Shown here piece after piece: positions 1 to 64,000 of a stretch of DNA of 64,000 nt. Within the stretch, counting starts at the first letter, position 1. Each line of letters begins with the position of its first letter. The stretch comes from an uncultured Roseburia sp. GTDB lineage: Bacteria; Bacillota; Clostridia; Lachnospirales; Lachnospiraceae. The position numbers were made by a program, and so were the translations under genes. The notes under the pieces are model-generated. The model was not told the origin of the DNA and ran no database searches. It saw only the letters and a program-made list of their open reading frames with translations. Location of the stretch: contig CALWHT010000058.1 of NCBI GenBank assembly GCA_944380515.1, positions 40,291-104,290 on the forward strand, written 5' to 3'.

Positions 1-1
1 G

Positions 2-337
2 CTGTGGGGAATTTACGGAATTATTCTGGCAACGCTGTTGACACTGTTTTTGATAAATTTTGTCGGCGGCTCGCAGATTTTATTCCGGCATTACTTTGTG
101 GGGATTTCCATGAAAGGCTTTTACCTTTCCCATGGATTTTACGCGGCCGTCACCTTTCTTGCATGGAGGGTGACCTCGCTGGCGGCCGGGTGGGCGGCGT
201 TTCCGGGCTGGTACGGACTGTTTGCCAGGCTGTTTTGCTGCATTTTACTGCCGAATGGATTATATTACTGCGTGTACAGGCTTTATCCGGGAACCAGGGA
301 CTATGTAAAGAGCATGCTGTCTGTTTTGCGGCGCTGA
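2..337 (+). CDS. Wzx-like polysaccharide flippase, C-terminal end (partial)
   Basis: The open frame runs in from the left edge, so only the last 111 residues are visible. They are strongly hydrophobic, with about three membrane segments and short basic loops, ending in a small charged tail (YVKSMLSVLRR). The early stretch WGIYGIILATLLT followed by an ILFRHYF-like loop is typical of the C-terminal half of Wzx/MATE-type lipid-linked oligosaccharide flippases, which move undecaprenyl-PP-linked repeat units across the membrane. An internal ATG at 38 exists but lies inside a membrane segment and is not a credible start. The next gene follows after 48 bases with a good ribosome binding site, so the two are probably cotranscribed. 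The family call rests on the C-terminal pattern and the glycan context only. Confidence 0.6.
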   Translation: MWGIYGIILATLLTLFLINFVGGSQILFRHYFVGISMKGFYLSHGFYAAVTFLAWRVTSLAAGWAAFPGWYGLFARLFCCILLPNGLYYCVYRLYPGTRDYVKSMLSVLRR

Positions 338-385
338 CGAAGGCGCCGACCCGGGTGAGGGTGCTGAAAAAGGAGAGGAAAACAT

Positions 386-2581
386 ATGATAATTTCAGTC
401 CTGTTTATAATACTTTTTTTGCTTTGCTTATCGGGGGCGGTGCTACTGCCCAAGACAGAGGCAAAAATAAACGGCACCAAGGCGCTGGTCATGGGTACGA
501 TGGCGGTATTCTGCTATCAGGCTCTGCTTGCGTTTATTTACGATAAAATCGGAATTGACGTCGGCATAGAATCGACCTGTGTTTCGATGGCAGCGGCGGT
601 CCTTGTGCTGTGGGGGATTATTTTAAAGAAAAGGAAGGTACAAAGGCTGTTCTTCCGTATCACGGATATCGCGGCTCTTGTGCTGCTTGCGGCGGTTGTT
701 CTCGCCATTTCACTTCATATGTTTACGCCCAATCTGCGGCTCAGCTATGTCAACACGGATCCGGCGAATCACTTTAATATGGCGATGAGCATTGTAAAAA
801 ACGGCGTCATTGAGGACAGCATCTATTTTTCCGCGTTTGTGGATGCCATGTTTATTGAGCTGTTTGCTCCCCTGCTTTCGCTGGCAAAATACTATAAAGC
901 ATTCATTGCCGCAGATATTTTTATGCACGTTCTGGAAATCTGGATGTTTTATGTACTGGTGCTGACCGTCAGCGATAAGAAGGTGCTGCGCGTGTTTGCT
1001 CCGGTGTTTGCGCTCGGATATTTTTTCGGTTATCCGGCGTACAGCTATATGACGGGAGGGTTCGTCTATTGGGGTATTGGCGGCATGATACTTATTTTGA
1101 TGGTATATGCGCTGATTTTACTGGAACGCCATCCCCGGCTTTGGCGGTATACGGTTCCTCTGCTTCTGCTGGCGGCGTATGCGAATAGCTGCTGCAATAC
1201 GTTGTTTGTTCCGGTAAACTATGCCGCTCTGTTTCTGGCGCTGATTGCGCTTGGGCTGACGAAGTGGAGAAAAAAGCTGAATTGGAAGATTGTGCTCGGA
1301 TTTGCAGCGGTGCTCCTGCTGGCAGTGCTGGCGTTTGCGTTTCTGGCCTGGGATAAATGGGGAGGCTCTTTTGAGCGGGTGATTGAGCACGTGAGCAAGT
1401 CGGGCGCCATGTACCGTTCCATGTATTCGGATTTGGTGTTTTTCCTGCCGGCGGCGTTTGTGGTATTTTATTTTGCGCTCGTGAAGCGTGAATATTCAAA
1501 GACGGTCAGTCTCATGGCAATCTGTATGGTCGTCTGTGCCTGTGTGATGTATGCCTTCGTATACAATCATATGATGTCGTTTTACTACTACTATAAAATC
1601 TATTATAATCTGTGGATGTTCGGCTGGATTTTGGCGGCGATGGCGTTGGATATTCTGGCGGACAAGCGTCAGATGGCGGGCGCCTATTCCTATATGGGCA
1701 TGATTGGAGTGATTGCGGTGCTCACATTTACCAACTATGATATGAATATGTGGGAGTTTGACGTGAATTACAACGGTGACTATGCGCCGAAGCATCTGTT
1801 TTCGCTGTACTGGTATAACCTGGATACGCTTCAGAAGGATTACGAAGAATATACGATGCCGGTGGAGCTGATGGATGTATTTGCCTATGCGACTGAGGAA
1901 CTGGACGACGCGCTGATACCTCCGCTGGTGGAAAACGACAATTATTTTTACTGGTTTGACGGGATGCGCGCGCAGAACACCAGGGGCTATAAGCCTTTCG
2001 GGCGGGAGCTGATGGATATTCTGGTCAAAATGGATAGGAATGATATTACAAAAATTCTGGTAGATAAAGAAGACGGCTTTTATCAGGAATATGAGAGTTA
2101 TTTTTCCCTGTGCAAGGTGGTCTATGAGAATGAGCGGGCGGCAATTCTGACCTGTCCGGGTGAAAGCTGGACTAAGATTCTGGATTCTGTGGAGGGGTAC
2201 AGCAAAGAGAAGCTTAAGCTGTACAATTATGTAAAAAAGAATCTGGAAGACGAGCGCGTGCCGATGATGGCGTCGAAGGATGCCTGTGTCGATTATGTCA
2301 TTTACCGCAGGCGCACCGGGCAGAAATCTACGGATTGCTATACCTGGAATTTTAATCCCAGGGAGAACCTGGATAACCTCAACGAGCTGGGAATCCGCTA
2401 TGTGCTGTTGTTTTATGACGATGCGTTTTATCTTCAGAATCAGGTATACTTTGATTCACAGGAGACGGTTTTTGAAACGGAGGCGGGAAAAATAGTGCGT
2501 TGTATCGGCGATTCCTGGAGTACGGAGTATCAGGCGGTTCCTGCGGAGGATGCAGCGGAGGAAGGAGAGAATACACCGTGA
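386..2581 (+). CDS. Large polytopic membrane protein, GT-C-like, function unknown
   Basis: This 731-residue protein begins with an uncleaved hydrophobic segment and has roughly a dozen membrane spans up to about residue 450, then a soluble C-terminal domain of about 280 residues rich in aromatic and acidic residues. The first large loop contains NTDPANHFNMAMSI, an acidic loop in the place where GT-C glycosyltransferases keep their catalytic Asp/Glu. A lipid-phosphosugar-dependent transferase acting outside the membrane is therefore a reasonable inference, not a proven one. AAGGAG sits 7 bases before the ATG. The gene overlaps the following sugar transferase by 4 bases (GTGA), so they are translationally coupled. 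A distant paralogue in architecture lies at 26736-28949. I cannot name a precise family. Confidence 0.55.
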   Translation: MIISVLFIILFLLCLSGAVLLPKTEAKINGTKALVMGTMAVFCYQALLAFIYDKIGIDVGIESTCVSMAAAVLVLWGIILKKRKVQRLFFRITDIAALVLLAAVVLAISLHMFTPNLRLSYVNTDPANHFNMAMSIVKNGVIEDSIYFSAFVDAMFIELFAPLLSLAKYYKAFIAADIFMHVLEIWMFYVLVLTVSDKKVLRVFAPVFALGYFFGYPAYSYMTGGFVYWGIGGMILILMVYALILLERHPRLWRYTVPLLLLAAYANSCCNTLFVPVNYAALFLALIALGLTKWRKKLNWKIVLGFAAVLLLAVLAFAFLAWDKWGGSFERVIEHVSKSGAMYRSMYSDLVFFLPAAFVVFYFALVKREYSKTVSLMAICMVVCACVMYAFVYNHMMSFYYYYKIYYNLWMFGWILAAMALDILADKRQMAGAYSYMGMIGVIAVLTFTNYDMNMWEFDVNYNGDYAPKHLFSLYWYNLDTLQKDYEEYTMPVELMDVFAYATEELDDALIPPLVENDNYFYWFDGMRAQNTRGYKPFGRELMDILVKMDRNDITKILVDKEDGFYQEYESYFSLCKVVYENERAAILTCPGESWTKILDSVEGYSKEKLKLYNYVKKNLEDERVPMMASKDACVDYVIYRRRTGQKSTDCYTWNFNPRENLDNLNELGIRYVLLFYDDAFYLQNQVYFDSQETVFETEAGKIVRCIGDSWSTEYQAVPAEDAAEEGENTP

Positions 2582-3939
2582 GTAAGAGAGAACAATATAA
2601 GCATTTGCTAAACGGATTTTCCAACTTCATTTTATTGGCGATACAGACGACAGTTTTTGGTTATATCTGGTATCATATTTACGTACCGAAACTGAAGGAC
2701 CCGTTTTGGAACAGGGGAAACTGGGCAGTGATAGGCATGTATTTCCTGGTATTGTTTTTTTTCAACCGTGTACTGGGAGCTTATCGTATGGGATATCTGC
2801 GCATTACCGATATTTGTATTTCTCAGATTCTGGCAAGTATATGTGCGAATGTTGTGGAATATTTTCAGATTTGCATGATTGCAAATGATTATATGAAGAT
2901 TGAGCCGCTGCTGATCATGACGGTGATTGAGGTTATGGTAATTGTACCTTTTGTATATGCCGTGCGTTTTATTTATGTGAGACTGTATCCGCCGAGAAAG
3001 ATGATTGTTGTTTATGGACATTATTCGCCCGATTATTTAATTGATAAGATTAACACACGTAAGGATAAATATAATATTTGTGCCTCGGTCAGTTACGAAA
3101 TAGGATATCAGAAGCTTTACCCGCTGTTAAAAGAATATAATGCGGTTGTGCTCTGTGATTTGCCCGCAAAGGCCAGAAATCTGATTATGAAATATTGCTA
3201 TCAGGAGGGAATAAGAACCTACGTGACGCCTAAGATATCAGACCTGTTGTTAAGGGGGGCAGATGATATACATTTGTTTGATACGCCTCTGCTGCTTTCG
3301 AGAAACCAGGGGTTGTCGATTGATGAACGCTTTTTTAAGCGAATTGAGGATATCGTTATTTCTGTGCTTGGCATAATTATAACATCTCCTGTCATGCTGG
3401 CCATAGCTGTTGCAATTAAAGCTTATGACGGCGGCCCCGTATTTTATACACAGAAAAGGTATACCAGAGATCAGAAAGTGTTTGATATTTTGAAATTCAG
3501 AAGCATGACAGTACATGAGGAAAGCTTTGAAAAGACAGAGATTACCCAAAAAGGTGACAGGAGGGTAACACCGGTAGGTAAAATCATCAGACGGACACAT
3601 CTGGATGAGCTTCCTCAGTTATTTAATATTTTAAAAGGAGAAATGTCAGTGGTCGGGCCGCGGGCAGAATGGGTAAATACGGCAGACCGTTATACGGAAG
3701 TTGTCCCTGAATTCATTTTCCGCCTGAAAGTAAAGGCCGGACTTACCGGTTATGCCCAGGTGTATGGGAAATACACGACAACGCCTTATGATAAAGTAAA
3801 GCTGGATATAACTTATATTGAAAATTATTCTATTTGGCTGGATATTAAGCTGATTCTGCAGACGGTAAAGATATTGTTTGACAAGGAGAAAACAGAGGGT
3901 GTGGAGAAAGAGCAGAAAACAGCCATGAGAGAGGAGTAA
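2578..3939 (+). CDS. Polyprenyl-phosphate sugar-1-phosphate transferase (initiating enzyme)
   Basis: This 453-residue protein has four N-terminal membrane segments, a soluble middle domain, a fifth hydrophobic segment near residue 260, and a C-terminal bacterial sugar transferase domain. Family hallmarks are visible: KFRSM near residue 304, then THLDELPQLFNILKGEMS and VVGPR near residues 340-365. Enzymes of this class (WbaP/CpsE-like) move a sugar-1-phosphate from a nucleotide sugar to undecaprenyl phosphate and so start a glycan repeat unit. The start is the GTG that overlaps the previous stop and is preceded by GGAAGGAGAG. A longer reading from 2500 would begin inside the upstream gene without a ribosome site and gives a low-complexity Gly/Arg leader, so I rejected it. 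It is the only initiating transferase seen in the window. Confidence 0.85.
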   Translation: MSKREQYKHLLNGFSNFILLAIQTTVFGYIWYHIYVPKLKDPFWNRGNWAVIGMYFLVLFFFNRVLGAYRMGYLRITDICISQILASICANVVEYFQICMIANDYMKIEPLLIMTVIEVMVIVPFVYAVRFIYVRLYPPRKMIVVYGHYSPDYLIDKINTRKDKYNICASVSYEIGYQKLYPLLKEYNAVVLCDLPAKARNLIMKYCYQEGIRTYVTPKISDLLLRGADDIHLFDTPLLLSRNQGLSIDERFFKRIEDIVISVLGIIITSPVMLAIAVAIKAYDGGPVFYTQKRYTRDQKVFDILKFRSMTVHEESFEKTEITQKGDRRVTPVGKIIRRTHLDELPQLFNILKGEMSVVGPRAEWVNTADRYTEVVPEFIFRLKVKAGLTGYAQVYGKYTTTPYDKVKLDITYIENYSIWLDIKLILQTVKILFDKEKTEGVEKEQKTAMREE

Positions 3940-3941
3940 GG

Positions 3942-4691
3942 GTGGAAAATATAGTCAGTATTGTGGTTCCGGTATATAATGCTGAAAAATTTCTGGAGAG
4001 GACAATTAAAAGTGTGCAGCAGCAGACCATGGAACAGTGGGAGCTGCTGCTTATTGATGATGCTTCTACGGATCAGAGCAGAGAAATTATGAGAAATTAT
4101 GAATCGGAAAAAATCAGGTGCTTTTATTGTGATAAGAATGGAGGACCTGCAAAGGCAAGAAATATCGGGCTGAAAGAGGCGAGGGGAAGATATTTGGCGT
4201 TTGTGGATTCGGATGATTTTTGGGAGCCGGATAAGCTCAAAAAGCAGATAACATTTATGGAAGACAATGATTATGCGTTCTCTTTTACCAGTTATGAATT
4301 TGCGGATGAAAACGGAAAAAGAAACGGCTGTATTGCGCATGCTCCGGTGCGCGTCGATTATAAAAGCATTTTAAGAAGCTCTACCATCGCTCCGAGCACC
4401 GCTATATTGGATCGGGAAAAAATTCCTGAGAAACTGCTTTTGATGCCGACGGATGTTGCCAGAGAAGATGCGGCAACATGGATGCAGATATTAAAAGAGG
4501 GGTATATCGCCTATGGTTTGGATGAGGTATTGACCGTTTACTGCAGGCATGAAGGAGCATATTCGGGCAATAAGATAAAGGCTGTGCTGGGCAAATGGGA
4601 ACTGTACAGGAAGGTACAGGGCTTTTCTGTTTTAAAATCTTTTTATTATGTATGTATCAATACCTGGGCCGCGGTCATAAGGCGCATTTGA
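3942..4691 (+). CDS. Glycosyltransferase family 2
   Basis: This 249-residue protein opens with the GT2 nucleotide-binding fold (SIVVPVYNAEKFLERTI), followed by LLIDDASTDQS and the metal-binding acidic motif FVDSDDFW near residue 88. The length is short but complete for a single GT-A domain with no membrane anchor, so it should work on the cytoplasmic face, extending the lipid-linked glycan. The start is GTG, with GAGGAG ending a few bases upstream, 2 bases after the previous stop. It closes the first tightly packed block, and a gap of 89 bases with a likely promoter follows. Donor and acceptor cannot be read from the sequence. Confidence 0.8.
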   Translation: MENIVSIVVPVYNAEKFLERTIKSVQQQTMEQWELLLIDDASTDQSREIMRNYESEKIRCFYCDKNGGPAKARNIGLKEARGRYLAFVDSDDFWEPDKLKKQITFMEDNDYAFSFTSYEFADENGKRNGCIAHAPVRVDYKSILRSSTIAPSTAILDREKIPEKLLLMPTDVAREDAATWMQILKEGYIAYGLDEVLTVYCRHEGAYSGNKIKAVLGKWELYRKVQGFSVLKSFYYVCINTWAAVIRRI

Positions 4692-4711
4692 CAGGGAATC
4701 CATGGAAGTGT

Positions 4712-4740
4712 TTGCATGCGCAAATTCTTGATGTTAGAAT
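4712..4740 (+). promoter_or_regulatory. Predicted extended -10 promoter for the amidase gene
   Basis: TTGCAT and TAGAAT are separated by 17 bases, with TG one base before the -10 element (TGTTAGAAT). The spacing is ideal, the -35 is weak, and the extended -10 compensates. The TTTGC-ATGC-GCAAA inverted repeat overlapping the -35 could be a small operator. The gap otherwise holds no gene. Confidence 0.5.
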
Positions 4741-4780
4741 CATAGGGAAAATTGATTGAAGGAGCTAAGAGAGAAATAAT

Positions 4781-7700
4781 ATGAAGAAACGGTTATTGAC
4801 AATGATGATGGCGCTTTGCTTGACATTTACGTCGTTGCCTGCGGAGGCGGCAGTATATACGGGCGTGGCGGATACCACGGAAGTGGTTGTCGAGACAACG
4901 GAAGAGGAAAGTACGGCTGTGGAGCCGCGGACAGAAACAGAGGAGACAGAAGTCATGGAGTCGGGAGAAACCGAAGGGCCGGAGGGCACCGGGCAGCAGC
5001 CGGAAGGTACAGGTATGGAAGAAACCGAGACCGTGACAGAGAATACCGAGATATCGGAAGAACCGGTCGAAGGCGGGACGGAGAATATCGGGACGGAAGA
5101 CACACAAGGGCCTGTGTCGGAGGAAATAACGACAGAAGAAATTTCGACGGAAGAAACCGAAGAACTTGAGACAGAAGAAATTCTGCCGGTGGAAATTCCG
5201 ACCGAAGAAACCGAAGTGCTTGAAGCTGAAGAGCTTGAGACAGAAGAAATTCCGACGGAAGAAGTGACGGAGGAGGAAACCGAAGAGACGGAAGAAGCGG
5301 CATTGAATTTTGTTATGGTCGAATCTTCCGAGGTCACGACACCGGGCACGCAGAATATCGTGGCCAGCGTGGGAACCGAGGAGATGGATTTGGAAAATCC
5401 GGTTCTCATATACAAAGATCTCACGACCGGAAAAGAATACCGGGCGCAGGCCGCTGCCAGAGCGCAGGACATGATGTTGTTTGCCGTTGAGTTTTCGGAG
5501 ACGGGGGACAGCGGCGAGTATCAGCTTGTGGGGATTTCTTATCAGGAAGACGGCATAGAGCATCAGATAGAAATGGCCGGATTGGAGATGGATGTCCGGT
5601 TTGGTGTGAATACATCCGTGGAGACGGAGCCGGATCAGGTGCTTGCCGAGGAAGCCGCGCTCGCCGATGTGGATGCGGATGTGGTTACGATGGATGAAAA
5701 CGGCGAGATTATATCGGAGAATACCGTTGAGGATGTGTTAAATAACGGAATTGACGGTGAGGCGATTACGAAGAGCAGCATGATAAAGGGTGCAAGTGGC
5801 AATCTTGTGGTTGTGCTGGACCCGGGACATGACGATTCGCATACCGGGGCCTCCTATTACGGGGCAAAGGAGCAGGAGCTCGTTCTGAAAATCGCACAGT
5901 ACTGCCGGGAAGAGTTAAATACGTACAGTGGCGTAACGGTATATATGACCAGGGAGTCGGGAGCCTGTCCCAATGGAGGAAGCAGTGTGACATCAGGTAC
6001 CTGTAATGAAGCAAGGGTGGCATATGCGAAAAGCGTCGGGGCCAATGTGTATGTGAGCTTTCATCTGAATGCAAGCGCAAGCAGCAGCGCAAACGGCGTG
6101 GGCATTTATTATCCGAACAGTAATTATAGGCCGGACATTGGAGAGGTAGGAAAAGGGCTGGCGACCTCTATTTACAACAAGCTGACAGCGCTTGGGTTGA
6201 AACAGTGGTCGGACGGGACAATGATTTGGAACGCCAATACAGATAAGTATGACGACGGTTCTGCAGCCGATTACCTGGGAGTGATTCGAAACAGTAAGCT
6301 GGCAGGAATCCCGGCGGTTTTAATCGAGCATGCGTTTATCAGCGGAACTTCCGATTTCAACAATTTTTTAAGCTCTGACGAAAAGCTAAAGACTCTCGGT
6401 GTTGCAGATGCGACGGCGATTGCGGAATATTACGGGCTGAAAAAGAAATCATCAAAACCGGAGATTACCTATACGCAGTCCAGAAGCGACGGCTCTTTGA
6501 AAATCCAGTGGGGAGCGGTAGCGGATGCGTCATATTACGAGGTATGGCGCGATACGAAAAATGCGTATAGTTATCAGAAAATCGCGGAGGTATCGGATGC
6601 CACGTCCTATTTTGATAAAGACCTAAAAGCAGGAACAAAATATTATTATCTTATTCGTGCGGTATATGAAGATTCTACAACAAGTGACTATTCAGAGTAT
6701 GCAACAGGGTGTGCACTTGAGCAGCCCGGGATATCCTACATAAAGTCTGAGAGCAGCAAAAAGATTGAAATTGCATGGGAAAAGGTAAGCGGAGCGGAAG
6801 GCTATCTTATTTTCCGGGAAAATAACGATACCGGAAAATATGAACAGGTGAAAAAAATTACGTCAGCAAATACGCTCACTTATGTTGATGAAGTAAAATC
6901 AAACAATAAGAGCTACAGCTATAAAATTCAGGCGTATAATACAAATAACGGTAAACAGGGAGTCAGCAAATATTCCGAGGTAAAATCCGGAAAAGCAGTC
7001 GGAAAACCGACGGTTACCTCCGTCATCTCGCAGGAGCAGAACACACTTGAAATCACCTGGAAAAAGGTAAGCGGCGCAAGCGGTTATGTAATTAGCCGCA
7101 GCACGAAAAAGGGCAGCGGGTTTAAAAAAATTGCGACTGTGTCGGGAGGAAGCAAGACCTCCTATGAGGATGACAGCGTCAAAAAGGCAACCACCTATTA
7201 TTATAAGGTGCAGGCGTATAATGAAAACGACGGAATAACGGGCTACAGCGGATATTCTTCGGCGGTGAGCGGGAAGACCGTAGCAAAGACCAAAATTACT
7301 TCTGTGGTGTCCTATAAGTCCACATCGCTTAAGGTAAGTTGGAAAAAGGTAAGTGATGCCTATGGGTACCGTGTGAAGCGCAGCACCAGCAAAAACGGTA
7401 CTTATAAGGTGATTAAGACTGTGAAGTCGAAAAATACGACGACTTATACAGATAATAGCGTGAAAACGGGCACGACCTATTATTATAAGGTAGAGACCAT
7501 TGCAAAAAATAACGGAAGTACCGGCTACAGCGGTGATTCTGCTGCAGTAAGCGGAAAAACGGCTGCAAAAACCAAGATAAATTACGTGGTTTCCAACGGC
7601 AGCAGAACGCTGGAAATTAATTGGCAGCAGGTAAGCGGCGCTTATGGTTATCGTGTGAAGCGCAGCACCAGCAGAAATGGAACCTATAAAATTGTAGCGA

Positions 7701-9205
7701 CGATTACGGGAAAAAGTAAGACCACCTATAAGGATGCCGGATTGACGGCAGGGAAAACTTATTATTACAGGGTAGAAGTTATCAATAAGGTCAATGGAAA
7801 GAAAGGCTACAGCGGAAATTCGGCATCGGCATCAGGAAAGACATTAAAGACAACCACTATTACATCCGTGAAGGCCCAAAGCAGTACGTCTATGAGCCTT
7901 ACCTGGAAAAAGGTAAGCGGCGCAACAGGGTATCAGATTTACAGAAGTACGAAAAAGAGCAGCGGTTTTCAGAAGATAGCGACAGTTGGGGGGGCCGGCA
8001 CAGTAACCTACAAGGACACCGGCCTTAGCGCAGGCAAAACTTACTACTATAAAGTACGCGCCTGCAAGGTTGGAAGTAAGAAGACAGGTGTGGCGTCTTT
8101 TTCTAAAGTTCAGAAAGCATGGACGTTGAAAAAGGTGGAGATATCCCAGGTTGAGAGCGCTGCCGGGGATGCGGTAACATTAAAATGGAATAAAGTATCA
8201 AATGCCAGCGGCTATACGGTATACCGCAGTTCCAGTCCTTCCAGCGGTTTTAAGAAAATAGCCGGTATTTCGTCCGGAAATACACTGACTTATACGGATA
8301 AGACTGTAGAGACGGGAAATGTATATTATTACCGGATTGCAGCGAATAATAAAATTACCGGAAATAAGATGGGACGTGGAGATTACAGTGATACGCTTGC
8401 GGTTCCGGTTCTTTCGAAGGGGAGAATTACGTCCGTTTCCTACGAATCCGGCGAAGCTTTCAACATTTCATGGAAAATGGCAGACGGAGCGGACGGCTAT
8501 CAGCTTTACTATAGTCTTTCGCAGAACAGCGGGTATAAAATGCTGGCAACAACATCGGACACAAGCTATATGCACAATGGCCTGACGGAAGGAGCAACCT
8601 ATTACTACAAGGTGCGGGCTTATGTCAAATTGGATAATGGTTCTACGCTTTACGGGGACTGGTCCGCTGTAAAGTCACAGGCAGCAGCCCATGAGATTAT
8701 GGGGACAAGCAGTGTGACGGTTGCGCAGATGACGTCATATTACAATGCAAGATACACATTTCCATCCGCAGTGTATGCGGGCAGAGGCGCTTCCACGGCA
8801 GAACAGTTTTTTACGATTTTGAAAGAGGAGGCGGACGCAGAGGGCGTAAAAGCAGAAGTCTTGTTCGCCCAGGTAATGTTGGAAACCGGTGGACTGAAAT
8901 TCGGCGGTGATGTCGCTGCGGAGCAGTGTAACTTCGGTGGGCTGGGAGCCACTGGAAATGGCGTGTCGGGAGAGACATTTGCGGATGTCAGGACCGGACT
9001 TCGGGCGCAGACCCAGCATCTGAAAGCGTATGCCAGCACGGCGGCGTTGAATAATTCGTGTGTTGACAGCCGATTCCAGTATGTTACGCGGGGGTGTGCC
9101 CCCTACGTGGAGTGGCTTGCCATTCCGCAGAATCCGTATGGAAAGGGCTGGGCGGCAGATGCCGATTATGGTACAAAATTATTAAAAATTATAAATAGTT
9201 TGTAA
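4781..9205 (+). CDS. Secreted cell-wall hydrolase: amidase_3, eight FN3-like repeats, glucosaminidase
   Basis: This 1474-residue protein begins with a signal peptide (MKKRLLTMMMALCLTF, likely cleaved after AEA). A Glu/Thr-rich low-complexity stretch follows to about residue 175, then a short beta domain. An N-acetylmuramoyl-L-alanine amidase domain (about 340-550) has likely zinc ligands His350 (LDPGH), Glu364 and His428 (SFHLNA), and catalytic Glu516 (VLIEHAF). Eight FN3-like repeats of about 93 residues, each with a core such as ITWKKVSGASGY, fill about 560-1303. The C-terminus (about 1306-1474) resembles mannosyl-glycoprotein endo-beta-N-acetylglucosaminidases (AEGVKAEVLFAQVMLETGG, then CNFGGLGATG). 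It should cut both the stem peptide and the glycan strand of peptidoglycan. No sortase motif is visible, so retention may rely on the repeats. It sits inside a glycan cluster and may act at the site of glycan attachment. Confidence 0.85.
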   Translation: MKKRLLTMMMALCLTFTSLPAEAAVYTGVADTTEVVVETTEEESTAVEPRTETEETEVMESGETEGPEGTGQQPEGTGMEETETVTENTEISEEPVEGGTENIGTEDTQGPVSEEITTEEISTEETEELETEEILPVEIPTEETEVLEAEELETEEIPTEEVTEEETEETEEAALNFVMVESSEVTTPGTQNIVASVGTEEMDLENPVLIYKDLTTGKEYRAQAAARAQDMMLFAVEFSETGDSGEYQLVGISYQEDGIEHQIEMAGLEMDVRFGVNTSVETEPDQVLAEEAALADVDADVVTMDENGEIISENTVEDVLNNGIDGEAITKSSMIKGASGNLVVVLDPGHDDSHTGASYYGAKEQELVLKIAQYCREELNTYSGVTVYMTRESGACPNGGSSVTSGTCNEARVAYAKSVGANVYVSFHLNASASSSANGVGIYYPNSNYRPDIGEVGKGLATSIYNKLTALGLKQWSDGTMIWNANTDKYDDGSAADYLGVIRNSKLAGIPAVLIEHAFISGTSDFNNFLSSDEKLKTLGVADATAIAEYYGLKKKSSKPEITYTQSRSDGSLKIQWGAVADASYYEVWRDTKNAYSYQKIAEVSDATSYFDKDLKAGTKYYYLIRAVYEDSTTSDYSEYATGCALEQPGISYIKSESSKKIEIAWEKVSGAEGYLIFRENNDTGKYEQVKKITSANTLTYVDEVKSNNKSYSYKIQAYNTNNGKQGVSKYSEVKSGKAVGKPTVTSVISQEQNTLEITWKKVSGASGYVISRSTKKGSGFKKIATVSGGSKTSYEDDSVKKATTYYYKVQAYNENDGITGYSGYSSAVSGKTVAKTKITSVVSYKSTSLKVSWKKVSDAYGYRVKRSTSKNGTYKVIKTVKSKNTTTYTDNSVKTGTTYYYKVETIAKNNGSTGYSGDSAAVSGKTAAKTKINYVVSNGSRTLEINWQQVSGAYGYRVKRSTSRNGTYKIVATITGKSKTTYKDAGLTAGKTYYYRVEVINKVNGKKGYSGNSASASGKTLKTTTITSVKAQSSTSMSLTWKKVSGATGYQIYRSTKKSSGFQKIATVGGAGTVTYKDTGLSAGKTYYYKVRACKVGSKKTGVASFSKVQKAWTLKKVEISQVESAAGDAVTLKWNKVSNASGYTVYRSSSPSSGFKKIAGISSGNTLTYTDKTVETGNVYYYRIAANNKITGNKMGRGDYSDTLAVPVLSKGRITSVSYESGEAFNISWKMADGADGYQLYYSLSQNSGYKMLATTSDTSYMHNGLTEGATYYYKVRAYVKLDNGSTLYGDWSAVKSQAAAHEIMGTSSVTVAQMTSYYNARYTFPSAVYAGRGASTAEQFFTILKEEADAEGVKAEVLFAQVMLETGGLKFGGDVAAEQCNFGGLGATGNGVSGETFADVRTGLRAQTQHLKAYASTAALNNSCVDSRFQYVTRGCAPYVEWLAIPQNPYGKGWAADADYGTKLLKIINSL

Positions 9206-9228
9206 TGTATGGAATTTTCTGCTAAAAT
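9200..9228 (+). promoter_or_regulatory. Predicted extended -10 promoter for the ABC exporter operon
   Basis: TTGTAA and TAAAAT are spaced by 17 bases, with TG one base before the -10 (TGCTAAAAT). The -35 overlaps the stop codon of the amidase gene. It would drive the permease/ATPase block that follows. The architecture matches the promoters predicted at 4712 and 40481. Confidence 0.55.
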
Positions 9229-9262
9229 AGAACGGCGATTAACAGAATTGGTGGGATAGTGA

Positions 9263-10039
9263 ATGAAGAAATATATTGATAATTTTTTGCAATACAGATT
9301 TTTGTTGGGACAATTGGTGAAAAAGGGAATTAAACTGAAATACAGGCGTTCGTATTTGGGAATAATCTGGTCCCTGTTGGAACCGTTGCTTACCATGATC
9401 GTCCTGTCAATTGTTTTTGGTACGTTGTTTGGCAACCATACGAGAGAGTTTCCGGTTTATATTCTGACCGGACGACTGCTGTATTCCTTTTTTTCTTCGT
9501 CGACGAAAGCATCATTAAGGTCTATCCGTGCTCATTCGGCGATGATTAAAAAGGTATATGTTCCGAAATATTTATACACCATGTCGACAGTGCTGTACAA
9601 TTATGTTATATTTTTAATCTCATTGATTGTGCTTGTAATAGTCGCTGTTGTTCTTGGGGTATATCCCACGATATATCTGATACAGGCTCCCATTGCACTT
9701 CTTTTAATTCTGGTGCTTGCCTATGGCTGTGGGATGATTTTGGCTACGATAGGTGTATTTTTCCGCGATATGGAATATCTGTGGTCAGTAGCACTTATGC
9801 TGGTTATGTATACAAGTGCAATTTTTTACTATCCGGAGCGGTTGCTGAAAAGCGGATGGGACTGGATTCTCCAATACAATCCGCTGTACTGTATTATCAC
9901 GATATTCCGTGCGTCTATTTTCGGAGAGTTGATGGACATGCGCAATTTCATATATGCTGCTGTGTTCAGTGTTGCCTGTCTGGTGATCGGAATGGTTGTC
10001 TTTAAAAAGAATCAGGATAGATTTATATTGTATATTTAG
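9263..10039 (+). CDS. ABC-2 type polysaccharide export permease (Wzm/TagG-like)
   Basis: This 258-residue protein has about six membrane segments. The N-terminal amphipathic region continues into KYRRSYLGIIWSLLEPLL, the signature of permeases that export lipid-linked polysaccharides or teichoic acids. The usual length of this family is about 260 residues, so it is complete. It pairs with the ATPase starting 18 bases downstream. Together they would move a finished undecaprenyl-linked polymer across the membrane, as distinct from the repeat-unit flippase at the left edge. The start ATG follows a weak ribosome site. A second, differently built permease of the same class lies at 49763-51106. Confidence 0.85.
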   Translation: MKKYIDNFLQYRFLLGQLVKKGIKLKYRRSYLGIIWSLLEPLLTMIVLSIVFGTLFGNHTREFPVYILTGRLLYSFFSSSTKASLRSIRAHSAMIKKVYVPKYLYTMSTVLYNYVIFLISLIVLVIVAVVLGVYPTIYLIQAPIALLLILVLAYGCGMILATIGVFFRDMEYLWSVALMLVMYTSAIFYYPERLLKSGWDWILQYNPLYCIITIFRASIFGELMDMRNFIYAAVFSVACLVIGMVVFKKNQDRFILYI

Positions 10040-10057
10040 AGAGGAAGCTGGTGGAAT

Positions 10058-10819
10058 ATGGGGAAGCCCGCAGTTGTTGTTGAGCATGTAAGTATGAAAT
10101 TCAATTTAAGCAAGGAGAAGGTGGACAGCTTAAAGGATTACATTATAAAATCGTTGAAAAGACAAATACAATATAATGAATTCTGGGCGCTGAAGGATGT
10201 CTCATTTACAATCGAAAAAGGGGATAAGGTAGGTATCCTTGGTCTGAATGGGGCAGGAAAGAGTACATTGCTTAAAATCATTGCCGGGGTATTTAAACCG
10301 ACGGAAGGCACCGTAAAAAAATACGGAAAGGTGGTTCCCCTGCTTGAACTTGGAGCAGGCTTTGACCCGCAATATACGGGCAGGGAGAATATTTACCTGT
10401 ATGGTGCGATGCTTGGTTACAGCAAGGAATTTCTTGATGAGAAGTATGATGAGATAGTGGAATTTTCCGAGTTGGAAGACTTTATAGATGTGCCGATTAA
10501 AAATTATTCGTCAGGAATGAAAGCACGTCTCGGATTTTCGATTGCGACGGCGGTCACACCTAAGATTCTGATTCTGGATGAGGTGCTTTCGGTTGGAGAT
10601 GCCAGATTCCGCAGGAAGAGCGAGCAGAAGATTATGGATATGTTTGACGCGGGCGTGACGGTGTTGTTTGTCTCCCATTCACTGGCGCAGGTAAAGCGTC
10701 TTTGTAATAAGGCGATGATATTAAAAAACGGAAAACTTGTGGATTATGGCGCTACCAGTGAGATAGCGCCCAAGTATCGAAGAATGGTAAAGCGGGCGGA
10801 GCGTCAGAATGAGAAATAA
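10058..10819 (+). CDS. ABC exporter ATPase (Wzt/TagH-like, no C-terminal domain)
   Basis: This 253-residue nucleotide-binding subunit has Walker A at residues 62-70 (GLNGAGKST), the ABC signature YSSGM around residue 151, Walker B ILILDEVLSVGD, and the H-loop in VSHSLAQ. The ELGAGFDPQYTGRENIYL stretch is characteristic of the polysaccharide/teichoic acid export subfamily. It ends soon after the ATPase core, so it lacks the carbohydrate-binding C-terminal domain of long Wzt proteins and the extension of TagH. Export should therefore not depend on recognition of a terminal cap by this subunit. It overlaps the next gene by 11 bases. Confidence 0.88.
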   Translation: MGKPAVVVEHVSMKFNLSKEKVDSLKDYIIKSLKRQIQYNEFWALKDVSFTIEKGDKVGILGLNGAGKSTLLKIIAGVFKPTEGTVKKYGKVVPLLELGAGFDPQYTGRENIYLYGAMLGYSKEFLDEKYDEIVEFSELEDFIDVPIKNYSSGMKARLGFSIATAVTPKILILDEVLSVGDARFRRKSEQKIMDMFDAGVTVLFVSHSLAQVKRLCNKAMILKNGKLVDYGATSEIAPKYRRMVKRAERQNEK

Positions 10820-11981
10820 ATGGATACAGTTGCTGAAGGGACAGATTGCGCTGTGGCTGGCGGGAAAACATACCGAGCCGCAAAAATGGATTTTCTCGTC
10901 CGTGGAAAACAGAGAATTTAATTACAATTCCAAATATCTGTTTTTATATGTAAAAGAGCATTTTCCTCAGATTGAGCCGTATTATGTTGTAAATGATGAA
11001 AAAAAACGCAGAGAATTGGAAGAGACATATGGAGCCTGTTTTATCGAGACGAAATCTGTACGTGGAATGTGTCAGGCGTGCAGGGCAGGGGTCTGGTTTA
11101 CGTCAGCGGGCCTGCCGGTATATGCATTCGGAAGTGGAAAGCACCATACAATCGTGAATCTCTGGCATGGTGTGCCGCTGAAAAAAATTGCATTAGCGGA
11201 AGAACATGCGTCAAGATTTCAGCGCCTGTATTTTAAAAAAATATTTTCGGAAAATTACACCTGTATTCTGACTACATCGGAAACTCTCGTTCCGATTATG
11301 GCGGAAAGCTTCGGTGTTGACGAAAATAAAATCAAAGTATGGGGGCAGCCCAGAAATGACGCTATTTTAAACGGCAGGACAGAGGATAGGAAATTGCCTG
11401 ACCGTCTGTCCAATCTGCCGGATTATAAAAAGGCGGTACTATATGCGCCTACTTATCGGGAATACGGGAAAACCCGTTTGTTTCCTTTTCCGGATATGGA
11501 CCAAGAACGTTTGGAGCGCTGGCTAAAGGAGAACAGGACGCTGCTTTGCATCCGCACGCATATAGAGGAAAAGGAAGAAACCAGACCGTATACAGGGAAA
11601 TGGGTTGTGGATATAGGGACGGATGTAGTGGAAGACATTACGGAATATTTGCCGGCGTTCGATGCGCTTATCACAGATTATTCCAGTGTTTATATTGATT
11701 ACTTGCTGCTTGACCGGCCCATTATTTTTTTGCCGTATGATAAAGAGCAATATTTGAAGGCGCGGGGAATGAATTTTTCGTATGACACAGTAACGCCGGG
11801 AGCAAAACCGGATAGTCTGGAAAACTTTCTTTTGGAGTTGTATCATGCGTTATATGGTGCAAAAGATCCCTATCAGCAGAAGCGCCGGGAAGTGAACAGC
11901 AAAATAAATCAGGTAACGGAGCCATGTGCGGAATTTATATGCAGGCAGATTTATGACATTGCCGGAGTAGGAGAGCGTTAA
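10809..11981 (+). CDS. TagF-like CDP-alditol:polyol-phosphate transferase
   Basis: This 390-residue protein matches the CDP-glycerol glycerophosphotransferase family. The HG motif is in LWHGVPLKK (His120) and the downstream acidic motif is LITDYSSVYIDYLLLDRPI (Asp290), both expected in the active site. Such enzymes transfer alditol-phosphate from a CDP-alditol to a membrane-linked acceptor. The length fits a single catalytic domain without the extra GT-B domain present in its neighbours. The start overlaps the exporter ATPase, and the TagD-like enzyme that would supply its donor follows after 25 bases. Whether it primes or polymerises, and which alditol it uses, cannot be decided from sequence. 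Confidence 0.8.
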   Translation: MRNKWIQLLKGQIALWLAGKHTEPQKWIFSSVENREFNYNSKYLFLYVKEHFPQIEPYYVVNDEKKRRELEETYGACFIETKSVRGMCQACRAGVWFTSAGLPVYAFGSGKHHTIVNLWHGVPLKKIALAEEHASRFQRLYFKKIFSENYTCILTTSETLVPIMAESFGVDENKIKVWGQPRNDAILNGRTEDRKLPDRLSNLPDYKKAVLYAPTYREYGKTRLFPFPDMDQERLERWLKENRTLLCIRTHIEEKEETRPYTGKWVVDIGTDVVEDITEYLPAFDALITDYSSVYIDYLLLDRPIIFLPYDKEQYLKARGMNFSYDTVTPGAKPDSLENFLLELYHALYGAKDPYQQKRREVNSKINQVTEPCAEFICRQIYDIAGVGER

Positions 11982-11992
11982 TATCAATAAGC

Positions 11993-12000
11993 GGAGGAGG
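11993..12000 (+). promoter_or_regulatory. Ribosome binding site that fixes the tagD start
   Basis: GGAGGAGG lies directly against an ATG at 12001 but 6 bases before a second in-frame ATG at 12007. The spacing favours 12007. Confidence 0.6.
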
Positions 12001-12006
12001 ATGGAA

Positions 12007-12423
12007 ATGAAAAAAGTGATTACCTATGGAACGTTTGATTTGCTGCATTATGGGCATGTCAATCTTTTGGAGAGAGCAAAAAAGATGGGGGATTATTTGA
12101 TTGTAGTATTGTCTACGGATGAATTTAACTGGAAAGAAAAGCAGAAAAAATGCTATTTTACGTATGAGGAGAGAAAGCGTCTTCTTGAGGCTATCCGCTA
12201 TGTGGATCTCGTGATTCCCGAGGAATCCTGGGAGCAGAAGATTTCGGATGTACAGGAGTATAAAATTGATACTTTTGTCATTGGTGATGACTGGGAGGGA
12301 AAGTTTGACTTTTTAAAAGAATATTGTGAAGTTGTTTATCTTCCCAGAACACCGGAAATTTCCACAACACAGATTAAGAAAGATTTAAAAAATAATGAAA
12401 TTGATAAAAAAAGCGGTAAATAA
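12007..12423 (+). CDS. tagD: Glycerol-3-phosphate cytidylyltransferase (TagD-like)
   Basis: This 138-residue protein is the typical TagD size. It begins MKKVITYGTFDLLHYGH, containing the HxGH nucleotide-binding motif, and carries GDDWEGKFDF and the family C-terminal ISTTQIKK motif. The expected reaction is CTP plus sn-glycerol-3-phosphate giving CDP-glycerol and pyrophosphate, supplying the TagF-like enzymes on either side. I chose the second ATG because of ribosome site spacing. The end overlaps the next gene by 29 bases. Two further members of this family occur in the window (the N-terminal part of 37028-38398, and 55070-55513). This one is closest to classic TagD. Confidence 0.85.
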   Translation: MKKVITYGTFDLLHYGHVNLLERAKKMGDYLIVVLSTDEFNWKEKQKKCYFTYEERKRLLEAIRYVDLVIPEESWEQKISDVQEYKIDTFVIGDDWEGKFDFLKEYCEVVYLPRTPEISTTQIKKDLKNNEIDKKSGK

Positions 12424-14782
12424 ATTAAAAGCCGGAGCATGGTTTCCGTTTTATAATGCATTTTATGAGTATCTTCAACTTGACGGGAATCTGATTTTAT
12501 TTGAATCCAGAAGTGGGAATGCTTTGGAGGGGAATATACTGCGTATTTTAGAGGAACTTTCCAAAGAAGATTATGCAGGATTTAAAAAAGTACTTGCCGT
12601 CCGGAAAAATGCCCGCACGGCAATCAGGGAAAAATTGCGGCGGTATCAGATAACAGGGGTTCGATGCGTAAAAACAGGAACCATTCGTTATTATTATTAT
12701 CTGTCCAAGGCCGGCTGGCTGGTAAACGACACAAGTTTTCCCGGCCGGTTTATCAAAAAGGACGGCCAGGTTTATTTAAACACCTGGCACGGCACGCCTC
12801 TGAAAAAGATGGGGCTTGATAATCAAAAAGAGCGTTACAGTATGGGAAATGTCATGAGAAATCTGGTACAGTCAGACTATCTGGTATTTCCCAATTCGTA
12901 TATGGAAGAAAGAATGGCAGAGGCATACCAGCTTCGAAATCTATACCATGGGACGATTCTCAGAGAGGGCTATCCGCGGAATGATGTCTTTTTTCGAGCG
13001 GAAGAACGTGAAAAACTGCGCAGGGAACTGGGGTTCGGCGATAAACAGATAATCTTATATGTGCCCACCTTCCGCGGGAAGGTGGATGCCATAGATTCCG
13101 GGCGCCAGTGCCGGGAACTTGTGGAGCTTTTGGCACAGGTTGACAGAGGGCTGAAAGATCGTCAGAAAATGTATGTGAAGCTGCATCCTCTGATGAACGA
13201 GGGTATTGATACAGCTTCTTTTTGTCATATAGAAATGGCTCCTCCTGCGTATGATGTGAACGACCTGCTGAACGCGGCGGATGTTCTTGTGACAGATTAT
13301 TCCAGCATTTTTTATGATTTTGCCAATACCGATCGCAAAATTATTTTGTTTGCCTATGATGAAGAGGCCTATTGTGCCGCAAGAGGGATTTACGAGCCGC
13401 TGGACAGCTATCCTTTTCCGAAAGTGACAGATGTGGACGGACTTCTTGAGGCCCTGAATGACAACAGTCCGGAGGACAGAGCTGCTTTCCGGGCAAAATA
13501 TGCCACCTATGAGAGCGGCAAGGCGGCGGAACGCATTTGCAGCAGGGTATTTTTGGGACAGGCAGGATGCAGGGAGCATCAATTCTGTGGAAATGGCAGG
13601 GAAAACATTTTAATCTATGCCGGAGACCTGGAAAAAAACGGAATTACGACGGCACTTTTTACCATGTTATCGGGTTTGGATAAAACCAGATTTAATTATT
13701 ATCTCTCATTTCGGAAATCCAGTCTTGAGAAAGCACCGGACAGACTTGGAAACATTCCGGAGCAATGCGGTCTGATTCCGCTTGCAAGTGAAATCAATAT
13801 GGATGTCGGTCTGATGCTTGCGCAGTGGATTTATTTTCATCAGGGCCCGAAATACCGTTTTGTGAGAAAGAAGCTGGAAAAAAGTTATCGCAGGGAATGG
13901 AGAAAACATTTTGGGACAATTGAATTTCGTCATGTGGTACATTATAATGGTTATGAAAGATATGTGATATCTCTGCTTCAGTATTATCATGGCATCCGAA
14001 CCATTTGGGTGCATAATGATATGCTTGGGGAGATAAAACAGAAAGGAAATCAGAATTTTTATCAGCTTCGTGACGCGTACCGCGCCTACGATCATGTCGT
14101 CGTGGTAAGTCAGGATATTTATCAGTCCACACAGTCAATCAGCCGAAGAACAGACAATATTCAGGTAATCGGGAACTGTCACGATTACAGACGTGTCAGA
14201 GAATTGGCGGACAGCCCATTAAGGTTTGATTCCGACACGGAGACAAACGTATCGTTGGAGCGATTGGAACGGATATTAGAAGACGATTCTGAGAAATTTA
14301 TCAATATCGGCAGATATTCTCCGGAAAAAGGACATCAAAGGCTCATACAGGCATTTGAAAAATATTGGACGGAGCATAAGTCGACATATTTAATTATTAT
14401 TGGGGGCACGGGCGGTCTATATCAGCAGACAAAGATGTGGGCGGAGGAAAGTGCGGCAAAAACGCATATTATATTAATACGTTCCATGAAAAATCCGATG
14501 CCTGTTTTGAAAAAATGTCAGTTGTTTATTTTATCCTCCCTTTATGAGGGGCTGGGCCTGGTGATGCTTGAGGCGGATTCCTTGGGCATTCCGGTGGTTG
14601 CCTGTGATGTGGCCGGCCCCGCCGGATTTATGCGGAAATATGGAGGGACGCTTGTGGCGGACAGTATGGAAGGAATATATGAGGGAATGCTAAAATATTC
14701 CAGAGGAGAGGTAAGCTGTATCAATATAGATTATGCGAAACTGAATCAGGAAAATCTGCGAAAATGTGAAAATCTTTGGTAA
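12395..14782 (+). CDS. Bifunctional TagF-like transferase fused to GT4 glycosyltransferase
   Basis: This 795-residue protein has two domains. Residues about 30-390 are a CDP-glycerol glycerophosphotransferase-like domain with NTWHGTPLKKMG (His132) and VTDYSSIFYDFANTDRKI (Asp301). Residues about 405-780 are a GT-B fold of family 4, with FINIGRYSPEKGH at the start of the donor-binding half and the paired glutamates of SSLYEGLGLVMLEAD (Glu718 and Glu726). One polypeptide would therefore add both an alditol-phosphate and a sugar, which fits alternating sugar/alditol-phosphate repeats. It begins inside tagD with only a weak ribosome site, suggesting translational coupling. Close paralogues are at 14800, 22410 and, decayed, 24953. 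Confidence 0.82.
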   Translation: MKLIKKAVNKLKAGAWFPFYNAFYEYLQLDGNLILFESRSGNALEGNILRILEELSKEDYAGFKKVLAVRKNARTAIREKLRRYQITGVRCVKTGTIRYYYYLSKAGWLVNDTSFPGRFIKKDGQVYLNTWHGTPLKKMGLDNQKERYSMGNVMRNLVQSDYLVFPNSYMEERMAEAYQLRNLYHGTILREGYPRNDVFFRAEEREKLRRELGFGDKQIILYVPTFRGKVDAIDSGRQCRELVELLAQVDRGLKDRQKMYVKLHPLMNEGIDTASFCHIEMAPPAYDVNDLLNAADVLVTDYSSIFYDFANTDRKIILFAYDEEAYCAARGIYEPLDSYPFPKVTDVDGLLEALNDNSPEDRAAFRAKYATYESGKAAERICSRVFLGQAGCREHQFCGNGRENILIYAGDLEKNGITTALFTMLSGLDKTRFNYYLSFRKSSLEKAPDRLGNIPEQCGLIPLASEINMDVGLMLAQWIYFHQGPKYRFVRKKLEKSYRREWRKHFGTIEFRHVVHYNGYERYVISLLQYYHGIRTIWVHNDMLGEIKQKGNQNFYQLRDAYRAYDHVVVVSQDIYQSTQSISRRTDNIQVIGNCHDYRRVRELADSPLRFDSDTETNVSLERLERILEDDSEKFINIGRYSPEKGHQRLIQAFEKYWTEHKSTYLIIIGGTGGLYQQTKMWAEESAAKTHIILIRSMKNPMPVLKKCQLFILSSLYEGLGLVMLEADSLGIPVVACDVAGPAGFMRKYGGTLVADSMEGIYEGMLKYSRGEVSCINIDYAKLNQENLRKCENLW

Positions 14783-14799
14783 GGGAGAGATGGAAAAAG

Positions 14800-17226
14800 T
14801 TGGCTGGGAAAAAGAGTGTTAAAGGGAAAATAAAAAGCCTGGGACGGAAATTTGTCACGCATGCAAAGCTGGGAAGGTATTACAGTGCCTATGACAAAAA
14901 AGCGCTGAATCCCAAAATGATTTTGATAGAATCAAAAAACGGAGATGATTTGGCGGGGAATATGTTTGCAATCGCAAAGGAACTCTCAAAACCCGCGTAT
15001 GCGGATTTTATCGTGTTTCTTGCCGTCAGAAGGGAAAAAAGAAAATTTTTTGCCGATATACTGGGAAAAAATCAACTTAGACATATCCGGTTTGTCGATG
15101 TGGGAAGCGTTGCTTACTTTAAAATACTTGCCACTGCGAAATATTTGTTTTTGGATACTTCGTTTGCGAGGGAGTATGTGAAAAAGGAAGGGCAGATAAT
15201 TGTCAATACATGGCATGGAACCCCGTTAAAGCTGATGGGCAGGGATGTTGCGAATCGGGTCTATGCAATGGGCAATGTGCAGCGCAATCTGCAGATGGCA
15301 GATTTTCTGGTTTATCCGAACAGGCATATGAAGGATATTATGTTTCACGCGTACTGTCTGGATAATATCTACAACGGTACAATTCTCTGGAGCGGTTATC
15401 CGAGAAATGCGGTTTTCTTTGATAGAGAGCGTGGAGAGAAGATCCGGGGCGAGCTGGGATATGGAGATAAAACGGTCTATGTTTATATGCCTACCTGGAG
15501 AGGTACTCTTACGCAGATGAAGTCTACGGTTCAGGTGGATGAGCTGGAATATCTTCTTGGGGAGTTGGACAGACAGCTTACGGATGATATGCTGGTGCTG
15601 GCTAAGCTTCATCCTTTTGTCAAGGACGGCTTGGATTTGGAACGATTTAAGCATATCAGGAGTTTCCCTGCCGGGTATGATTCCTATGAGGTATTGAATG
15701 CGGCTGACGGATTAGTCACGGATTATTCCAGTGTCTTTTATGATTATGTAAATACCCGCAAAAAAATTATTTTATGGGCGTATGATGAGAAGGTATATCT
15801 CGGGGAGAGAGGCGTCTATGAAGAATTGAAGACAATGCCCTTTCCGATTGTCAGAGGCGTAAAAGAACTGGCGGAAGAGATGCAAAAGCCGAAAGAATAT
15901 GACGAGACGGCGTTTATGGAGCGGCTTGGATTCTGTGATAATCCGAAAGCGGCGGAATATGTATGCCGGCGGGTTTTATTCGGGGAAAAAACCTGTGAGG
16001 AGGAGAAACAAAAGCATAACGGCAAGGATAATGTACTGTTTTACGTATCCTCCCTTGCAAAGAACGGGATTACCACTTCCATAGAAAGTCTGCTGGAAAG
16101 TATGGATATTTCGGACAAGAACTATTTTGCGGTGTTTCGGGAAAAAATTCTCGCGCCGTATCCGCTGCGTGTGGGGATTCTGCCGAAAGAATTTTTTGTG
16201 TGGCCAATCAGTGCGGAACCGCGGTTGTCGCTGAAGGATATGTTTTTTCATTTTCTTTACTATAACCGGAATTGTAATACCGCTTGGGTAAAAAAGCATA
16301 TTGATGCGTTTTATGAGAGAGAGAACAGAAGGCATTTTCCGGATCTGCATGTGGATTATGCAGTACATTTTACAGGGTATGAAAAGCATATCATTCATAT
16401 GTTTGGCAGGCTGAAGGCGGAACGCAGTATTTTTGTCCATAATGATATGCTGCAGGAGCTTGCGACGAAGACAAACCAGCACAGGCTTACACTGGAGGAA
16501 GCATACAGCAGCTATGAGCATGTCGGCATTGTCTCGGAGGATTTAAGAGAGTCCACGGAGAAATTGGGAGCAAGAGAAGACAATCTTATTTTGGTTCCGA
16601 ACTGTTTTCCATATAGAACGGTGCAAAAAAAAGCGGAGCAGCCGATAGAATTCCAGTCCTATACGAAAATGAATGTGGAGCCTGAACAGTTTCTTGCAAT
16701 GCTCGAGGGCGGGGGAACAAAGTTCATTAATATCGGACGGTTTTCCAGGGAAAAGGGCCATAAGATGCTGATTGAGGCATTTGATGAATATCATGAGGAA
16801 CATCCGGATACAAAGCTGATTATCATCGGCGGATATGGTAATCTTTATGAGGAAGTTGTAAAGCAGGCGAACGAGGCCAAATCCGGTGAGGATATTTATA
16901 TTATAAGACAGATTGACAATCCGATGCCTATATTAAAAAAATGCAGCCTGTTCATTCTCAGCTCTCTTTATGAGGGATTTGGACTTGTTCTTTTGGAAGC
17001 CGATGCGCTTGGAATTCCCGTTGTTTCCACAGACATTGTCGGACCAAGCCGTTTTATGAGGGAACACGGCGGATATCTGGTTAAGCCGAATAAAAAGGGC
17101 ATATTAAAAGCAATGGACGCATACAGTCACGGAAAAATAAAGTCAATCACCGTGGATTATGAAGCATATAACAGGAATGCAGTAAGTCAGTTTGAAAAAG
17201 TCATAGGAAAAGGGAAAGTGCAATGA
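14800..17226 (+). CDS. Bifunctional TagF-like transferase fused to GT4 glycosyltransferase (paralogue)
   Basis: This protein of about 808 residues has the same layout as its upstream neighbour. The TagF-like part carries NTWHGTPLKLMG (His139) and VTDYSSVFYDYVNTRKKI (Asp308). The GT4 part carries FINIGRFSREKGHKM and SSLYEGFGLVLLEAD (Glu725 and Glu733). The start is uncertain. A TTG at 14800 follows GGGAGAGA at slightly long spacing. An in-frame TTG at 14776 would overlap the previous gene by 7 bases but has no ribosome site. No ATG is available near the N-terminus. It overlaps the pyruvyltransferase gene by ATGA. Similarity to the neighbour runs the whole length, so tandem duplication followed by divergence is likely. 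Confidence 0.82.
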   Translation: MAGKKSVKGKIKSLGRKFVTHAKLGRYYSAYDKKALNPKMILIESKNGDDLAGNMFAIAKELSKPAYADFIVFLAVRREKRKFFADILGKNQLRHIRFVDVGSVAYFKILATAKYLFLDTSFAREYVKKEGQIIVNTWHGTPLKLMGRDVANRVYAMGNVQRNLQMADFLVYPNRHMKDIMFHAYCLDNIYNGTILWSGYPRNAVFFDRERGEKIRGELGYGDKTVYVYMPTWRGTLTQMKSTVQVDELEYLLGELDRQLTDDMLVLAKLHPFVKDGLDLERFKHIRSFPAGYDSYEVLNAADGLVTDYSSVFYDYVNTRKKIILWAYDEKVYLGERGVYEELKTMPFPIVRGVKELAEEMQKPKEYDETAFMERLGFCDNPKAAEYVCRRVLFGEKTCEEEKQKHNGKDNVLFYVSSLAKNGITTSIESLLESMDISDKNYFAVFREKILAPYPLRVGILPKEFFVWPISAEPRLSLKDMFFHFLYYNRNCNTAWVKKHIDAFYERENRRHFPDLHVDYAVHFTGYEKHIIHMFGRLKAERSIFVHNDMLQELATKTNQHRLTLEEAYSSYEHVGIVSEDLRESTEKLGAREDNLILVPNCFPYRTVQKKAEQPIEFQSYTKMNVEPEQFLAMLEGGGTKFINIGRFSREKGHKMLIEAFDEYHEEHPDTKLIIIGGYGNLYEEVVKQANEAKSGEDIYIIRQIDNPMPILKKCSLFILSSLYEGFGLVLLEADALGIPVVSTDIVGPSRFMREHGGYLVKPNKKGILKAMDAYSHGKIKSITVDYEAYNRNAVSQFEKVIGKGKVQ

Positions 17227-19334
17227 AAATAGGAATTATTACTTTCAGTAGCGCTCATAATTACGGAGCTGTGCTGCAGGCATGGTCGCTGCAGACGTAT
17301 CTTGAAAAAGCCGGCCATCAGGTAGAGATCGTGAATCTTAGGCTGTGGGCGATTGATGATGTCTATGCGATGGCAAAGGGACGAAAGCTTGTGGCGAATG
17401 CGGCTGTTAATAAGATGATAAACCGGGCAAGAATTGCAAAGAATTGTGTCTGTAATCTCCCAAAATTCAAAAAATATCTGGCATTTGAGCGCTTTATCAA
17501 TCACAAACTGCATGTAACCAAAGTATACAGAAGCAGCAGAGAAGTAAAGGAAGATTTATCACTGAATTATGATGTCCTGATTGCCGGGAGCGACCAGATT
17601 TGGAACAGTTCTCTTACAAATCAACTGGAACCCGCGTATTTTTTGGACTTTGGGCCTTCGCAGGCAAAACGCATTTCCTATGCGGCAAGTATCGGGCGGA
17701 AAGAACTGCCGGAGCAGGAAAAAGAGTTGATAGCACATTATCTGGAAACGCTGGATTATATCTCCGTCAGGGAGGTGAATGCGCATAAAGCGATTGCTGC
17801 GCTTACCGACAAAAAAGTGGAAATTGTGGCAGATCCCACATTTTTGCTTGAAAAGTCAGATTTTGATGCATTGAAAAAAGATTATCCGGTGAAGAAACCC
17901 TATATATATGTACACAATGTGCATTTGGTAAGGGAGGACAGCAGACTGAATGAAGTGGCTGAGAAGCTGTCCAGGGTAACTGGCCTCCCGATCGTTTCAA
18001 ACCGGAAGGAAAAATATTTCAGTAATGAGGCAGAAAAATTTTTGACCGGTTCACCGGAAGAATTTATCGGTGTGATATCGGAGGCGGATTATGTAGTGAC
18101 GAATTCGTTCCATGCCACGGTTTTTGCGATTATTTATCATAGGAATTTTATCACAATACCGCATATCTCAAATCCGGACCGCATGCAAAATCTTTTAAGG
18201 GAACTGGGAATATCAAGCCATCTGATGAAATCACCGAGAGAAATTCCGGACAATCTGGAGGAATTGGAAATCAATTACGACCGGGTAGAAAGCAAAAAAC
18301 GGGAGATGGCGGAGCACTCGGAGGCATTTTTGCGGGAGGCACTGCAGGGAGCGAAGGTGCCGGGAAAGACACTGGAATTTCACGGTTCAGATGTCGGGAA
18401 GGGCAGTATGCCGTTCCCACCGGTGGTGAAAGACAGTTTTTTGGCGGCGGCAAAAGCAAAGCATGTTTATAAAGCAGATGCGGCGGCGGACATGCTGATT
18501 CCTCTGGCGGAGAAAGTAATAAAAAATGGTGGAAAATGTGCTTTTCCGGTGTATAATCAAAGTAGAGGGAGCGAGTATATACTTACGGAGGATATCAGTG
18601 ATTTCAGCCGGTCTGCGCTGCCGGAGCTGTTTGAGGCTGAAATCGGAGATATTTACAGGCAGATCAAAGAGCTGCTTGAAAAAGGGGAGACGGTGCTGTT
18701 TATCGGATCAGCCTGCCGTTTGAACGCTCTTGGAACATATGTCGGTAATACACAGGGCGATTTAATCCGGGTGGAGTCAGTCTGTCATGGATGCTGTGGA
18801 AACGATATTTACAGGGCATATACGGAGCATCTGGAGGAAAGTTATCAGTCGAAGCTGGCGAATGTGGAATTGGCGAACAGGTTTCGTCGTCCGGATGAGG
18901 AGTTTGCGGTCTATACTTTTGAGTCAGGTGCGGTTAAAGTTGAGAGTACGCTGACGGAAGATCTTTGTTTTGCTGTCAATCATAATTATATACAGGAATT
19001 TCCCTGCTATTTCTGCCGTATGAGGGGAGGCTTCCATAAAGATGCGGATATTGTGATTGGTTCCGCACAAGAGTATGCAGGGGACGAGGCGGATACAAAG
19101 GCCGTGAAGTTTTGCACACAGCATGAAAGTCAGGTGGTACGACTGGCAACCGAAAAGGGAAAGCGGTTGTGGGAGCAATTAAAAAACGAATATACAAGGT
19201 GTGAGCTCAGAGACGGAGAGTGGCAGCTTCGTCAGATAGATATGAGCCCAAAGAGAAATGCGGCTATGCTAATGCTTCGAAAAGGCGAAGCCGTGTATGA
19301 AGTATTAAACGATTTTTGTAAAGCAAAGAAATAG
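17223..19334 (+). CDS. Polysaccharide pyruvyltransferase fused to an FrhB-like C-terminal domain
   Basis: This is a 703-residue fusion. Residues 1 to about 370 are a polysaccharide pyruvyltransferase (CsaB-like): SAHNYGAVLQAWSLQ at the N-terminus, IAGSDQIWN near 120, and TNSFHATVFAIIYHRNF near 300. These enzymes put a pyruvate ketal on a sugar or alditol. Residues about 395-700 resemble the C-terminal domain of coenzyme F420 hydrogenase/dehydrogenase beta subunits: VLFIGSACRLNAL, RVESVCHGCCG, and a CYFCRMRGGFHKDADIVIG motif. The usual N-terminal ferredoxin-like CxxCxxC region of that family is not visible at the junction. FrhB-like proteins often accompany pyruvyltransferases in glycan loci, but as separate genes. 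The function of the second half is unknown. Confidence 0.75.
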   Translation: MKIGIITFSSAHNYGAVLQAWSLQTYLEKAGHQVEIVNLRLWAIDDVYAMAKGRKLVANAAVNKMINRARIAKNCVCNLPKFKKYLAFERFINHKLHVTKVYRSSREVKEDLSLNYDVLIAGSDQIWNSSLTNQLEPAYFLDFGPSQAKRISYAASIGRKELPEQEKELIAHYLETLDYISVREVNAHKAIAALTDKKVEIVADPTFLLEKSDFDALKKDYPVKKPYIYVHNVHLVREDSRLNEVAEKLSRVTGLPIVSNRKEKYFSNEAEKFLTGSPEEFIGVISEADYVVTNSFHATVFAIIYHRNFITIPHISNPDRMQNLLRELGISSHLMKSPREIPDNLEELEINYDRVESKKREMAEHSEAFLREALQGAKVPGKTLEFHGSDVGKGSMPFPPVVKDSFLAAAKAKHVYKADAAADMLIPLAEKVIKNGGKCAFPVYNQSRGSEYILTEDISDFSRSALPELFEAEIGDIYRQIKELLEKGETVLFIGSACRLNALGTYVGNTQGDLIRVESVCHGCCGNDIYRAYTEHLEESYQSKLANVELANRFRRPDEEFAVYTFESGAVKVESTLTEDLCFAVNHNYIQEFPCYFCRMRGGFHKDADIVIGSAQEYAGDEADTKAVKFCTQHESQVVRLATEKGKRLWEQLKNEYTRCELRDGEWQLRQIDMSPKRNAAMLMLRKGEAVYEVLNDFCKAKK

Positions 19335-19345
19335 GAGGGAGAGAA

Positions 19346-22300
19346 ATGAAAAGATTAGCGGTATTTGCATTGTGTGCAATGCTCGTCGGTACGTCCGGGA
19401 CGCCAGGTGTATATGCGGCCGGGCAGGCAGAGCAGCCTGCAGCGGAAGCAGAGCTTGCGACGGAAACGGAACTTACGGAGGAAACAGAAGGGACAGAGCA
19501 GGCAGCGGAGGACGTGACGGGAACGGAGGAGCCGGAGAGCACAGAAGCTGTGGAGGAAACAGAAGAAGTAGAGTCAGAAACGGAACTTCCGACGGAAACA
19601 GAAAAAGTGGAGTCAGAAACAGAGCTTCCGGCGGAAACAGAACTTACGGAGGAAACGGAAGGGACAGAGCAGGCAACGGAGAATAAACTGAAAAAAGACA
19701 CGAAAGTAAAAGGGGCAGGCCTGCAGGCCAAAACGGTTACTGCTGTCAGCGGGTGTACGGCGGCGGAACTGCAGGAGCTGCTGGACGAGAATAAGGATGG
19801 TGAATATCAATTGACAGTCATCATTCCGGCAGGAACCTACAATCTTACGAAATCATTGTATGTCTATGCGAATACGACGATTCAGGCGGACGCAAATGCA
19901 AAGCTGGTGAAACAATCAGGTTATGGGGCAATGATAGAGGCCAAGCTGGTAGCGGACGACGGTGGGTACGACGGCAACCATGATATTACCATCGACGGCG
20001 GTATCTGGGACAGTACGCCAACCATGAACCAGGAGACAGGAACGGAGACATTCCGTTTTATACACTGCAATAATATCACAGTAAAAAATGCCACGCTCTG
20101 CAATGTGCCGGAGGGAAGCCATCTGATTGTTTTTGCGGGCGTGCAGAATGCCACGGTTACAAATTGTACTTTCTATGGCTACAATAACTGGAAAAATGCA
20201 GAAGATCCCAAAGAAGCGATACAGCTTGATGTGGTGCACAGTGAAGTTCAGGTGCCGACGCAGCAGGATGTGAAATGGGATGACTTGCCGTGTGACAATA
20301 TCACAATTTCCGGCTGTAACTTTTATGAGTTTTCGCGCGGGATCGGAAGCCATACGGCAGTGGCGGGGCGTCTTCATTCCAATGTGACGATTACGGGAAA
20401 TACATTTCGGGATCTCTCAGAGTCTGCGGTCAGACTTTACAATTATAAGGATTCTGTTGTGAGTGGCAATACGATTCAGAATGTGGTAGAGGGAATTCTG
20501 GTTTACAATTATATCGCGGGGGCGGATGAAAACTCCTATTTTACTCCGCTGGATGGAAATATCGGGACATTGCCCACGGATTACAATGTTCAGATCAGGA
20601 ATAATGTGGTGCAGAACATCAGTGATGCAAGCGGCGTATGGGGGGACGGAATCCGTGTGATTGGCGGGCCGGACCGGCCGTTGTACGGTGTGGACATTAC
20701 CGGAAATTCCATAAGCAGCACGAGCCGTTACGGTATTTTTGCGACCACGGCGCCGGATTTAACTGTCAACGGGAACAATCAGATCACGGGAACCGCTTCA
20801 GACGCCATTCTGTTGACGGAGGGCACGGACAATGCGCAGATTTCCGGAAATAACATATCAGCCGGTGAGGCGGGAATTGCCGCCAACAATTCGGATGGTT
20901 TATCCGCGTGGGGCAACACCATAACTGCAAATGAACATGGAATTTCCCTGCTTGATTCGGAAAATGTGGCAATCGGACAGGCTTCGGCGGGCAATACGAT
21001 TACGGCAGGTGAGAATGGCATAGCCCTGTCACGCCAGGGGAACGGTTCGGGCTGCACGGCCGGGAGTGTATTATATAACAATATCCAGTCTGCCGGAGAG
21101 AACGGTATCTTTGTGTATAAATCAGCGAAGGTAACTGTAGAGGGAAATACAATCGCAGCGGCAGGTGAAAACGGCATATTGGCAAGCACCGACTGTACGG
21201 AGGTGAAGATTGCGTCTAATCAGGTGAATACCGCAAAGAAGAATGGAATTTCTGTGACGAGCCAAAGCAAGTATGCGGAAGTCACCGGAAACACGGTTTT
21301 GGGCTATGGAACGGGAAATGTCAGTGGGAACCGTTATGGGATTATGATTTTAAAATCCGGAGGCAGTTCGTCCGTAAATACAAAAGTGCAGGGTAACAGT
21401 GTGACGGGAACAGGCAAAAAGACGGGACGCAACGGAATACATATCAATGGCTCCGCGTACACAACTGTATCGGGAAATACAGTGAATAAAGCAGACGGTG
21501 CGGGAATTTATGTGTATCAGTCCAAGAACTGTAAGGTCGGAGTCGGAAGCAAAGATTATAATACCATTCAGTCACCGAAAGAGGCCGGAATTCATGTGAC
21601 GGCAACCTGTGATGGAACCACGGTGAATTACAATAAGATTTCCAGTGCAAAGGGAGACGGAATCGCTGTATATAAATCCAAAAAAGTTACCGTAAACAGG
21701 AATAGCGTGTCGGCAAGTAAAAACGGAATTTATGTGACAACCAGCAGTACTTCTTCCAAGATTACAAATAATACCGTAAATTCCGCGGGAAAGAATGGAA
21801 TCCAGTTGTCCGGAAAAAGTAAAGCTTCCACGATAAGCGGAAATACGATTAAGAAATATTCCACTGCGATATCGAATGGATCCGGAATCTATGTATACCA
21901 GGCGGGCGGGAACAGTGCCAAAGCAACGACAAAGGTTTCCAAAAACAAAATTACGGGCACAGGAAAGAGCAAAAAGAAACATGGCATCAGGGTGAGCACT
22001 GCGGCGTACACAAAGGTTGAGTCAAATACGGTTAACACCCCTGCCGGTGCAGGAATTTATGTGTATAAGTCAAAGAATTGCACAATTAACAAAAATAAGA
22101 TTACAAAAGCAAAGGCGCAGGGAATTTATGTGACGACTGCATGCGATAAGGTCAAAATCACATCGAATACCGTCAGCAAAGCTGCAAGCTCGGGCATTGC
22201 CACTTATAAAGCTCCCAAAGCTACGATTTCCTCCAATAAGGTAACGGCATTAAAAAAGCAAAAGGGAATTTGGGTGAGTACCTCCAACAGTACGCAGATA

Positions 22301-22393
22301 AAGTCCAATACGGTGACAGGTGCCACGAAAAAGAACGCAGTTTTGGTTACGAGTTCGAAAAGCTGTAAAACGCTTAAGAATAAAATAAAGTAA
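19346..22393 (+). CDS. Secreted right-handed parallel beta-helix surface protein
   Basis: This 1015-residue protein starts with a signal peptide (MKRLAVFALCAMLVGTSG, likely cut after YAA). A Glu/Thr-rich stretch follows (about 30-115), much like that of the amidase upstream. From about residue 125 to the end it is made of short repeats of the type ITGNTFRDLSESAVRLY and GIYVYQSKNCKV, characteristic of NosD/pectate-lyase-like beta helices. The early turns are degenerate and acidic, and the last 300 residues become very Lys/Ser/Thr-rich and regular. No sortase motif or wall-binding repeat is recognised. Such folds bind or cut polysaccharide, but no catalytic residues can be assigned. Its place between glycan enzymes suggests a role on the exported polymer. 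AGGAGGGAG gives a strong ribosome site. Confidence 0.75.
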   Translation: MKRLAVFALCAMLVGTSGTPGVYAAGQAEQPAAEAELATETELTEETEGTEQAAEDVTGTEEPESTEAVEETEEVESETELPTETEKVESETELPAETELTEETEGTEQATENKLKKDTKVKGAGLQAKTVTAVSGCTAAELQELLDENKDGEYQLTVIIPAGTYNLTKSLYVYANTTIQADANAKLVKQSGYGAMIEAKLVADDGGYDGNHDITIDGGIWDSTPTMNQETGTETFRFIHCNNITVKNATLCNVPEGSHLIVFAGVQNATVTNCTFYGYNNWKNAEDPKEAIQLDVVHSEVQVPTQQDVKWDDLPCDNITISGCNFYEFSRGIGSHTAVAGRLHSNVTITGNTFRDLSESAVRLYNYKDSVVSGNTIQNVVEGILVYNYIAGADENSYFTPLDGNIGTLPTDYNVQIRNNVVQNISDASGVWGDGIRVIGGPDRPLYGVDITGNSISSTSRYGIFATTAPDLTVNGNNQITGTASDAILLTEGTDNAQISGNNISAGEAGIAANNSDGLSAWGNTITANEHGISLLDSENVAIGQASAGNTITAGENGIALSRQGNGSGCTAGSVLYNNIQSAGENGIFVYKSAKVTVEGNTIAAAGENGILASTDCTEVKIASNQVNTAKKNGISVTSQSKYAEVTGNTVLGYGTGNVSGNRYGIMILKSGGSSSVNTKVQGNSVTGTGKKTGRNGIHINGSAYTTVSGNTVNKADGAGIYVYQSKNCKVGVGSKDYNTIQSPKEAGIHVTATCDGTTVNYNKISSAKGDGIAVYKSKKVTVNRNSVSASKNGIYVTTSSTSSKITNNTVNSAGKNGIQLSGKSKASTISGNTIKKYSTAISNGSGIYVYQAGGNSAKATTKVSKNKITGTGKSKKKHGIRVSTAAYTKVESNTVNTPAGAGIYVYKSKNCTINKNKITKAKAQGIYVTTACDKVKITSNTVSKAASSGIATYKAPKATISSNKVTALKKQKGIWVSTSNSTQIKSNTVTGATKKNAVLVTSSKSCKTLKNKIK
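19469..19510 (+). repeat. Direct repeat in Glu/Thr coding region, copy 1
   Basis: A 42-base unit beginning GAACTTACGGAGGAAAC recurs 171 bases downstream with only a few changes. It encodes ELTEETEG-type sequence. Confidence 0.7.
19640..19681 (+). repeat. Direct repeat in Glu/Thr coding region, copy 2
   Basis: This is the second copy of the 42-base unit described for 19469. It keeps the reading frame, so the length of the acidic linker could vary by recombination between the copies. Confidence 0.7.
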
Positions 22394-22409
22394 AAGGATA
22401 CGGTTCGAA

Positions 22410-24956
22410 ATGAAGTTTTTGCAGAAAAAGGCAGAAGACAGGAAACGTGAGCAAGACTTAGTGCGCAAAAAAACAATTGAGGTGCAGACCGCGTGTCAGA
22501 ATGACACGCGGCTGGCACAGCGCATAAAATATGCGGAATATCTGGAGAATTGTCCGATTGAAAAAAAACATATTTTGTATGAGGCGTATAGCGGCAGGAG
22601 CATCTCCTGCAGTCCTTACGCTATTTTTAAATATCTGCTTTCACACAGGCAGTTTAAAAATTATGTCCATATTTGGGTGCTTGGAGATTTTGAGGACAAC
22701 AGACAGATGATGCTTCAATATGCAGGATTTGAAAATGTCAAATTTGTCTGCAGGCAGTCTGATGAGTATCTCAGATATCTTGCGACGGCAGAGTATTTAA
22801 TTAATAATGCCACTTTCCCGGCATTTTTTGCAAAACGTAAGGGACAGATTTATGTGAACACCTGGCATGGAACACCTCTCAAAAAAATGGGATATGACAT
22901 ACCCGGTGGAAGAAAAGGGGCGGGAAATGTCATTCGGAATTTTCTGCTCGCGGATTATCTCATTTCGGGAAATTCCGTTTTGACGGATATGTATCGGAAA
23001 GCATATAAGCTGGATGGTATCTATGAGGGGGAGATTCTGGAGGAGGGAATGCCGAGGAGCGACAGCTATTTCCGGGCTGACAGGGCAGAGGTGATTCAAA
23101 AGCTCAGAGAATGCGGAGTAGATATTGATCCGGATAAAAAAATCATTTTGTATGCTCCGACCTGGAAAGGAGAAAATTTTGGCAAGCCCAATCTCGATTT
23201 GCGGGAGTGCTTTGAAGCGGTAGAGAGCATCCGGCGGCATGTGGATCTGGAGCAATACCAGATTCTCGTAAAACTCCATCAGATTATTTATAAATACGCG
23301 AAGCTGCAGGGCGGGGAGTTTATTCCGGCGACAATGGACACGAACGAACTGTTTGCGGCTGTGGATGTTTTGATTACGGATTATTCCAGCATTTTTTTCG
23401 ATTTTCTGGTCACGGGGAGACCGATTTTATTTTATCTTCCTGATTTGGAAAGCTACAGTGATTACCGGGGCGTATATTTTGATGTAAAGCAGCTTCCCGG
23501 GCCAATTGCAGCGAATCCGGAAGAATTGGGTGAGCTGGTGAAAGAACTTCCGGAAACCGCAAAATTGTGCAGCGAGAAATACCAGAGGATTAGGAAGCTT
23601 GTATGTGCGAAGGATGATGGCCGGGTTTGTGAGCGTATTGTCAACAGAATTTTTCAGAACAGGCCGTCCCGGGAAAGGATTAAGTGCGATAGATGTGATA
23701 AAATCAAGCTTTTATTTTATGGCGGTGTATTGGTTACCAATGGCATAGAGCATTCTTTTATGACGCTGCTGCAGCAGATTGATTATGAGAAATTTGATGT
23801 AACGGTTATCACCAGAAAAGGAAAGGAGCGTCTGGCGGAGGAAAGGATTGAGCATTTGCCGAAAGAGGTTCGTGTTTTGTATCACGATATTTCCGTGAGT
23901 GCGACAGCAGAAGAATATGCCCGCCACCAGCTTATCATGGAGCACGGGCTGGATGCGGGTGTCCGTGCACCGGCTGCTATGTATGAGAGGGAAGTCCGGC
24001 GCATGACAGGGCATGCAAAATTTGACTATGTGATTGAGTTCACAGGATACAGCACATATTTTTCTGTACTGTTTTCCTTTTTTCCGGGGGCAAAGAAACT
24101 GATTTGGATGCATAACAATCTGAAACGGGAAATAGAGCGCGGAAACCAGGGGGGCAGAGATGTGGGTGTAGCACTGCGGGTATGTTTTTCTGCGTATCCG
24201 TATATGGACCGGATAGTCGGATGCTCGAAATCCGTCATGGAAATTAATCGGAAAAATCTAGGTACGGAGAAAACGCAAAAAAAATTTGCATATGCAAGAA
24301 ATCTGGTCAGCTATGACAGGATTATTCACGAGCCTAAAGAGCCGTTTTACCGGAAATCTGACAGGGATGCATATTACATCAGGCAGCCTGCCGAGGGAAA
24401 TTCCATTTCCGTGGAGATAGAGGCATTGCGTATGCCGCGGCAGGATAAAGTAAACTTTGTGACGATAGGAAGGCTGTCGCCGGAGAAAAACCAGGAAAAT
24501 CTGATTTTGGCATTTGCAAAGCTTTATCGTGAGAGGCCGGATATAAGGCTATATATTCTCGGCGAAGGTATGTTGAGGGAACAGCTTGAGGCAGTGGTGG
24601 AAAAAGAGGGGCTGGAGGGCATTGTCAATCTGGTTGGGATTCTGCAGGCACCGTTTCAATTCATGAAAAGCTGTCAGTGTTTTATTCTTCCCTCCAATTA
24701 CGAGGGCCAGCCGCTTGTGATTCAGGAAGCCCGTGTATTAAAATTGCCGATTATTGTGGCGGAATTTGATTCTGTAAAGGATGTCCTGACAGAGAACGGA
24801 CAGCTGTTGATTGGGCAGGACACAGACAGCATTTACGAAGGAATGAGAAATTTTCTGGACGGAAAGGTTCCGGCTTATGAATTTGATCCCAGGGCATATA
24901 ACCGGGAGGTATATCGGGAATTTGAAAAATTGTTTGATGTACGGGGAGTAAAATGA
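22410..24956 (+). CDS. Bifunctional TagF-like transferase fused to GT4 glycosyltransferase (third copy)
   Basis: This 848-residue protein has an N-terminal helical region, a TagF-like domain (about 55-415) with NTWHGTPLKKMGYDIPGG (His153) and ITDYSSIFFDFLVTGRPI (Asp324), and a GT4 domain (about 430-840) with FVTIGRLSPEKNQENL and SNYEGQPLVIQEA (Glu765 and Glu773). The GT4 half is clearly different from those at 12395 and 14800, with a longer linker of about 60 residues before the donor-binding half, so its sugar specificity probably differs. The start ATG lies 16 bases after the beta-helix gene with an AAGGAT ribosome site. It overlaps the next gene, a decayed relative, by ATGA. Confidence 0.82.
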   Translation: MKFLQKKAEDRKREQDLVRKKTIEVQTACQNDTRLAQRIKYAEYLENCPIEKKHILYEAYSGRSISCSPYAIFKYLLSHRQFKNYVHIWVLGDFEDNRQMMLQYAGFENVKFVCRQSDEYLRYLATAEYLINNATFPAFFAKRKGQIYVNTWHGTPLKKMGYDIPGGRKGAGNVIRNFLLADYLISGNSVLTDMYRKAYKLDGIYEGEILEEGMPRSDSYFRADRAEVIQKLRECGVDIDPDKKIILYAPTWKGENFGKPNLDLRECFEAVESIRRHVDLEQYQILVKLHQIIYKYAKLQGGEFIPATMDTNELFAAVDVLITDYSSIFFDFLVTGRPILFYLPDLESYSDYRGVYFDVKQLPGPIAANPEELGELVKELPETAKLCSEKYQRIRKLVCAKDDGRVCERIVNRIFQNRPSRERIKCDRCDKIKLLFYGGVLVTNGIEHSFMTLLQQIDYEKFDVTVITRKGKERLAEERIEHLPKEVRVLYHDISVSATAEEYARHQLIMEHGLDAGVRAPAAMYEREVRRMTGHAKFDYVIEFTGYSTYFSVLFSFFPGAKKLIWMHNNLKREIERGNQGGRDVGVALRVCFSAYPYMDRIVGCSKSVMEINRKNLGTEKTQKKFAYARNLVSYDRIIHEPKEPFYRKSDRDAYYIRQPAEGNSISVEIEALRMPRQDKVNFVTIGRLSPEKNQENLILAFAKLYRERPDIRLYILGEGMLREQLEAVVEKEGLEGIVNLVGILQAPFQFMKSCQCFILPSNYEGQPLVIQEARVLKLPIIVAEFDSVKDVLTENGQLLIGQDTDSIYEGMRNFLDGKVPAYEFDPRAYNREVYREFEKLFDVRGVK

Positions 24957-26710
24957 GCAATATAAAAAGCATATTTAGAGGAAATCTTGAAAATTATGAT
25001 ATCGAATACTGCAATTTTGTCAGACAGTTCAGGGAGCAGGGAGAAGACACCAATATCCGTTTTCGTTATGCGGAGGATCTGCAGAAGCCGATAAAAGAAA
25101 ATTGTTTTTTATTCTGGTGCAAGGGGGGAGCTTATACGGACGTTCCCAGGTATATTTTCGAATATCTGTACCGGACATACGGGCAAAAGCTGCAGTACCT
25201 TTGGGTGGTAAAAACAAAAAAGAAACGGCCTGTGGATTTGCCGGAGGATGTAATTGTGGTTGAAAAAAATTCCGAAGCCTATGCAGAAGCGCTTGCAACG
25301 GCAAAATATCTCGTTGGAAATGCAGCGGCACCGTTTTTTTTTATAAAGCGCAAAGAGCAGATTTACGCAAATTCGCTGCAGGGGGAAGAACGGCTTTTGT
25401 TTCCCGGCGATAAGTACGGGACAGACGCGAAATCACGCCTGATGAGCGAGATGCTGAAAACAGACATACTGTTTTCCGGCTCTCCTGCCATGGAAGAGGA
25501 ATTATATGGAAAGCAGTATCAGCTTACGGGCCTGTATCAGGGGAAAATAATAGGCTGCGGAGGCCTTTGGGCGGAAACTGCGGATGAGAAAGATTATGCT
25601 GCCGTGGAGGGCAGCATTGCGGAAGCTGCGGAACAAATTCTTGCGTACAGCAGGGAGAAGCATAATCAGAAAGATTCGACCGACAGGAAAAAAAGGCTGC
25701 TGGTCGTGACAAATTGGAACGTGAAACGTGAAGAGAGATACCTTACAAAAGCCATCATAGGCCGGATAGGCAGGGAACGCTATGACGTAACGGCAATGGC
25801 GAGGAAAACAAATGATGTATATTTAAATTATGAATTCGGACATCTTCCGGGAACAGTGAGAGGCTTATTGTACCGGGGACCCCTCACTCTGAAAAGAGAT
25901 GAGATGGTTCATTTGAAAATTGTCCGAAAATATCCGAGGCTGTATGTTGAAATTCCGGAAATCAGAGAATATATCGATATGCTTATGCGGCGGGAATGGG
26001 AGCGCGTTGCGGGTGAGGTATCCTTTGACTGCATTATTATGAGCGGAAGGATAACCTGGCAGGAATGCTTTTGGGTGAATGCGCAAAAAAACTGTAAAAA
26101 AATTTTGATAGCGGATCAGTTTTTTACAGATTTGAAAGAGGAAGCCCCCAGACTCTGGCAGCGGATGCTGATGGAATATGAGCATGTTTATGTACCGGCA
26201 TATTGTAAGGACTTGTGCGATTTCGGGGCAATTGATGCAGAAAAACTGAGCCGGCTGCCGGTAGTTTGGGCGGATAATGAAGAGGGCAGGGCGGAACAGG
26301 AGCATTTTTCCTTAGACGGCAGGGAATATTTTGTCGCGGATAGATGGACATCTGAGCGTGGAAGTGAAAAAATGCGTCTGATTCAGGTACCGCCCATTGG
26401 CTGCAGCATCATGAGTGCGGAAGTAGTTCTGGACGATATGCGGAGGGAATACATTAAGGAAAAAATATCCGCAGGAGGTTTTTTGTATTTTGTCGGAGAA
26501 AAGGCGCAGAGCTACAAGGAATTTGCAGGAGGCCGGGGAGAGGTATTGGATGACTTTGTTTTAAAGTATCTTCCTATGCTGCCTGCGGCAGTATTATTTT
26601 TTAACAAGGTGGAAGAATATGTCAGGGGGAGTGAGATACAAAATGATGTGATGGATGCAATTTGCAGTGTGTATCACATATCTGTAAAGAAGCTGCCTCA
26701 CGTCGAGTAA
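24953..26710 (+). CDS. Degenerate TagF-GT4 paralogue, predicted pseudoenzyme
   Basis: The 585-residue product follows the gene at 22410 in both its N-terminal and middle parts, but key elements are gone. Where functional relatives have NTWHGTPLK, this protein reads NSLQGEERL, so the catalytic His is Gln143. The second half of the TagF domain, including the TDYSS motif, is missing. The GT-B N-terminal half is recognisable (LLVVTNWNVKREERYL onward), but the GT4 donor-binding half with the paired glutamates is replaced by unrelated-looking sequence. The frame is nevertheless open over its whole length and translationally coupled to the gene upstream. A non-catalytic partner of the intact enzyme is one reading; early decay is the other. 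Confidence 0.6.
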   Translation: MSNIKSIFRGNLENYDIEYCNFVRQFREQGEDTNIRFRYAEDLQKPIKENCFLFWCKGGAYTDVPRYIFEYLYRTYGQKLQYLWVVKTKKKRPVDLPEDVIVVEKNSEAYAEALATAKYLVGNAAAPFFFIKRKEQIYANSLQGEERLLFPGDKYGTDAKSRLMSEMLKTDILFSGSPAMEEELYGKQYQLTGLYQGKIIGCGGLWAETADEKDYAAVEGSIAEAAEQILAYSREKHNQKDSTDRKKRLLVVTNWNVKREERYLTKAIIGRIGRERYDVTAMARKTNDVYLNYEFGHLPGTVRGLLYRGPLTLKRDEMVHLKIVRKYPRLYVEIPEIREYIDMLMRREWERVAGEVSFDCIIMSGRITWQECFWVNAQKNCKKILIADQFFTDLKEEAPRLWQRMLMEYEHVYVPAYCKDLCDFGAIDAEKLSRLPVVWADNEEGRAEQEHFSLDGREYFVADRWTSERGSEKMRLIQVPPIGCSIMSAEVVLDDMRREYIKEKISAGGFLYFVGEKAQSYKEFAGGRGEVLDDFVLKYLPMLPAAVLFFNKVEEYVRGSEIQNDVMDAICSVYHISVKKLPHVE

Positions 26711-26735
26711 TGGGAAAAGAAAGGGAGAAACATTC

Positions 26736-28949
26736 ATGCAAAAGGTGCGGGGATGGAAATGGAATATTGGAACAGCGACCGTAACTGTATCGATTGCAGA
26801 TGTAATGTTATGGGTTCTTTCTTATATCACAGGGATGCTCGGAAAATGTGGTTGGTCCGATGCTTTGCTGATTGTGGCATTGTGCCTGACGGACAATCTG
26901 CTTGTATGGCTGGTGAGGTACCGGCGGGATACGCGAAAGATTTACTGGGAAAAGTTAATCCAGACCGGAATCATAGCGGCTGCAGGCATGTTTCTTGCAA
27001 TAGCAGTCATCGTTTACCGCGGACGGGAATTTTCCTATGATGTAGTTTCCATACTGGTGATTGTCTCATCCGTTTTTGGGGTTGCGGTCTGCGGGTATGG
27101 ACTGTTTCGAAGCGGATACTCTTTGCAGCGGGGAATTGCAGGATGGCACAGGAAAAACAGAAATGCGCTTTTGATCTGCATCGTGTTTATTGTTCTGTCC
27201 GCTTCTGAGATTGTGAGCATTTCACAGTGGGATGCAACCTTTTATATGTCCGGGCTGGACAATTTTATCACACAGTTTGATTTGACTTTTAAGACGATAA
27301 CAAGCGCAGATATAGGGGGACATTTGTCTACCGGATATTCACTTACGGCCGGGATATGGCATATGTTGATTAATTGCGGCAATATCGGCGTTAAGCTGTG
27401 CAACATCTTTTTGGGCTGCATCGCGATTATCTGTTTTTACCGGCTGCTGAAAAGGTATGGGACGGGGGAAGCGGTCTGCACCACGGGGACGCTGATTTTT
27501 GCGGTATCGCCCATGTTTTTGGGAACCATAGGGGTCATTTCCGTAGATTATGCCCTGATGGTATTTTTTATCATATTTTTTTATTGTTACGAATATGGGC
27601 GGGAACGTTTGGCGCTGTTTAGTGCGGTATTATTTTTATTTACAAAAGAAACGTCGATTGTAATCTACTTTTTTTTCTGGTTGGGAATACTTCTTTGCAG
27701 ACTTTTTTCCGGGCGTGTGAAGGGGAGGAGCAGCTGGAGGAAAATGCTGCGATGCTTTACAATACAGGAATGGCTTCTGATTATTGTGCCAACCGCATTG
27801 TTTCTGATTAGCTTTATTGTAAGAGCGGCGGGCGGTATTGGCTGGCCGGGAGTGCTTGTGGCGGGGAAAGAAATATCCGCAACGGTAATATTGGCGGGCG
27901 TTGTTGGGGTGGCTGCTTTTTTGTGGATTTTCAAATGTTGGATTGCCCTGTATTACAGGAGCCGGCGAAAAAAAATTGTTGCGGCATTGCCTCTGCTTGT
28001 CATGGCGCTGCTGCTTATAATTGTACTGCTTTTTCCGCAGTCGGTAAGCCGGCTGGTGATTACGGATGCCACGATTTATAATCGTTTTGGATTAAGCGCA
28101 TCGCATGTGGCGGGCATTTTCAAACAGGCATACATTTTAAATTTTTCGTGGATACTGGTGCTTTTGGCAGGAATCGGTTTCGTACGCACGCTGCGTCATT
28201 GGAAAAGGATCAGATATGAGAAAAAGGAAATGCTCGTCGCCGTTCTTTTTGCCGATGCCGGAATTATTTTGTTCTCTCTGTTTTATGTGACTTATCAAAA
28301 TCCCCGTTATCTGCAGCTGCATTATCTTATCCTGGTTTTGCTGACGGCGGTTTTGTGGAGAGATATATGGCAGGGGCGGTATCGGCGTGTGGTTTTGCAG
28401 AGAGCAGTGGCGGGAGCTTTGACAGTACTGATATTTACGGAGAGCTTCTTTTATATCGATCCGTTGACCCGTCTCTCTTTTTACAGCCGGGATATCGGAT
28501 ATGGTGTCATATGCGGCGGCGATACGGACAAGCTTGGCGTTGTATCCTCCTGTTCCAGTGACAGGGTGGTAAGCAATCGTGTGTATAGCTATTATCTGAA
28601 AAATTTTGTGAAATTTTTAAAGGACATTGGCTATGATGGAAGTCAGACAATACTATTTCCGAAAATCAGTAATTGGGTGATAGCGGGCAGGCATGACATA
28701 AGCACTATGGATAAGGAATTAAAATGTATGGTTCCCTATGAGGGGACGATTGCTGATTCCGTCCATATGATAAAAAAGCCGAAGGATATTAAAAAATATA
28801 TTACTGGGTACAACTATGTATATTATGTGGATATCGGTATGTTTGACAAAGAGACGGATAAACAGATTGAGGAATTGTATGGAGACGGGGAAGTGAGTGT
28901 TTACACAACCGGCTCCTGGAGCATTACCGTATATCTGGTGGGACAGTAG
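26736..28949 (+). CDS. Polytopic membrane protein, GT-C-like (GT39/PMT-type inferred)
   Basis: This 737-residue protein has roughly a dozen membrane segments between residues 20 and 570 and a C-terminal soluble domain of about 150 residues. The first large loop has SISQWDATFYMSGLDNF, an acidic loop in the usual position of the GT-C catalytic aspartate. Later segments (GVISVDYALMVFFIIFF, then FTKETSIVIYFFFWLG) resemble the GT39/dolichyl-phosphate-mannose-type membrane transferases. It probably transfers a sugar from a polyprenyl-phosphate donor outside the membrane. The ribosome site is AAAGGGAGAAA. It is the last gene before an internal promoter. It resembles 386-2581 in overall design but not in obvious sequence. 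Confidence 0.55.
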   Translation: MQKVRGWKWNIGTATVTVSIADVMLWVLSYITGMLGKCGWSDALLIVALCLTDNLLVWLVRYRRDTRKIYWEKLIQTGIIAAAGMFLAIAVIVYRGREFSYDVVSILVIVSSVFGVAVCGYGLFRSGYSLQRGIAGWHRKNRNALLICIVFIVLSASEIVSISQWDATFYMSGLDNFITQFDLTFKTITSADIGGHLSTGYSLTAGIWHMLINCGNIGVKLCNIFLGCIAIICFYRLLKRYGTGEAVCTTGTLIFAVSPMFLGTIGVISVDYALMVFFIIFFYCYEYGRERLALFSAVLFLFTKETSIVIYFFFWLGILLCRLFSGRVKGRSSWRKMLRCFTIQEWLLIIVPTALFLISFIVRAAGGIGWPGVLVAGKEISATVILAGVVGVAAFLWIFKCWIALYYRSRRKKIVAALPLLVMALLLIIVLLFPQSVSRLVITDATIYNRFGLSASHVAGIFKQAYILNFSWILVLLAGIGFVRTLRHWKRIRYEKKEMLVAVLFADAGIILFSLFYVTYQNPRYLQLHYLILVLLTAVLWRDIWQGRYRRVVLQRAVAGALTVLIFTESFFYIDPLTRLSFYSRDIGYGVICGGDTDKLGVVSSCSSDRVVSNRVYSYYLKNFVKFLKDIGYDGSQTILFPKISNWVIAGRHDISTMDKELKCMVPYEGTIADSVHMIKKPKDIKKYITGYNYVYYVDIGMFDKETDKQIEELYGDGEVSVYTTGSWSITVYLVGQ

Positions 28950-28960
28950 GGGAATGGCGA

Positions 28961-28989
28961 TTTACTTTGAATTTTAAATATTGTATAAT
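28961..28989 (+). promoter_or_regulatory. Predicted promoter for the dideoxysugar cassette
   Basis: TTTACT and a consensus TATAAT are spaced by exactly 17 bases, ending 36 bases before the rfbF start codon. It is the best -10 match in the window and starts a functionally coherent cassette. Confidence 0.65.
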
Positions 28990-29025
28990 GTAGCTGTCAA
29001 CGGTGGGAAACGTATGGAGGAAAAT

Positions 29026-29802
29026 ATGAAGGTTGTAATTCTGGCAGGAGGCTATGGGACACGTATCAGTGAGGAAAGCCATTTAAAACCAAAGCCGATG
29101 ATTGAGATTGGGGAAAAGCCGATTCTATGGCATATTATGAAAGAATACTCACATTACGGTTTTAATGAATTTATTATCTGCTGCGGATACAAACAGCACG
29201 TCATAAAAGAGTGGTTTGCCGATTACTATCTTCATAACAGCGATGTCACCTTTGATTTTTCAGATAATAACCGTATGACAGTACACAACAATGTTGCGGA
29301 GCCATGGAAAGTAACGCTGGTAGATACAGGCCTTGATACCATGACAGGAGGCCGGATTCGGCGTGTCAGACGTTACATCGGGGATGAAACCTTTATGATG
29401 ACTTACGGCGACGGTGTATCTGATATTGATATGAATGAATTATTGGCATTTCACAGAGCGCATGGGAAAAAGGCGACCATCACGGCTGTTTCGCTGGAGC
29501 AGAGATTCGGCGTACTGGATATTGCGGGGGATGACACGATATTGTCATTTCGGGAAAAGAAAAAGGCGGACAGCAATCGTATCAATGTAGGATATATGGT
29601 ATTGGAACCCGATATTTTTCAATATTTGGAAGGGGATACGACGGTCTTTGAAAAAGAGCCGCTGGAACGGCTTGCTTCAGAGAGGCAGATTGCTGCATAC
29701 CGGCATGATGGTTTTTGGCAGTGCATGGATACAAAGCGTGAGATGGACAAGCTCAATGAGATGTGGGCTTCCGGTCATGCTCCGTGGAAAGTATGGGAAT
29801 AA
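29026..29802 (+). CDS. rfbF: Glucose-1-phosphate cytidylyltransferase (RfbF)
   Basis: This 258-residue protein, the normal size for RfbF, starts MKVVILAGGYGTRISEE with the nucleotide-binding loop, continues with KPKPMIEIGEKPILWHIMK, and has the acidic GDGVSD motif near residue 130. It makes CDP-glucose from CTP and glucose-1-phosphate, the first step of all CDP-3,6-dideoxysugar pathways. The start at 29026 is set by ATGGAGGAAAAT just upstream. A longer reading beginning at 28981 would start inside the promoter -10 region and was rejected. It heads an rfbF-rfbH-ThDP-rfbG-SDR operon. Confidence 0.93.
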   Translation: MKVVILAGGYGTRISEESHLKPKPMIEIGEKPILWHIMKEYSHYGFNEFIICCGYKQHVIKEWFADYYLHNSDVTFDFSDNNRMTVHNNVAEPWKVTLVDTGLDTMTGGRIRRVRRYIGDETFMMTYGDGVSDIDMNELLAFHRAHGKKATITAVSLEQRFGVLDIAGDDTILSFREKKKADSNRINVGYMVLEPDIFQYLEGDTTVFEKEPLERLASERQIAAYRHDGFWQCMDTKREMDKLNEMWASGHAPWKVWE

Positions 29803-29822
29803 AAATAGAATTGAGGTAGCAA

Positions 29823-31169
29823 ATGTTTCAGAATATGACAGAGAGCCAGGCAAGAGAGGCAATATTAAAGAGCGTGAAAGAGTACTGCGAGACTTTTCAC
29901 AATCAAAAGGAAGAATTTAAAGAGGGACAGAGGATTCCGTATGCTTCCAGAGTTTATGACAGCGCGGAGATGATGAATCTGGTGGACAGTGCGCTGGAGT
30001 TCTGGCTGACCGGGGGCCGCTATACCGAACAGTTTGAACGGGAATTTGCCGCATACCTTAATGTGCGCTATTGTTCGCTGGTCAACTCGGGTTCCTCCGC
30101 AAATCTGCTTGCATTTATGGCGCTGACCTCTCCGCTGCTTGGGGAGCGGCGGGTACAGAGGGGGGATGAGGTGATTACGGTTGCGGCAGGCTTTCCGACA
30201 ACGGTAACGCCGATGATACAGTACGGTGCCGTGCCGGTTTTTGTAGACATTACAATTCCCGAATATAATATTGATGTCTCCATGCTTGAGGAGGCATATT
30301 CCGATAAAACCAAAGCGGTCATGATTGCGCATACGCTCGGTAATCCGTTTGATCTTGCGGCGGTGAAAGCGTTCTGTGACAGACATCAGCTTTGGCTGAT
30401 TGAAGATAACTGTGATGCGTTGGGAAGTGTTTATGAACTGAATGGTGAGAAAAAGCTGACCGGAACAATCGGGGATATCGGGACTTCCAGCTTTTACCCG
30501 CCGCACCATATGACGATGGGAGAGGGAGGAGCTGTTTATACGGACAATCCTCTGCTGCATAAAATCATCCGCTCCTTCCGTGACTGGGGGCGTGACTGCT
30601 GCTGTCCGCCGGGACGTGACAATTTCTGCGGGCATCGTTTCGACAGGCAGTATGGGGAACTCCCGCTGGGATACGACCATAAATATGTCTATTCCCATTT
30701 TGGATATAATCTGAAAGCAACCGATATGCAGGCGGCTGTCGGCTGTGCGCAGCTTGCGAAGTTCCCTTCTTTTGTGGAGCGTAGAATTCACAATTTTAAC
30801 CGCTTATATGAAGCCCTGCAGCCGGCGGCCGACAGGCTGATTCTGCCGAGAGCGACAGAACATGCGACGCCGAGCTGGTTTGGCTTTCTTATTACCTGCA
30901 AAGAGAATACGGACCGCAATCAGGTGGTTTCTCACATTGAAAAGAAGGGTGTACAGACGAGAATGCTGTTTGCCGGCAACCTGACAAAGCATCCGTGTTT
31001 TGATGAGATGCGTGCGGCGGGCGTCGGTTATCGTGTGGCAGGTGAGCTTGCGGTAACGGATCGGGTTATGTCGGATTCATTCTGGATTGGAGTTTATCCG
31101 GGGATGACGGATGAAATGATTGACTATATGGCAAAAGCCATCATCGAGGCAGTCGGAGGAAAATCATGA
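29823..31169 (+). CDS. rfbH: CDP-4-keto-6-deoxyglucose 3-dehydrase (RfbH/E1)
   Basis: This 448-residue member of the DegT aminotransferase fold uses PMP and an iron-sulfur cluster to remove the C-3 hydroxyl of CDP-4-keto-6-deoxy-D-glucose. Two features separate it from true aminotransferases. The PLP-binding lysine position is occupied by histidine (PPHHMTMGEGG, His228/229), and a cysteine cluster is present (CCCPPGRDNFC, Cys259-261 and Cys269, plus Cys197 in EDNCDALG), matching the E1 cluster ligands. E1 enzymes need a flavin/iron-sulfur reductase (E3, DdhD/AscD type), and none is seen in this window. The ribosome site is GAGGTAG. The stop overlaps the next start (ATGA). Confidence 0.92.
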   Translation: MFQNMTESQAREAILKSVKEYCETFHNQKEEFKEGQRIPYASRVYDSAEMMNLVDSALEFWLTGGRYTEQFEREFAAYLNVRYCSLVNSGSSANLLAFMALTSPLLGERRVQRGDEVITVAAGFPTTVTPMIQYGAVPVFVDITIPEYNIDVSMLEEAYSDKTKAVMIAHTLGNPFDLAAVKAFCDRHQLWLIEDNCDALGSVYELNGEKKLTGTIGDIGTSSFYPPHHMTMGEGGAVYTDNPLLHKIIRSFRDWGRDCCCPPGRDNFCGHRFDRQYGELPLGYDHKYVYSHFGYNLKATDMQAAVGCAQLAKFPSFVERRIHNFNRLYEALQPAADRLILPRATEHATPSWFGFLITCKENTDRNQVVSHIEKKGVQTRMLFAGNLTKHPCFDEMRAAGVGYRVAGELAVTDRVMSDSFWIGVYPGMTDEMIDYMAKAIIEAVGGKS

Positions 31170-32998
31170 AAGTAAGAGTATCGGATTATATCGCAGAATT
31201 TTTGGTCAAAAACGGAATCCGTCACGTGTTTACCGTGACCGGCGGCGGCGCGATGCATTTAAATGATGCCCTGGGCCATAAGGAGGGGCTTCACTGCGTT
31301 TATAATCATCATGAGCAGGCGTGTGCAATTGCGGCGGAAAGTTATGCGCGCATCCATAATCAGATTGCGGCAGTATGTGTTACGACGGGGCCGGGCGGTA
31401 CAAATGCCATTACCGGAGTGCTCGGAGGATGGCTTGACTCCATACCCATGCTGATTTTGTCCGGTCAGGTGCGTTATGATACCACGGCGAGAAGCACCGG
31501 TCTTTCTATCCGCGCGTTTGGAGACCAGGAATTTGACATTACGCAGGCAGTGTCCTGCATGACAAAATATGCCGAGATGGTGATAAATCCGGAAGATATC
31601 CGTTATTGTCTGGAAAAAGCAGTATATCTGGCAAAGAGTGGGAGACCGGGTCCCTGCTGGCTTGACATTCCGCTGAACGTACAGGGAGCCTGTATTGAGA
31701 CAGAGGGACTGCGGGGGTATAGCGCAGCCGAAGATAAAGACCGGGAAGTGCCGAAGGTAACAGACGAATTAGCGTGTTTGATTCTGGAGAAAATCAGGCA
31801 GGCGAAAAGACCTGTGCTTAATGTGGGAAACGGTATTCGCCTTGCAGGAGTGGAGGGGCTTCTTCTGACGGTATCCGAAAAATTGAATATACCGATTGTG
31901 ACAGGATGGGATAGTATCGATTTAATTTATGATACGCATCCGTTATATACAGGCAGGGCAGGCATTATGGGAGACCGTCCCGGTAATTGGGCGGTTCAGA
32001 ATAGTGACCTGCTGTTTTCAGTGGGGAGCAGACTCAGTATCCGGCAGGTCGGGTATGATTATAAATCCTGGGCAAGGTCGGCATATACGATTGTGGAGGA
32101 TATCGATGACCAGGAACTGAAAAAGCCCAGTATTCACGTAGATATGCCGGTTTGGGCAGATGCCGGGGATTTGCTGGAGGCATTGGAACGGAATTTAAGA
32201 GGGCTTGGTACGGGACAGAAGCTTTGGAACGGAGAAGAATGGCTTGCCTGCTGCAGACGCTGGAAGAAGGAATATCCGGTGGTACAGGAAAAGCATAAAA
32301 GCCCCCAGGAGCCGGCAAATGTCTACGCATTTATAGATGCGCTAAGCAGCAGGCTTCCGGAGGGAAGGATTACGGTTGTCGGAAACGGTTCGGCGTGCGT
32401 GGTCGGAAGCCATGCCTATCACATAAAGAAGAATCAGAGGTTTGTTATCAATTCTGCGGTTGCGGCCATGGGTTATGATCTTCCGGCGGCAATCGGCGCG
32501 TGTTATGCTTCGGATTGCGAAGAAATTATCTGCGTAACGGGAGACGGAAGTATTCAGATGAATTTGCAGGAACTTCAGACGATTATCCATCATAGCCTGC
32601 CGGTGAAGCTGTTTGTGATTAACAATGGCGGCTACCATTCCATCCGGCAGACGCAGAAGAATTTTTTTGGCGAGCCGCTGGTTGGGATTGGTGAGGACAG
32701 CGGTGATTTAAGCTTTCCGTCCATGGAAAAGCTGGCATGGGCCTATGGGTATCCGTATGCAAAAATAGGGAGCAATGCGGAACTGATAAAAATAGATGAG
32801 GTTCTGGCGGCGAAGGGGCCTTATATTTGCGAAGTATTTGTGGATAAGGAGCAGAACTTTGAGCCGAAATCGGCAAGCAGGCGCCTGGAGGACGGAACGA
32901 TGGAGTCAGCGCCGCTGGAAGATTTGGCGCCGTTTCTTTCGAGGGAGGAGTTAAAAGAGCAGATGTTTATCCCGCTTATGGGAGAGAAAGGCAGATAA
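31166..32998 (+). CDS. ThDP-dependent enzyme, acetolactate-synthase-like (YerE-type inferred)
   Basis: This 610-residue protein has the three-domain acetolactate synthase layout. An N-terminal pyrimidine-binding domain carries the catalytic Glu50 (NHHEQACA), followed by a central domain. The C-terminal pyrophosphate-binding domain has the GDGS...NN signature (residues 459-462 and 486-487). No branched-chain amino acid genes are near. It sits between rfbH and rfbG, as does YerE of yersiniose A synthesis in Yersinia pseudotuberculosis, which transfers a two-carbon acyl unit from pyruvate to the C-4 ketone of CDP-4-keto-3,6-dideoxyglucose. By analogy the product would be a CDP-branched octose. 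The general family is certain, while the exact reaction is inferred from context. Confidence 0.8.
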   Translation: MKVRVSDYIAEFLVKNGIRHVFTVTGGGAMHLNDALGHKEGLHCVYNHHEQACAIAAESYARIHNQIAAVCVTTGPGGTNAITGVLGGWLDSIPMLILSGQVRYDTTARSTGLSIRAFGDQEFDITQAVSCMTKYAEMVINPEDIRYCLEKAVYLAKSGRPGPCWLDIPLNVQGACIETEGLRGYSAAEDKDREVPKVTDELACLILEKIRQAKRPVLNVGNGIRLAGVEGLLLTVSEKLNIPIVTGWDSIDLIYDTHPLYTGRAGIMGDRPGNWAVQNSDLLFSVGSRLSIRQVGYDYKSWARSAYTIVEDIDDQELKKPSIHVDMPVWADAGDLLEALERNLRGLGTGQKLWNGEEWLACCRRWKKEYPVVQEKHKSPQEPANVYAFIDALSSRLPEGRITVVGNGSACVVGSHAYHIKKNQRFVINSAVAAMGYDLPAAIGACYASDCEEIICVTGDGSIQMNLQELQTIIHHSLPVKLFVINNGGYHSIRQTQKNFFGEPLVGIGEDSGDLSFPSMEKLAWAYGYPYAKIGSNAELIKIDEVLAAKGPYICEVFVDKEQNFEPKSASRRLEDGTMESAPLEDLAPFLSREELKEQMFIPLMGEKGR

Positions 32999-33004
32999 AA
33001 ACAG

Positions 33005-34099
33005 ATGGATTGGTCTTTTTTCAGGGGAAAGAGAATTTTAATTACGGGACATACCGGCTTTAAGGGGAGTTGGATGAGCCGGCTTTTGCTGGAATTAGGA
33101 GCCGGGGTTTATGGCTATGCGCTGGAAGCGCCGACGGAGCCGTCCATGTTTGCCCTCTGCGGATTGCAGAAGAAAATGGTGTCCTATGTGGGCGATATTC
33201 GGGATTTGGAGAAGCTGCAGCGCGTGGTAAAAGAGGTACAGCCGGAATTTATCGTGCATATGGCGGCGCAGCCGATTGTGAGAGAAAGCTACCGGAATCC
33301 GGTTTATACGTATGAAGTCAATGTAATGGGAACGGTCAATATATTAGAATGTGTAAGACAGAACCCATGCGTGAAATCCTTTTTAAATGTCACAACGGAT
33401 AAGGTGTACAAAAATCGGGAATGGTTGTGGGGCTATCGGGAAAATGAAGAATTAAACGGCTACGATCCCTATTCCAATTCAAAGTCCTGTTCTGAGCTGG
33501 TAACGTCTTCCTATTGCAGTTCCTTTTTTCCTGCGGGCGGGGAACGGAAAATTCCGGTTTCGACGGCGCGTGCAGGAAATGTGATCGGAGGAGGAGATTT
33601 TGCGGCAGACCGCATTATTCCGGACTGTGTGAGGGCATTGATGAAAGGCGATTCTGTCTGTGTCAGAAATCCGCATTCGGTCCGTCCTTATCAGCATGTG
33701 TTGGAGCCGGTGGCGGCGTATCTGATGATTTTGCAGCGTCAGTCTGAAAATCCGGCGTTGGCGGACAGCTACAACGTGGGACCGGAGGAAGGTGACTGCT
33801 GGGAAACCGGCAGGATTGCGCAGGCCTTCTGTGACGCATGGGAGCGTTATGCCGGTTCCGGTGCGTCCTGGAGAAGCATACAGGAAAACGGGCCGCATGA
33901 GGCGAATTTTTTAAGACTCGACTGTGCAAAGTTAAAAAGTGCATTTGGTTGGAAACCACACTGGAATGCCGAAACCGCGATTGATAAAGCAGCGGAGTGG
34001 TATGCGCAGTATGCGTCGGGCAAAGATATGGATCAATGCACGGCAAAACAGATTCGGGAATTTTTGCAGTGCGGACGGGAAGCGGGCGGTCAGTTATGA
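33005..34099 (+). CDS. rfbG: CDP-glucose 4,6-dehydratase (RfbG)
   Basis: This 364-residue short-chain dehydrogenase-type protein has the NAD-binding motif in ILITGHTGFKGSW, the KVYKNREW and GYDPYSNSKSCSEL active-site region (YxxxK-like pattern), and ARAGNVIGGGDFA. All are typical of CDP-glucose 4,6-dehydratases. It converts CDP-glucose to CDP-4-keto-6-deoxyglucose, the substrate of RfbH. In most clusters rfbG lies directly after rfbF. Here it comes after the dehydrase and ThDP enzyme, an unusual gene order. It overlaps the downstream SDR by ATGA. Confidence 0.92.
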   Translation: MDWSFFRGKRILITGHTGFKGSWMSRLLLELGAGVYGYALEAPTEPSMFALCGLQKKMVSYVGDIRDLEKLQRVVKEVQPEFIVHMAAQPIVRESYRNPVYTYEVNVMGTVNILECVRQNPCVKSFLNVTTDKVYKNREWLWGYRENEELNGYDPYSNSKSCSELVTSSYCSSFFPAGGERKIPVSTARAGNVIGGGDFAADRIIPDCVRALMKGDSVCVRNPHSVRPYQHVLEPVAAYLMILQRQSENPALADSYNVGPEEGDCWETGRIAQAFCDAWERYAGSGASWRSIQENGPHEANFLRLDCAKLKSAFGWKPHWNAETAIDKAAEWYAQYASGKDMDQCTAKQIREFLQCGREAGGQL

Positions 34100-35100
34100 A
34101 CAACAGAAAAATAGTGATTACAGGATCGACCGGAGCAATCGGGATGGCGCTTATCGAAAAATGTATTCAGGAAAAAACGGAAGTGCTTGCCATCTGCCAC
34201 AAAGGTTCCAGGCGAAATGACAGAATTCCCGTCAGCCCATATGTAAAGGTGCTGGAAGCAAATCTGGACGAGTGGGATGGGATTGACCATTTGGCGGACA
34301 GTCGATATAATGTATTTTGTCACCTGGCATGGAGCGGAACATATGGAGCCGGCCGGGACGATATGCAAATGCAGATTCGAAACATTCAATATACGGTTTC
34401 GGCTGTGGATCTTGCGGCACGTCTTGGGTGCGACACTTTTATCGGTGTCGGCTCTCAGGCGGAATATGGGCGCGTGGAGGGTGTTTTGACGCCGAAAACC
34501 CCGGCGTTTCCGGAAAACGGATATGGAATGGCAAAGCTCTGTGCCGGGCAGATGAGCCGAAAACTCTGTGCGCAGAGAGGAATGCGTCATATCTGGGTAA
34601 GGGTATTAAGTGTTTACGGACCGTATGACAGAGCCGAAACAATGGTAAACAGCAGTCTTTTGAAAATGCTTCGCGGGGAGCCGGTATATTTTACTGCCGG
34701 GGAGCAGATATGGGATTTCCTTTACAGCAAGGATGCCGCGGAAGCGCTGTGGCGCCTGGCTGAGAAGGGGAAGGACGGCAGAGTCTATTGCCTTGGAAGC
34801 GGCAGGGGAGCAAAGCTGAAGGATTATATTATGGAGATGCACCGGCTGACAGGGGAACGCTCCATGGTTCATATGGGGGCGATACCGTATGCTCAGGGGC
34901 AGGTCATGCAGCTTTGCGCTGATATCAGCGCATTGCGCGAGGATGTCGGATTTATACCGCAGTATGGTTTTCGGGAGGGAATTCTTGATACGATAGAATG
35001 GATAAAGAGGAACTCAGATGTTTGTGTCAGTGCTGGTGATATTGATTTTTGCGTTGCTGCTGTTAGTGGGGATAAAGTGCGAGCCGATTCAAAAGGATAA
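34096..35100 (+). CDS. NAD-dependent epimerase/reductase of the SDR family
   Basis: This 334-residue extended SDR has an N-terminal GSTGAIG dinucleotide-binding loop, a conserved serine region (GVGSQAEYG), and the YGMAK catalytic pair (Tyr143 and Lys147). It also has RVLSVYGPYDR and the substrate-side motif WDFLYSKDAAEAL. In this operon the likely job is reduction of a keto group on the CDP-dideoxysugar, by position equivalent to YerF, which reduces the branched-chain ketone in yersiniose synthesis. A C-4 reductase or epimerase role is the alternative. The start at 34096 is coupled to the rfbG stop. A longer reading from 33997 lies inside rfbG. The end overlaps the next gene by 83 bases. Confidence 0.75.
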   Translation: MNNRKIVITGSTGAIGMALIEKCIQEKTEVLAICHKGSRRNDRIPVSPYVKVLEANLDEWDGIDHLADSRYNVFCHLAWSGTYGAGRDDMQMQIRNIQYTVSAVDLAARLGCDTFIGVGSQAEYGRVEGVLTPKTPAFPENGYGMAKLCAGQMSRKLCAQRGMRHIWVRVLSVYGPYDRAETMVNSSLLKMLRGEPVYFTAGEQIWDFLYSKDAAEALWRLAEKGKDGRVYCLGSGRGAKLKDYIMEMHRLTGERSMVHMGAIPYAQGQVMQLCADISALREDVGFIPQYGFREGILDTIEWIKRNSDVCVSAGDIDFCVAAVSGDKVRADSKG

Positions 35101-36025
35101 CGAATGCCTGGCAAGGCTTAATGCTCTGCGCGGCATTTTCGCAATCGAGATTGTGGTGGGGCATGTGGTGCGTTACGAGAGAACACTGCTCTATCCGCTG
35201 GGGAAGTTCATGATTATTTCGGTGGCGTTTTTTTTCTTTGTTTCCGCATACGGAATGAGAAGGTCGCTGCGTCAAAAAGAACGTTATCTGAACGGTTTTC
35301 TCCTTCGTAAATGTGGATATCTTTTGGTCATTGCAGGCGTTGCATACGGCGTTGAATTGTTGGCAGATGCTGTTTTTCACTTGAATCTGCAGTACTATGA
35401 TAAAAGTAAAAGTCTGCTTATCAATTTCTGGGAAGAGACAAACTGGTATATATGGGAACTTTTGTTCTTTTACGTTGTATTTTATCTGACCTACAGATAC
35501 ATGAAAAAGTATCAGGTGATCGTGCTGTGTATCATCACAGCTGCTCTTGCGACGGCACTGTTTTTGTGTGGGTGGAAAGAAGGCTGGTACGCAAGTGCGT
35601 TGGCATTTCCGTGTGGATTGTTGTTTGAAGAGCATGAGCAAAGTATCATGGCAGCCCTGCAGACAAAAGGCGGCGGGGCGGCTGTTGCGGCCTTGTGCCT
35701 GCTGGGGGTGTGCAGCCTTGGATTTTCACAGCAAAGCCTGATTGGGATGGTGTATCTCCGGAATATCATGTGCATCGGGGCTCTGGGAATCTTGCTGCTG
35801 CTGGTCTGGCGGGTGCGGCCTGGAAACCGCGCACTGGCGTTTCTGACCATGCGCTCCGCGGAAATTTATCTGTACCAGTTCCTGCTTCTGGATCTGACCG
35901 CGGGCCTGGGACTGCCCTGGAAGCCGCGCCTTCTGGCAGTGGCTGCCGGGACGCTTGTTCTGTCGTGTGTGATATATCCGTTTGATTGCGCATGCAGAGG
36001 TATGATAACAAAGGAGAGGCGTTAA
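35018..36025 (+). CDS. Membrane acyltransferase, family 3
   Basis: This 335-residue polytopic protein has about ten membrane segments and the acyltransferase-3 N-terminal signature ARLNALRGIFAIEIVVGHVV, whose His is the presumed catalytic base. Enzymes of this group (OatA/WecH/NodX-like) O-acetylate or otherwise acylate glycans at the membrane. The start ATG has AAGAGGAA 6 bases upstream and lies inside the SDR gene, a long overlap that suggests coupling. Its position directly after the dideoxysugar cassette suggests modification of the branched sugar or the polymer that carries it. Confidence 0.75.
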   Translation: MFVSVLVILIFALLLLVGIKCEPIQKDNECLARLNALRGIFAIEIVVGHVVRYERTLLYPLGKFMIISVAFFFFVSAYGMRRSLRQKERYLNGFLLRKCGYLLVIAGVAYGVELLADAVFHLNLQYYDKSKSLLINFWEETNWYIWELLFFYVVFYLTYRYMKKYQVIVLCIITAALATALFLCGWKEGWYASALAFPCGLLFEEHEQSIMAALQTKGGGAAVAALCLLGVCSLGFSQQSLIGMVYLRNIMCIGALGILLLLVWRVRPGNRALAFLTMRSAEIYLYQFLLLDLTAGLGLPWKPRLLAVAAGTLVLSCVIYPFDCACRGMITKERR

Positions 36026-36038
36026 GCCGTGCATAGAT

Positions 36039-37031
36039 ATGAAAAAGATAAGTATTGTGATACCCTGTTTTAATGAAGTGGAAAATGTCGAGCTGATGAG
36101 CTTTGCGGTGAAGAATGTCCTGGATGAAGCGCTGCCGCAATACGACTACGAGATCATATTTATAGACAACTGTTCCACGGACGGAACCAGAGAAAAGCTG
36201 GAGGGTCTGTGTTCCAGGGATAAAAAAGTAAAGGCGATTTTAAATGTGACAAATTTCGGTCAGTTTAACTCGCCGTTTTATGCGATGTGTCAGTCCACGG
36301 GGGATTGTACCATCTGTATGTGCTGCGATTTTCAGGATCCGGTGGAATTGATACCGACATTCGTCAGGGAATGGGAGAAGGGGCATAAGATTGTCAGCGG
36401 CATCAAGACAAGCAGCAGGGAAAACCGATTTATTTATTTTCTGCGTTCCGTATATTATAAAATGATAAAGAATATGTCAAGTGCGCAGCTCATTGAGCAT
36501 TTTACCGGTTTTGGACTGTATGATAAGACATTTATTGAGCTGCTGCGCCAGTTGGATGATCCGATTCCGTTTATCCGTGGAATCGTCGCGGAATACGGGC
36601 AGGGATTTAACCGCATAGAGGTAGAATATGAACAGCCGAAACGCAGGGCGGGGAAGACACATAATAATTTCTACAGCCTTTATGATGCGGCAATGCTGAG
36701 TTTTACCTCTTATACGAAGGTGGGGCTGCGTCTGGCAACGTTTCTCGGATTTATAGCCTCCGCGCTGAGCCTGCTTGTCGCCTTATATTACCTGATTTAT
36801 AAAATTACACACTGGTATAGCTTTCAGGCGGGGAATGCGCCGATGGTCATCGGCATCTTTTTGCTGGGCTCGGTACAGTTATTTTTCATCGGGCTTTTAG
36901 GCGAATATATATTGAATATCAATACCAGGGTGATTCACCGGCCTCTGGTGGTAGAGGAGAAGCGTTTGAACTTTGAAGAGAAACCACAGGAAGAACCGGA
37001 TGACGCTGCGGATAAAGGAGCAAAAAAATGA
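36039..37031 (+). CDS. Membrane-anchored GT2 (GtrB / dolichyl-phosphate-sugar synthase type)
   Basis: This 330-residue protein has an N-terminal GT2 domain (ISIVIPCFNEVENVEL, then IFIDNCSTDGT and CDFQDPVELI) followed by two membrane segments (about 228-252 and 267-290) and a basic tail. This is the architecture of GtrB and related polyprenyl-phosphate glycosyltransferases, which make a lipid-linked monosaccharide and pass it outside for GT-C enzymes. It could supply the membrane proteins at 386 and 26736. The usual DxD is replaced by CDFQDP, which is also normal in this group. It overlaps the following fusion gene by ATGA. Confidence 0.82.
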   Translation: MKKISIVIPCFNEVENVELMSFAVKNVLDEALPQYDYEIIFIDNCSTDGTREKLEGLCSRDKKVKAILNVTNFGQFNSPFYAMCQSTGDCTICMCCDFQDPVELIPTFVREWEKGHKIVSGIKTSSRENRFIYFLRSVYYKMIKNMSSAQLIEHFTGFGLYDKTFIELLRQLDDPIPFIRGIVAEYGQGFNRIEVEYEQPKRRAGKTHNNFYSLYDAAMLSFTSYTKVGLRLATFLGFIASALSLLVALYYLIYKITHWYSFQAGNAPMVIGIFLLGSVQLFFIGLLGEYILNINTRVIHRPLVVEEKRLNFEEKPQEEPDDAADKGAKK

Positions 37032-38398
37032 AAAAAGTAATCACATACGGCTCTTTTGATCTGTTTCATGAGGGACATTACAATCTGTTGAAAAGAGCAA
37101 AGGCGCTGGGAGATTATCTGATTGTCGGGGTAACGACCGAGCAGTATGATGAATCCCGGGGGAAATTAAATATAGTGGATTCTCTGGACAAGCGTATTGA
37201 AAATGTGCGCCAGACAGGGTTTGCGGATGAAATTATTGTGGAGGATCATCAGGGGCAGAAGGTAGAGGACGTCCAGAAGTATGGGATTGATATTTTTACG
37301 GTTGGTTCGGACTGGACCGGAGCGTTTGAATATATGAAACAGTTCTGTGAGGTCGTGTATCTGGAGCGGACAAAAAATATTTCCTCCACACAGGTGCGGA
37401 ATCAGAGCCATCCGATTACAAGAATCGGCGTAATCGGAACCGGACGGATTGCGGAGCGTTTTGTCCCCGAGGCAAAATATGTCAGCGGAGTCATAGTGAA
37501 CAGCGCGTATAATCCCAATCTCGAGAGTGCAAGGCAGTTCGGAGAAAAGTTCGAACTGGATGTTGCAACCGATTGCCTGGAGGAATTGTTTGATGCGGTG
37601 GATGCGGTATATATCGCGTCGCCGCACGAGACGCATTATGAGTATACAAAAAAAGCGCTGGAGAACGGCAAGCATGTGCTTTGCGAAAAGCCGCTGGCCT
37701 TTCAGAAGGCGCAGGCTGCGGAATTATTTGAACTTGCGCATAAGCAGGGAAAAATCCTGCTGGAGGCCATCAAAACGGCGTATTGCCCGGGCTTTGTGCA
37801 GATGATGGGGATTGCCAAAAGCGGTGTGATTGGCAGAATCTGTGATGTGGAGGCGTGTTTTACCAGGCTGACAAGCCCGGATTTGCGGGAACGCACCGAC
37901 ATCAGATACGGCGGCGGCTTTACGGAATTTGGAAGCCATACGCTGCTTCCCATTATGAAGCTGATGGGGACGGATTATAAGGAAGTGCGCTTTGACAGTA
38001 TCATAGATAAAAACGGGATTGATTTATATACCAAGGCATCGTTTGTCTATGAGCATGGCTTGGCGCTTTCGAAAAGCGGCGTCGGAGTAAAGTCCGAAGG
38101 CCAGCTTCTGATATCCGGCACCAACGGTTATATTCTGGCAGAGTCACCCTGGTGGCTGACACAGTATTTTGAGGTACGGTTTGAGGATCCGGCGAAAAAA
38201 GAACGCTATTTTTCCAAATTCCTTGGTCAGGGCCTGCGCTATGAAATCAGTGATTTTGCCTATATGATTCACGGACATCAGGGACGTTCTTATAAATTTA
38301 CGCAGGAAGAATCGATTGCAATCGCAGGGGTCATGGAAAAGTTTTTGGCAAAGCGTGAGGCGGAGCGCCAAAAAAGGGTTGGATATGAAGGAGTATGA
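37028..38398 (+). CDS. Cytidylyltransferase fused to Gfo/Idh/MocA oxidoreductase
   Basis: This 456-residue protein has two domains. Residues 1 to about 130 are TagD-like: YGSFDLFHEGH, VGSDWTGAFEYM and the terminal ISSTQVR motif. Residues about 133-450 are a Gfo/Idh/MocA dehydrogenase, with IGVIGTGRIAERFV as the dinucleotide-binding loop and the family motif CEKPLAFQK near residue 220. A plausible reading is that the oxidoreductase reduces a keto- or aldo-phosphate to an alditol phosphate and the other domain attaches CMP, giving a CDP-alditol in one protein, as Bcs1/TarIJ systems do with unrelated reductases. The actual alditol is unknown. Coupled to the upstream gene by ATGA. Confidence 0.8.
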   Translation: MKKVITYGSFDLFHEGHYNLLKRAKALGDYLIVGVTTEQYDESRGKLNIVDSLDKRIENVRQTGFADEIIVEDHQGQKVEDVQKYGIDIFTVGSDWTGAFEYMKQFCEVVYLERTKNISSTQVRNQSHPITRIGVIGTGRIAERFVPEAKYVSGVIVNSAYNPNLESARQFGEKFELDVATDCLEELFDAVDAVYIASPHETHYEYTKKALENGKHVLCEKPLAFQKAQAAELFELAHKQGKILLEAIKTAYCPGFVQMMGIAKSGVIGRICDVEACFTRLTSPDLRERTDIRYGGGFTEFGSHTLLPIMKLMGTDYKEVRFDSIIDKNGIDLYTKASFVYEHGLALSKSGVGVKSEGQLLISGTNGYILAESPWWLTQYFEVRFEDPAKKERYFSKFLGQGLRYEISDFAYMIHGHQGRSYKFTQEESIAIAGVMEKFLAKREAERQKRVGYEGV

Positions 38399-38401
38399 CA
38401 T

Positions 38402-40465
38402 ATGGAAATATGGGCACACAGAGGCTGCAGCTACCGATACCCGGAAAATACGATTTCTTCTTTTCGGGCGGCATGTGAATATGAGATAACGGGAATTGAA
38501 TTTGACGTACAGCTCTCCAGAGATGGAGAGCTTGTTGTGATTCATGATGAAAAAGTGGACCGTACCACAAACGGAACAGGAAATGTATGCGATATGACAC
38601 TTGACGAGCTAAAACAGCTCAGGATGATTCCGAATAAAAATACGGGACTTTTGTATGAGACGATTCCCACACTGCGGGAGGTCTTGTCAGTACTAGCGCC
38701 TGAATGCAGGGAAAAGGGGATTTTACTGAATATTGAACTGAAGAACAGCGTGGTGCGCTATGAGGGGATGGAACAGAAGCTCCTTGCGGTGATCCATGAA
38801 TTTGGCTTGGAACGTTTTGTGATTTATTCCTCGTTCAATCCCGAATCTGTCCGTTTGCTCAAACAGCTGGAGCCGGAGGTGAAAACCGGGATTCTGGCGG
38901 CATCGCTGAAGCATTGCCTGGAGATAAACCGGGAAATAGAAGCGGACGCGCTGCATCCGTACATTCACCAGTTGGATGTTCCGGATATCAGGCAGCATAC
39001 CGTGCTTCCGATTCGGGTGTGGAATCTTAGGAAAAATGAACCGTTTTTTCCGGAAGAAAGCGCAATTGAAAAATATAATTTGGAAGAATTGGAACAGGAA
39101 GGAATCACGGATGTTTTTACCAATTGTCCCGAAAACTATGTAAAAAAAAGGCTGTACCGGACGGAGCCGGATATGATATTTACTGCGGGAAAGCGTATAA
39201 ATGAAGAAAACGGTTTTGCGGAGTCCGCAGATGCGGAAAGCTTTGCGACACTGCTTTTTTCTAAGGCGGAGGCCGGCAGCAGGCTGCATTGGAAGAGTAC
39301 GGAATACGGTTATCAAATTTACATTTATACGCTGGAAACGGAGGAACGCCTGATCTATACCTATTGTTACCAAGAGGAGGAAAACTGGGCGTCCTACAGC
39401 AGGGAGAAAAGCGTTCCTGCGTTAAGCCGTGAGGATTACACTTTTGGGGAAAGCTGTTATTTCCGGCTTGTCGTGCAGCCCGTGGGGGACAACCGAAGGG
39501 GTGGACTGCCGGGGGCGTCGGAGCTGTTGGAGTTTTTTGCGCCGAGAGAAAGAGCGTATGTTTCCCCCTCTTATTTTCAGGCGGAGCTGATGCTGACGGC
39601 AGAGACGGTAAAGGATATACGCAAAGCGGACGATTTGGTGTTTATACTGCTGAGTGACAGTCATTATGTGAATAATGGGACCTGGGAGGACACTGCGTAT
39701 AATATTTTGGAACTGTCAGGACAGGTGGGGCCGGATGCGGTCATCCATCTGGGAGATTTGACCGACGGCATGCTGCCCATTGCCCTCACGAAGGAATATG
39801 CGGGGCGTGTACTTCATAGCTTAAAGCAGACCGGGGCTCCGGTCTACGTATGTCTTGGCAACCATGATTCTAATTATTTCCGTAATAATCCCGAGAAAAT
39901 GACGGAAACGGAAATGAGCGGCTTTTATCTGGAGAGGGAGAAACCATATTATTATGTGGATTATCCGCGGCAGAAGCTCCGGGTACTGTTTCTTTATTCC
40001 TTTGATTATCGGGAAAAGGTACGCTACGGTTTTCCGAAGGAGGAAGTGGAATGGGTGGAAAGCACCCTCGCACAGACGGAGGACGGATGGTCGGTGCTGG
40101 TATTTTCCCATGTGCCGCCGCTGCCGGAAATCCATTATTGGAGCGACGAGATACGCAACGGTGAGGAGCTGATGCGGGTGCTGGAAGCGTATCATGCTGG
40201 GGAAGGCCACACGGTGCTGGGCTATATCCACGGCCATAACCATGCCGAGCAGATTTACACGGAACGCGCCTTCCCGATCGTCTCGGTCGGGTGTAATAAG
40301 CTGGAGGATTTTAAGGATAAAAAACCGGAAGGGTCGCTTACCTTTGACAGAAAGCGGCATACGGTGACACAGGACTTATGGGATGTTCTGGTTGTTTCCG
40401 GAGATAAGCAGAGAATGTCATTTATAAGATTTGGAGCCGGCGAGGATCGGATTGTGGAATGCTGA
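38402..40465 (+). CDS. Glycerophosphodiester phosphodiesterase fused to calcineurin-like phosphoesterase
   Basis: This is a 687-residue protein. Residues 1 to about 250 are a GDPD domain: AHRGCSYRYPENTISSF (His6/Arg7), GIEFDVQL and VVIHDEKVDRTTNGTG. About 250-400 is a linker domain of unknown type. About 410-650 is a metallophosphoesterase with LLSDSH (Asp419/His421), HLGDLTDG, CLGNHD, FSHVP and IHGHNH. No signal peptide or membrane segment is seen, so it should act in the cytoplasm. GDPD cleaves glycerol-phosphodiesters, and the second domain could remove the remaining phosphate or cleave a nucleotide-linked precursor. In a cluster rich in CDP-alditol enzymes, a role in recycling or editing alditol-phosphate intermediates is a fair guess. 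AAGGAG precedes the start. Confidence 0.8.
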   Translation: MEIWAHRGCSYRYPENTISSFRAACEYEITGIEFDVQLSRDGELVVIHDEKVDRTTNGTGNVCDMTLDELKQLRMIPNKNTGLLYETIPTLREVLSVLAPECREKGILLNIELKNSVVRYEGMEQKLLAVIHEFGLERFVIYSSFNPESVRLLKQLEPEVKTGILAASLKHCLEINREIEADALHPYIHQLDVPDIRQHTVLPIRVWNLRKNEPFFPEESAIEKYNLEELEQEGITDVFTNCPENYVKKRLYRTEPDMIFTAGKRINEENGFAESADAESFATLLFSKAEAGSRLHWKSTEYGYQIYIYTLETEERLIYTYCYQEEENWASYSREKSVPALSREDYTFGESCYFRLVVQPVGDNRRGGLPGASELLEFFAPRERAYVSPSYFQAELMLTAETVKDIRKADDLVFILLSDSHYVNNGTWEDTAYNILELSGQVGPDAVIHLGDLTDGMLPIALTKEYAGRVLHSLKQTGAPVYVCLGNHDSNYFRNNPEKMTETEMSGFYLEREKPYYYVDYPRQKLRVLFLYSFDYREKVRYGFPKEEVEWVESTLAQTEDGWSVLVFSHVPPLPEIHYWSDEIRNGEELMRVLEAYHAGEGHTVLGYIHGHNHAEQIYTERAFPIVSVGCNKLEDFKDKKPEGSLTFDRKRHTVTQDLWDVLVVSGDKQRMSFIRFGAGEDRIVEC

Positions 40466-40480
40466 AAAGGGCAAAAGTAA

Positions 40481-40509
40481 TTGTGTGCACAAAGCGATTG
40501 TGATAAAAT
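40481..40509 (+). promoter_or_regulatory. Predicted extended -10 promoter before the TagF-like gene
   Basis: TTGTGT and TAAAAT are 17 bases apart, with TG one base before the -10 (TGATAAAAT). It lies in a gap of 78 bases with no other feature and would give the downstream, AT-rich half its own transcription start. Confidence 0.5.
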
Positions 40510-40543
40510 AGAAAGCAGTATGTAAGGTTATAAAGGATGGGAA

Positions 40544-41776
40544 ATGGGAAGCCAAAGTAAATTTTCAGAGGAATTTTATATTGTAAAGCGGAAGGCGAAG
40601 GCATTTTGCCGAAGTATGGCATATATTGTCTGCCGGATATTTCCGATGAAAAAGAATAAAGTAGTATTCTGGGCGTTTGAGGGAACGAGAGGCTATTGCT
40701 GCAATCCCAAGTACATTGCGGATGAAATGCTCAGACGGCAGCGGGAAGGAAAAGCGGAATTTGAAATGGTCTGGCTCACGGAACAGACTGACGCAGAGTT
40801 TCCCGAAGAAATCCGGGCGGTAAAAAGTACGCTGTGGAATCGGGCATATCATCTGTCTACCGCAAAGGTCTGGGTGGGAAATACCAGAACGTTTTACGGC
40901 ACCAGAAAACGGAAAGGACAGACCTATATTCAAACCTGGCACGGCACAATCTGTATCAAACCCATAGGAAAGTACCGCGGAGAATTATTCCCGAAAATTG
41001 CATATCTGGTAAGTAAACGGGATTCTGATCTGGTGGATTATGTCCTGTCCGGATGTGACTGGTGTGATGAGCATTACCGCGACGGCCTGATATACGATGG
41101 AGAGATCCTGCGCACAGGGATGCCGCGCTGTGATATTTTGATGGACCAGGGGCGTAGGGAAAGAATAAGAGAACAGCTCCGCGAAGAATATAAAGTGCCT
41201 GAATATGCAAAAGTCCTGATGTACGCGCCGACGTTCCGGGGAGGCAGCCAGAGTACAAATCGTTCTGTCAAGACGGAGGAAGCGACCATTGATTTTGAAC
41301 AGTTGATACAAAACCTGGAGCTGAGGTTCGGCGGTGAGTGGTATATTTTTCTGAGACTTCATCCGCAGCTTGCGGCAAAGAAACAGCGGCTGCTGACCGG
41401 CTGTGTCTCAGAACGCCTGGTGGACGTGACGGCAAGACAGGATATGAATGAGCTGATTGCTGCGTCGGATGCCTTCATTTCAGATTATTCCAGTGCAATA
41501 TTTGAAGCGATGCTGCTGAAAATCCCGTGCTTTCTCTATGCGGATGATTTGGAGGCGTATATCGCGGACAGGGGAGATTTATTCTGGGATATGAGCGCGC
41601 TTCCCTTCCCGCTGGCATTAAATAATCAGGAGCTTCAGAGGAATGTGGTGGAGTTTGATGAAGAAGCCTACCATGAGGAGCTGGAACGGTTTATAGTGCA
41701 GACCGGAGTGCGGGAAGACGGACACGCAAGTCAGCGGGTTGTGGATTTGATTGCGGGGAAATGTGAAAAAGGTTAA
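40544..41776 (+). CDS. TagF-like CDP-alditol transferase
   Basis: This 410-residue single-domain member of the CDP-glycerol glycerophosphotransferase family has QTWHGTICIKPIG (His133) and ISDYSSAIFEAMLLKIPC (Asp314). The residues after HGT differ from the PLKK found in the other family members here, so acceptor or donor use may differ. It has an N-terminal basic helix and no clear membrane segment, as expected for a peripheral membrane enzyme. AAAGGATGG gives the ribosome site. A predicted promoter lies directly upstream, marking a new transcription unit. It may use a product of the cytidylyltransferase fusion encoded two genes earlier. Confidence 0.78.
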   Translation: MGSQSKFSEEFYIVKRKAKAFCRSMAYIVCRIFPMKKNKVVFWAFEGTRGYCCNPKYIADEMLRRQREGKAEFEMVWLTEQTDAEFPEEIRAVKSTLWNRAYHLSTAKVWVGNTRTFYGTRKRKGQTYIQTWHGTICIKPIGKYRGELFPKIAYLVSKRDSDLVDYVLSGCDWCDEHYRDGLIYDGEILRTGMPRCDILMDQGRRERIREQLREEYKVPEYAKVLMYAPTFRGGSQSTNRSVKTEEATIDFEQLIQNLELRFGGEWYIFLRLHPQLAAKKQRLLTGCVSERLVDVTARQDMNELIAASDAFISDYSSAIFEAMLLKIPCFLYADDLEAYIADRGDLFWDMSALPFPLALNNQELQRNVVEFDEEAYHEELERFIVQTGVREDGHASQRVVDLIAGKCEKG

Positions 41777-41796
41777 CAGATGCAGGAGGTAGGAAC

Positions 41797-43128
41797 ATGA
41801 GCAAGACATTATATTTACACATCGGTCAGCCCAAGACCGGAACGAGTGCGTTGCAGGCATTTCTTTCCATGAACAGAGAATTGCTGAGGGAGAAGGGCGT
41901 GTACTATCCGGTGCTGGACGGAGATTATGCCGTTCGGGAGAAAAGGGGTACAATGTCCGGCAATGCGTTTAATCTGATAAAGCTGGCGTGCCCGTTAGAA
42001 CAGTTTGATATGACAAGGTCAGAATACGTGCGGAAAATAGAGGAGTTGCTTGCGCAGGATGATAAGATTCTTCTCTCATCCGAGTTGATGTGGGGGGGGG
42101 ATGGAGAAAACCTTGCACAAAAGATCTGTGCGAATCTAAAAACGTTGCTTGGAGATCGTGTCGTAATGAAAGTGATTGTGTATCTGCGAAGGCAGGATGA
42201 TTCCATGGAATCACAATGGAATCAACTGGTGAAAAACCGCTTATATACCCGAAGCTGTCAGACTTATGTGACAGAACATATTTGTAAATGTGATTATTCT
42301 ACACGTCTTTCTGCGATTGCAGAGGTTATCGGAAAAGAGAATATGATTGTAAAAATCTATGACAGTGGACGTTTTACAAATGGTAATGATATCTTTAAAG
42401 ATTTTCTGTCTGTATTTGAAATAGATGATATTTCTGATTTTAGGAAGCAACAGTTTCAAATAAATCCGTCTATGGGAAAAAGCTTGGTTGAAATCAAACG
42501 CATTTTAAATCAGATCCCTTCCAGTATGGTTCTGGAAGAAGAATTTCGGAAGTTTATGGTATTTGCGGAAAACGGAGAAAGGATTACAAAGGCCCCTTCG
42601 TTTCTCAGTTACGAAGAAAGGAAGGAAATACTGAGCACTTTTGAGGAGAGTAACTGTAGCCTTGGACGGGAATATTTTGGTATTGAAGCAAGCCCGTTTC
42701 CGCCTTTAGAGGAAAAGGAAGACGATGATGCCGAACAGAATATCTATGAGGACATTATTCGTTTCTTTGGTGGACTTTTCATTACGCAGGCAAAAGAAAT
42801 TGAACTGTTGCATGGGAAAATTGATCGGTTTCCTTTGCCGGAACGGGTTGCGCCTGGCAGCAGATTAATTGTATACGGCGCAGACAAAAGAGGGCGCAGG
42901 GTCTGGCACAGCTTAAAGAATGAGGCAAGGTATCAGCTTACGGGTTTTGTGGATCGGCGTTGGGCAAGGCTTTTAGAGGTCGAGGGCGAGTTGGAGGCTC
43001 CTGAAATTATTTTTGAGAAAACCTTTGATTATATTGTGATAGCGGTTGCCTCGGAGGAAGCTGCGGATGCGATTCGGGAATATCTGGAAACGTCGGGCAT
43101 TCTCGGAGAAAGAATCATCAGGGTGTGA
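41797..43128 (+). CDS. Sulfotransferase-like protein with C-terminal Rossmann-like module
   Basis: The 443-residue protein begins LYLHIGQPKTGTSALQ, which matches the PAPS-binding loop (PKTGTT type) of sulfotransferases. The IVYLRRQDDSMES stretch near residue 130 fits the second PAPS-binding region. The central part is less conserved. Residues about 351-443 form a separate module beginning RLIVYGADKRGRRV and ending in FDYIVIAVASEEAADAIREYL. Related modules are found in six other proteins of this window. Sulfation of bacterial glycans is known but uncommon in Gram-positive bacteria, so the family call is moderate and the substrate unknown. The ribosome site GCAGGAGGTAG is strong. Base composition becomes more AT-rich within this gene. 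Confidence 0.65.
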   Translation: MSKTLYLHIGQPKTGTSALQAFLSMNRELLREKGVYYPVLDGDYAVREKRGTMSGNAFNLIKLACPLEQFDMTRSEYVRKIEELLAQDDKILLSSELMWGGDGENLAQKICANLKTLLGDRVVMKVIVYLRRQDDSMESQWNQLVKNRLYTRSCQTYVTEHICKCDYSTRLSAIAEVIGKENMIVKIYDSGRFTNGNDIFKDFLSVFEIDDISDFRKQQFQINPSMGKSLVEIKRILNQIPSSMVLEEEFRKFMVFAENGERITKAPSFLSYEERKEILSTFEESNCSLGREYFGIEASPFPPLEEKEDDDAEQNIYEDIIRFFGGLFITQAKEIELLHGKIDRFPLPERVAPGSRLIVYGADKRGRRVWHSLKNEARYQLTGFVDRRWARLLEVEGELEAPEIIFEKTFDYIVIAVASEEAADAIREYLETSGILGERIIRV

Positions 43129-43178
43129 CGGCTGTTCCGGAAATCCTGGTTGTAAGAAATATAAGGATGGATTAAACA

Positions 43179-44357
43179 ATGTGTAATAACAAAATAGAAT
43201 TATCAGTGATTGTTCCGGTATATAATGTTGCGCCTTATTTGGAGCGATGTTTGGATAGTATTTTGAATCAGACATATTCAGTTGGTGAAATTATCTGCGT
43301 GGATGACGGCTCGACAGATTCCAGCCCGGATGTTTTAAAAAAATACAGTCAGCGGGAGTCCAGGGTTCGCGTTATCCATAAAGAAAATGGCGGTTTGGTC
43401 AGTGCCAGAAAAGCTGGAATTGCTGCAGCAAAAGGAGAATATGCCACATATGTAGATTCGGATGACTGGATTGAGAAAAATATGTATGAAGAGATGATGC
43501 TGGCAATGCGGGAGCATGATGCTGATATTGTGACCTCCGGTACAATACGTGATTACGGCACATATTGTGTGTCAGAGCCGGAGCATATCAGACCGGGAGT
43601 TTATCAGGGACAGAAATTAAAGAGAGAATTGCTGGCAAATATGATAGCAACCGATAGATTCTTTAAATGCAATATATCTCAGCATGTATATAATAAAATT
43701 TATAAAAGGGAATTGTTAAAAACATACCAGATGCTTGTGGATGATTATATTAATGTCGGGGAAGATGCGGCCTGCGCATTTCCGTGTCTATTGCATGCGG
43801 TAAAGGTGGTGGTAACAGGAAAAAATTATTATCACTATTGTCTCCGAAGCGACTCTATTATGGGAACGAAAAAAAAGGACGAATTAGAACGCCATTATGT
43901 GCTATTTGCTGCACTTGAGAAAGAGGGAAAACAGTGTGAAAAACAAATCCCGAATATTTTGTTGCAGTTCGATTTCTTACGCTATCATGATTTGTTATTA
44001 CAGCGTGCGGAACGGGTCATTCGGTTTGGGGCAGGGGAGCTTTTTCCATTCGGAAATCTGAACGAAAATGAAAAAATTGTTATATACGGCGCCGGTAAAT
44101 TCGGGATGGAATTAAAGCATCTGCTTGAGCACAGGTACCAGATTGCGGCGTGGATTGATAAGAGTCGAAAACCGGGGACACAGACTATTGATTATTTGGA
44201 GCGGATTTTATTTGATAAGATACTGATTGGTATTTTGGTGAGCGATGTGGTGGAAGAAGTCAAAAGGGAATTGGAACAGCGCCAGATTGATATGAAAAAA
44301 GTACTTTCGGTGGATTATCGTTTATTAATTAAAGACAGTGGTTTTCAACAATTGTGA
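43179..44357 (+). CDS. GT2 glycosyltransferase with C-terminal Rossmann-like module
   Basis: This is a 392-residue protein. Residues 1 to about 270 are a GT2 domain (LSVIVPVYNVAPYLERCL, CVDDGSTDSSPDVL, YVDSDDWIEKNM). Residues about 296-392 start with KIVIYGAGKFGMELKHLL, followed by an AAWIDKSRK turn, and match the module at the C-terminus of the gene before. The GT2 half should be a normal cytoplasmic transferase. The added domain has the GxGxxG pattern of a nucleotide-binding fold and may bind a nucleotide sugar or act as a docking unit. The start has AAGGATGG upstream. Confidence 0.8.
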   Translation: MCNNKIELSVIVPVYNVAPYLERCLDSILNQTYSVGEIICVDDGSTDSSPDVLKKYSQRESRVRVIHKENGGLVSARKAGIAAAKGEYATYVDSDDWIEKNMYEEMMLAMREHDADIVTSGTIRDYGTYCVSEPEHIRPGVYQGQKLKRELLANMIATDRFFKCNISQHVYNKIYKRELLKTYQMLVDDYINVGEDAACAFPCLLHAVKVVVTGKNYYHYCLRSDSIMGTKKKDELERHYVLFAALEKEGKQCEKQIPNILLQFDFLRYHDLLLQRAERVIRFGAGELFPFGNLNENEKIVIYGAGKFGMELKHLLEHRYQIAAWIDKSRKPGTQTIDYLERILFDKILIGILVSDVVEEVKRELEQRQIDMKKVLSVDYRLLIKDSGFQQL

Positions 44358-44400
44358 TATGCGATTCGGAAAGATGGATACCTTGAACAGGAGAAAGAGG

Positions 44401-45561
44401 ATGGATACGAAGAAATATGTGATTTTTGGAGCCGGGCAGATTGGAAGAATGGCGCTGGCGGAATATCGCGGGCAGATTGCCTTTTTTGTGGATAATAACA
44501 GAGAAATCCAGGGGAAAAAGCTCGATGGCGTGGAAATAAGATGCGTTGAAGAAATATTAAAAGAGAAAGACCGTTATCACGTCATTATTGCGAGCAGATC
44601 TCAGGAATTAATGGAAAAGCAGCTTCTGGAGCTGGGAATTACAGATTATGAGTTTTTTTTGGAAGGGGAAAATGCATATTTTCATACAGAAGAACTGATT
44701 TTTAATCCGTATTTGGATAATGAAGAAAGAGATATAACAGAACATCAGTGGAATGAAAATTTAAAGAGGAATCTTGCGCGCGAGACGGTGAATTATCGTG
44801 TGGAACAGCTTCAGGGGAAAGAAATTTTGTTTGATCATGTTGAAATAGAGACAATTAACCGCTGTAATGGGAGTTGTGATTTTTGTCCGGTCAGCGTGAA
44901 AAATGACATAAGGGAATATAAGGTTATGTCCAGAGCGCTGTTTGAGTGCATTATCAATCAGCTGGCGGATATAAATTATTCCGGAAAACTGGCATTGTTT
45001 TCAAATAATGAGCCTTTTCTGGATGAGGATATTGTGAGTAAGCATAAATATGCGAGGGAGAAGTTGCCGAATGCCAGAATGCATCTGTTTACGAATGGTA
45101 CGCTGTTGAAGCTGGAATGGTTTATTGAAATTATGGAATATTTGGATGAATTGATTATTGATAATTATCGCCAGGATTTGCAGTTGATACAGCCGTGTCG
45201 GGAGATTGCCGCATATTGTGAGGAACATCCGGAACTGAAAAAAAGAGTTACGATTGTTTTGCGCAAACCCCATGAGATTTTGAGTACGAGGGGTGGTGAT
45301 GCGCCAAACCGCAAGGAGATGATATCTTATGGGGAAGACCGTTGTGTTTTGCCGTATAAGCAGCTCATTATCCGTCCGGACGGAAAGGTATCATTGTGCT
45401 GTAATGATCCATATGGAAAAAACACTCTGGGAGATCTCACGAAGAATTCTATTCTGGAAGTGTGGAATAATGATAAATTTAAAATGGTACGAAAATGTTT
45501 GTATGAGGGAAGAAAAAACTGGAAACATTGTGAATTTTGCGATGCGTTTAGTTTGAGTTAA
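44401..45561 (+). CDS. Radical SAM/SPASM protein with N-terminal Rossmann-like module
   Basis: This is a 386-residue protein. Residues 1 to about 100 are the shared Rossmann-like module (YVIFGAGQIGRMALAEY, then IAFFVDNNREI). The radical SAM core starts with INRCNGSCDFCP, whose Cys155, Cys159 and Cys162 would bind the [4Fe-4S] cluster and SAM. A SPASM-type C-terminal cysteine set is visible (CVLPYKQL, SLCCNDPYG and the final HCEFC). A TNGTLL segment fits the core barrel. Radical SAM enzymes of this group make difficult chemical changes, for example epimerisation or dehydrogenation; in glycan loci the substrate is usually a sugar or alditol. The start at 44401 is set by GGAGAAAGAGG. Longer readings overlap the previous gene. 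Confidence 0.78.
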   Translation: MDTKKYVIFGAGQIGRMALAEYRGQIAFFVDNNREIQGKKLDGVEIRCVEEILKEKDRYHVIIASRSQELMEKQLLELGITDYEFFLEGENAYFHTEELIFNPYLDNEERDITEHQWNENLKRNLARETVNYRVEQLQGKEILFDHVEIETINRCNGSCDFCPVSVKNDIREYKVMSRALFECIINQLADINYSGKLALFSNNEPFLDEDIVSKHKYAREKLPNARMHLFTNGTLLKLEWFIEIMEYLDELIIDNYRQDLQLIQPCREIAAYCEEHPELKKRVTIVLRKPHEILSTRGGDAPNRKEMISYGEDRCVLPYKQLIIRPDGKVSLCCNDPYGKNTLGDLTKNSILEVWNNDKFKMVRKCLYEGRKNWKHCEFCDAFSLS

Positions 45562-45671
45562 TAGATTGGAGCAATGCAAGAATAAATTCTAAATGGAATA
45601 CGCCATGGAAAAAAGAAGAGAAATTACAGTGCCTGATTTGAGGCGTTATGAAGTGTAGAGAGGAAACGAGG

Positions 45672-46340
45672 ATGAAAGTAAAAGCATTGGTGGCAGTAAG
45701 ATCCGGGTCACAGAGAGTACAGAATAAGAATATCAGGCCTTTTGCAGGGAAAAGCTTGCTGGAAATCAAATTGGAGCAGTTGCTCAGCATAAAAATTTTG
45801 GATGGTGTGGTTGTCAACTCGAACGATCTCCAAATGCTGGAGATTGCGCAAAGGATGGGGTGTGAGACGGTCAAACGAGAAGAATATTATGCGTCGAATC
45901 AGGTTTCCATGTCTGAAGTCTACAAAAATATGGCGGAAAATTTTGATGGAGATGTCGTTGTATATGCCAATGTTACGAATCCGTTATTAAAAACATACAC
46001 AATCGAAAAAGCAATTGAAACGTATATGTTTCAATCAGAAGATTTTGATTCATTGAATTCAGCACATTTAATTAAAGAATTTTTATTTCAGGAGGGGCAT
46101 CCTATCAATTATGAGTTAAAAAAACAGCCAAGGAGCCAGGATTTGCCAGATATTTATGCATTAAATTTTGCGATTAATATTATTGAAAAGGAAAAGATGA
46201 TTCAATGTAAAAATGTTGTGGGGGAAAAACCATATATATGGAGAATTGATGAAATAGAGGCAACCGATATTGACAATCCGATTGATTTTGAATTTGCGGA
46301 GTATATATATACGCATCATGAAGATTACAAAAACAAATAA
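45672..46340 (+). CDS. CMP-sugar synthetase-like cytidylyltransferase, copy 1
   Basis: The 222-residue protein is related to acylneuraminate cytidylyltransferases: MKVKALVAVRSGSQRVQNKN holds the ARxGSxRxxxKN nucleotide-binding motif, followed by VVVNSNDLQML and YANVTNPLLKTYT. It should activate a sugar as a CMP or CDP derivative. No NeuB/NeuC, legionaminic or pseudaminic acid genes are in the window, so the sugar is unknown. The start at 45672 is supported by GAGAGGAAACGAGG and by the same start in its duplicate at 47763, with which it shares about four-fifths of its residues by eye. The 110 bases before it hold no other feature I can support. Confidence 0.75.
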   Translation: MKVKALVAVRSGSQRVQNKNIRPFAGKSLLEIKLEQLLSIKILDGVVVNSNDLQMLEIAQRMGCETVKREEYYASNQVSMSEVYKNMAENFDGDVVVYANVTNPLLKTYTIEKAIETYMFQSEDFDSLNSAHLIKEFLFQEGHPINYELKKQPRSQDLPDIYALNFAINIIEKEKMIQCKNVVGEKPYIWRIDEIEATDIDNPIDFEFAEYIYTHHEDYKNK

Positions 46341-46350
46341 GGAGCAAAGG

Positions 46351-47649
46351 ATGTATAAATTTGTATTGTGGGGATATGGGCAAAGGGGGAAAAGATTTTT
46401 AGAATTGTGCCCTAATGAGCATATCGTGGCTATTATTGACCAAAATTATGAAGAACTTAAAGTGTCTCAAGAAGATATACCTGTCATTTCCTATGAGGTA
46501 TACAAACAGGAATATATGCAATACGATATATTGATTACACCTCTTGAAAGTTACGACATTGAGGAAACACTGGGAAATGATGATATTTATACGTTTCATT
46601 TATTAAGAGACTGCCCTCCCGAACTTCTCGGTTTCTACGGTCCTAAATGGTTGAAGGATTTGCCCGTGAAAATAGATGACAAACAGCAGTATGTTATTTA
46701 TGGATTAAATATATACGCGCTGTTATTGCGTGACTATTTATGTAGAACATATGGACTGGAAAAACTTGAAATTGTTTCTGACATAAGTGACGAGAGAAAA
46801 AATGCAAAATTTCGTAAAAAGTATAAATTTATCAGAGAAAATAGATATTTTACTTTAAAGGAAGAAATTTTGAATGCTTCCGGGAGGGGAGATAATTCAG
46901 TTTTCGGAAGGACGAAAATACAGGAAGTTTTCGATTTTTTTGGGAAGATACCGGAATATAACGCACCGCAATTAATTAAATATAAAAATAAGTATGCGGG
47001 AGAACGATGCTTTATTATAGCGTCAGGGCCGAGCCTGCAAGTGGCGGATTTAGAAATTTTACACAAAAATAATTGTAAATGCATAGCTGTTAATAAAATT
47101 TATCTTTTGTTTCAAAATACAGAATGGAGGCCGGATATTTTTGTTGCGTGTGATCCGAAGATGGTTCAAAGTTCTTTGGAAGAAATAAAAAAGTGTGATG
47201 TAAAAGATAAGTTTATGTCAGATGTATATGAGGGGTTTAAAAACGGAGACGTTGATGGAATTAATAAATACCATTGTCATAGAATAAATTGCAAAAACCG
47301 TAAGCCTAAATTTTCAGATGATATTACAAAAGGAACATATGCAGAAGGCAGTGTGATATATGATTGTATTCAAATAGCAGTATATATGGGATTTAAGACT
47401 CTTTATATTTTAGGAGCCGATCATAACTATACAAGCAATCAAAGCGATAGTTCAAATCATTTTCATAAAGATTATTATAAAGGCATTCAAAATCCTAATA
47501 AATATATCAAGGAAGATGTGGAATGTGCATTTCAGGCAGCAAGGCAATATGCTGAAGCACATGGAATAAAGATTTATAACGCCACAAGGGGCGGAAAATT
47601 AGAAGTATTTGAGAGAGTTGATTTTGATTTGTTGTTTCCTCTAACTTAG
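46351..47649 (+). CDS. MptE-like (DUF115) protein with N-terminal Rossmann-like region
   Basis: This is a 432-residue protein. From about residue 215 on it resembles the 6-hydroxymethylpterin pyrophosphokinase MptE-like/DUF115 family, which also shows resemblance to sialyltransferase-type enzymes: GERCFIIASGPSLQVADL, CIAVNKIYLLF, RPDIFVACDPKM and TLYILGADHNY. In bacterial glycan loci this fold is thought to transfer nonulosonic acids or related sugars. The N-terminus (FVLWGYGQRGKRFLE, then AIIDQNYEE) is the shared Rossmann-like module, and a second weaker copy may start at YVIYGLNIYALLLRDYL near residue 115. It lies between two duplicate CMP-sugar synthetase genes, which fits use of a CMP-activated donor. 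GGAGCAAAGG defines the start. Confidence 0.7.
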   Translation: MYKFVLWGYGQRGKRFLELCPNEHIVAIIDQNYEELKVSQEDIPVISYEVYKQEYMQYDILITPLESYDIEETLGNDDIYTFHLLRDCPPELLGFYGPKWLKDLPVKIDDKQQYVIYGLNIYALLLRDYLCRTYGLEKLEIVSDISDERKNAKFRKKYKFIRENRYFTLKEEILNASGRGDNSVFGRTKIQEVFDFFGKIPEYNAPQLIKYKNKYAGERCFIIASGPSLQVADLEILHKNNCKCIAVNKIYLLFQNTEWRPDIFVACDPKMVQSSLEEIKKCDVKDKFMSDVYEGFKNGDVDGINKYHCHRINCKNRKPKFSDDITKGTYAEGSVIYDCIQIAVYMGFKTLYILGADHNYTSNQSDSSNHFHKDYYKGIQNPNKYIKEDVECAFQAARQYAEAHGIKIYNATRGGKLEVFERVDFDLLFPLT

Positions 47650-47724
47650 AATAGTAATTTTGACAAATTATATAGGCAGGAGATGGATTGAAGGATTCGG
47701 TTAATTGTAGGAGAAAGGAGAAAT

Positions 47725-47748
47725 CCAATTATTATTTAATATAATTGG
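47725..47748 (+). other. Perfect 8-bp hairpin between ribosome-site-like sequence and gene
   Basis: CCAATTAT and ATAATTGG form a perfect inverted repeat with an 8-base loop. A strong GTAGGAGAAAGGAG tract ends just before it, 42 bases ahead of the ATG at 47763. The hairpin is AT-rich and has no U-tract, so it is not a terminator. It could bring the ribosome site nearer to the start codon. Confidence 0.45.
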
Positions 47749-47762
47749 AATATAAGAAAAAG

Positions 47763-48431
47763 ATGAAAGTAAAAGCGCTAGTGGCAGTGCGGTCAGGTTC
47801 ACAAAGAGTGCAGAATAAAAATATCAGACCTTTTGCAGGAAGCAGTTTGCTTGAGATAAAGTTGTCTCAATTAATGAGCATTCGAAATCTGGATGGAATA
47901 ATCGTTAATTCCAATGATGATAGAATGCTTCAGATAGCAGAGAAAATGGGGTGTGAAACTGTAAAGCGCGATGAGTATTATGCGTCAAACGAAGTATCTA
48001 TGTCAGAAGTATATAAGAATATGGCAGAGAATTTTGACGGTGATATTGTGGTATATACAAATGTTACCAATCCACTGTTGAAAAGTTACACGATTGAAAG
48101 AGCAATAGAAACATATTTGCTTCAATCTGAGGACTATGATTCGTTAAATTCGGCTCATCTCATAAAGGAGTTTTTGTTTAAGGACGGACATGCTTTGAAT
48201 TATAATTTGGAAAAACAGCCCAGAAGCCAGGATTTGCCGGATATTTATGCTTTGAATTTTGCTATCAATATTATTGAAAAAGATAAAATGATTGAGTGTA
48301 AAAATGTAGTGGGGAAACGACCTTATATCTGGGGAATAGATGAAATAGAGGCAACTGATATTGACAATCCGATTGATTTTGAGTTTGCGGAGTATGTGTA
48401 TAGAAACTATGATGAATATAATAAGAAGTAG
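47763..48431 (+). CDS. CMP-sugar synthetase-like cytidylyltransferase, copy 2
   Basis: This 222-residue duplicate of the gene at 45672 has exactly the same length. It keeps the nucleotide-binding motif AVRSGSQRVQNKN, the NVTNPLLKSYT region and a nearly identical C-terminus (IDEIEATDIDNPIDFEFAEY). Differences are mostly conservative (Glu/Asp, Lys/Arg, Ile/Val), suggesting that both copies remain under selection. The reading could start at a TTG at 47745, which adds MEYKKK, but the paralogue supports the ATG. The ribosome site near the ATG is weak and the strong purine tract lies 42 bases upstream, beyond a hairpin. It is followed by a GT2 whose start is close to or overlapping its end. Confidence 0.75.
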   Translation: MKVKALVAVRSGSQRVQNKNIRPFAGSSLLEIKLSQLMSIRNLDGIIVNSNDDRMLQIAEKMGCETVKRDEYYASNEVSMSEVYKNMAENFDGDIVVYTNVTNPLLKSYTIERAIETYLLQSEDYDSLNSAHLIKEFLFKDGHALNYNLEKQPRSQDLPDIYALNFAINIIEKDKMIECKNVVGKRPYIWGIDEIEATDIDNPIDFEFAEYVYRNYDEYNKK

Positions 48432-48471
48432 CAGAGGTCTTGAGCATGAAGCGCATTGGGACAAGAGTCCA

Positions 48472-49185
48472 ATGTTTTCAATAGTAACTGTGTGCTATAA
48501 TGTAAAGGAAAAATTAGAATATACGATAAATAGTGTATTGAGTCAGCAATTTAATAACTTTGAATACATTATTGTGGATGGTGCATCACAGGATGGTACA
48601 CATCAATTGTTAGAAAAATTACAATCTAATGATAAGATAAAAATAATATGTGAGTCGGATAAGGGACTGTATGATGCAATGAACAAGGGGATTCTTGCCA
48701 GTAGAGGTCAGTATATCATATTTATGAATGCTGGAGATGGTTTCGATAGTGAACGGGTTTTGAAAGATGTATCTGGGGTTTGTACAGATGCACCTCGCAT
48801 ATATTATGGAGTTTCCAAGGCAGTTTACCCGAATGGAAGGATTCGAAGTAATAGGATATTTGTGAGAAAACATAAAAATATGCTATATGATGTGTTTGAT
48901 GGTAAGATGCCCAATCATCAGGCTATTATAGCCAGTAGAGAATGTTTTGAAAATAATCTTTTCTCTGTGGACTATTCAATTGGAGCGGATTATGGATGGT
49001 TTGCAGAATGTATAAAAAGAGGGATAGTGGCTATACCAATTGATTTTTGTATTGCAAGATTTGAGGTTGGAGGAAGAAGCTCAAGACCGACTTCAAGAAT
49101 GAGTATGCGAAGGGAATATGAGAGTATATTGCGTCATAAGTTCCCGGTTCGATATAGGTGCTATAGGTTTTGGAATCCGAGGTGA
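48472..49185 (+). CDS. Glycosyltransferase family 2
   Basis: This GT2 protein of about 237 residues is of the short type seen in colanic acid and PGL loci: FSIVTVCYNVKEKLEYTI, YIIVDGASQDGT, ICESDKGLYDAMNKGI and IFMNAGDGF as the acidic motif. No membrane segment is seen. The start is uncertain. The ATG at 48472 begins directly at the GT2 fold but has only a weak ribosome site. In-frame ATGs at 48409 and 48412 overlap the previous gene and add a segment without family similarity. Its GT2 sequence is like that of the second domain of the protein at 57184. Confidence 0.75.
   Translation: MFSIVTVCYNVKEKLEYTINSVLSQQFNNFEYIIVDGASQDGTHQLLEKLQSNDKIKIICESDKGLYDAMNKGILASRGQYIIFMNAGDGFDSERVLKDVSGVCTDAPRIYYGVSKAVYPNGRIRSNRIFVRKHKNMLYDVFDGKMPNHQAIIASRECFENNLFSVDYSIGADYGWFAECIKRGIVAIPIDFCIARFEVGGRSSRPTSRMSMRREYESILRHKFPVRYRCYRFWNPR
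49179..49184 (+). promoter_or_regulatory. Ribosome binding site that favours a TTG start
   Basis: GAGGTG lies 6 bases before a TTG at 49191, while the GTG contained in it (49182) has no ribosome site of its own. This favours the TTG. Confidence 0.45.
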
Positions 49186-49190
49186 AAATA

Positions 49191-49664
49191 TTGACATATA
49201 TATTAGTTATAATAGGAGCTATGCTGTTTGGCGTTATGTTAGACAGATATATTTGTAATAAGGCTTTAGTTTCTTTAAAATCAGAGTTCAATAAATTTGA
49301 AAGTTTTTTCAGTATTTTGGAACAATGGCTTTCTAATAAGCAAAGCGATATTAAACTGGAAGAATATTTAGCGTCTCAAAAATATTGTAAAGTTGCAATT
49401 TATGGTATGGGCGTATTGGGTAATTTATTATATCAGGAGTTAAGAAATACGAGAATTCAGGTGAGTTATGCAATAGACAGGAATGGAGATGAAATGTATT
49501 TTGAAGTGCCGGTACTCAACCCGTCAGATGAATATGATGAAGTTGACGCAATTATTGTTACTGCAATATTAGATTATGAAAAGATAGGAGCCAATATTAA
49601 AAAAAAGACTCATGCGGATGTAATATCGCTGGAAGATGTCATTTATGGCGCAGCTGAAATGTAG
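49191..49664 (+). CDS. Membrane-anchored stand-alone Rossmann-like module
   Basis: The protein has about 157 residues. An N-terminal membrane segment (TYILVIIGAMLFGVML) is followed by a short helical linker and then, from about residue 65, the same module seen fused to larger enzymes nearby: KVAIYGMGVLGNLLYQEL, SYAIDRNGDEM and a VDAIIVTAILDYEKI strand. It ends in DVISLEDVIYG, closely matching the end of the 744-residue protein at 57184. It carries no catalytic domain, so it gives the clearest view of the module on its own, tethered to the membrane. GTG at 49182 is an alternative start. Function unknown; docking of glycan enzymes or nucleotide sensing are the obvious possibilities. Confidence 0.65.
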   Translation: MTYILVIIGAMLFGVMLDRYICNKALVSLKSEFNKFESFFSILEQWLSNKQSDIKLEEYLASQKYCKVAIYGMGVLGNLLYQELRNTRIQVSYAIDRNGDEMYFEVPVLNPSDEYDEVDAIIVTAILDYEKIGANIKKKTHADVISLEDVIYGAAEM

Positions 49665-49762
49665 ATATCTGCAGAATATATGATATAGTTAGTCAATTAG
49701 GCCTTCAGATACAGAGTGATTCGCGTTGTTGATGATATAGAATAAAGAATGAGGTATACATT

Positions 49763-51106
49763 ATGAAAAAAATAAAAAGTGCAAAAGTAATGAAGATTAT
49801 ATTTGGGATTTTGGCTCTTGCCGGATTAGCGTTAATTGCGTTATATCCATTTGATAATAGAAGCTTGTCGGTGCATTTTGTTTCGGATAGCGGCGATTAT
49901 AAGGTTGAACTGACAAATTATGAAATCAAAAATGAAGATTGTACGCTGGTAGACTTTGGAGAAGACACAGATTCTTTTCTGGTTCAGAAGGTAAAGTTTT
50001 ATGGTGCAAGTAAAACTATGCTTTTAAAAGAAATAAATTTTAATGAATTTTATCCGTTAATTAATTTGGAAGAAAATCCCGGAAATGCCCAGTGGCTTGA
50101 AGATGGAATATTATTAACTGGTTCAAATGGAAATGATGTGCAAGTCTTGTTGAGTGACAAATATACAGAGATTTTGCAGGATTTATCCGCTTCGTATACA
50201 CAGGAAAGAATCATCATGGGGGGATTGTATGTTAGTGCGCTTGCAATAATAGTTTTCCTATGTATGGTTATAAGGGAACATAACACAGAAAATAACTGGA
50301 ATAATCATGGGCCGTTATTTGAAATAAGAAAATTTTGCGAGGATATTAAAAAGTATCGGCAGTATATGGTATATGCAGCGCAAACCGATTTAAAAGCTGA
50401 GGTTGCGAATTCATATTTAAATCGGTTGTGGTGGTTGTTAGAACCTTTTTTTAATATGCTGGTTTATGTCATTGTATTTGGAAATATTATGGGAAATTCC
50501 ATAGAGAATTATGCGACCTTTGTTTTTTGTGCGCTTTTAATGTGGAACTTTTTTAATAAGATTGTGAATTACAGTGTAAAATTAGTCCGGAACAATAAAG
50601 ACATTATTACTAAGGTTTATATACCTAAGTTTATATTGTTATTGTCAAATATGATATTGAATTTTATGAAACTTTTATTTTCATTGATTGTTTTGGTAGG
50701 TATGATGGTTGTATTCAGAATTGAGATTGGTTTTAATTTGTTTTGGGTACTGCCTGCGTATATTGTCATGATGCTGTTAGCGTTTGGCATAGGAATGATC
50801 TTCTTGCATTTTGGAGTGTATGTGGATGATTTATCCTATGCAGTAGGGATTTTAATGAATATGCTGATGTTTTTATCAGGTATCTTTTACGATGTATTGA
50901 CAACGCTGCCGGAACCTTTAAATGCAGTTATGATGTGCCTGAACCCGGTGGCTGTTGTCGTTGATACGATGAGAAATGCATTGTTGTATAATACGGCTTC
51001 TAATTTACCGATTTTAGGAATGTGGTTTTTAATATCGATAATCCTTTGCTGTATAGGGGTACACATTGTATATAAAAATGAAAACAGTTACGTGAAAGTT
51101 GTGTAG
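49763..51106 (+). CDS. ABC-2 polysaccharide export permease with extra N-terminal extracytoplasmic domain
   Basis: This 447-residue protein is about 190 residues longer than the usual Wzm/TagG permease. Residues about 11-30 form a membrane segment, about 31-150 a soluble domain predicted outside, and about 152-170 a second segment. After that comes the normal permease (VANSYLNRLWWLLEPFFNMLVY, then about six membrane spans). The YLNRLWWLLEP stretch equals the YLGIIWSLLEP of the permease at 9263. The extra domain has no family I recognise. It pairs with the ATPase starting 10 bases downstream. This second exporter implies a second polymer, or a different stage of the same one. GAGGTATACATT precedes the ATG. 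Confidence 0.78.
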   Translation: MKKIKSAKVMKIIFGILALAGLALIALYPFDNRSLSVHFVSDSGDYKVELTNYEIKNEDCTLVDFGEDTDSFLVQKVKFYGASKTMLLKEINFNEFYPLINLEENPGNAQWLEDGILLTGSNGNDVQVLLSDKYTEILQDLSASYTQERIIMGGLYVSALAIIVFLCMVIREHNTENNWNNHGPLFEIRKFCEDIKKYRQYMVYAAQTDLKAEVANSYLNRLWWLLEPFFNMLVYVIVFGNIMGNSIENYATFVFCALLMWNFFNKIVNYSVKLVRNNKDIITKVYIPKFILLLSNMILNFMKLLFSLIVLVGMMVVFRIEIGFNLFWVLPAYIVMMLLAFGIGMIFLHFGVYVDDLSYAVGILMNMLMFLSGIFYDVLTTLPEPLNAVMMCLNPVAVVVDTMRNALLYNTASNLPILGMWFLISIILCCIGVHIVYKNENSYVKVV

Positions 51107-51115
51107 GAGGTTGCT

Positions 51116-51844
51116 GTGGGAAAGATTGCTTTGGAAGTAAATCATGTCAGTATTGATTATAAAAATTTAATACACATGTCGATGCATCAGAGTTTATTAA
51201 AGAAAAAGGAAAAAAAAGTAGATATTATCAGAGCAGTTGAGGATGTATCATTTTCCGTGGAACAAGGGAAAATTCTCGGTATTGTCGGACGAAACGGTTC
51301 TGGTAAGACCACATTGTTGCGTTCGATTGCGGGAATATTCAGGCCCGATGAAGGGACAATAGATACGAAGGGTAACCGTGTGTCATTAATGGCAATTGGA
51401 ATCGGCTTTAACCCGAATAACACGGGGAGAGAAAATATTTTGAAATCAGGAATGCTTCTGGGATGTGAGTTGGATTATGTCAAGGAGCATATGGAGGAAA
51501 TTATAGAATTTTCTGAATTGGGAGATTTTATTGAACGGCCGGTACGAACATATTCCAGTGGTATGTATTCGAAATTATCGTTTGCGGTTACAGCGATACT
51601 GGATACGGATATTATGCTGGTGGATGAAGTGTTAAGTGTTGGAGATGAGCATTTCAGGCAGAAAAGTTATAAAAAAATGGAAGAACTAATGATGAGTGAC
51701 CGCACAGTTTTAATTGTGTCACATGCGACAAATACATTAAAAAAATTCTGCAACCAGGTTTTATGGATTAATGATGGTAAATTTGTAAAACTGGGCGAAA
51801 CGGAAGCAGTATTGGATGAATATGAGGCATCCATGCAGTTATAG
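51116..51844 (+). CDS. ABC exporter ATPase (Wzt/TagH-like), second system
   Basis: This 242-residue nucleotide-binding subunit has GRNGSGKTT (from residue 58), YSSGMYSKLSFA as the ABC signature, LVDEVLSVGDEHF as Walker B, and VSHATN as the H-loop. Like the ATPase at 10058 it ends after the core and has no substrate-binding extension, but the two are clearly distinct proteins. The start is GTG with a perfect AGGAGG 5 bases upstream. It belongs with the extended permease before it. Confidence 0.87.
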   Translation: MGKIALEVNHVSIDYKNLIHMSMHQSLLKKKEKKVDIIRAVEDVSFSVEQGKILGIVGRNGSGKTTLLRSIAGIFRPDEGTIDTKGNRVSLMAIGIGFNPNNTGRENILKSGMLLGCELDYVKEHMEEIIEFSELGDFIERPVRTYSSGMYSKLSFAVTAILDTDIMLVDEVLSVGDEHFRQKSYKKMEELMMSDRTVLIVSHATNTLKKFCNQVLWINDGKFVKLGETEAVLDEYEASMQL

Positions 51845-51903
51845 TGCAGATAATATCTCACAAAAGAATTGTGAAACATAAATGTAAGTGTGAGGTAAAA
51901 AAG

Positions 51904-54900
51904 ATGTATGAACAAAAAAATATATTTGATAATCAAATAGTTGATTATATAAATGAAAGTAAGGAAGAATATCCTGACAGTATGCTTGAAAATTGCGATA
52001 ACTGGCAAGTATTTTATCATTTATCCAGTATGCGCAAGTCAATTCTGAACTGGTATGAATTTTATCCGGAGGCGAAAGTACTGGAAATAGGTGCAGGATT
52101 TGGGGCAGTTACAGGGGTTTTATGTGATAACTGCAGACACGTTACGGTTGTGGAAAAAAATCCTGTCAGGGCAAGTGCTATAGCAAGGCGGTATAAGCAG
52201 AGAAAAAACTTAGAAATTATTGTGGCAGATATCAATGAGTTTCAGTGTACTGAAAAGTATGACCATATTGTTATGCTTGGAATTTTTGAAAAAATATGCT
52301 GTTGTGATGGAAAAGAAAAATGTGATGACTTACTGAATAAATTTTATAGCTGGTTGACACCGGGAGGAAAATTGTTATTTACTGCGAATAACCGTGCCGG
52401 AATAAAGAATATATGCGGTTATATGGTTGAAGAGGAGTCAGGCAGCTTTGAGGGAGCAAACTCAGATTATTATTTTTATATTGATGAATTAAAGAAAGTC
52501 GTTGAAAATACAAAATTTCAAAGTTATAAAGTGTTTTATCCTTTGCCTGACTATAAATTGACACAGGCAGTATATACAGATGAGTTTCCACCCAAGGGAA
52601 ATATTGGGGACAGAGTGATTCCATATTATCCTTATAATAGAAAAAGGTATATGGATGATGTAAAGTTAAGTGAGAAGCTTGTTGAAAATGATATTTTTCC
52701 ATTTTTTTCAGATTCGTTTTTGTTAGAGTGCAGTGTGGACGAAAAAGTATCAGATATTATTTTTGCAGCTGTTTCAACAGATAGAGGGGAAGAACATGGT
52801 TTTGCAACCATAATAAAGCAAAATGAAGTAATCAAAAAAACTTTGAGTCCTCAAGGCACAGCGGCATTATTCGCTGCATATCATAATTGCGAAAATCTTA
52901 AACAAAGAGGAATTTCAGTTGTGCCTCAAAAATGGCAGAATGATGAAATCATAATGCCCCGTGTTCGCGAACAAAGCGCAATGAATCAGTTAATCTTATG
53001 GGTGGAAAGAAATCAAATTAATGAAATAAAACGGTTGTTTGAGAAAATATGGTTGAGTATCTTACAGTCTTCAGAGACTATAGATGCAGCAACGAATGAA
53101 TTGTTGAATAGAGAAAAAACATTTGATTGGGGGCCGATTTTGCAGTCTGCTTATATTGATATGGTTCCTATGAATTGTTTTTATATAAATGATCAGCTTT
53201 ATTATTTTGATCAAGAATTTAAAAAGGAAAAGTATCCGGCTAAATATGTTATGTTTCGGGCAATACGGTATTCTTATCTCTCGGCAGAGAAGTTGGAATC
53301 ATTGATTTCATTGGAGGCGATGAGAAATCATTTTGAAATATCGTCTGAAATGTGGGAATTCTTTTTGCGTTTAGAGGATGAGTTTATCGAAAAGAATCGT
53401 CGGCATAAAGAAAACCGTTTTTTTTACAGAATGGTTGAAAATAAGAATCATTTATTGACTGAAGAAGTGAAAGAAGAAACGGAGGCATTACATAGTAAGA
53501 ATGAGATAGAATATACAATTGGAGCAGGCTTTGGTGGACTTGAAAAAAATGGAGAACACGTATGGTATTGGGCTATTGAAAACAAGGCAGAAATATTTTT
53601 AAATAACATAGGAGATGAAAGATACTGCTATCTAAAATTTAGTTTAGTGCCACCACCAGGGAGGGAAAATCGAAAAGTAAAAGTATATCTCGATAACAAG
53701 GTCATAGCAAGGGAATTGGCACCTGCAAAGTGTGAAGTAAAGGTCTGTTTGCGAGAAAATCAAGCGCATAAATTGAGTTTTTGCAGCTTTGGAGAGAAAA
53801 CTACGGTGGAAGGAGACACAAGAGAATTCGCGTTTATGCTGCAAGACTTTAAAGTTTGTGAAGAACAAGAGGGTTATTTTGTTTCAACGCAGTTGCTGGA
53901 GGTGCAGGAAAGACAGTTAGAACTGTTGGGAGAATTTTTGAAAATATGTGACGTGCACGGACTTCAATACTATTTGGCATATGGTTCACTGCTTGGAGCA
54001 GTAAGAAACCACGGCATAATTCCTTGGGATGATGATGTAGATATTGTTATGCCCAGAGAAGATTATGAAATATTTTTAGAGAAAGCAGAGCATGAGCTTG
54101 GAGAAAATTATTTTATACAAACACCGGAGAATGATTTACAATGCTTTTATGGCGGATATGCTAAATTGCGAAGCGAAAAAGATTGTGCAATGGAAGAGGT
54201 TAATCTGGGACATCATTGCCATCAGGGGATTTGGATTGACATTATGCCTATGGATAATGTCGACAAGAACAATAAAAGAAGAAGAAAGCAAATCAACAAA
54301 ATTCAGTTTTATCAGGAAACAATTTTTGCCAAGACATATGGGGAATTTAAGCAGGGTGTAAGAGGCATAGAGTATCATAGATGGAATAGGCTGCGAATAT
54401 TGGGTAAGCTATTCTCGCAAAAATATTTGCGTAGAAAATTAAAGGAAGCTATTATTAAAGGAAATAAATTTCCTGCTGATGAGGTTGCAATTTATGCACA
54501 GTATACGGGGGAGAAAGGATTTGTTTTTCTGAGAAAATCCTGGTTAGAAAAAAGCATAACAGTTCAGTTTGAAACATTTGTAATGAAAATGCCACGGGAG
54601 TGGGAAAAGTGTTTGAAAGTAATGGAAGGAGAGGCGTATCAGGAACTTCCTTCACCCGACGAAAGAAAACCACATCATAAAGTATTTTATGATGTGGGAA
54701 CTTCGTATAAGGAATATCAGAAAAGATTTAACATTGATATACATGTTTTGAACCGCCGCGAACTGATTGTTTTGGGAGAGGGGGAAACCTTGGATGAGTT
54801 TTTAAAGCTTTATGCAGAAAAGATAAATATTGCTTTTTTGCTCAATGAGAGTAATTGGCGTGCAGGTACCATTTATAAGGGATACAAGATTGAAAATGTA

Positions 54901-55056
54901 GAAATTTTAAATGAAATCAATATAAAAAATTATAATTATGTGATTTGCAGTTCAATTTTTCGGGAAACGGAGAAATTATTGCAGCAGAACGATATAGAGG
55001 AGTACTATATATTTTTGGGGACAAAAAAATTTAAGGATGTCATTAATTGGGAATAG
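51904..55056 (+). CDS. Methyltransferase, beta module, LicD transferase and Rossmann-like module in one protein
   Basis: This is a 1050-residue multidomain protein. An N-terminal SAM methyltransferase carries VLEIGAGFGAVTGVL at residues 59-73 and VVEKNPVRA. A region to about residue 530 has unknown function. A beta-type module (about 536-655) matches the repeats of the protein at 59428 (VWYWAIENKAEIFLNN). A LicD-type domain (about 670-880) has YGSLLGAVRNHGIIPWDDD. A C-terminal Rossmann-like module (about 951-1050) starts RRELIVLGEGETLDEFL. LicD proteins transfer phosphocholine or, in related enzymes, other alditol-phosphates to glycans. The nucleotidyltransferase needed to make such a donor is encoded next. 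A methyltransferase and a LicD unit on one chain suggest two modifications of the same glycan end. GAGGT supports the ATG at 51904. Confidence 0.75.
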   Translation: MYEQKNIFDNQIVDYINESKEEYPDSMLENCDNWQVFYHLSSMRKSILNWYEFYPEAKVLEIGAGFGAVTGVLCDNCRHVTVVEKNPVRASAIARRYKQRKNLEIIVADINEFQCTEKYDHIVMLGIFEKICCCDGKEKCDDLLNKFYSWLTPGGKLLFTANNRAGIKNICGYMVEEESGSFEGANSDYYFYIDELKKVVENTKFQSYKVFYPLPDYKLTQAVYTDEFPPKGNIGDRVIPYYPYNRKRYMDDVKLSEKLVENDIFPFFSDSFLLECSVDEKVSDIIFAAVSTDRGEEHGFATIIKQNEVIKKTLSPQGTAALFAAYHNCENLKQRGISVVPQKWQNDEIIMPRVREQSAMNQLILWVERNQINEIKRLFEKIWLSILQSSETIDAATNELLNREKTFDWGPILQSAYIDMVPMNCFYINDQLYYFDQEFKKEKYPAKYVMFRAIRYSYLSAEKLESLISLEAMRNHFEISSEMWEFFLRLEDEFIEKNRRHKENRFFYRMVENKNHLLTEEVKEETEALHSKNEIEYTIGAGFGGLEKNGEHVWYWAIENKAEIFLNNIGDERYCYLKFSLVPPPGRENRKVKVYLDNKVIARELAPAKCEVKVCLRENQAHKLSFCSFGEKTTVEGDTREFAFMLQDFKVCEEQEGYFVSTQLLEVQERQLELLGEFLKICDVHGLQYYLAYGSLLGAVRNHGIIPWDDDVDIVMPREDYEIFLEKAEHELGENYFIQTPENDLQCFYGGYAKLRSEKDCAMEEVNLGHHCHQGIWIDIMPMDNVDKNNKRRRKQINKIQFYQETIFAKTYGEFKQGVRGIEYHRWNRLRILGKLFSQKYLRRKLKEAIIKGNKFPADEVAIYAQYTGEKGFVFLRKSWLEKSITVQFETFVMKMPREWEKCLKVMEGEAYQELPSPDERKPHHKVFYDVGTSYKEYQKRFNIDIHVLNRRELIVLGEGETLDEFLKLYAEKINIAFLLNESNWRAGTIYKGYKIENVEILNEINIKNYNYVICSSIFRETEKLLQQNDIEEYYIFLGTKKFKDVINWE

Positions 55057-55069
55057 AGGAGAGGATCAG

Positions 55070-55513
55070 ATGAAGTATAACAAGGGTTATTGTGCAGGAG
55101 TATATGATTTGTTCCATATTGGTCATGTAAATTTGTTCAGAAGGGCTAAGGAACAGTGTAATTATTTAATGGTTGGCGTACTGACCGATGAATTAGTGAT
55201 TCATTTTAAAAAGAACCCGCCATATGTTCCGTTTGAGGAACGCATTCAGATGGTAGAGGCGTGTAAATATGTGGATGAGGCGGTTCCGGTTACGTTTGAG
55301 ACAATTGGGAAAATTGACGCATGGGACAGATATCATTATGATGCATTTTTCTCCGGAGATGATTATGAGGGAAACCCGGTGTGGATGGAGGAAAAAAGGC
55401 TGCTAAATGAGAGAGGGTCGGATGTGATCTTTTTCCCTTATACCCAGACGACAAGCTCGACGAAAATTAAAAAGGCAATAGAAGCGCAGATAGGTGTCAA
55501 ACAAGATAAATAA
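55070..55513 (+). CDS. TagD/choline-phosphate-type cytidylyltransferase
   Basis: This 147-residue protein begins with GYCAGVYDLFHIGHVNLF, holding the HxGH motif, and ends with TSSTKIKKAI. Between these lie ERIQMVEACKYVDEAVPV and SGDDYEGNPVWMEEKR. The RYVDE-like segment and the CAGVYDLFH start are closer to choline- or ethanolamine-phosphate cytidylyltransferases than to the TagD at 12007. A CDP-choline or CDP-ethanolamine product would fit the LicD domain of the gene just upstream, while CDP-glycerol remains possible. The start follows GAGGAGAGGATC. The reading that begins at 55037 lies in the previous gene. Confidence 0.75.
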   Translation: MKYNKGYCAGVYDLFHIGHVNLFRRAKEQCNYLMVGVLTDELVIHFKKNPPYVPFEERIQMVEACKYVDEAVPVTFETIGKIDAWDRYHYDAFFSGDDYEGNPVWMEEKRLLNERGSDVIFFPYTQTTSSTKIKKAIEAQIGVKQDK

Positions 55514-55530
55514 AGAAAGGTAGAAGGTAT

Positions 55531-56616
55531 ATGAATATTGCATTGTTATATCCGACGAGGGAAAAAAACAGTACAGGAGTCCGTAATTTGACAAAAGGAA
55601 CGATTATCGAGACTCTAAAATACGATCATGAAAATACATATTTTTTGTCTGATGATGCATATTTTGATACGGACATGAAACCATTTTCGAATATTAAATG
55701 GGGAGGATATGAGCAGGAATGTATCAGATATGATTTCCTTTGTTACTGTAAGGACATTGATATTATTCATTCTTATTGGAATACATTTGATTTAATGCAG
55801 TCTAAATGTAAGAAGATTCTTACAATTCATGATTTGATTCCATTAATTCATCCGGAATGGCATACCATGAAAGATTATTTTGATGGATCCGTTCGCAGAA
55901 CGGCATTGATGTCGGATTTGATTTTGACTAATTCGGAATATACAAAGAGTGATGTGGTAAAATACTATAATATACCAGAAGAACGGGTGAAAGTGGTATA
56001 TCCTGGACTACTGCATACACTTGATTTTTCACATGATAATAAAGCGGTATTGGAAAAATTTAATATTAATGATGAATATATTATGTCAGTAAGTACAATA
56101 GAACCGCGAAAAAATTTAAGAGGGTTGATTAATGGTTTTATTGAATATAAACAGAAGCATAATGCGAGTAATCTGAAACTTGTTTTAGTTGGTGGAATTG
56201 GATGGGATAAGGAATTTGAAAATGATATTGCGAAACTCAATGAATATAGGAGCAGTATTGTACTTACCGGGTTTGTTACAGATGAGGAACTTTCTTCGCT
56301 ATACACACATGCACTTGCAATAGCCTATGTATCTTACTATGAAGGATTTGGATTACCGCTGCTGGAAGCCTTAACTGCGGGTAAAGCAGTAATATCTTCC
56401 AATACATCGTCTATGCCGGAAGTTTGCGGAGACGCAGCCTGCTATTGTGACCCTTATGATTTGGAATCTATCGGGAATGCAATTGAAATGGTAGTAACGG
56501 ACGAAACATATCGAAAACAGTTAGAAGGAAGGGCAAAAGGACAGGCTGCCAGGTTTTCATATGAAAAAGCGGCAAGGGAAACAGTAGAGATATATAATAG
56601 TTTAGGAGGCAAATAA
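55531..56616 (+). CDS. Glycosyltransferase family 4
   Basis: This 361-residue GT-B enzyme has ILTIHDLIPLIHPEW in the acceptor half, YIMSVSTIEPRKNLRGLI at the start of the donor-binding half, LVGGIGWDKEFENDI, and the paired glutamates in SYYEGFGLPLLEAL. These are typical of GT4 mannosyl-, rhamnosyl- or related transferases of O-antigen and capsule clusters. No membrane segment is seen. AAAGAAAGGTAGAAGG gives the ribosome site 17 bases after the cytidylyltransferase gene. Sugar specificity is unknown. Confidence 0.85.
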   Translation: MNIALLYPTREKNSTGVRNLTKGTIIETLKYDHENTYFLSDDAYFDTDMKPFSNIKWGGYEQECIRYDFLCYCKDIDIIHSYWNTFDLMQSKCKKILTIHDLIPLIHPEWHTMKDYFDGSVRRTALMSDLILTNSEYTKSDVVKYYNIPEERVKVVYPGLLHTLDFSHDNKAVLEKFNINDEYIMSVSTIEPRKNLRGLINGFIEYKQKHNASNLKLVLVGGIGWDKEFENDIAKLNEYRSSIVLTGFVTDEELSSLYTHALAIAYVSYYEGFGLPLLEALTAGKAVISSNTSSMPEVCGDAACYCDPYDLESIGNAIEMVVTDETYRKQLEGRAKGQAARFSYEKAARETVEIYNSLGGK

Positions 56617-57156
56617 GTGAGAGAAAGAAAAGAGATTGTAGATGAATTTGCTACTTTTATAAATCAGGAGATGCAAAATTGTATCGAACAAAATATAGAA
56701 TTTTCTGAACTGGCAGGATATAAAAAGATTTTGGTTCTTCAATCAGCGCCAGTTCATGTATTGCAGGATGTTTTAGGGAAAATATACAAGGCAAACGAAG
56801 ATATTCAGGTAATAATTGTTGGGCAGAACGCTTGTGAGAATCTAAAGGCGGTTTTTAAGGGAAAAAACATTGAACTGATAGTGCATGACAAATCATTTGG
56901 TGATGACGACTTTGCATTGTTGCAGCAGACCGAAGAAGAATATCAGCCGGAAGCGGTGTTATATTTCAATAATTTTGCAAGCTGCGTGGATTTTTCTAAT
57001 GTGGAGCACTTGCTATGGCCGGTTGAAAATAAAATTCCAATTTATAGTTATTCTTATGTCCAGCAGGAACTTAACAGACATACAAAATTGTCATATCATT
57101 TATATGGTTGTATTGTCTATAAAGATTTATTAGAGTGGTTTCGGACATTTAAATAG
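56617..57156 (+). CDS. Small protein of unknown function
   Basis: The 179-residue product has no motif I can name. Visible features are a mixed alpha/beta pattern with strands such as KKILVLQSAPVHVL, QVIIVGQNAC and AVLYFNNFASCVDF, no signal peptide and no membrane segment. The pattern of the second half (VEHLLWPVENKIPIYSY) resembles that of GT-B acceptor domains such as the heptosyltransferase-like group, so it may be a shortened relative without a donor-binding half; this is weak. It starts with GTG directly after the GT4 stop, with AGGAGG in the end of that gene, and sits among glycosyltransferases, so it is very probably expressed with them. Confidence 0.5.
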   Translation: MRERKEIVDEFATFINQEMQNCIEQNIEFSELAGYKKILVLQSAPVHVLQDVLGKIYKANEDIQVIIVGQNACENLKAVFKGKNIELIVHDKSFGDDDFALLQQTEEEYQPEAVLYFNNFASCVDFSNVEHLLWPVENKIPIYSYSYVQQELNRHTKLSYHLYGCIVYKDLLEWFRTFK

Positions 57157-57183
57157 ATGATTTTTGGAGGAGTACTGGTAAAT

Positions 57184-59418
57184 ATGAAAAAAATGTTATA
57201 TATAGGACACAGATATCACTTAAAAACCAAATCAAATAGTTTCTTTTTGAGTATATTAGAAAAAGAATATGAGATTACTTTCATTAGTTTTGACCCATAT
57301 TCTAACAAGTATGTGGGAGTGGACGAAGCCCAAAAGAGTAGGTACGATGTCCTTCTTACGTGGCAGATTATGCCGGATATGGATTTTTTACTTACCAATT
57401 TTCAGTTTGGGCAGGGAGTCGCTGTGCCTATGTATGATGCTATAGTGACCAAAGATTATGATCCCTGGCCGGAATATCGTGAATTTAAAATCATTTGTTT
57501 TTCAAAAACACTTCATGAGGAATTGATTCGCAGGGGATACAGATCGCATTATATACAGTACTTTCCAATGCCATGTGATACGGTGGAGTGGGGAAATGCA
57601 AAGTCTGTTTTTTTCTGGCAGCGTTTGGAGCGGATAAATGTGAACGTTGTTGCAAGGCTGTTGGAGAATATACAAGTGGAACATATTCATATACATAAAT
57701 CCTTGGATCCCAATCAGAAATTTGTTGAACCGGACAGCACTTTATGTAAAAAAATTACATATTCAGAATGGTTTGAGAATCCTTCTGATATGCATAGAAT
57801 TATGCAGGAATCAGCATTATATATTGCACCCAGATTATATGAAGGAATTGGGATGAGTTTTTTGGAAGCAATGGCAATGGGACGTTGTGTGATAGCGCCT
57901 AATTATCCGACCATGAACGAATATATAGTTAATGGGGTAAACGGAATTTTATATGATATGGATGATATTCAACCTGTCACAATTGATGATATACAGAAGA
58001 TTCAGAAGAATGCATTAGAGTTTATTAAGAATGGTTATCAGAAATGGGAAGAGAACAAAGATAATATTCTGAAGTGGATAGCTGAGGATATTGAACAGCC
58101 AATGGTCACGGTTGTTACGGTATGCAAGAATGTGTATAAAAGTGGAAGAGCAAATACTTTTGTCCAATGTATAGAGTCGGTGCATAATCAGATATATCCG
58201 AATATACAGCATTTAGTGATAGATGGGGCGTCAGAAGATGCCACTGTTAATATGCTGGATAAGTATAAAAGGCTGGGATGGCTCGAATATTTCTCTGAAC
58301 CGGATACAGGAATGTACGAGGCGATGAATAAGGGAATCAAGGCGGCGAAGGGCAAGTATATTGTGTTTTTAAACACAGACGATTATTTCCATAACCCCAA
58401 AGCTATCAGTGAATCTGTATATTCATTGGAAAATAGTCAGGCAGATTTTTCTTATGCTTCGAATCGGCTTCTTTCGGAAAATGGTGTTTGTGATTCAATA
58501 AGAAAACCGGAGATAGGAAGTTTTGTAGCACAGATGCCATTTTGCCATCAAACTATGTTTACGAAAAAAGATGTTCTTGTTGAAGTCGGGATGTTTAATG
58601 AAGAATATAAGAGTTCTGCTGATTATGATTTGGTTCTTAGGGTGATACTCGGGGGATACAAATATGTTGAAGTAGAGACGGATATCGTAACGTACAGAAG
58701 AGGAGGAGTTTCTGAAAGTCAGCAGCAGCGTGCCGATGAAGAAAAACGGAATATATTTAAGAGAGTATACAAAGAATATTATGATAAGGCTTCTTCAGAA
58801 GCTTTTGCCTGCCGGCTGGCGGGAAGAATTTGCCCGTTCCAGTTGTATGATAATCTACATGCATGTGTTTCTCCTGCTTTGCAGAAAGAAATGGAAAATG
58901 CAATTGTAGGTGAGGATAAGGAAAAACAGGTTTATTATTTCCCGGAAGAAATTGTAGTTCCTACAGACAAGCGATTTGTGGATGGGACGGTGGTGACAGG
59001 AACCAGTAATGTGGGGAGTATGGCCACAAAGGCAAGAGAAGAAAGATTGAACAAGTTTATAAAGTATTTTGCATTATTGGATCGTTGGCTGTGGCTGAAA
59101 TTGCAAAATAAGAGTATAGGAAGTTACTTTGAAAAAAGAAATTATCAGACAATTGCGATATACGGTATTGGGGAGATTGGAAACAGACTATATGAAGAAT
59201 TATCAAGATTTACATCTATTAAAGTGGAATATGCTATCGATAGAGTAAAAGAGGAGCACCCGGTACTGCCGATTTACAGCTTAGAGAGCGAGTTCCCCGA
59301 AGTAGATGTGATCGTTGTTTCAACAAATAATATTTTTGATCAGATTCTTGAAATCTTAAAAGAAAAAACAAAAATACCGATTGTCTCAATTGATGATGTT
59401 ATATTTGATGTTGAGTAA
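57184..59418 (+). CDS. GT-B and GT2 glycosyltransferases fused, with C-terminal Rossmann-like module
   Basis: This is a protein of about 744 residues in three parts. Residues 1 to about 290 are a GT-B-like transferase of the spore-maturation CgeB/GT1 type (RLYEGIGMSFLEAMAMGRCV, then NEYIVNGVNGILY). About 305-560 is a GT2 domain (VTVVTVCKNVYKSG, HLVIDGASEDATV, SEPDTGMYEAMNKGI, VFLNTDDYF). About 653-744 is the shared module (TIAIYGIGEIGNRLYEEL, VEYAIDRV and the ending PIVSIDDVIFDVE). Two sugars could be added in sequence by one protein. The start at 57184 has GGAGGAG 12 bases upstream; the ATG at 57157 is an alternative with no ribosome site. The module is most like the stand-alone protein at 49191. 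Confidence 0.75.
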   Translation: MKKMLYIGHRYHLKTKSNSFFLSILEKEYEITFISFDPYSNKYVGVDEAQKSRYDVLLTWQIMPDMDFLLTNFQFGQGVAVPMYDAIVTKDYDPWPEYREFKIICFSKTLHEELIRRGYRSHYIQYFPMPCDTVEWGNAKSVFFWQRLERINVNVVARLLENIQVEHIHIHKSLDPNQKFVEPDSTLCKKITYSEWFENPSDMHRIMQESALYIAPRLYEGIGMSFLEAMAMGRCVIAPNYPTMNEYIVNGVNGILYDMDDIQPVTIDDIQKIQKNALEFIKNGYQKWEENKDNILKWIAEDIEQPMVTVVTVCKNVYKSGRANTFVQCIESVHNQIYPNIQHLVIDGASEDATVNMLDKYKRLGWLEYFSEPDTGMYEAMNKGIKAAKGKYIVFLNTDDYFHNPKAISESVYSLENSQADFSYASNRLLSENGVCDSIRKPEIGSFVAQMPFCHQTMFTKKDVLVEVGMFNEEYKSSADYDLVLRVILGGYKYVEVETDIVTYRRGGVSESQQQRADEEKRNIFKRVYKEYYDKASSEAFACRLAGRICPFQLYDNLHACVSPALQKEMENAIVGEDKEKQVYYFPEEIVVPTDKRFVDGTVVTGTSNVGSMATKAREERLNKFIKYFALLDRWLWLKLQNKSIGSYFEKRNYQTIAIYGIGEIGNRLYEELSRFTSIKVEYAIDRVKEEHPVLPIYSLESEFPEVDVIVVSTNNIFDQILEILKEKTKIPIVSIDDVIFDVE

Positions 59419-59427
59419 AGGAGAAAC

Positions 59428-62139
59428 ATGTCGCAAAAGGTATCAATTGTATTGGTTAATTACAATGGAAAAGTATATTTAAAAGACCTGCTGAAAGGCA
59501 TAGCTGAACAGGACTATCAGGGCGTAGATGTTATTCTTGTTGATAATGATTCTACAGACGGTTCTATAGAATGGCTGAAAGCCAATTACCCTGAGGTCTA
59601 TTTAATAGAATCTAAAAGGAACGAGGGTTTTGGAGAAGGATGCAACATAGGGATTGATTATGCGATAGCACATGGTGCGGAGTACGTATTATTGATGAAT
59701 ACAGATACAATTCCTGAAAAGAACCTTGTGAGTGAATTAGTGAAATATGCTGATAGCGAAACGGTAACCACTGCCAAGACATATTGCGGGGAAAAGGGCG
59801 ATGAGGAATTATGGTATTCTGGTGGTGAAATAAACTGGATTACAGCAAAAACAAATCAGTTGTTATATGGAGTAGAAGACAGAAAGCCAACGTATCCGGT
59901 AGAATTTATTTCCGGTTGCTGTATGTTGCTTCATAAAAAGATTTTTGAAAAAGTTGGGAAGTTTGATAAAGATTTTTATTTGTATTATGAAGACACAGAT
60001 TTTTGCGTCAGGATGAAAAAGGCTCATATTAAAATGCTGTATGTAACAACGACCAGTCTATGGCATAAGGTTGGGGGAAGCAGCGTTGGTGGAAATGAGA
60101 TGAGTTGTAGTACGCAGTACTATGTGACCAGAAATCGCCTTTTGTTTGCAGAAAAGCACGCAGATCTATTTAAAGAGGGGAATCTTAGTGTTTTGCGGGA
60201 GATATTGAGGGAAAGAGCTTTTTTTGCGGGGATAAATAATGAAAAATACGAATTATATGTAAAAGCAGCAATTGCTGATTTTTTAAAACAGGATTTTGGA
60301 AGGGGAAATTATGGAAGAACATTGCTTGAAGAAAGATTTTATGTTCTGAATGGATTTTATGAGAGAGAAGTGGGAGACTCTATGTTTTGGTATTGCGCAG
60401 GAGATATTTCCGCCAGTATTATGATTGTGAATCCCCAAAAGAGCAATATAATTTATAATATTTCCTTTGATGTGGCAAAGGACGATGAAACAGATTCCTG
60501 TCTGCAAGTGGAAATTGAAGGACAGGAATTGTGTAGTTGCCGTTTTCCAGGGCATGTCGAATTTATGTTTTTTGTAGAAGCTGAGCAAAAAGTAAAGATG
60601 AATTTGTTTTTACAGGGAAAAAATATTTCAAAATCTGTCAGAAGTGATGGCAATTCCTCTTATTATCAGCTATTGAATTTGAAAGTTACAGAACAGAAAA
60701 CAAACTTTTATTACGGAAAAAGTTTCCTGCCAAAAGAAAGCAATGAAGAAAATGTGTGGTACTGGTCAACAGAGCAGACAGGAGATATTTACCTTGTAAA
60801 TAATGAGGAAGCATTGCAGGTAAATGAGGTCAGATTTAGTGTAGTGCCGTATGACAAAAACGGAGTCGGAAAAATCACAATTTTGCAGGATGGAACAAAG
60901 GTGGCGGAAATTGAGCCGGAGAAAGAGGTAAATTATTATTTCCCGGTGCAGCCGAAAAGTGTGAGCAGACTGACAATCTGCACAGATATGCCGGTGCAGA
61001 AAGGAGAAAGAAATCTCTGTTTTAATGTAAATAATTTAAGGGTGGAAAGAATAAAAGAAAACTTCTATTTTGGCAATAATTTTTATCCGAAAGAAAGTGA
61101 TGGTGTCAGCGACTGGTACTGGTCAACAGAGCAGACGGGAGATATTTACCTTGTAAATAATGAGGAAGCATTACAGGTAAATGAGATCAGATTTAGTGTG
61201 GTGCCGTATGACAGAAACGGAGTCGGGAAAATTACAATTTTGCAGGATGGAACAAAGGTGGCGGAAATTGAGCCGGAGAAAGAGGTAAATTATTGTTTTC
61301 CGGTGCAGCCGAAAAGTGTGAGCAGACTGACAATCTGCACAGATATGCCAGTGCAGAAGGGAGAAAGAAATCTCTGTTTTAATGTAAATAATTTAAGGGT
61401 GGAAAGAATAAAAGAAAGTTTCTATTTTGGCAACAGTTTTTATCCGAAAGAAAGTGATGGGAACACAGAATGGTGCTGGACGAAGGAACAGACAGGAGAT
61501 ATATTTATTGTTAACCGGGATGATAAAATACAGGTTAATTGGGTACGGTTTAGCATTACACCGGTTGAAAATCCCGAGGATGCAACGATAGAGATATTGC
61601 AGGATGGGAAAAGAAATATTCAGGTGACTGCAATGGAAAATATAGAGTTTCTGGTAGAAGTTCCTCCGAACTCATTGACCAGGCTCACTATTCATGGGAA
61701 TCTGCCTGTTTGTGAGGTAGACGGAAGAACACTGTGCTTTAATGTCAATAACTTCAAGATTATGTCTGTACAGGAGTATGTTTGCTTTGAAAAATCATTT
61801 TATCCGGCGGAAAGAAATGAAGAGGATGTATGGTACTGGGCATACGAACAGGAAGCGGAGATATCGTTTGCTTTCGGGGCAGCTGAGGAGGCAAAGCTTT
61901 CATTTAGCATAGGGAGTGCATCTGAATTTACAGGAGAAACCATAGAACTTGCACTGGATGGCAGAACATTAGGCAAATTTTCTTATAACCGGGAGATTTG
62001 TGTACCTGTTAAGAGGGATGAAACTTTCGCAATTCATCGGTTAAAATTTAAAGCAGCCCATACGCCGTTCCAGGTAGAAGGCGACAGCAGAAAATTTGTC
62101 TTTCAGGTATTAAACTTTTGCATTTTGGATAGTGATTAA
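59428..62139 (+). CDS. GT2 glycosyltransferase with five tandem 119-residue beta modules
   Basis: This is a 903-residue protein. Residues 1 to about 290 are a GT2 rhamnosyltransferase-like domain (VSIVLVNYNGKVYLKDLL, ILVDNDSTDGSIEWL, LLMNTDTIPE and FYLYYEDTDFCVRMKK). From about residue 308 five modules follow, at about 308-425 (divergent), 426-544, 545-663, 664-782 and 783-903. Each begins with a FYFGNSFYPKES-like strand, then VWYWSTEQTGDIYLVNN, RFSVVPYD, a dipeptide-rich core, and ends LCFNVNNLRVERI. Modules two and three are nearly identical at DNA level. The modules look like all-beta carbohydrate-binding units, which might hold the growing polymer, but I know no family name. The ribosome site is AAAGGAGAAAC. 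Confidence 0.78.
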   Translation: MSQKVSIVLVNYNGKVYLKDLLKGIAEQDYQGVDVILVDNDSTDGSIEWLKANYPEVYLIESKRNEGFGEGCNIGIDYAIAHGAEYVLLMNTDTIPEKNLVSELVKYADSETVTTAKTYCGEKGDEELWYSGGEINWITAKTNQLLYGVEDRKPTYPVEFISGCCMLLHKKIFEKVGKFDKDFYLYYEDTDFCVRMKKAHIKMLYVTTTSLWHKVGGSSVGGNEMSCSTQYYVTRNRLLFAEKHADLFKEGNLSVLREILRERAFFAGINNEKYELYVKAAIADFLKQDFGRGNYGRTLLEERFYVLNGFYEREVGDSMFWYCAGDISASIMIVNPQKSNIIYNISFDVAKDDETDSCLQVEIEGQELCSCRFPGHVEFMFFVEAEQKVKMNLFLQGKNISKSVRSDGNSSYYQLLNLKVTEQKTNFYYGKSFLPKESNEENVWYWSTEQTGDIYLVNNEEALQVNEVRFSVVPYDKNGVGKITILQDGTKVAEIEPEKEVNYYFPVQPKSVSRLTICTDMPVQKGERNLCFNVNNLRVERIKENFYFGNNFYPKESDGVSDWYWSTEQTGDIYLVNNEEALQVNEIRFSVVPYDRNGVGKITILQDGTKVAEIEPEKEVNYCFPVQPKSVSRLTICTDMPVQKGERNLCFNVNNLRVERIKESFYFGNSFYPKESDGNTEWCWTKEQTGDIFIVNRDDKIQVNWVRFSITPVENPEDATIEILQDGKRNIQVTAMENIEFLVEVPPNSLTRLTIHGNLPVCEVDGRTLCFNVNNFKIMSVQEYVCFEKSFYPAERNEEDVWYWAYEQEAEISFAFGAAEEAKLSFSIGSASEFTGETIELALDGRTLGKFSYNREICVPVKRDETFAIHRLKFKAAHTPFQVEGDSRKFVFQVLNFCILDSD
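60754..61104 (+). repeat. Near-identical direct repeat within the GT2 gene, unit 1
   Basis: A block of about 350 bases recurs 357 bases downstream with only about a dozen base differences by eye. It starts at the TGGTACTGGTCAACAG (WYWST) segment and runs across the module boundary into the head of the next module. Confidence 0.8.
61111..61461 (+). repeat. Near-identical direct repeat within the GT2 gene, unit 2
   Basis: This is the second copy of the 357-base-period unit. The heads of modules three and four are nearly the same, whereas the head of module two differs, which places the duplication breakpoint inside the module rather than at its edge. Confidence 0.8.
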
Positions 62140-62148
62140 GAGGAAGAT

Positions 62149-63861
62149 ATGAAATTTGAGCCAAAAAATAAAGCGGAGTTAATGGAAATAATAAGCAAAT
62201 ATGACGTGGTGAGCTTTGATATATTTGATACACTGATTATGAGAAAAACATTAACTCCGGAGGACGTTTTTTTTATAGTCCAGAACAAGATAAGCAACAG
62301 CATAAAGGACCTGGATTATGTCAACAACCGAAGACGGGCAATTTTGGAGAACAGTATTCCAAATCCTAATATATATCAGATATATGATAAATTTGCTGAC
62401 CTTACAGGCATATCGGCGCTTCAGAAGCAGATGCTTCTTGAATTGGAGCTTGAGGTGGAGAAGAACGTGTTAATACGCCGTGAAAAGATGGTAGAAGTGC
62501 TGAAAGAAACCATAAATATGGGGAAAAAGGTATATTTTATTACTGATATGTATCTTCCGACCGATATCATCATAGATATATTAGCCGGGCTAGGGATAAC
62601 TGATTATAATGATATTATGGTATCCTGTGATTATAGAACATTAAAAAGTGAGGAGCTTTTCAAGCGATTTAAAGAGAAATACCCAGCAGCTTCTTATTTG
62701 CACATAGGAGATAATTTGTATTCTGATATTGAATGTGCGGAAAGAAATGGATTGGATTGTGCAGTAGTTGAGAGTGCGATTTGTTTGTTGCGCAGATCAG
62801 AATACTGTTGTTTGGAGGAAAGAGCCAAAAACATAACGGAGCGGAATATTTTGGGAAACTTCATAGCTAAGATGTTTAATAATCCGTTTTGCAGAGCTGA
62901 AAAGGAAAAACTTAACTTGCGGGATATGGCAGCTCTGTTTATCAGTCCTATTGTATATTTGATGATAACTGATTTGAAATATAAAGTATTAGAAAGAAAT
63001 TATGAGAAAGTCTTGTTTGCCTCGCGCGATGGATATTTGTTCCATAAGATGTATAATTTGATAAAAGATGACAATATGCCGGAGGGTATTTATTTTTATA
63101 CGTCAAGAAAAGCGGTTGCGGGATTAGATTTAACGGATGAAAATAAAATTTTATGGTTGGCAAATCTGCCGTATTCGTATTCAAAAGATGAAATACTTTC
63201 AAAAGTATTTCAGGTAAGCGGCGGGAAATATAATGAACAGGACGACTATAATGACTATATTTTGCAGTATAAAGATGAAATCATTGCAAAGTCAAAAGAA
63301 TTGAAAGCAAATTATGAATGCTATATTACATCTGCGGGATTAGGGGGAGGTAAATATCTGTTCGTAGACCTTGTATCATCCGGGACCTGCCAGATGTATT
63401 TAGAAGAATTAATCTGTGGACAACTTGAGGGATATTATTTATGTAAGTTGAAAACAACGGAAGAGAAAAAAGAAAAATTAAAATATCATTCGCTATTTCA
63501 GGGAACGGAGATTGCAAAGCATAAAAGTGGATTTTACAGAATCTATTATTTGTTTGAAGCGATTTTGACATCATTTGAACCATCCTTAAAATGTTTTGAC
63601 GCAAAGGGACAACCTGTTTTTGAAAATGAGTATCGGACGGAGGAAGAATTGAAACTTTTGGGACAGATTCATGAGGATATACTGGAATATGTAAAAAGTA
63701 TGTTTTATTTGTGCGATGGATATGAGCCCAAGACGGCAGAATTTGCGGATTCCATGATACAGATTTTTTTAAATCAGGATATACATATGGATGAAGAACT
63801 TAGACTGGTGTTGGTAGATGATTGGATGAATACAGAACATGTAGTGGGAGAATTTGAGTAA
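62149..63861 (+). CDS. HAD-superfamily hydrolase domain protein
   Basis: This is a 570-residue protein. Residues about 18-215 are a HAD phosphatase-like domain with SFDIFDTLIM (nucleophile Asp24, Asp27), a YFITDMYLP motif, and HIGDNLYSDIECAERNGLD for the metal site. The remaining 350 residues include LFASRDGYLFHKMYNLI and are found with HAD domains in several capsule-type loci, but have no assigned role. It could dephosphorylate a sugar- or alditol-phosphate precursor of the cluster. No signal peptide is present. The ribosome site is GAGGAAGAT. It is the last complete gene of the window. Confidence 0.75.
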   Translation: MKFEPKNKAELMEIISKYDVVSFDIFDTLIMRKTLTPEDVFFIVQNKISNSIKDLDYVNNRRRAILENSIPNPNIYQIYDKFADLTGISALQKQMLLELELEVEKNVLIRREKMVEVLKETINMGKKVYFITDMYLPTDIIIDILAGLGITDYNDIMVSCDYRTLKSEELFKRFKEKYPAASYLHIGDNLYSDIECAERNGLDCAVVESAICLLRRSEYCCLEERAKNITERNILGNFIAKMFNNPFCRAEKEKLNLRDMAALFISPIVYLMITDLKYKVLERNYEKVLFASRDGYLFHKMYNLIKDDNMPEGIYFYTSRKAVAGLDLTDENKILWLANLPYSYSKDEILSKVFQVSGGKYNEQDDYNDYILQYKDEIIAKSKELKANYECYITSAGLGGGKYLFVDLVSSGTCQMYLEELICGQLEGYYLCKLKTTEEKKEKLKYHSLFQGTEIAKHKSGFYRIYYLFEAILTSFEPSLKCFDAKGQPVFENEYRTEEELKLLGQIHEDILEYVKSMFYLCDGYEPKTAEFADSMIQIFLNQDIHMDEELRLVLVDDWMNTEHVVGEFE

Positions 63862-64000
63862 AATATTATTACGGTAAGCGCTCAATAAAATAATGGCTAT
63901 CTTTTCACAAAATATTCCGCTATAGTTAAAGTAAAATACTCCAACTTCAACTTTTCGATTTGATCCGGCATCTCTGCTGTATCATGTCAGACCATGGCAT
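63862..64000 (+). other. Window-end segment without a supported gene
   Basis: 139 AT-rich bases follow the HAD gene. I see no convincing terminator hairpin and no + strand reading frame. A 24-codon frame exists on the minus strand (63897-63971), too short to call. This may be the end of the cluster or a gap before a gene beyond the window. Confidence 0.4.

Follow-up and report, generated by a model that had tools for sequence, protein, structure and literature searches.

A homologous mini-Rossmann module on glycan enzymes of Lachnospiraceae and alone on a hydrophobic helix: a possible shared plug for pathway sensing or assembly

Seven proteins encoded in a 64,000-nt stretch of DNA from an uncultured Roseburia sp. 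(Lachnospiraceae; GCA_944380515.1, contig CALWHT010000058.1, positions 40,291-104,290 of the forward strand; hereafter the window) share a homologous module of about 90 residues. Judged by sequence and by the predicted fold of one copy, this module belongs with the mini-Rossmann domains of the CoA_binding_3/PglD_N/C2185-like_N group and is akin to the domains of Rex. The phenomenon is far larger than the window, with related modules now found on about 28 partner families and on nearly half of the genes in the loci examined, which were fetched through the anchor protein. Domains of this type bind nucleotides in those relatives that have been studied. The presence of the module on many glycan enzymes, and alone on a helix, points to a common plug through which the pathway may be sensed or assembled. 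The seven copies are given below, with E-values from a profile that contained no window sequence, searched with filters off against 378 open reading frames (ORFs).

41797-43128, + strand, sulfotransferase-like protein (putative); module 42856..43122, residues 354-442, C-terminus; E 2.6e-13
43179-44357, + strand, GT2; module 44061..44318, residues 295-380, C-terminus; E 1.9e-14
44338-45561, + strand, radical SAM/SPASM protein; module 44404..44658, residues 23-107, N-terminus; E 3.2e-23
46270-47649, + strand, MptE-like protein; module 46348..46584, residues 27-105, N-terminus; E 1.3e-13
49170..49664, + strand, stand-alone module protein; module at residues 71-159, after an N-terminal hydrophobic helix; E 1.7e-16
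51844-55056, + strand, methyltransferase-LicD protein; module 54754..55023, about residues 971-1060, C-terminus; E 7.7e-8
57157-59418, + strand, GT-B/GT2 fusion; anchor-type module with its pre-helix 59005..59400, residues 617-748, C-terminus; E 3.8e-14

The main profile was built from 165 segments that carry the module in other genomes and had been recruited by an iterated search with window segments as seed. HMMER searches covered every stop-to-stop ORF of the window with a length of 60 aa or more. An earlier reading of the sequence alone had claimed one module on these seven proteins and on none of the upstream enzymes, and exactly these seven were recovered with no other convincing ORF. 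The best non-member reached 0.0059 (its best domain 0.12), and the best among 1,890 shuffled ORFs reached 3.2. Chance likeness of Rossmann motifs was rejected on these values, as the Rossmann-type epimerase at 33997 scored 0.034 and the fusion at 37028 scored 0.086. The idea that each protein carries a separate, well-known domain was also rejected, since no Pfam or NCBIfam model exceeded its cut-off across the seven segments. Pairwise similarity among the segments was weak, with the exception of 49170 and 57157 (4e-17, 57 bits). Default filters recovered six of the seven copies and lost the LicD copy, which is therefore the weakest. An iteration seeded by the LicD copy alone in the fetched loci nevertheless gathered 478 domains, and for 469 of these the general profile also found the carrier protein. 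The profile evidence confirmed the observation of a shared module.

The seven copies all fall within 16.5 kb of the 3.07-Mb genome, and a whole-genome search gave only one other match below 0.05, a 234-aa Rex-sized ORF (7.7e-5). Along the window the GC content went from 0.49 (40-42 kb) through 0.41 (42-44 kb) to 0.33-0.39 (past 46 kb), so the placement of all seven genes in an AT-rich downstream part holds roughly. In the sequence-only reading the LicD module stood at residues 951-1050; it is indeed near the C-terminus, and the profile moves its limits to those listed. The Asp after strand 2 is substituted in this copy, as is the second Gly of the loop in the sulfotransferase-like copy. The latter protein has a full-length relative (locus L010, 472-1788, E 1.8e-82) whose module is likewise C-terminal. 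No Pfam family was found for either protein and no PDB match for the sulfotransferase-like part, and the name was given by eye. The product of 62149 had no PDB match. The GT2 module (IYGAGKFGM and AWIDK) is placed identically in full-length relatives, and the module is N-terminal in full-length relatives of the radical SAM/SPASM protein in L033, L070 and L075. A degenerate second stretch in the MptE-like protein, at about residues 141-173, was not significant (E 1.9). In the GT-B/GT2 fusion, the module proper covers residues 661-748, and the anchor profile spans residues 617-751 with 134 bits.

The predicted model of 49170 (pLDDT 95.9) consists of a helix at residues 2-58, a short helix at 63-69 and then the module. 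A Rossmann fold with a glycine loop after strand 1 and an acidic residue after strand 2 was seen in this model, one of the seven, and in the conservation over 418 modules. Against PDB, the general-module profile matched UDP-D-quinovosamine 4-dehydrogenase (3nkl, 5.3e-11), Rex (8e-9), 2g6t (3e-7), WbaP (3.2e-5) and VioB (7.8e-5). The VioB match places PglD-type domains among the relatives, in agreement with the fold that had been named as nearest. The profile-profile probability with recognised members of the CoA_binding_3/PglD_N superfamily was 97%, and the iterated module profile captured five dehydratases in which Pfam lists CoA_binding_3 above its cut-off. Among the window proteins, PglD_N (PF17836) was the top Pfam match over the GT2 module at 18.6 bits (0.0029), and gave 12.9 bits for the radical SAM protein, both below its gathering cut-off of 23.4 bits; it was unlisted for the other five. 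CoA_binding_3 (PF13727) was not listed for any of the seven, even with an E threshold of 1, and neither was C2185-like_N (PF22674), a family that takes its name from the 2g6t protein. The latter family is narrow: it was found in 3/85, 6/114 and 2/82 scanned proteins and was absent among the families listed for the fourth scan.

Within the 418 modules, G11 was retained in 97%, G13 in 79% and D36 in 82%, and the full GxG-plus-Asp motif was intact in 252. This set, which also served the identity comparisons, does not contain the LicD copy because the default filters lose it. Five of the seven window copies keep the full motif, the sulfotransferase-like and LicD copies being the two without it. 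The conservation maximum lay at the expected nucleotide edge of the module, with surface-exposed positions assigned from topology rather than from coordinates. The second Gly was retained in 15 of 53 anchor-type stand-alone copies, 49170 among them.

The wider survey used loci L064-L100. Because the anchor served to retrieve them, their module density differs from that of all genomes; L100, a near-copy of L070, was removed before genes were counted. In the resulting 36 loci, 263 of 535 genes bore the module. The Pfam partner families are mostly soluble enzymes and include LicD, pyruvyl- and sulfotransferases, PIG-L and radical SAM. The five dehydratases were excluded from profile and partner scans, while Rex-type and acetyltransferase-type proteins were retained in the partner scans. 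A TM-like segment was present in 10 of 319 module proteins longer than 230 aa, half of them dehydratases, and in none of the window's fused carriers; the carriers are predicted to be soluble. TM segments did not mark the GT2s that lack the module either (2/34 without it versus 1/81 with it). Among the papers listed by literature searches, no title or opening of an abstract described the module in these loci.

A module alone behind a membrane anchor had been proposed for 49170 (then placed at 49191), and the stand-alone copy after a hydrophobic helix is a conserved family, with an alignment of 51 members in which a Trp of helix 2-58 is invariant. Free-standing copies come in membrane-type and soluble forms. 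The 36 loci held 55, of which 47 have an N-terminal hydrophobic stretch and 8 do not. Among 250 genomes of the same family, 49 were module-rich (at least 5 modules); with up to 21 candidates scored per genome, these counts are lower bounds, and they take in modules belonging to the anchors themselves as well as isolated Rex-like or dehydratase hits. At least 33 genomes had an anchor-type module, either free-standing or fused (up to 14 candidates scored in each), and 30 of these were module-rich (Fisher 1.5e-22). The association persisted when the anchors' own matches were subtracted and the threshold set at 4 (30/33 versus 27/217, Fisher 9.8e-20).

TM stand-alone copies, defined as ORFs of up to 215 aa with a match starting at model position 12 or earlier and no internal stop, were found in at least 18 of the 250 genomes, 17 of them module-rich; none was found among the candidates scored in the other 32 of the 49 module-rich genomes. 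Therefore, 49170 is not a universal anchor, and the claim that it anchors the pathway failed as a general rule. Module enrichment beside the anchor was rejected (39/92 for its neighbours versus 203/445), and the anchor had no match in phage and plasmid collections.

A WbaP study bears on the function of a related domain. According to that study (PMC10942596), the CoA_binding_3-type domain of WbaP is stabilized by UMP, UDP and UTP, the full enzyme is inhibited by UMP (IC50 4.1 uM), most inter-chain contacts fall within this domain, and a β-hairpin forms the dimer. Its authors called the occurrence of the domain in two functionally unrelated enzyme classes "puzzling".

We tentatively propose, at somewhat less than an even chance, that the module is a nucleotide-responsive self-association module that is sometimes membrane-tethered. 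In Lachnospiraceae, the domain would have become a promiscuous accessory module on soluble glycan-assembly enzymes. It would hold a nucleotide, either a uridine nucleotide or one like NAD, by means of its glycine loop and of the Asp that closes strand 2. Copies would associate with one another, keeping the enzymes of one growing glycan together in a manner tuned by nucleotide state. In about one-third of module-rich genomes, this one included, the stand-alone copy might insert its hydrophobic helix into the membrane and tether the assemblies there, so that 49170 may recruit the fused enzymes.

The proposal of a common ligand or a docking role is thereby partly supported. A common ligand is plausible by analogy, given the conservation at the expected ligand edge and the uridine-nucleotide-binding relative, and the stand-alone copies and co-occurrence suggest docking; nothing in this analysis points to a lipid carrier. 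Several results count against the proposed mechanism: the motif is incomplete in many modules, and most module-rich genomes lack a detected TM stand-alone copy. The anchor-type profile had no significant PDB match (best 0.03, 3nkl 0.33), and the 49170 model contains no strands for the WbaP hairpin. Foldseek with the whole model was also weak, with TM-scores of about 0.4 and, at or below E 0.001, a single match to an O-methyltransferase (9.7e-4). Modules sharing a genome resembled one another no more than modules from different genomes did (mean identity 0.1995 versus 0.1983), so concerted evolution within a genome was rejected and no locus-specific homotypic code is visible.

It is possible, although we lean against it, that the module acts only in cis, binding a nucleotide such as UMP, UDP or NAD(H) and regulating or stabilizing its own fused enzyme with no docking between proteins. 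The uridine-sensing relative, the conservation pattern and the scarcity of the TM anchor agree with this reading, as do the NADH- and NAD+-containing structures of Rex that rank among the top fold matches. The nearest module also usually sits on a homologous partner (207/348, versus 6% of random pairs). However, the 55 stand-alone copies, 8 of them without a hydrophobic stretch, have no enzyme in cis, which argues for action in trans. The remaining 141 of the 348 nearest modules lie on non-homologous partners, as might be expected of a neutral, recombination-prone domain spread by shuffling within loci and having little function of its own. Module identity was below partner identity in 6/6 bins (e.g. 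28.5% versus 43.6%), in local alignments that favor the partner; some homologous GT2s lack the module, and the motif is far from universally intact. Such hitch-hiking is nevertheless improbable, considering the retention of G11 and D36 among very divergent copies, the consistent placement of the module, which comes behind the GT domain in 79 of 81 GT2 carriers, and the conserved stand-alone family.

PglD-type N-terminal domains bind the NDP-sugar used by their enzyme, and the module might likewise hold the donor of the enzyme to which it is fused. The PglD_N match over the GT2 module and the kinship with VioB speak for this. However, the LicD, pyruvyl- and sulfotransferase, PIG-L and radical SAM partners are not known to use NDP-sugar donors. 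In addition, NDP-sugar-making families appeared in module-less genes (Epimerase 8 and DegT 6 in a random 142 of 224) and, with the cut-off unchanged, were absent among the first 25 families listed per scan for 196 proteins that bear the module. We regard a donor-binding role as hardly probable. A bolder form of self-association, which we consider unlikely, is a universal plug, in which interchangeable nucleotide-gated copies join dozens of soluble glycan enzymes into a multi-enzyme assembly and a glycine-rich membrane helix bearing the plug is the receptor at the membrane. If true, glycan loci could gain or swap an enzyme by plain fusion to the plug.

The module offers a handle for spotting gut Lachnospiraceae glycan genes that are unnamed in current family libraries. 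It also makes the puzzle of the WbaP domain directly testable on small domains, module against module and module against nucleotide. The CoA_binding_3 domain of WbaP and of the PglF-like NDP-sugar dehydratases follows membrane helices and occurs in two enzyme classes, whereas the module mostly comes without such helices, belongs to many partner families and usually lies near one end. The WbaP-type domain is preceded by a transmembrane four-helix bundle, in contrast to 49170 with its single hydrophobic helix and to the fused carriers of the window with no TM-like segment. Fold and motif are common to the module and PglD_N, but PglD_N sits N-terminally on sugar acetyltransferases, and no acetyltransferase is attached to the window modules. 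Rex joins an NAD(H)-sensing domain to a DNA-binding domain, and Pfam listed no DNA-binding domain above cut-off for the seven proteins. With Rex, the module shares a general Rossmann kinship but not a function.

The seven module proteins named in the sequence-only reading were translated and their segments aligned. Pairwise similarity was very low, except between the stand-alone protein (gene start 49170) and the GT-B/GT2 fusion (57157). Relatives were drawn from 60 genomes, the window's own included, 26 of which contained matches; the neighbouring DNA was fetched and the profile iterated. The final profile held 165 segments, with none from the window, and was searched against 378 window ORFs. 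With filters off, it recovered all seven proteins and no other convincing ORF, so the earlier claim of a shared module was borne out by a profile free of window sequences. Default filters recovered six of the seven, missing the copy in the methyltransferase-LicD protein (51844), and a separate start from this copy alone led to the same family. In the whole genome the seven modules lay at 83149-99663 of contig 58, and the next-best match was a Rex-sized ORF (E 7.7e-5).

At least 49 of the 250 Lachnospiraceae genomes sampled were module-rich, with five or more matches at E ≤1e-4. Among the genomes listed from a class-wide sample of 293, the 136 match-free ones standing outside the listing, 8 of 13 from the same family and 6 from other families had at least five matches at E ≤1e-6. 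A search of named genomes for the anchor, a stand-alone module behind a hydrophobic helix, gave 37 loci with 272 module ORFs. We take 31 of these loci to be Lachnospiraceae from the family or genus in their titles (the placement of Anaerosacchariphilus was looked up), and one was from Gemmiger formicilis (Oscillospiraceae). Among genes of 130 aa or longer in 36 of the loci, 263 of 535 had the module; for complete genes with the TM anchors excluded, the figure was 203 of 445. The anchor occurred in 3 of 299 genomes sampled phylum-wide, one belonging to another family, where 7 of the 19 genes at its locus (L120) carried the module. Ten anchor loci hand-picked from the family- and phylum-wide scans had one to nine module genes apiece; one of them, L124, was taken from its length as the L067 contig again. 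In locus L121 the anchor was the sole module gene.

Module proteins were scanned with Pfam (163 at 1e-3 and 196 at 1e-5; first 25 families per scan). About 28 partner families were found among the matches listed, some with common folds and with two Rex-looking members left out of the count. They included GT2, GT4, several methyltransferase models, FkbM, TylF, Caps_synth, GT32-type, GT-D, WbsX, RgpF, LicD, CDP-glycerol transferase, pyruvyl transferase, MptE-like, radical SAM, WcbI, cytidylyltransferase, hexapeptide transferase, TupA-like ATP-grasp, PIG-L, sulfotransferase, DUF1919, DUF4422, DUF5672, DUF268, NKWYS, TOD1/MUCI70 and a TIM barrel. The hexapeptide transferase carriers are probably ordinary PglD-type proteins. 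The module-carrying enzymes were soluble. Module position was the same in close relatives of the sulfotransferase-like, GT2, radical SAM, MptE-like and stand-alone window proteins. In the anchor loci, GT2 mostly carried the module (PF00535, 51 with and 14 without), whereas GT4 mostly did not (PF13692, 12 with and 24 without; Fisher 1.2e-5). This comparison used the 196 module proteins and 142 genes taken at random from the 224 that lack the module.

In relatives of the methyltransferase part of 51844-55056 the module lay mid-chain, and one (L043, 5144-7369) had a cytidylyltransferase domain after it. In the window protein the module comes after LicD, while a cytidylyltransferase is encoded separately by the next gene (55037; stretch 51844-55513). 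The MptE-like gene is flanked by paralogous cytidylyltransferases (45648-46340 and 47745-48431; 182 identical of ~230 residues). Upstream of the module genes, inspection by eye indicated a cytidylyltransferase/oxidoreductase-like fusion (37028-38398), followed by a glycerophosphodiesterase/phosphoesterase-like fusion (38402-40465). A second shared module of ~120 residues was also seen, in tandem in one protein and single in another.

Copies of the ~120-residue repeat in the window
59428-62139, GT2: three strong copies (residues 423-778) and one weaker, partial copy
51844-55056, methyltransferase-LicD, residues 557-629: one copy (E 6e-5)

The partner of the nearest module was homologous in 207 of 348 cases, against 6% of random pairs. 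The 141 non-homologous cases included an N-to-C switch of the module within one locus. The module also diverged faster than its partner. It appears to be an accessory domain that is both old and mobile.

Two kinds of copy were distinguished. The general kind usually had the GxG loop and the Asp after strand 2. The anchor kind was preceded by a pre-helix with an invariant Trp, and was found either as a stand-alone protein, in most cases with a hydrophobic helix before it, or fused to enzymes. The fused chains inspected appeared by eye to be WbsX- and PIG-L-type enzymes, and the module of the GT-B/GT2 fusion was of the anchor kind. The 36 loci held 55 stand-alone copies, 8 of them lacking the hydrophobic stretch. 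Of 418 copies, 252 kept the full motif, as did five of the seven window copies; the sulfotransferase-like copy (41797) lacked the second Gly and the methyltransferase-LicD copy the Asp.

We favour a nucleotide-responsive self-association domain. Module copies would associate with one another in response to nucleotide, and the anchor, where present, would tether the assemblies to the membrane. Nearly as good is the explanation that each module senses in cis, acting on its own fused enzyme, but the existence of stand-alone copies is the main reason for preferring action in trans. Caution is called for, mainly because 32 of the 49 module-rich genomes had no TM anchor among the candidates scored. 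Several proteins in six loci (L037, L038, L044, L060, L066 and L085) carried two modules in one chain, and are natural candidates in which to observe module-module contact.

Self-association is favoured on the basis of the ligand edge and of two relatives. Over 418 modules, the conserved positions fell in the core and at the ligand edge as placed by topology. In the WbaP domain, the relative studied in most depth, uridine nucleotides are reported to be stabilising, and the domain is reported to make the bulk of the dimer contacts, through a β-hairpin (PMC10942596). This hairpin was not seen in the structure model of 49170. For a hairpin-less myxobacterial relative, reported modelling suggests that dimerisation is promoted by a partner protein (PMC12802240).
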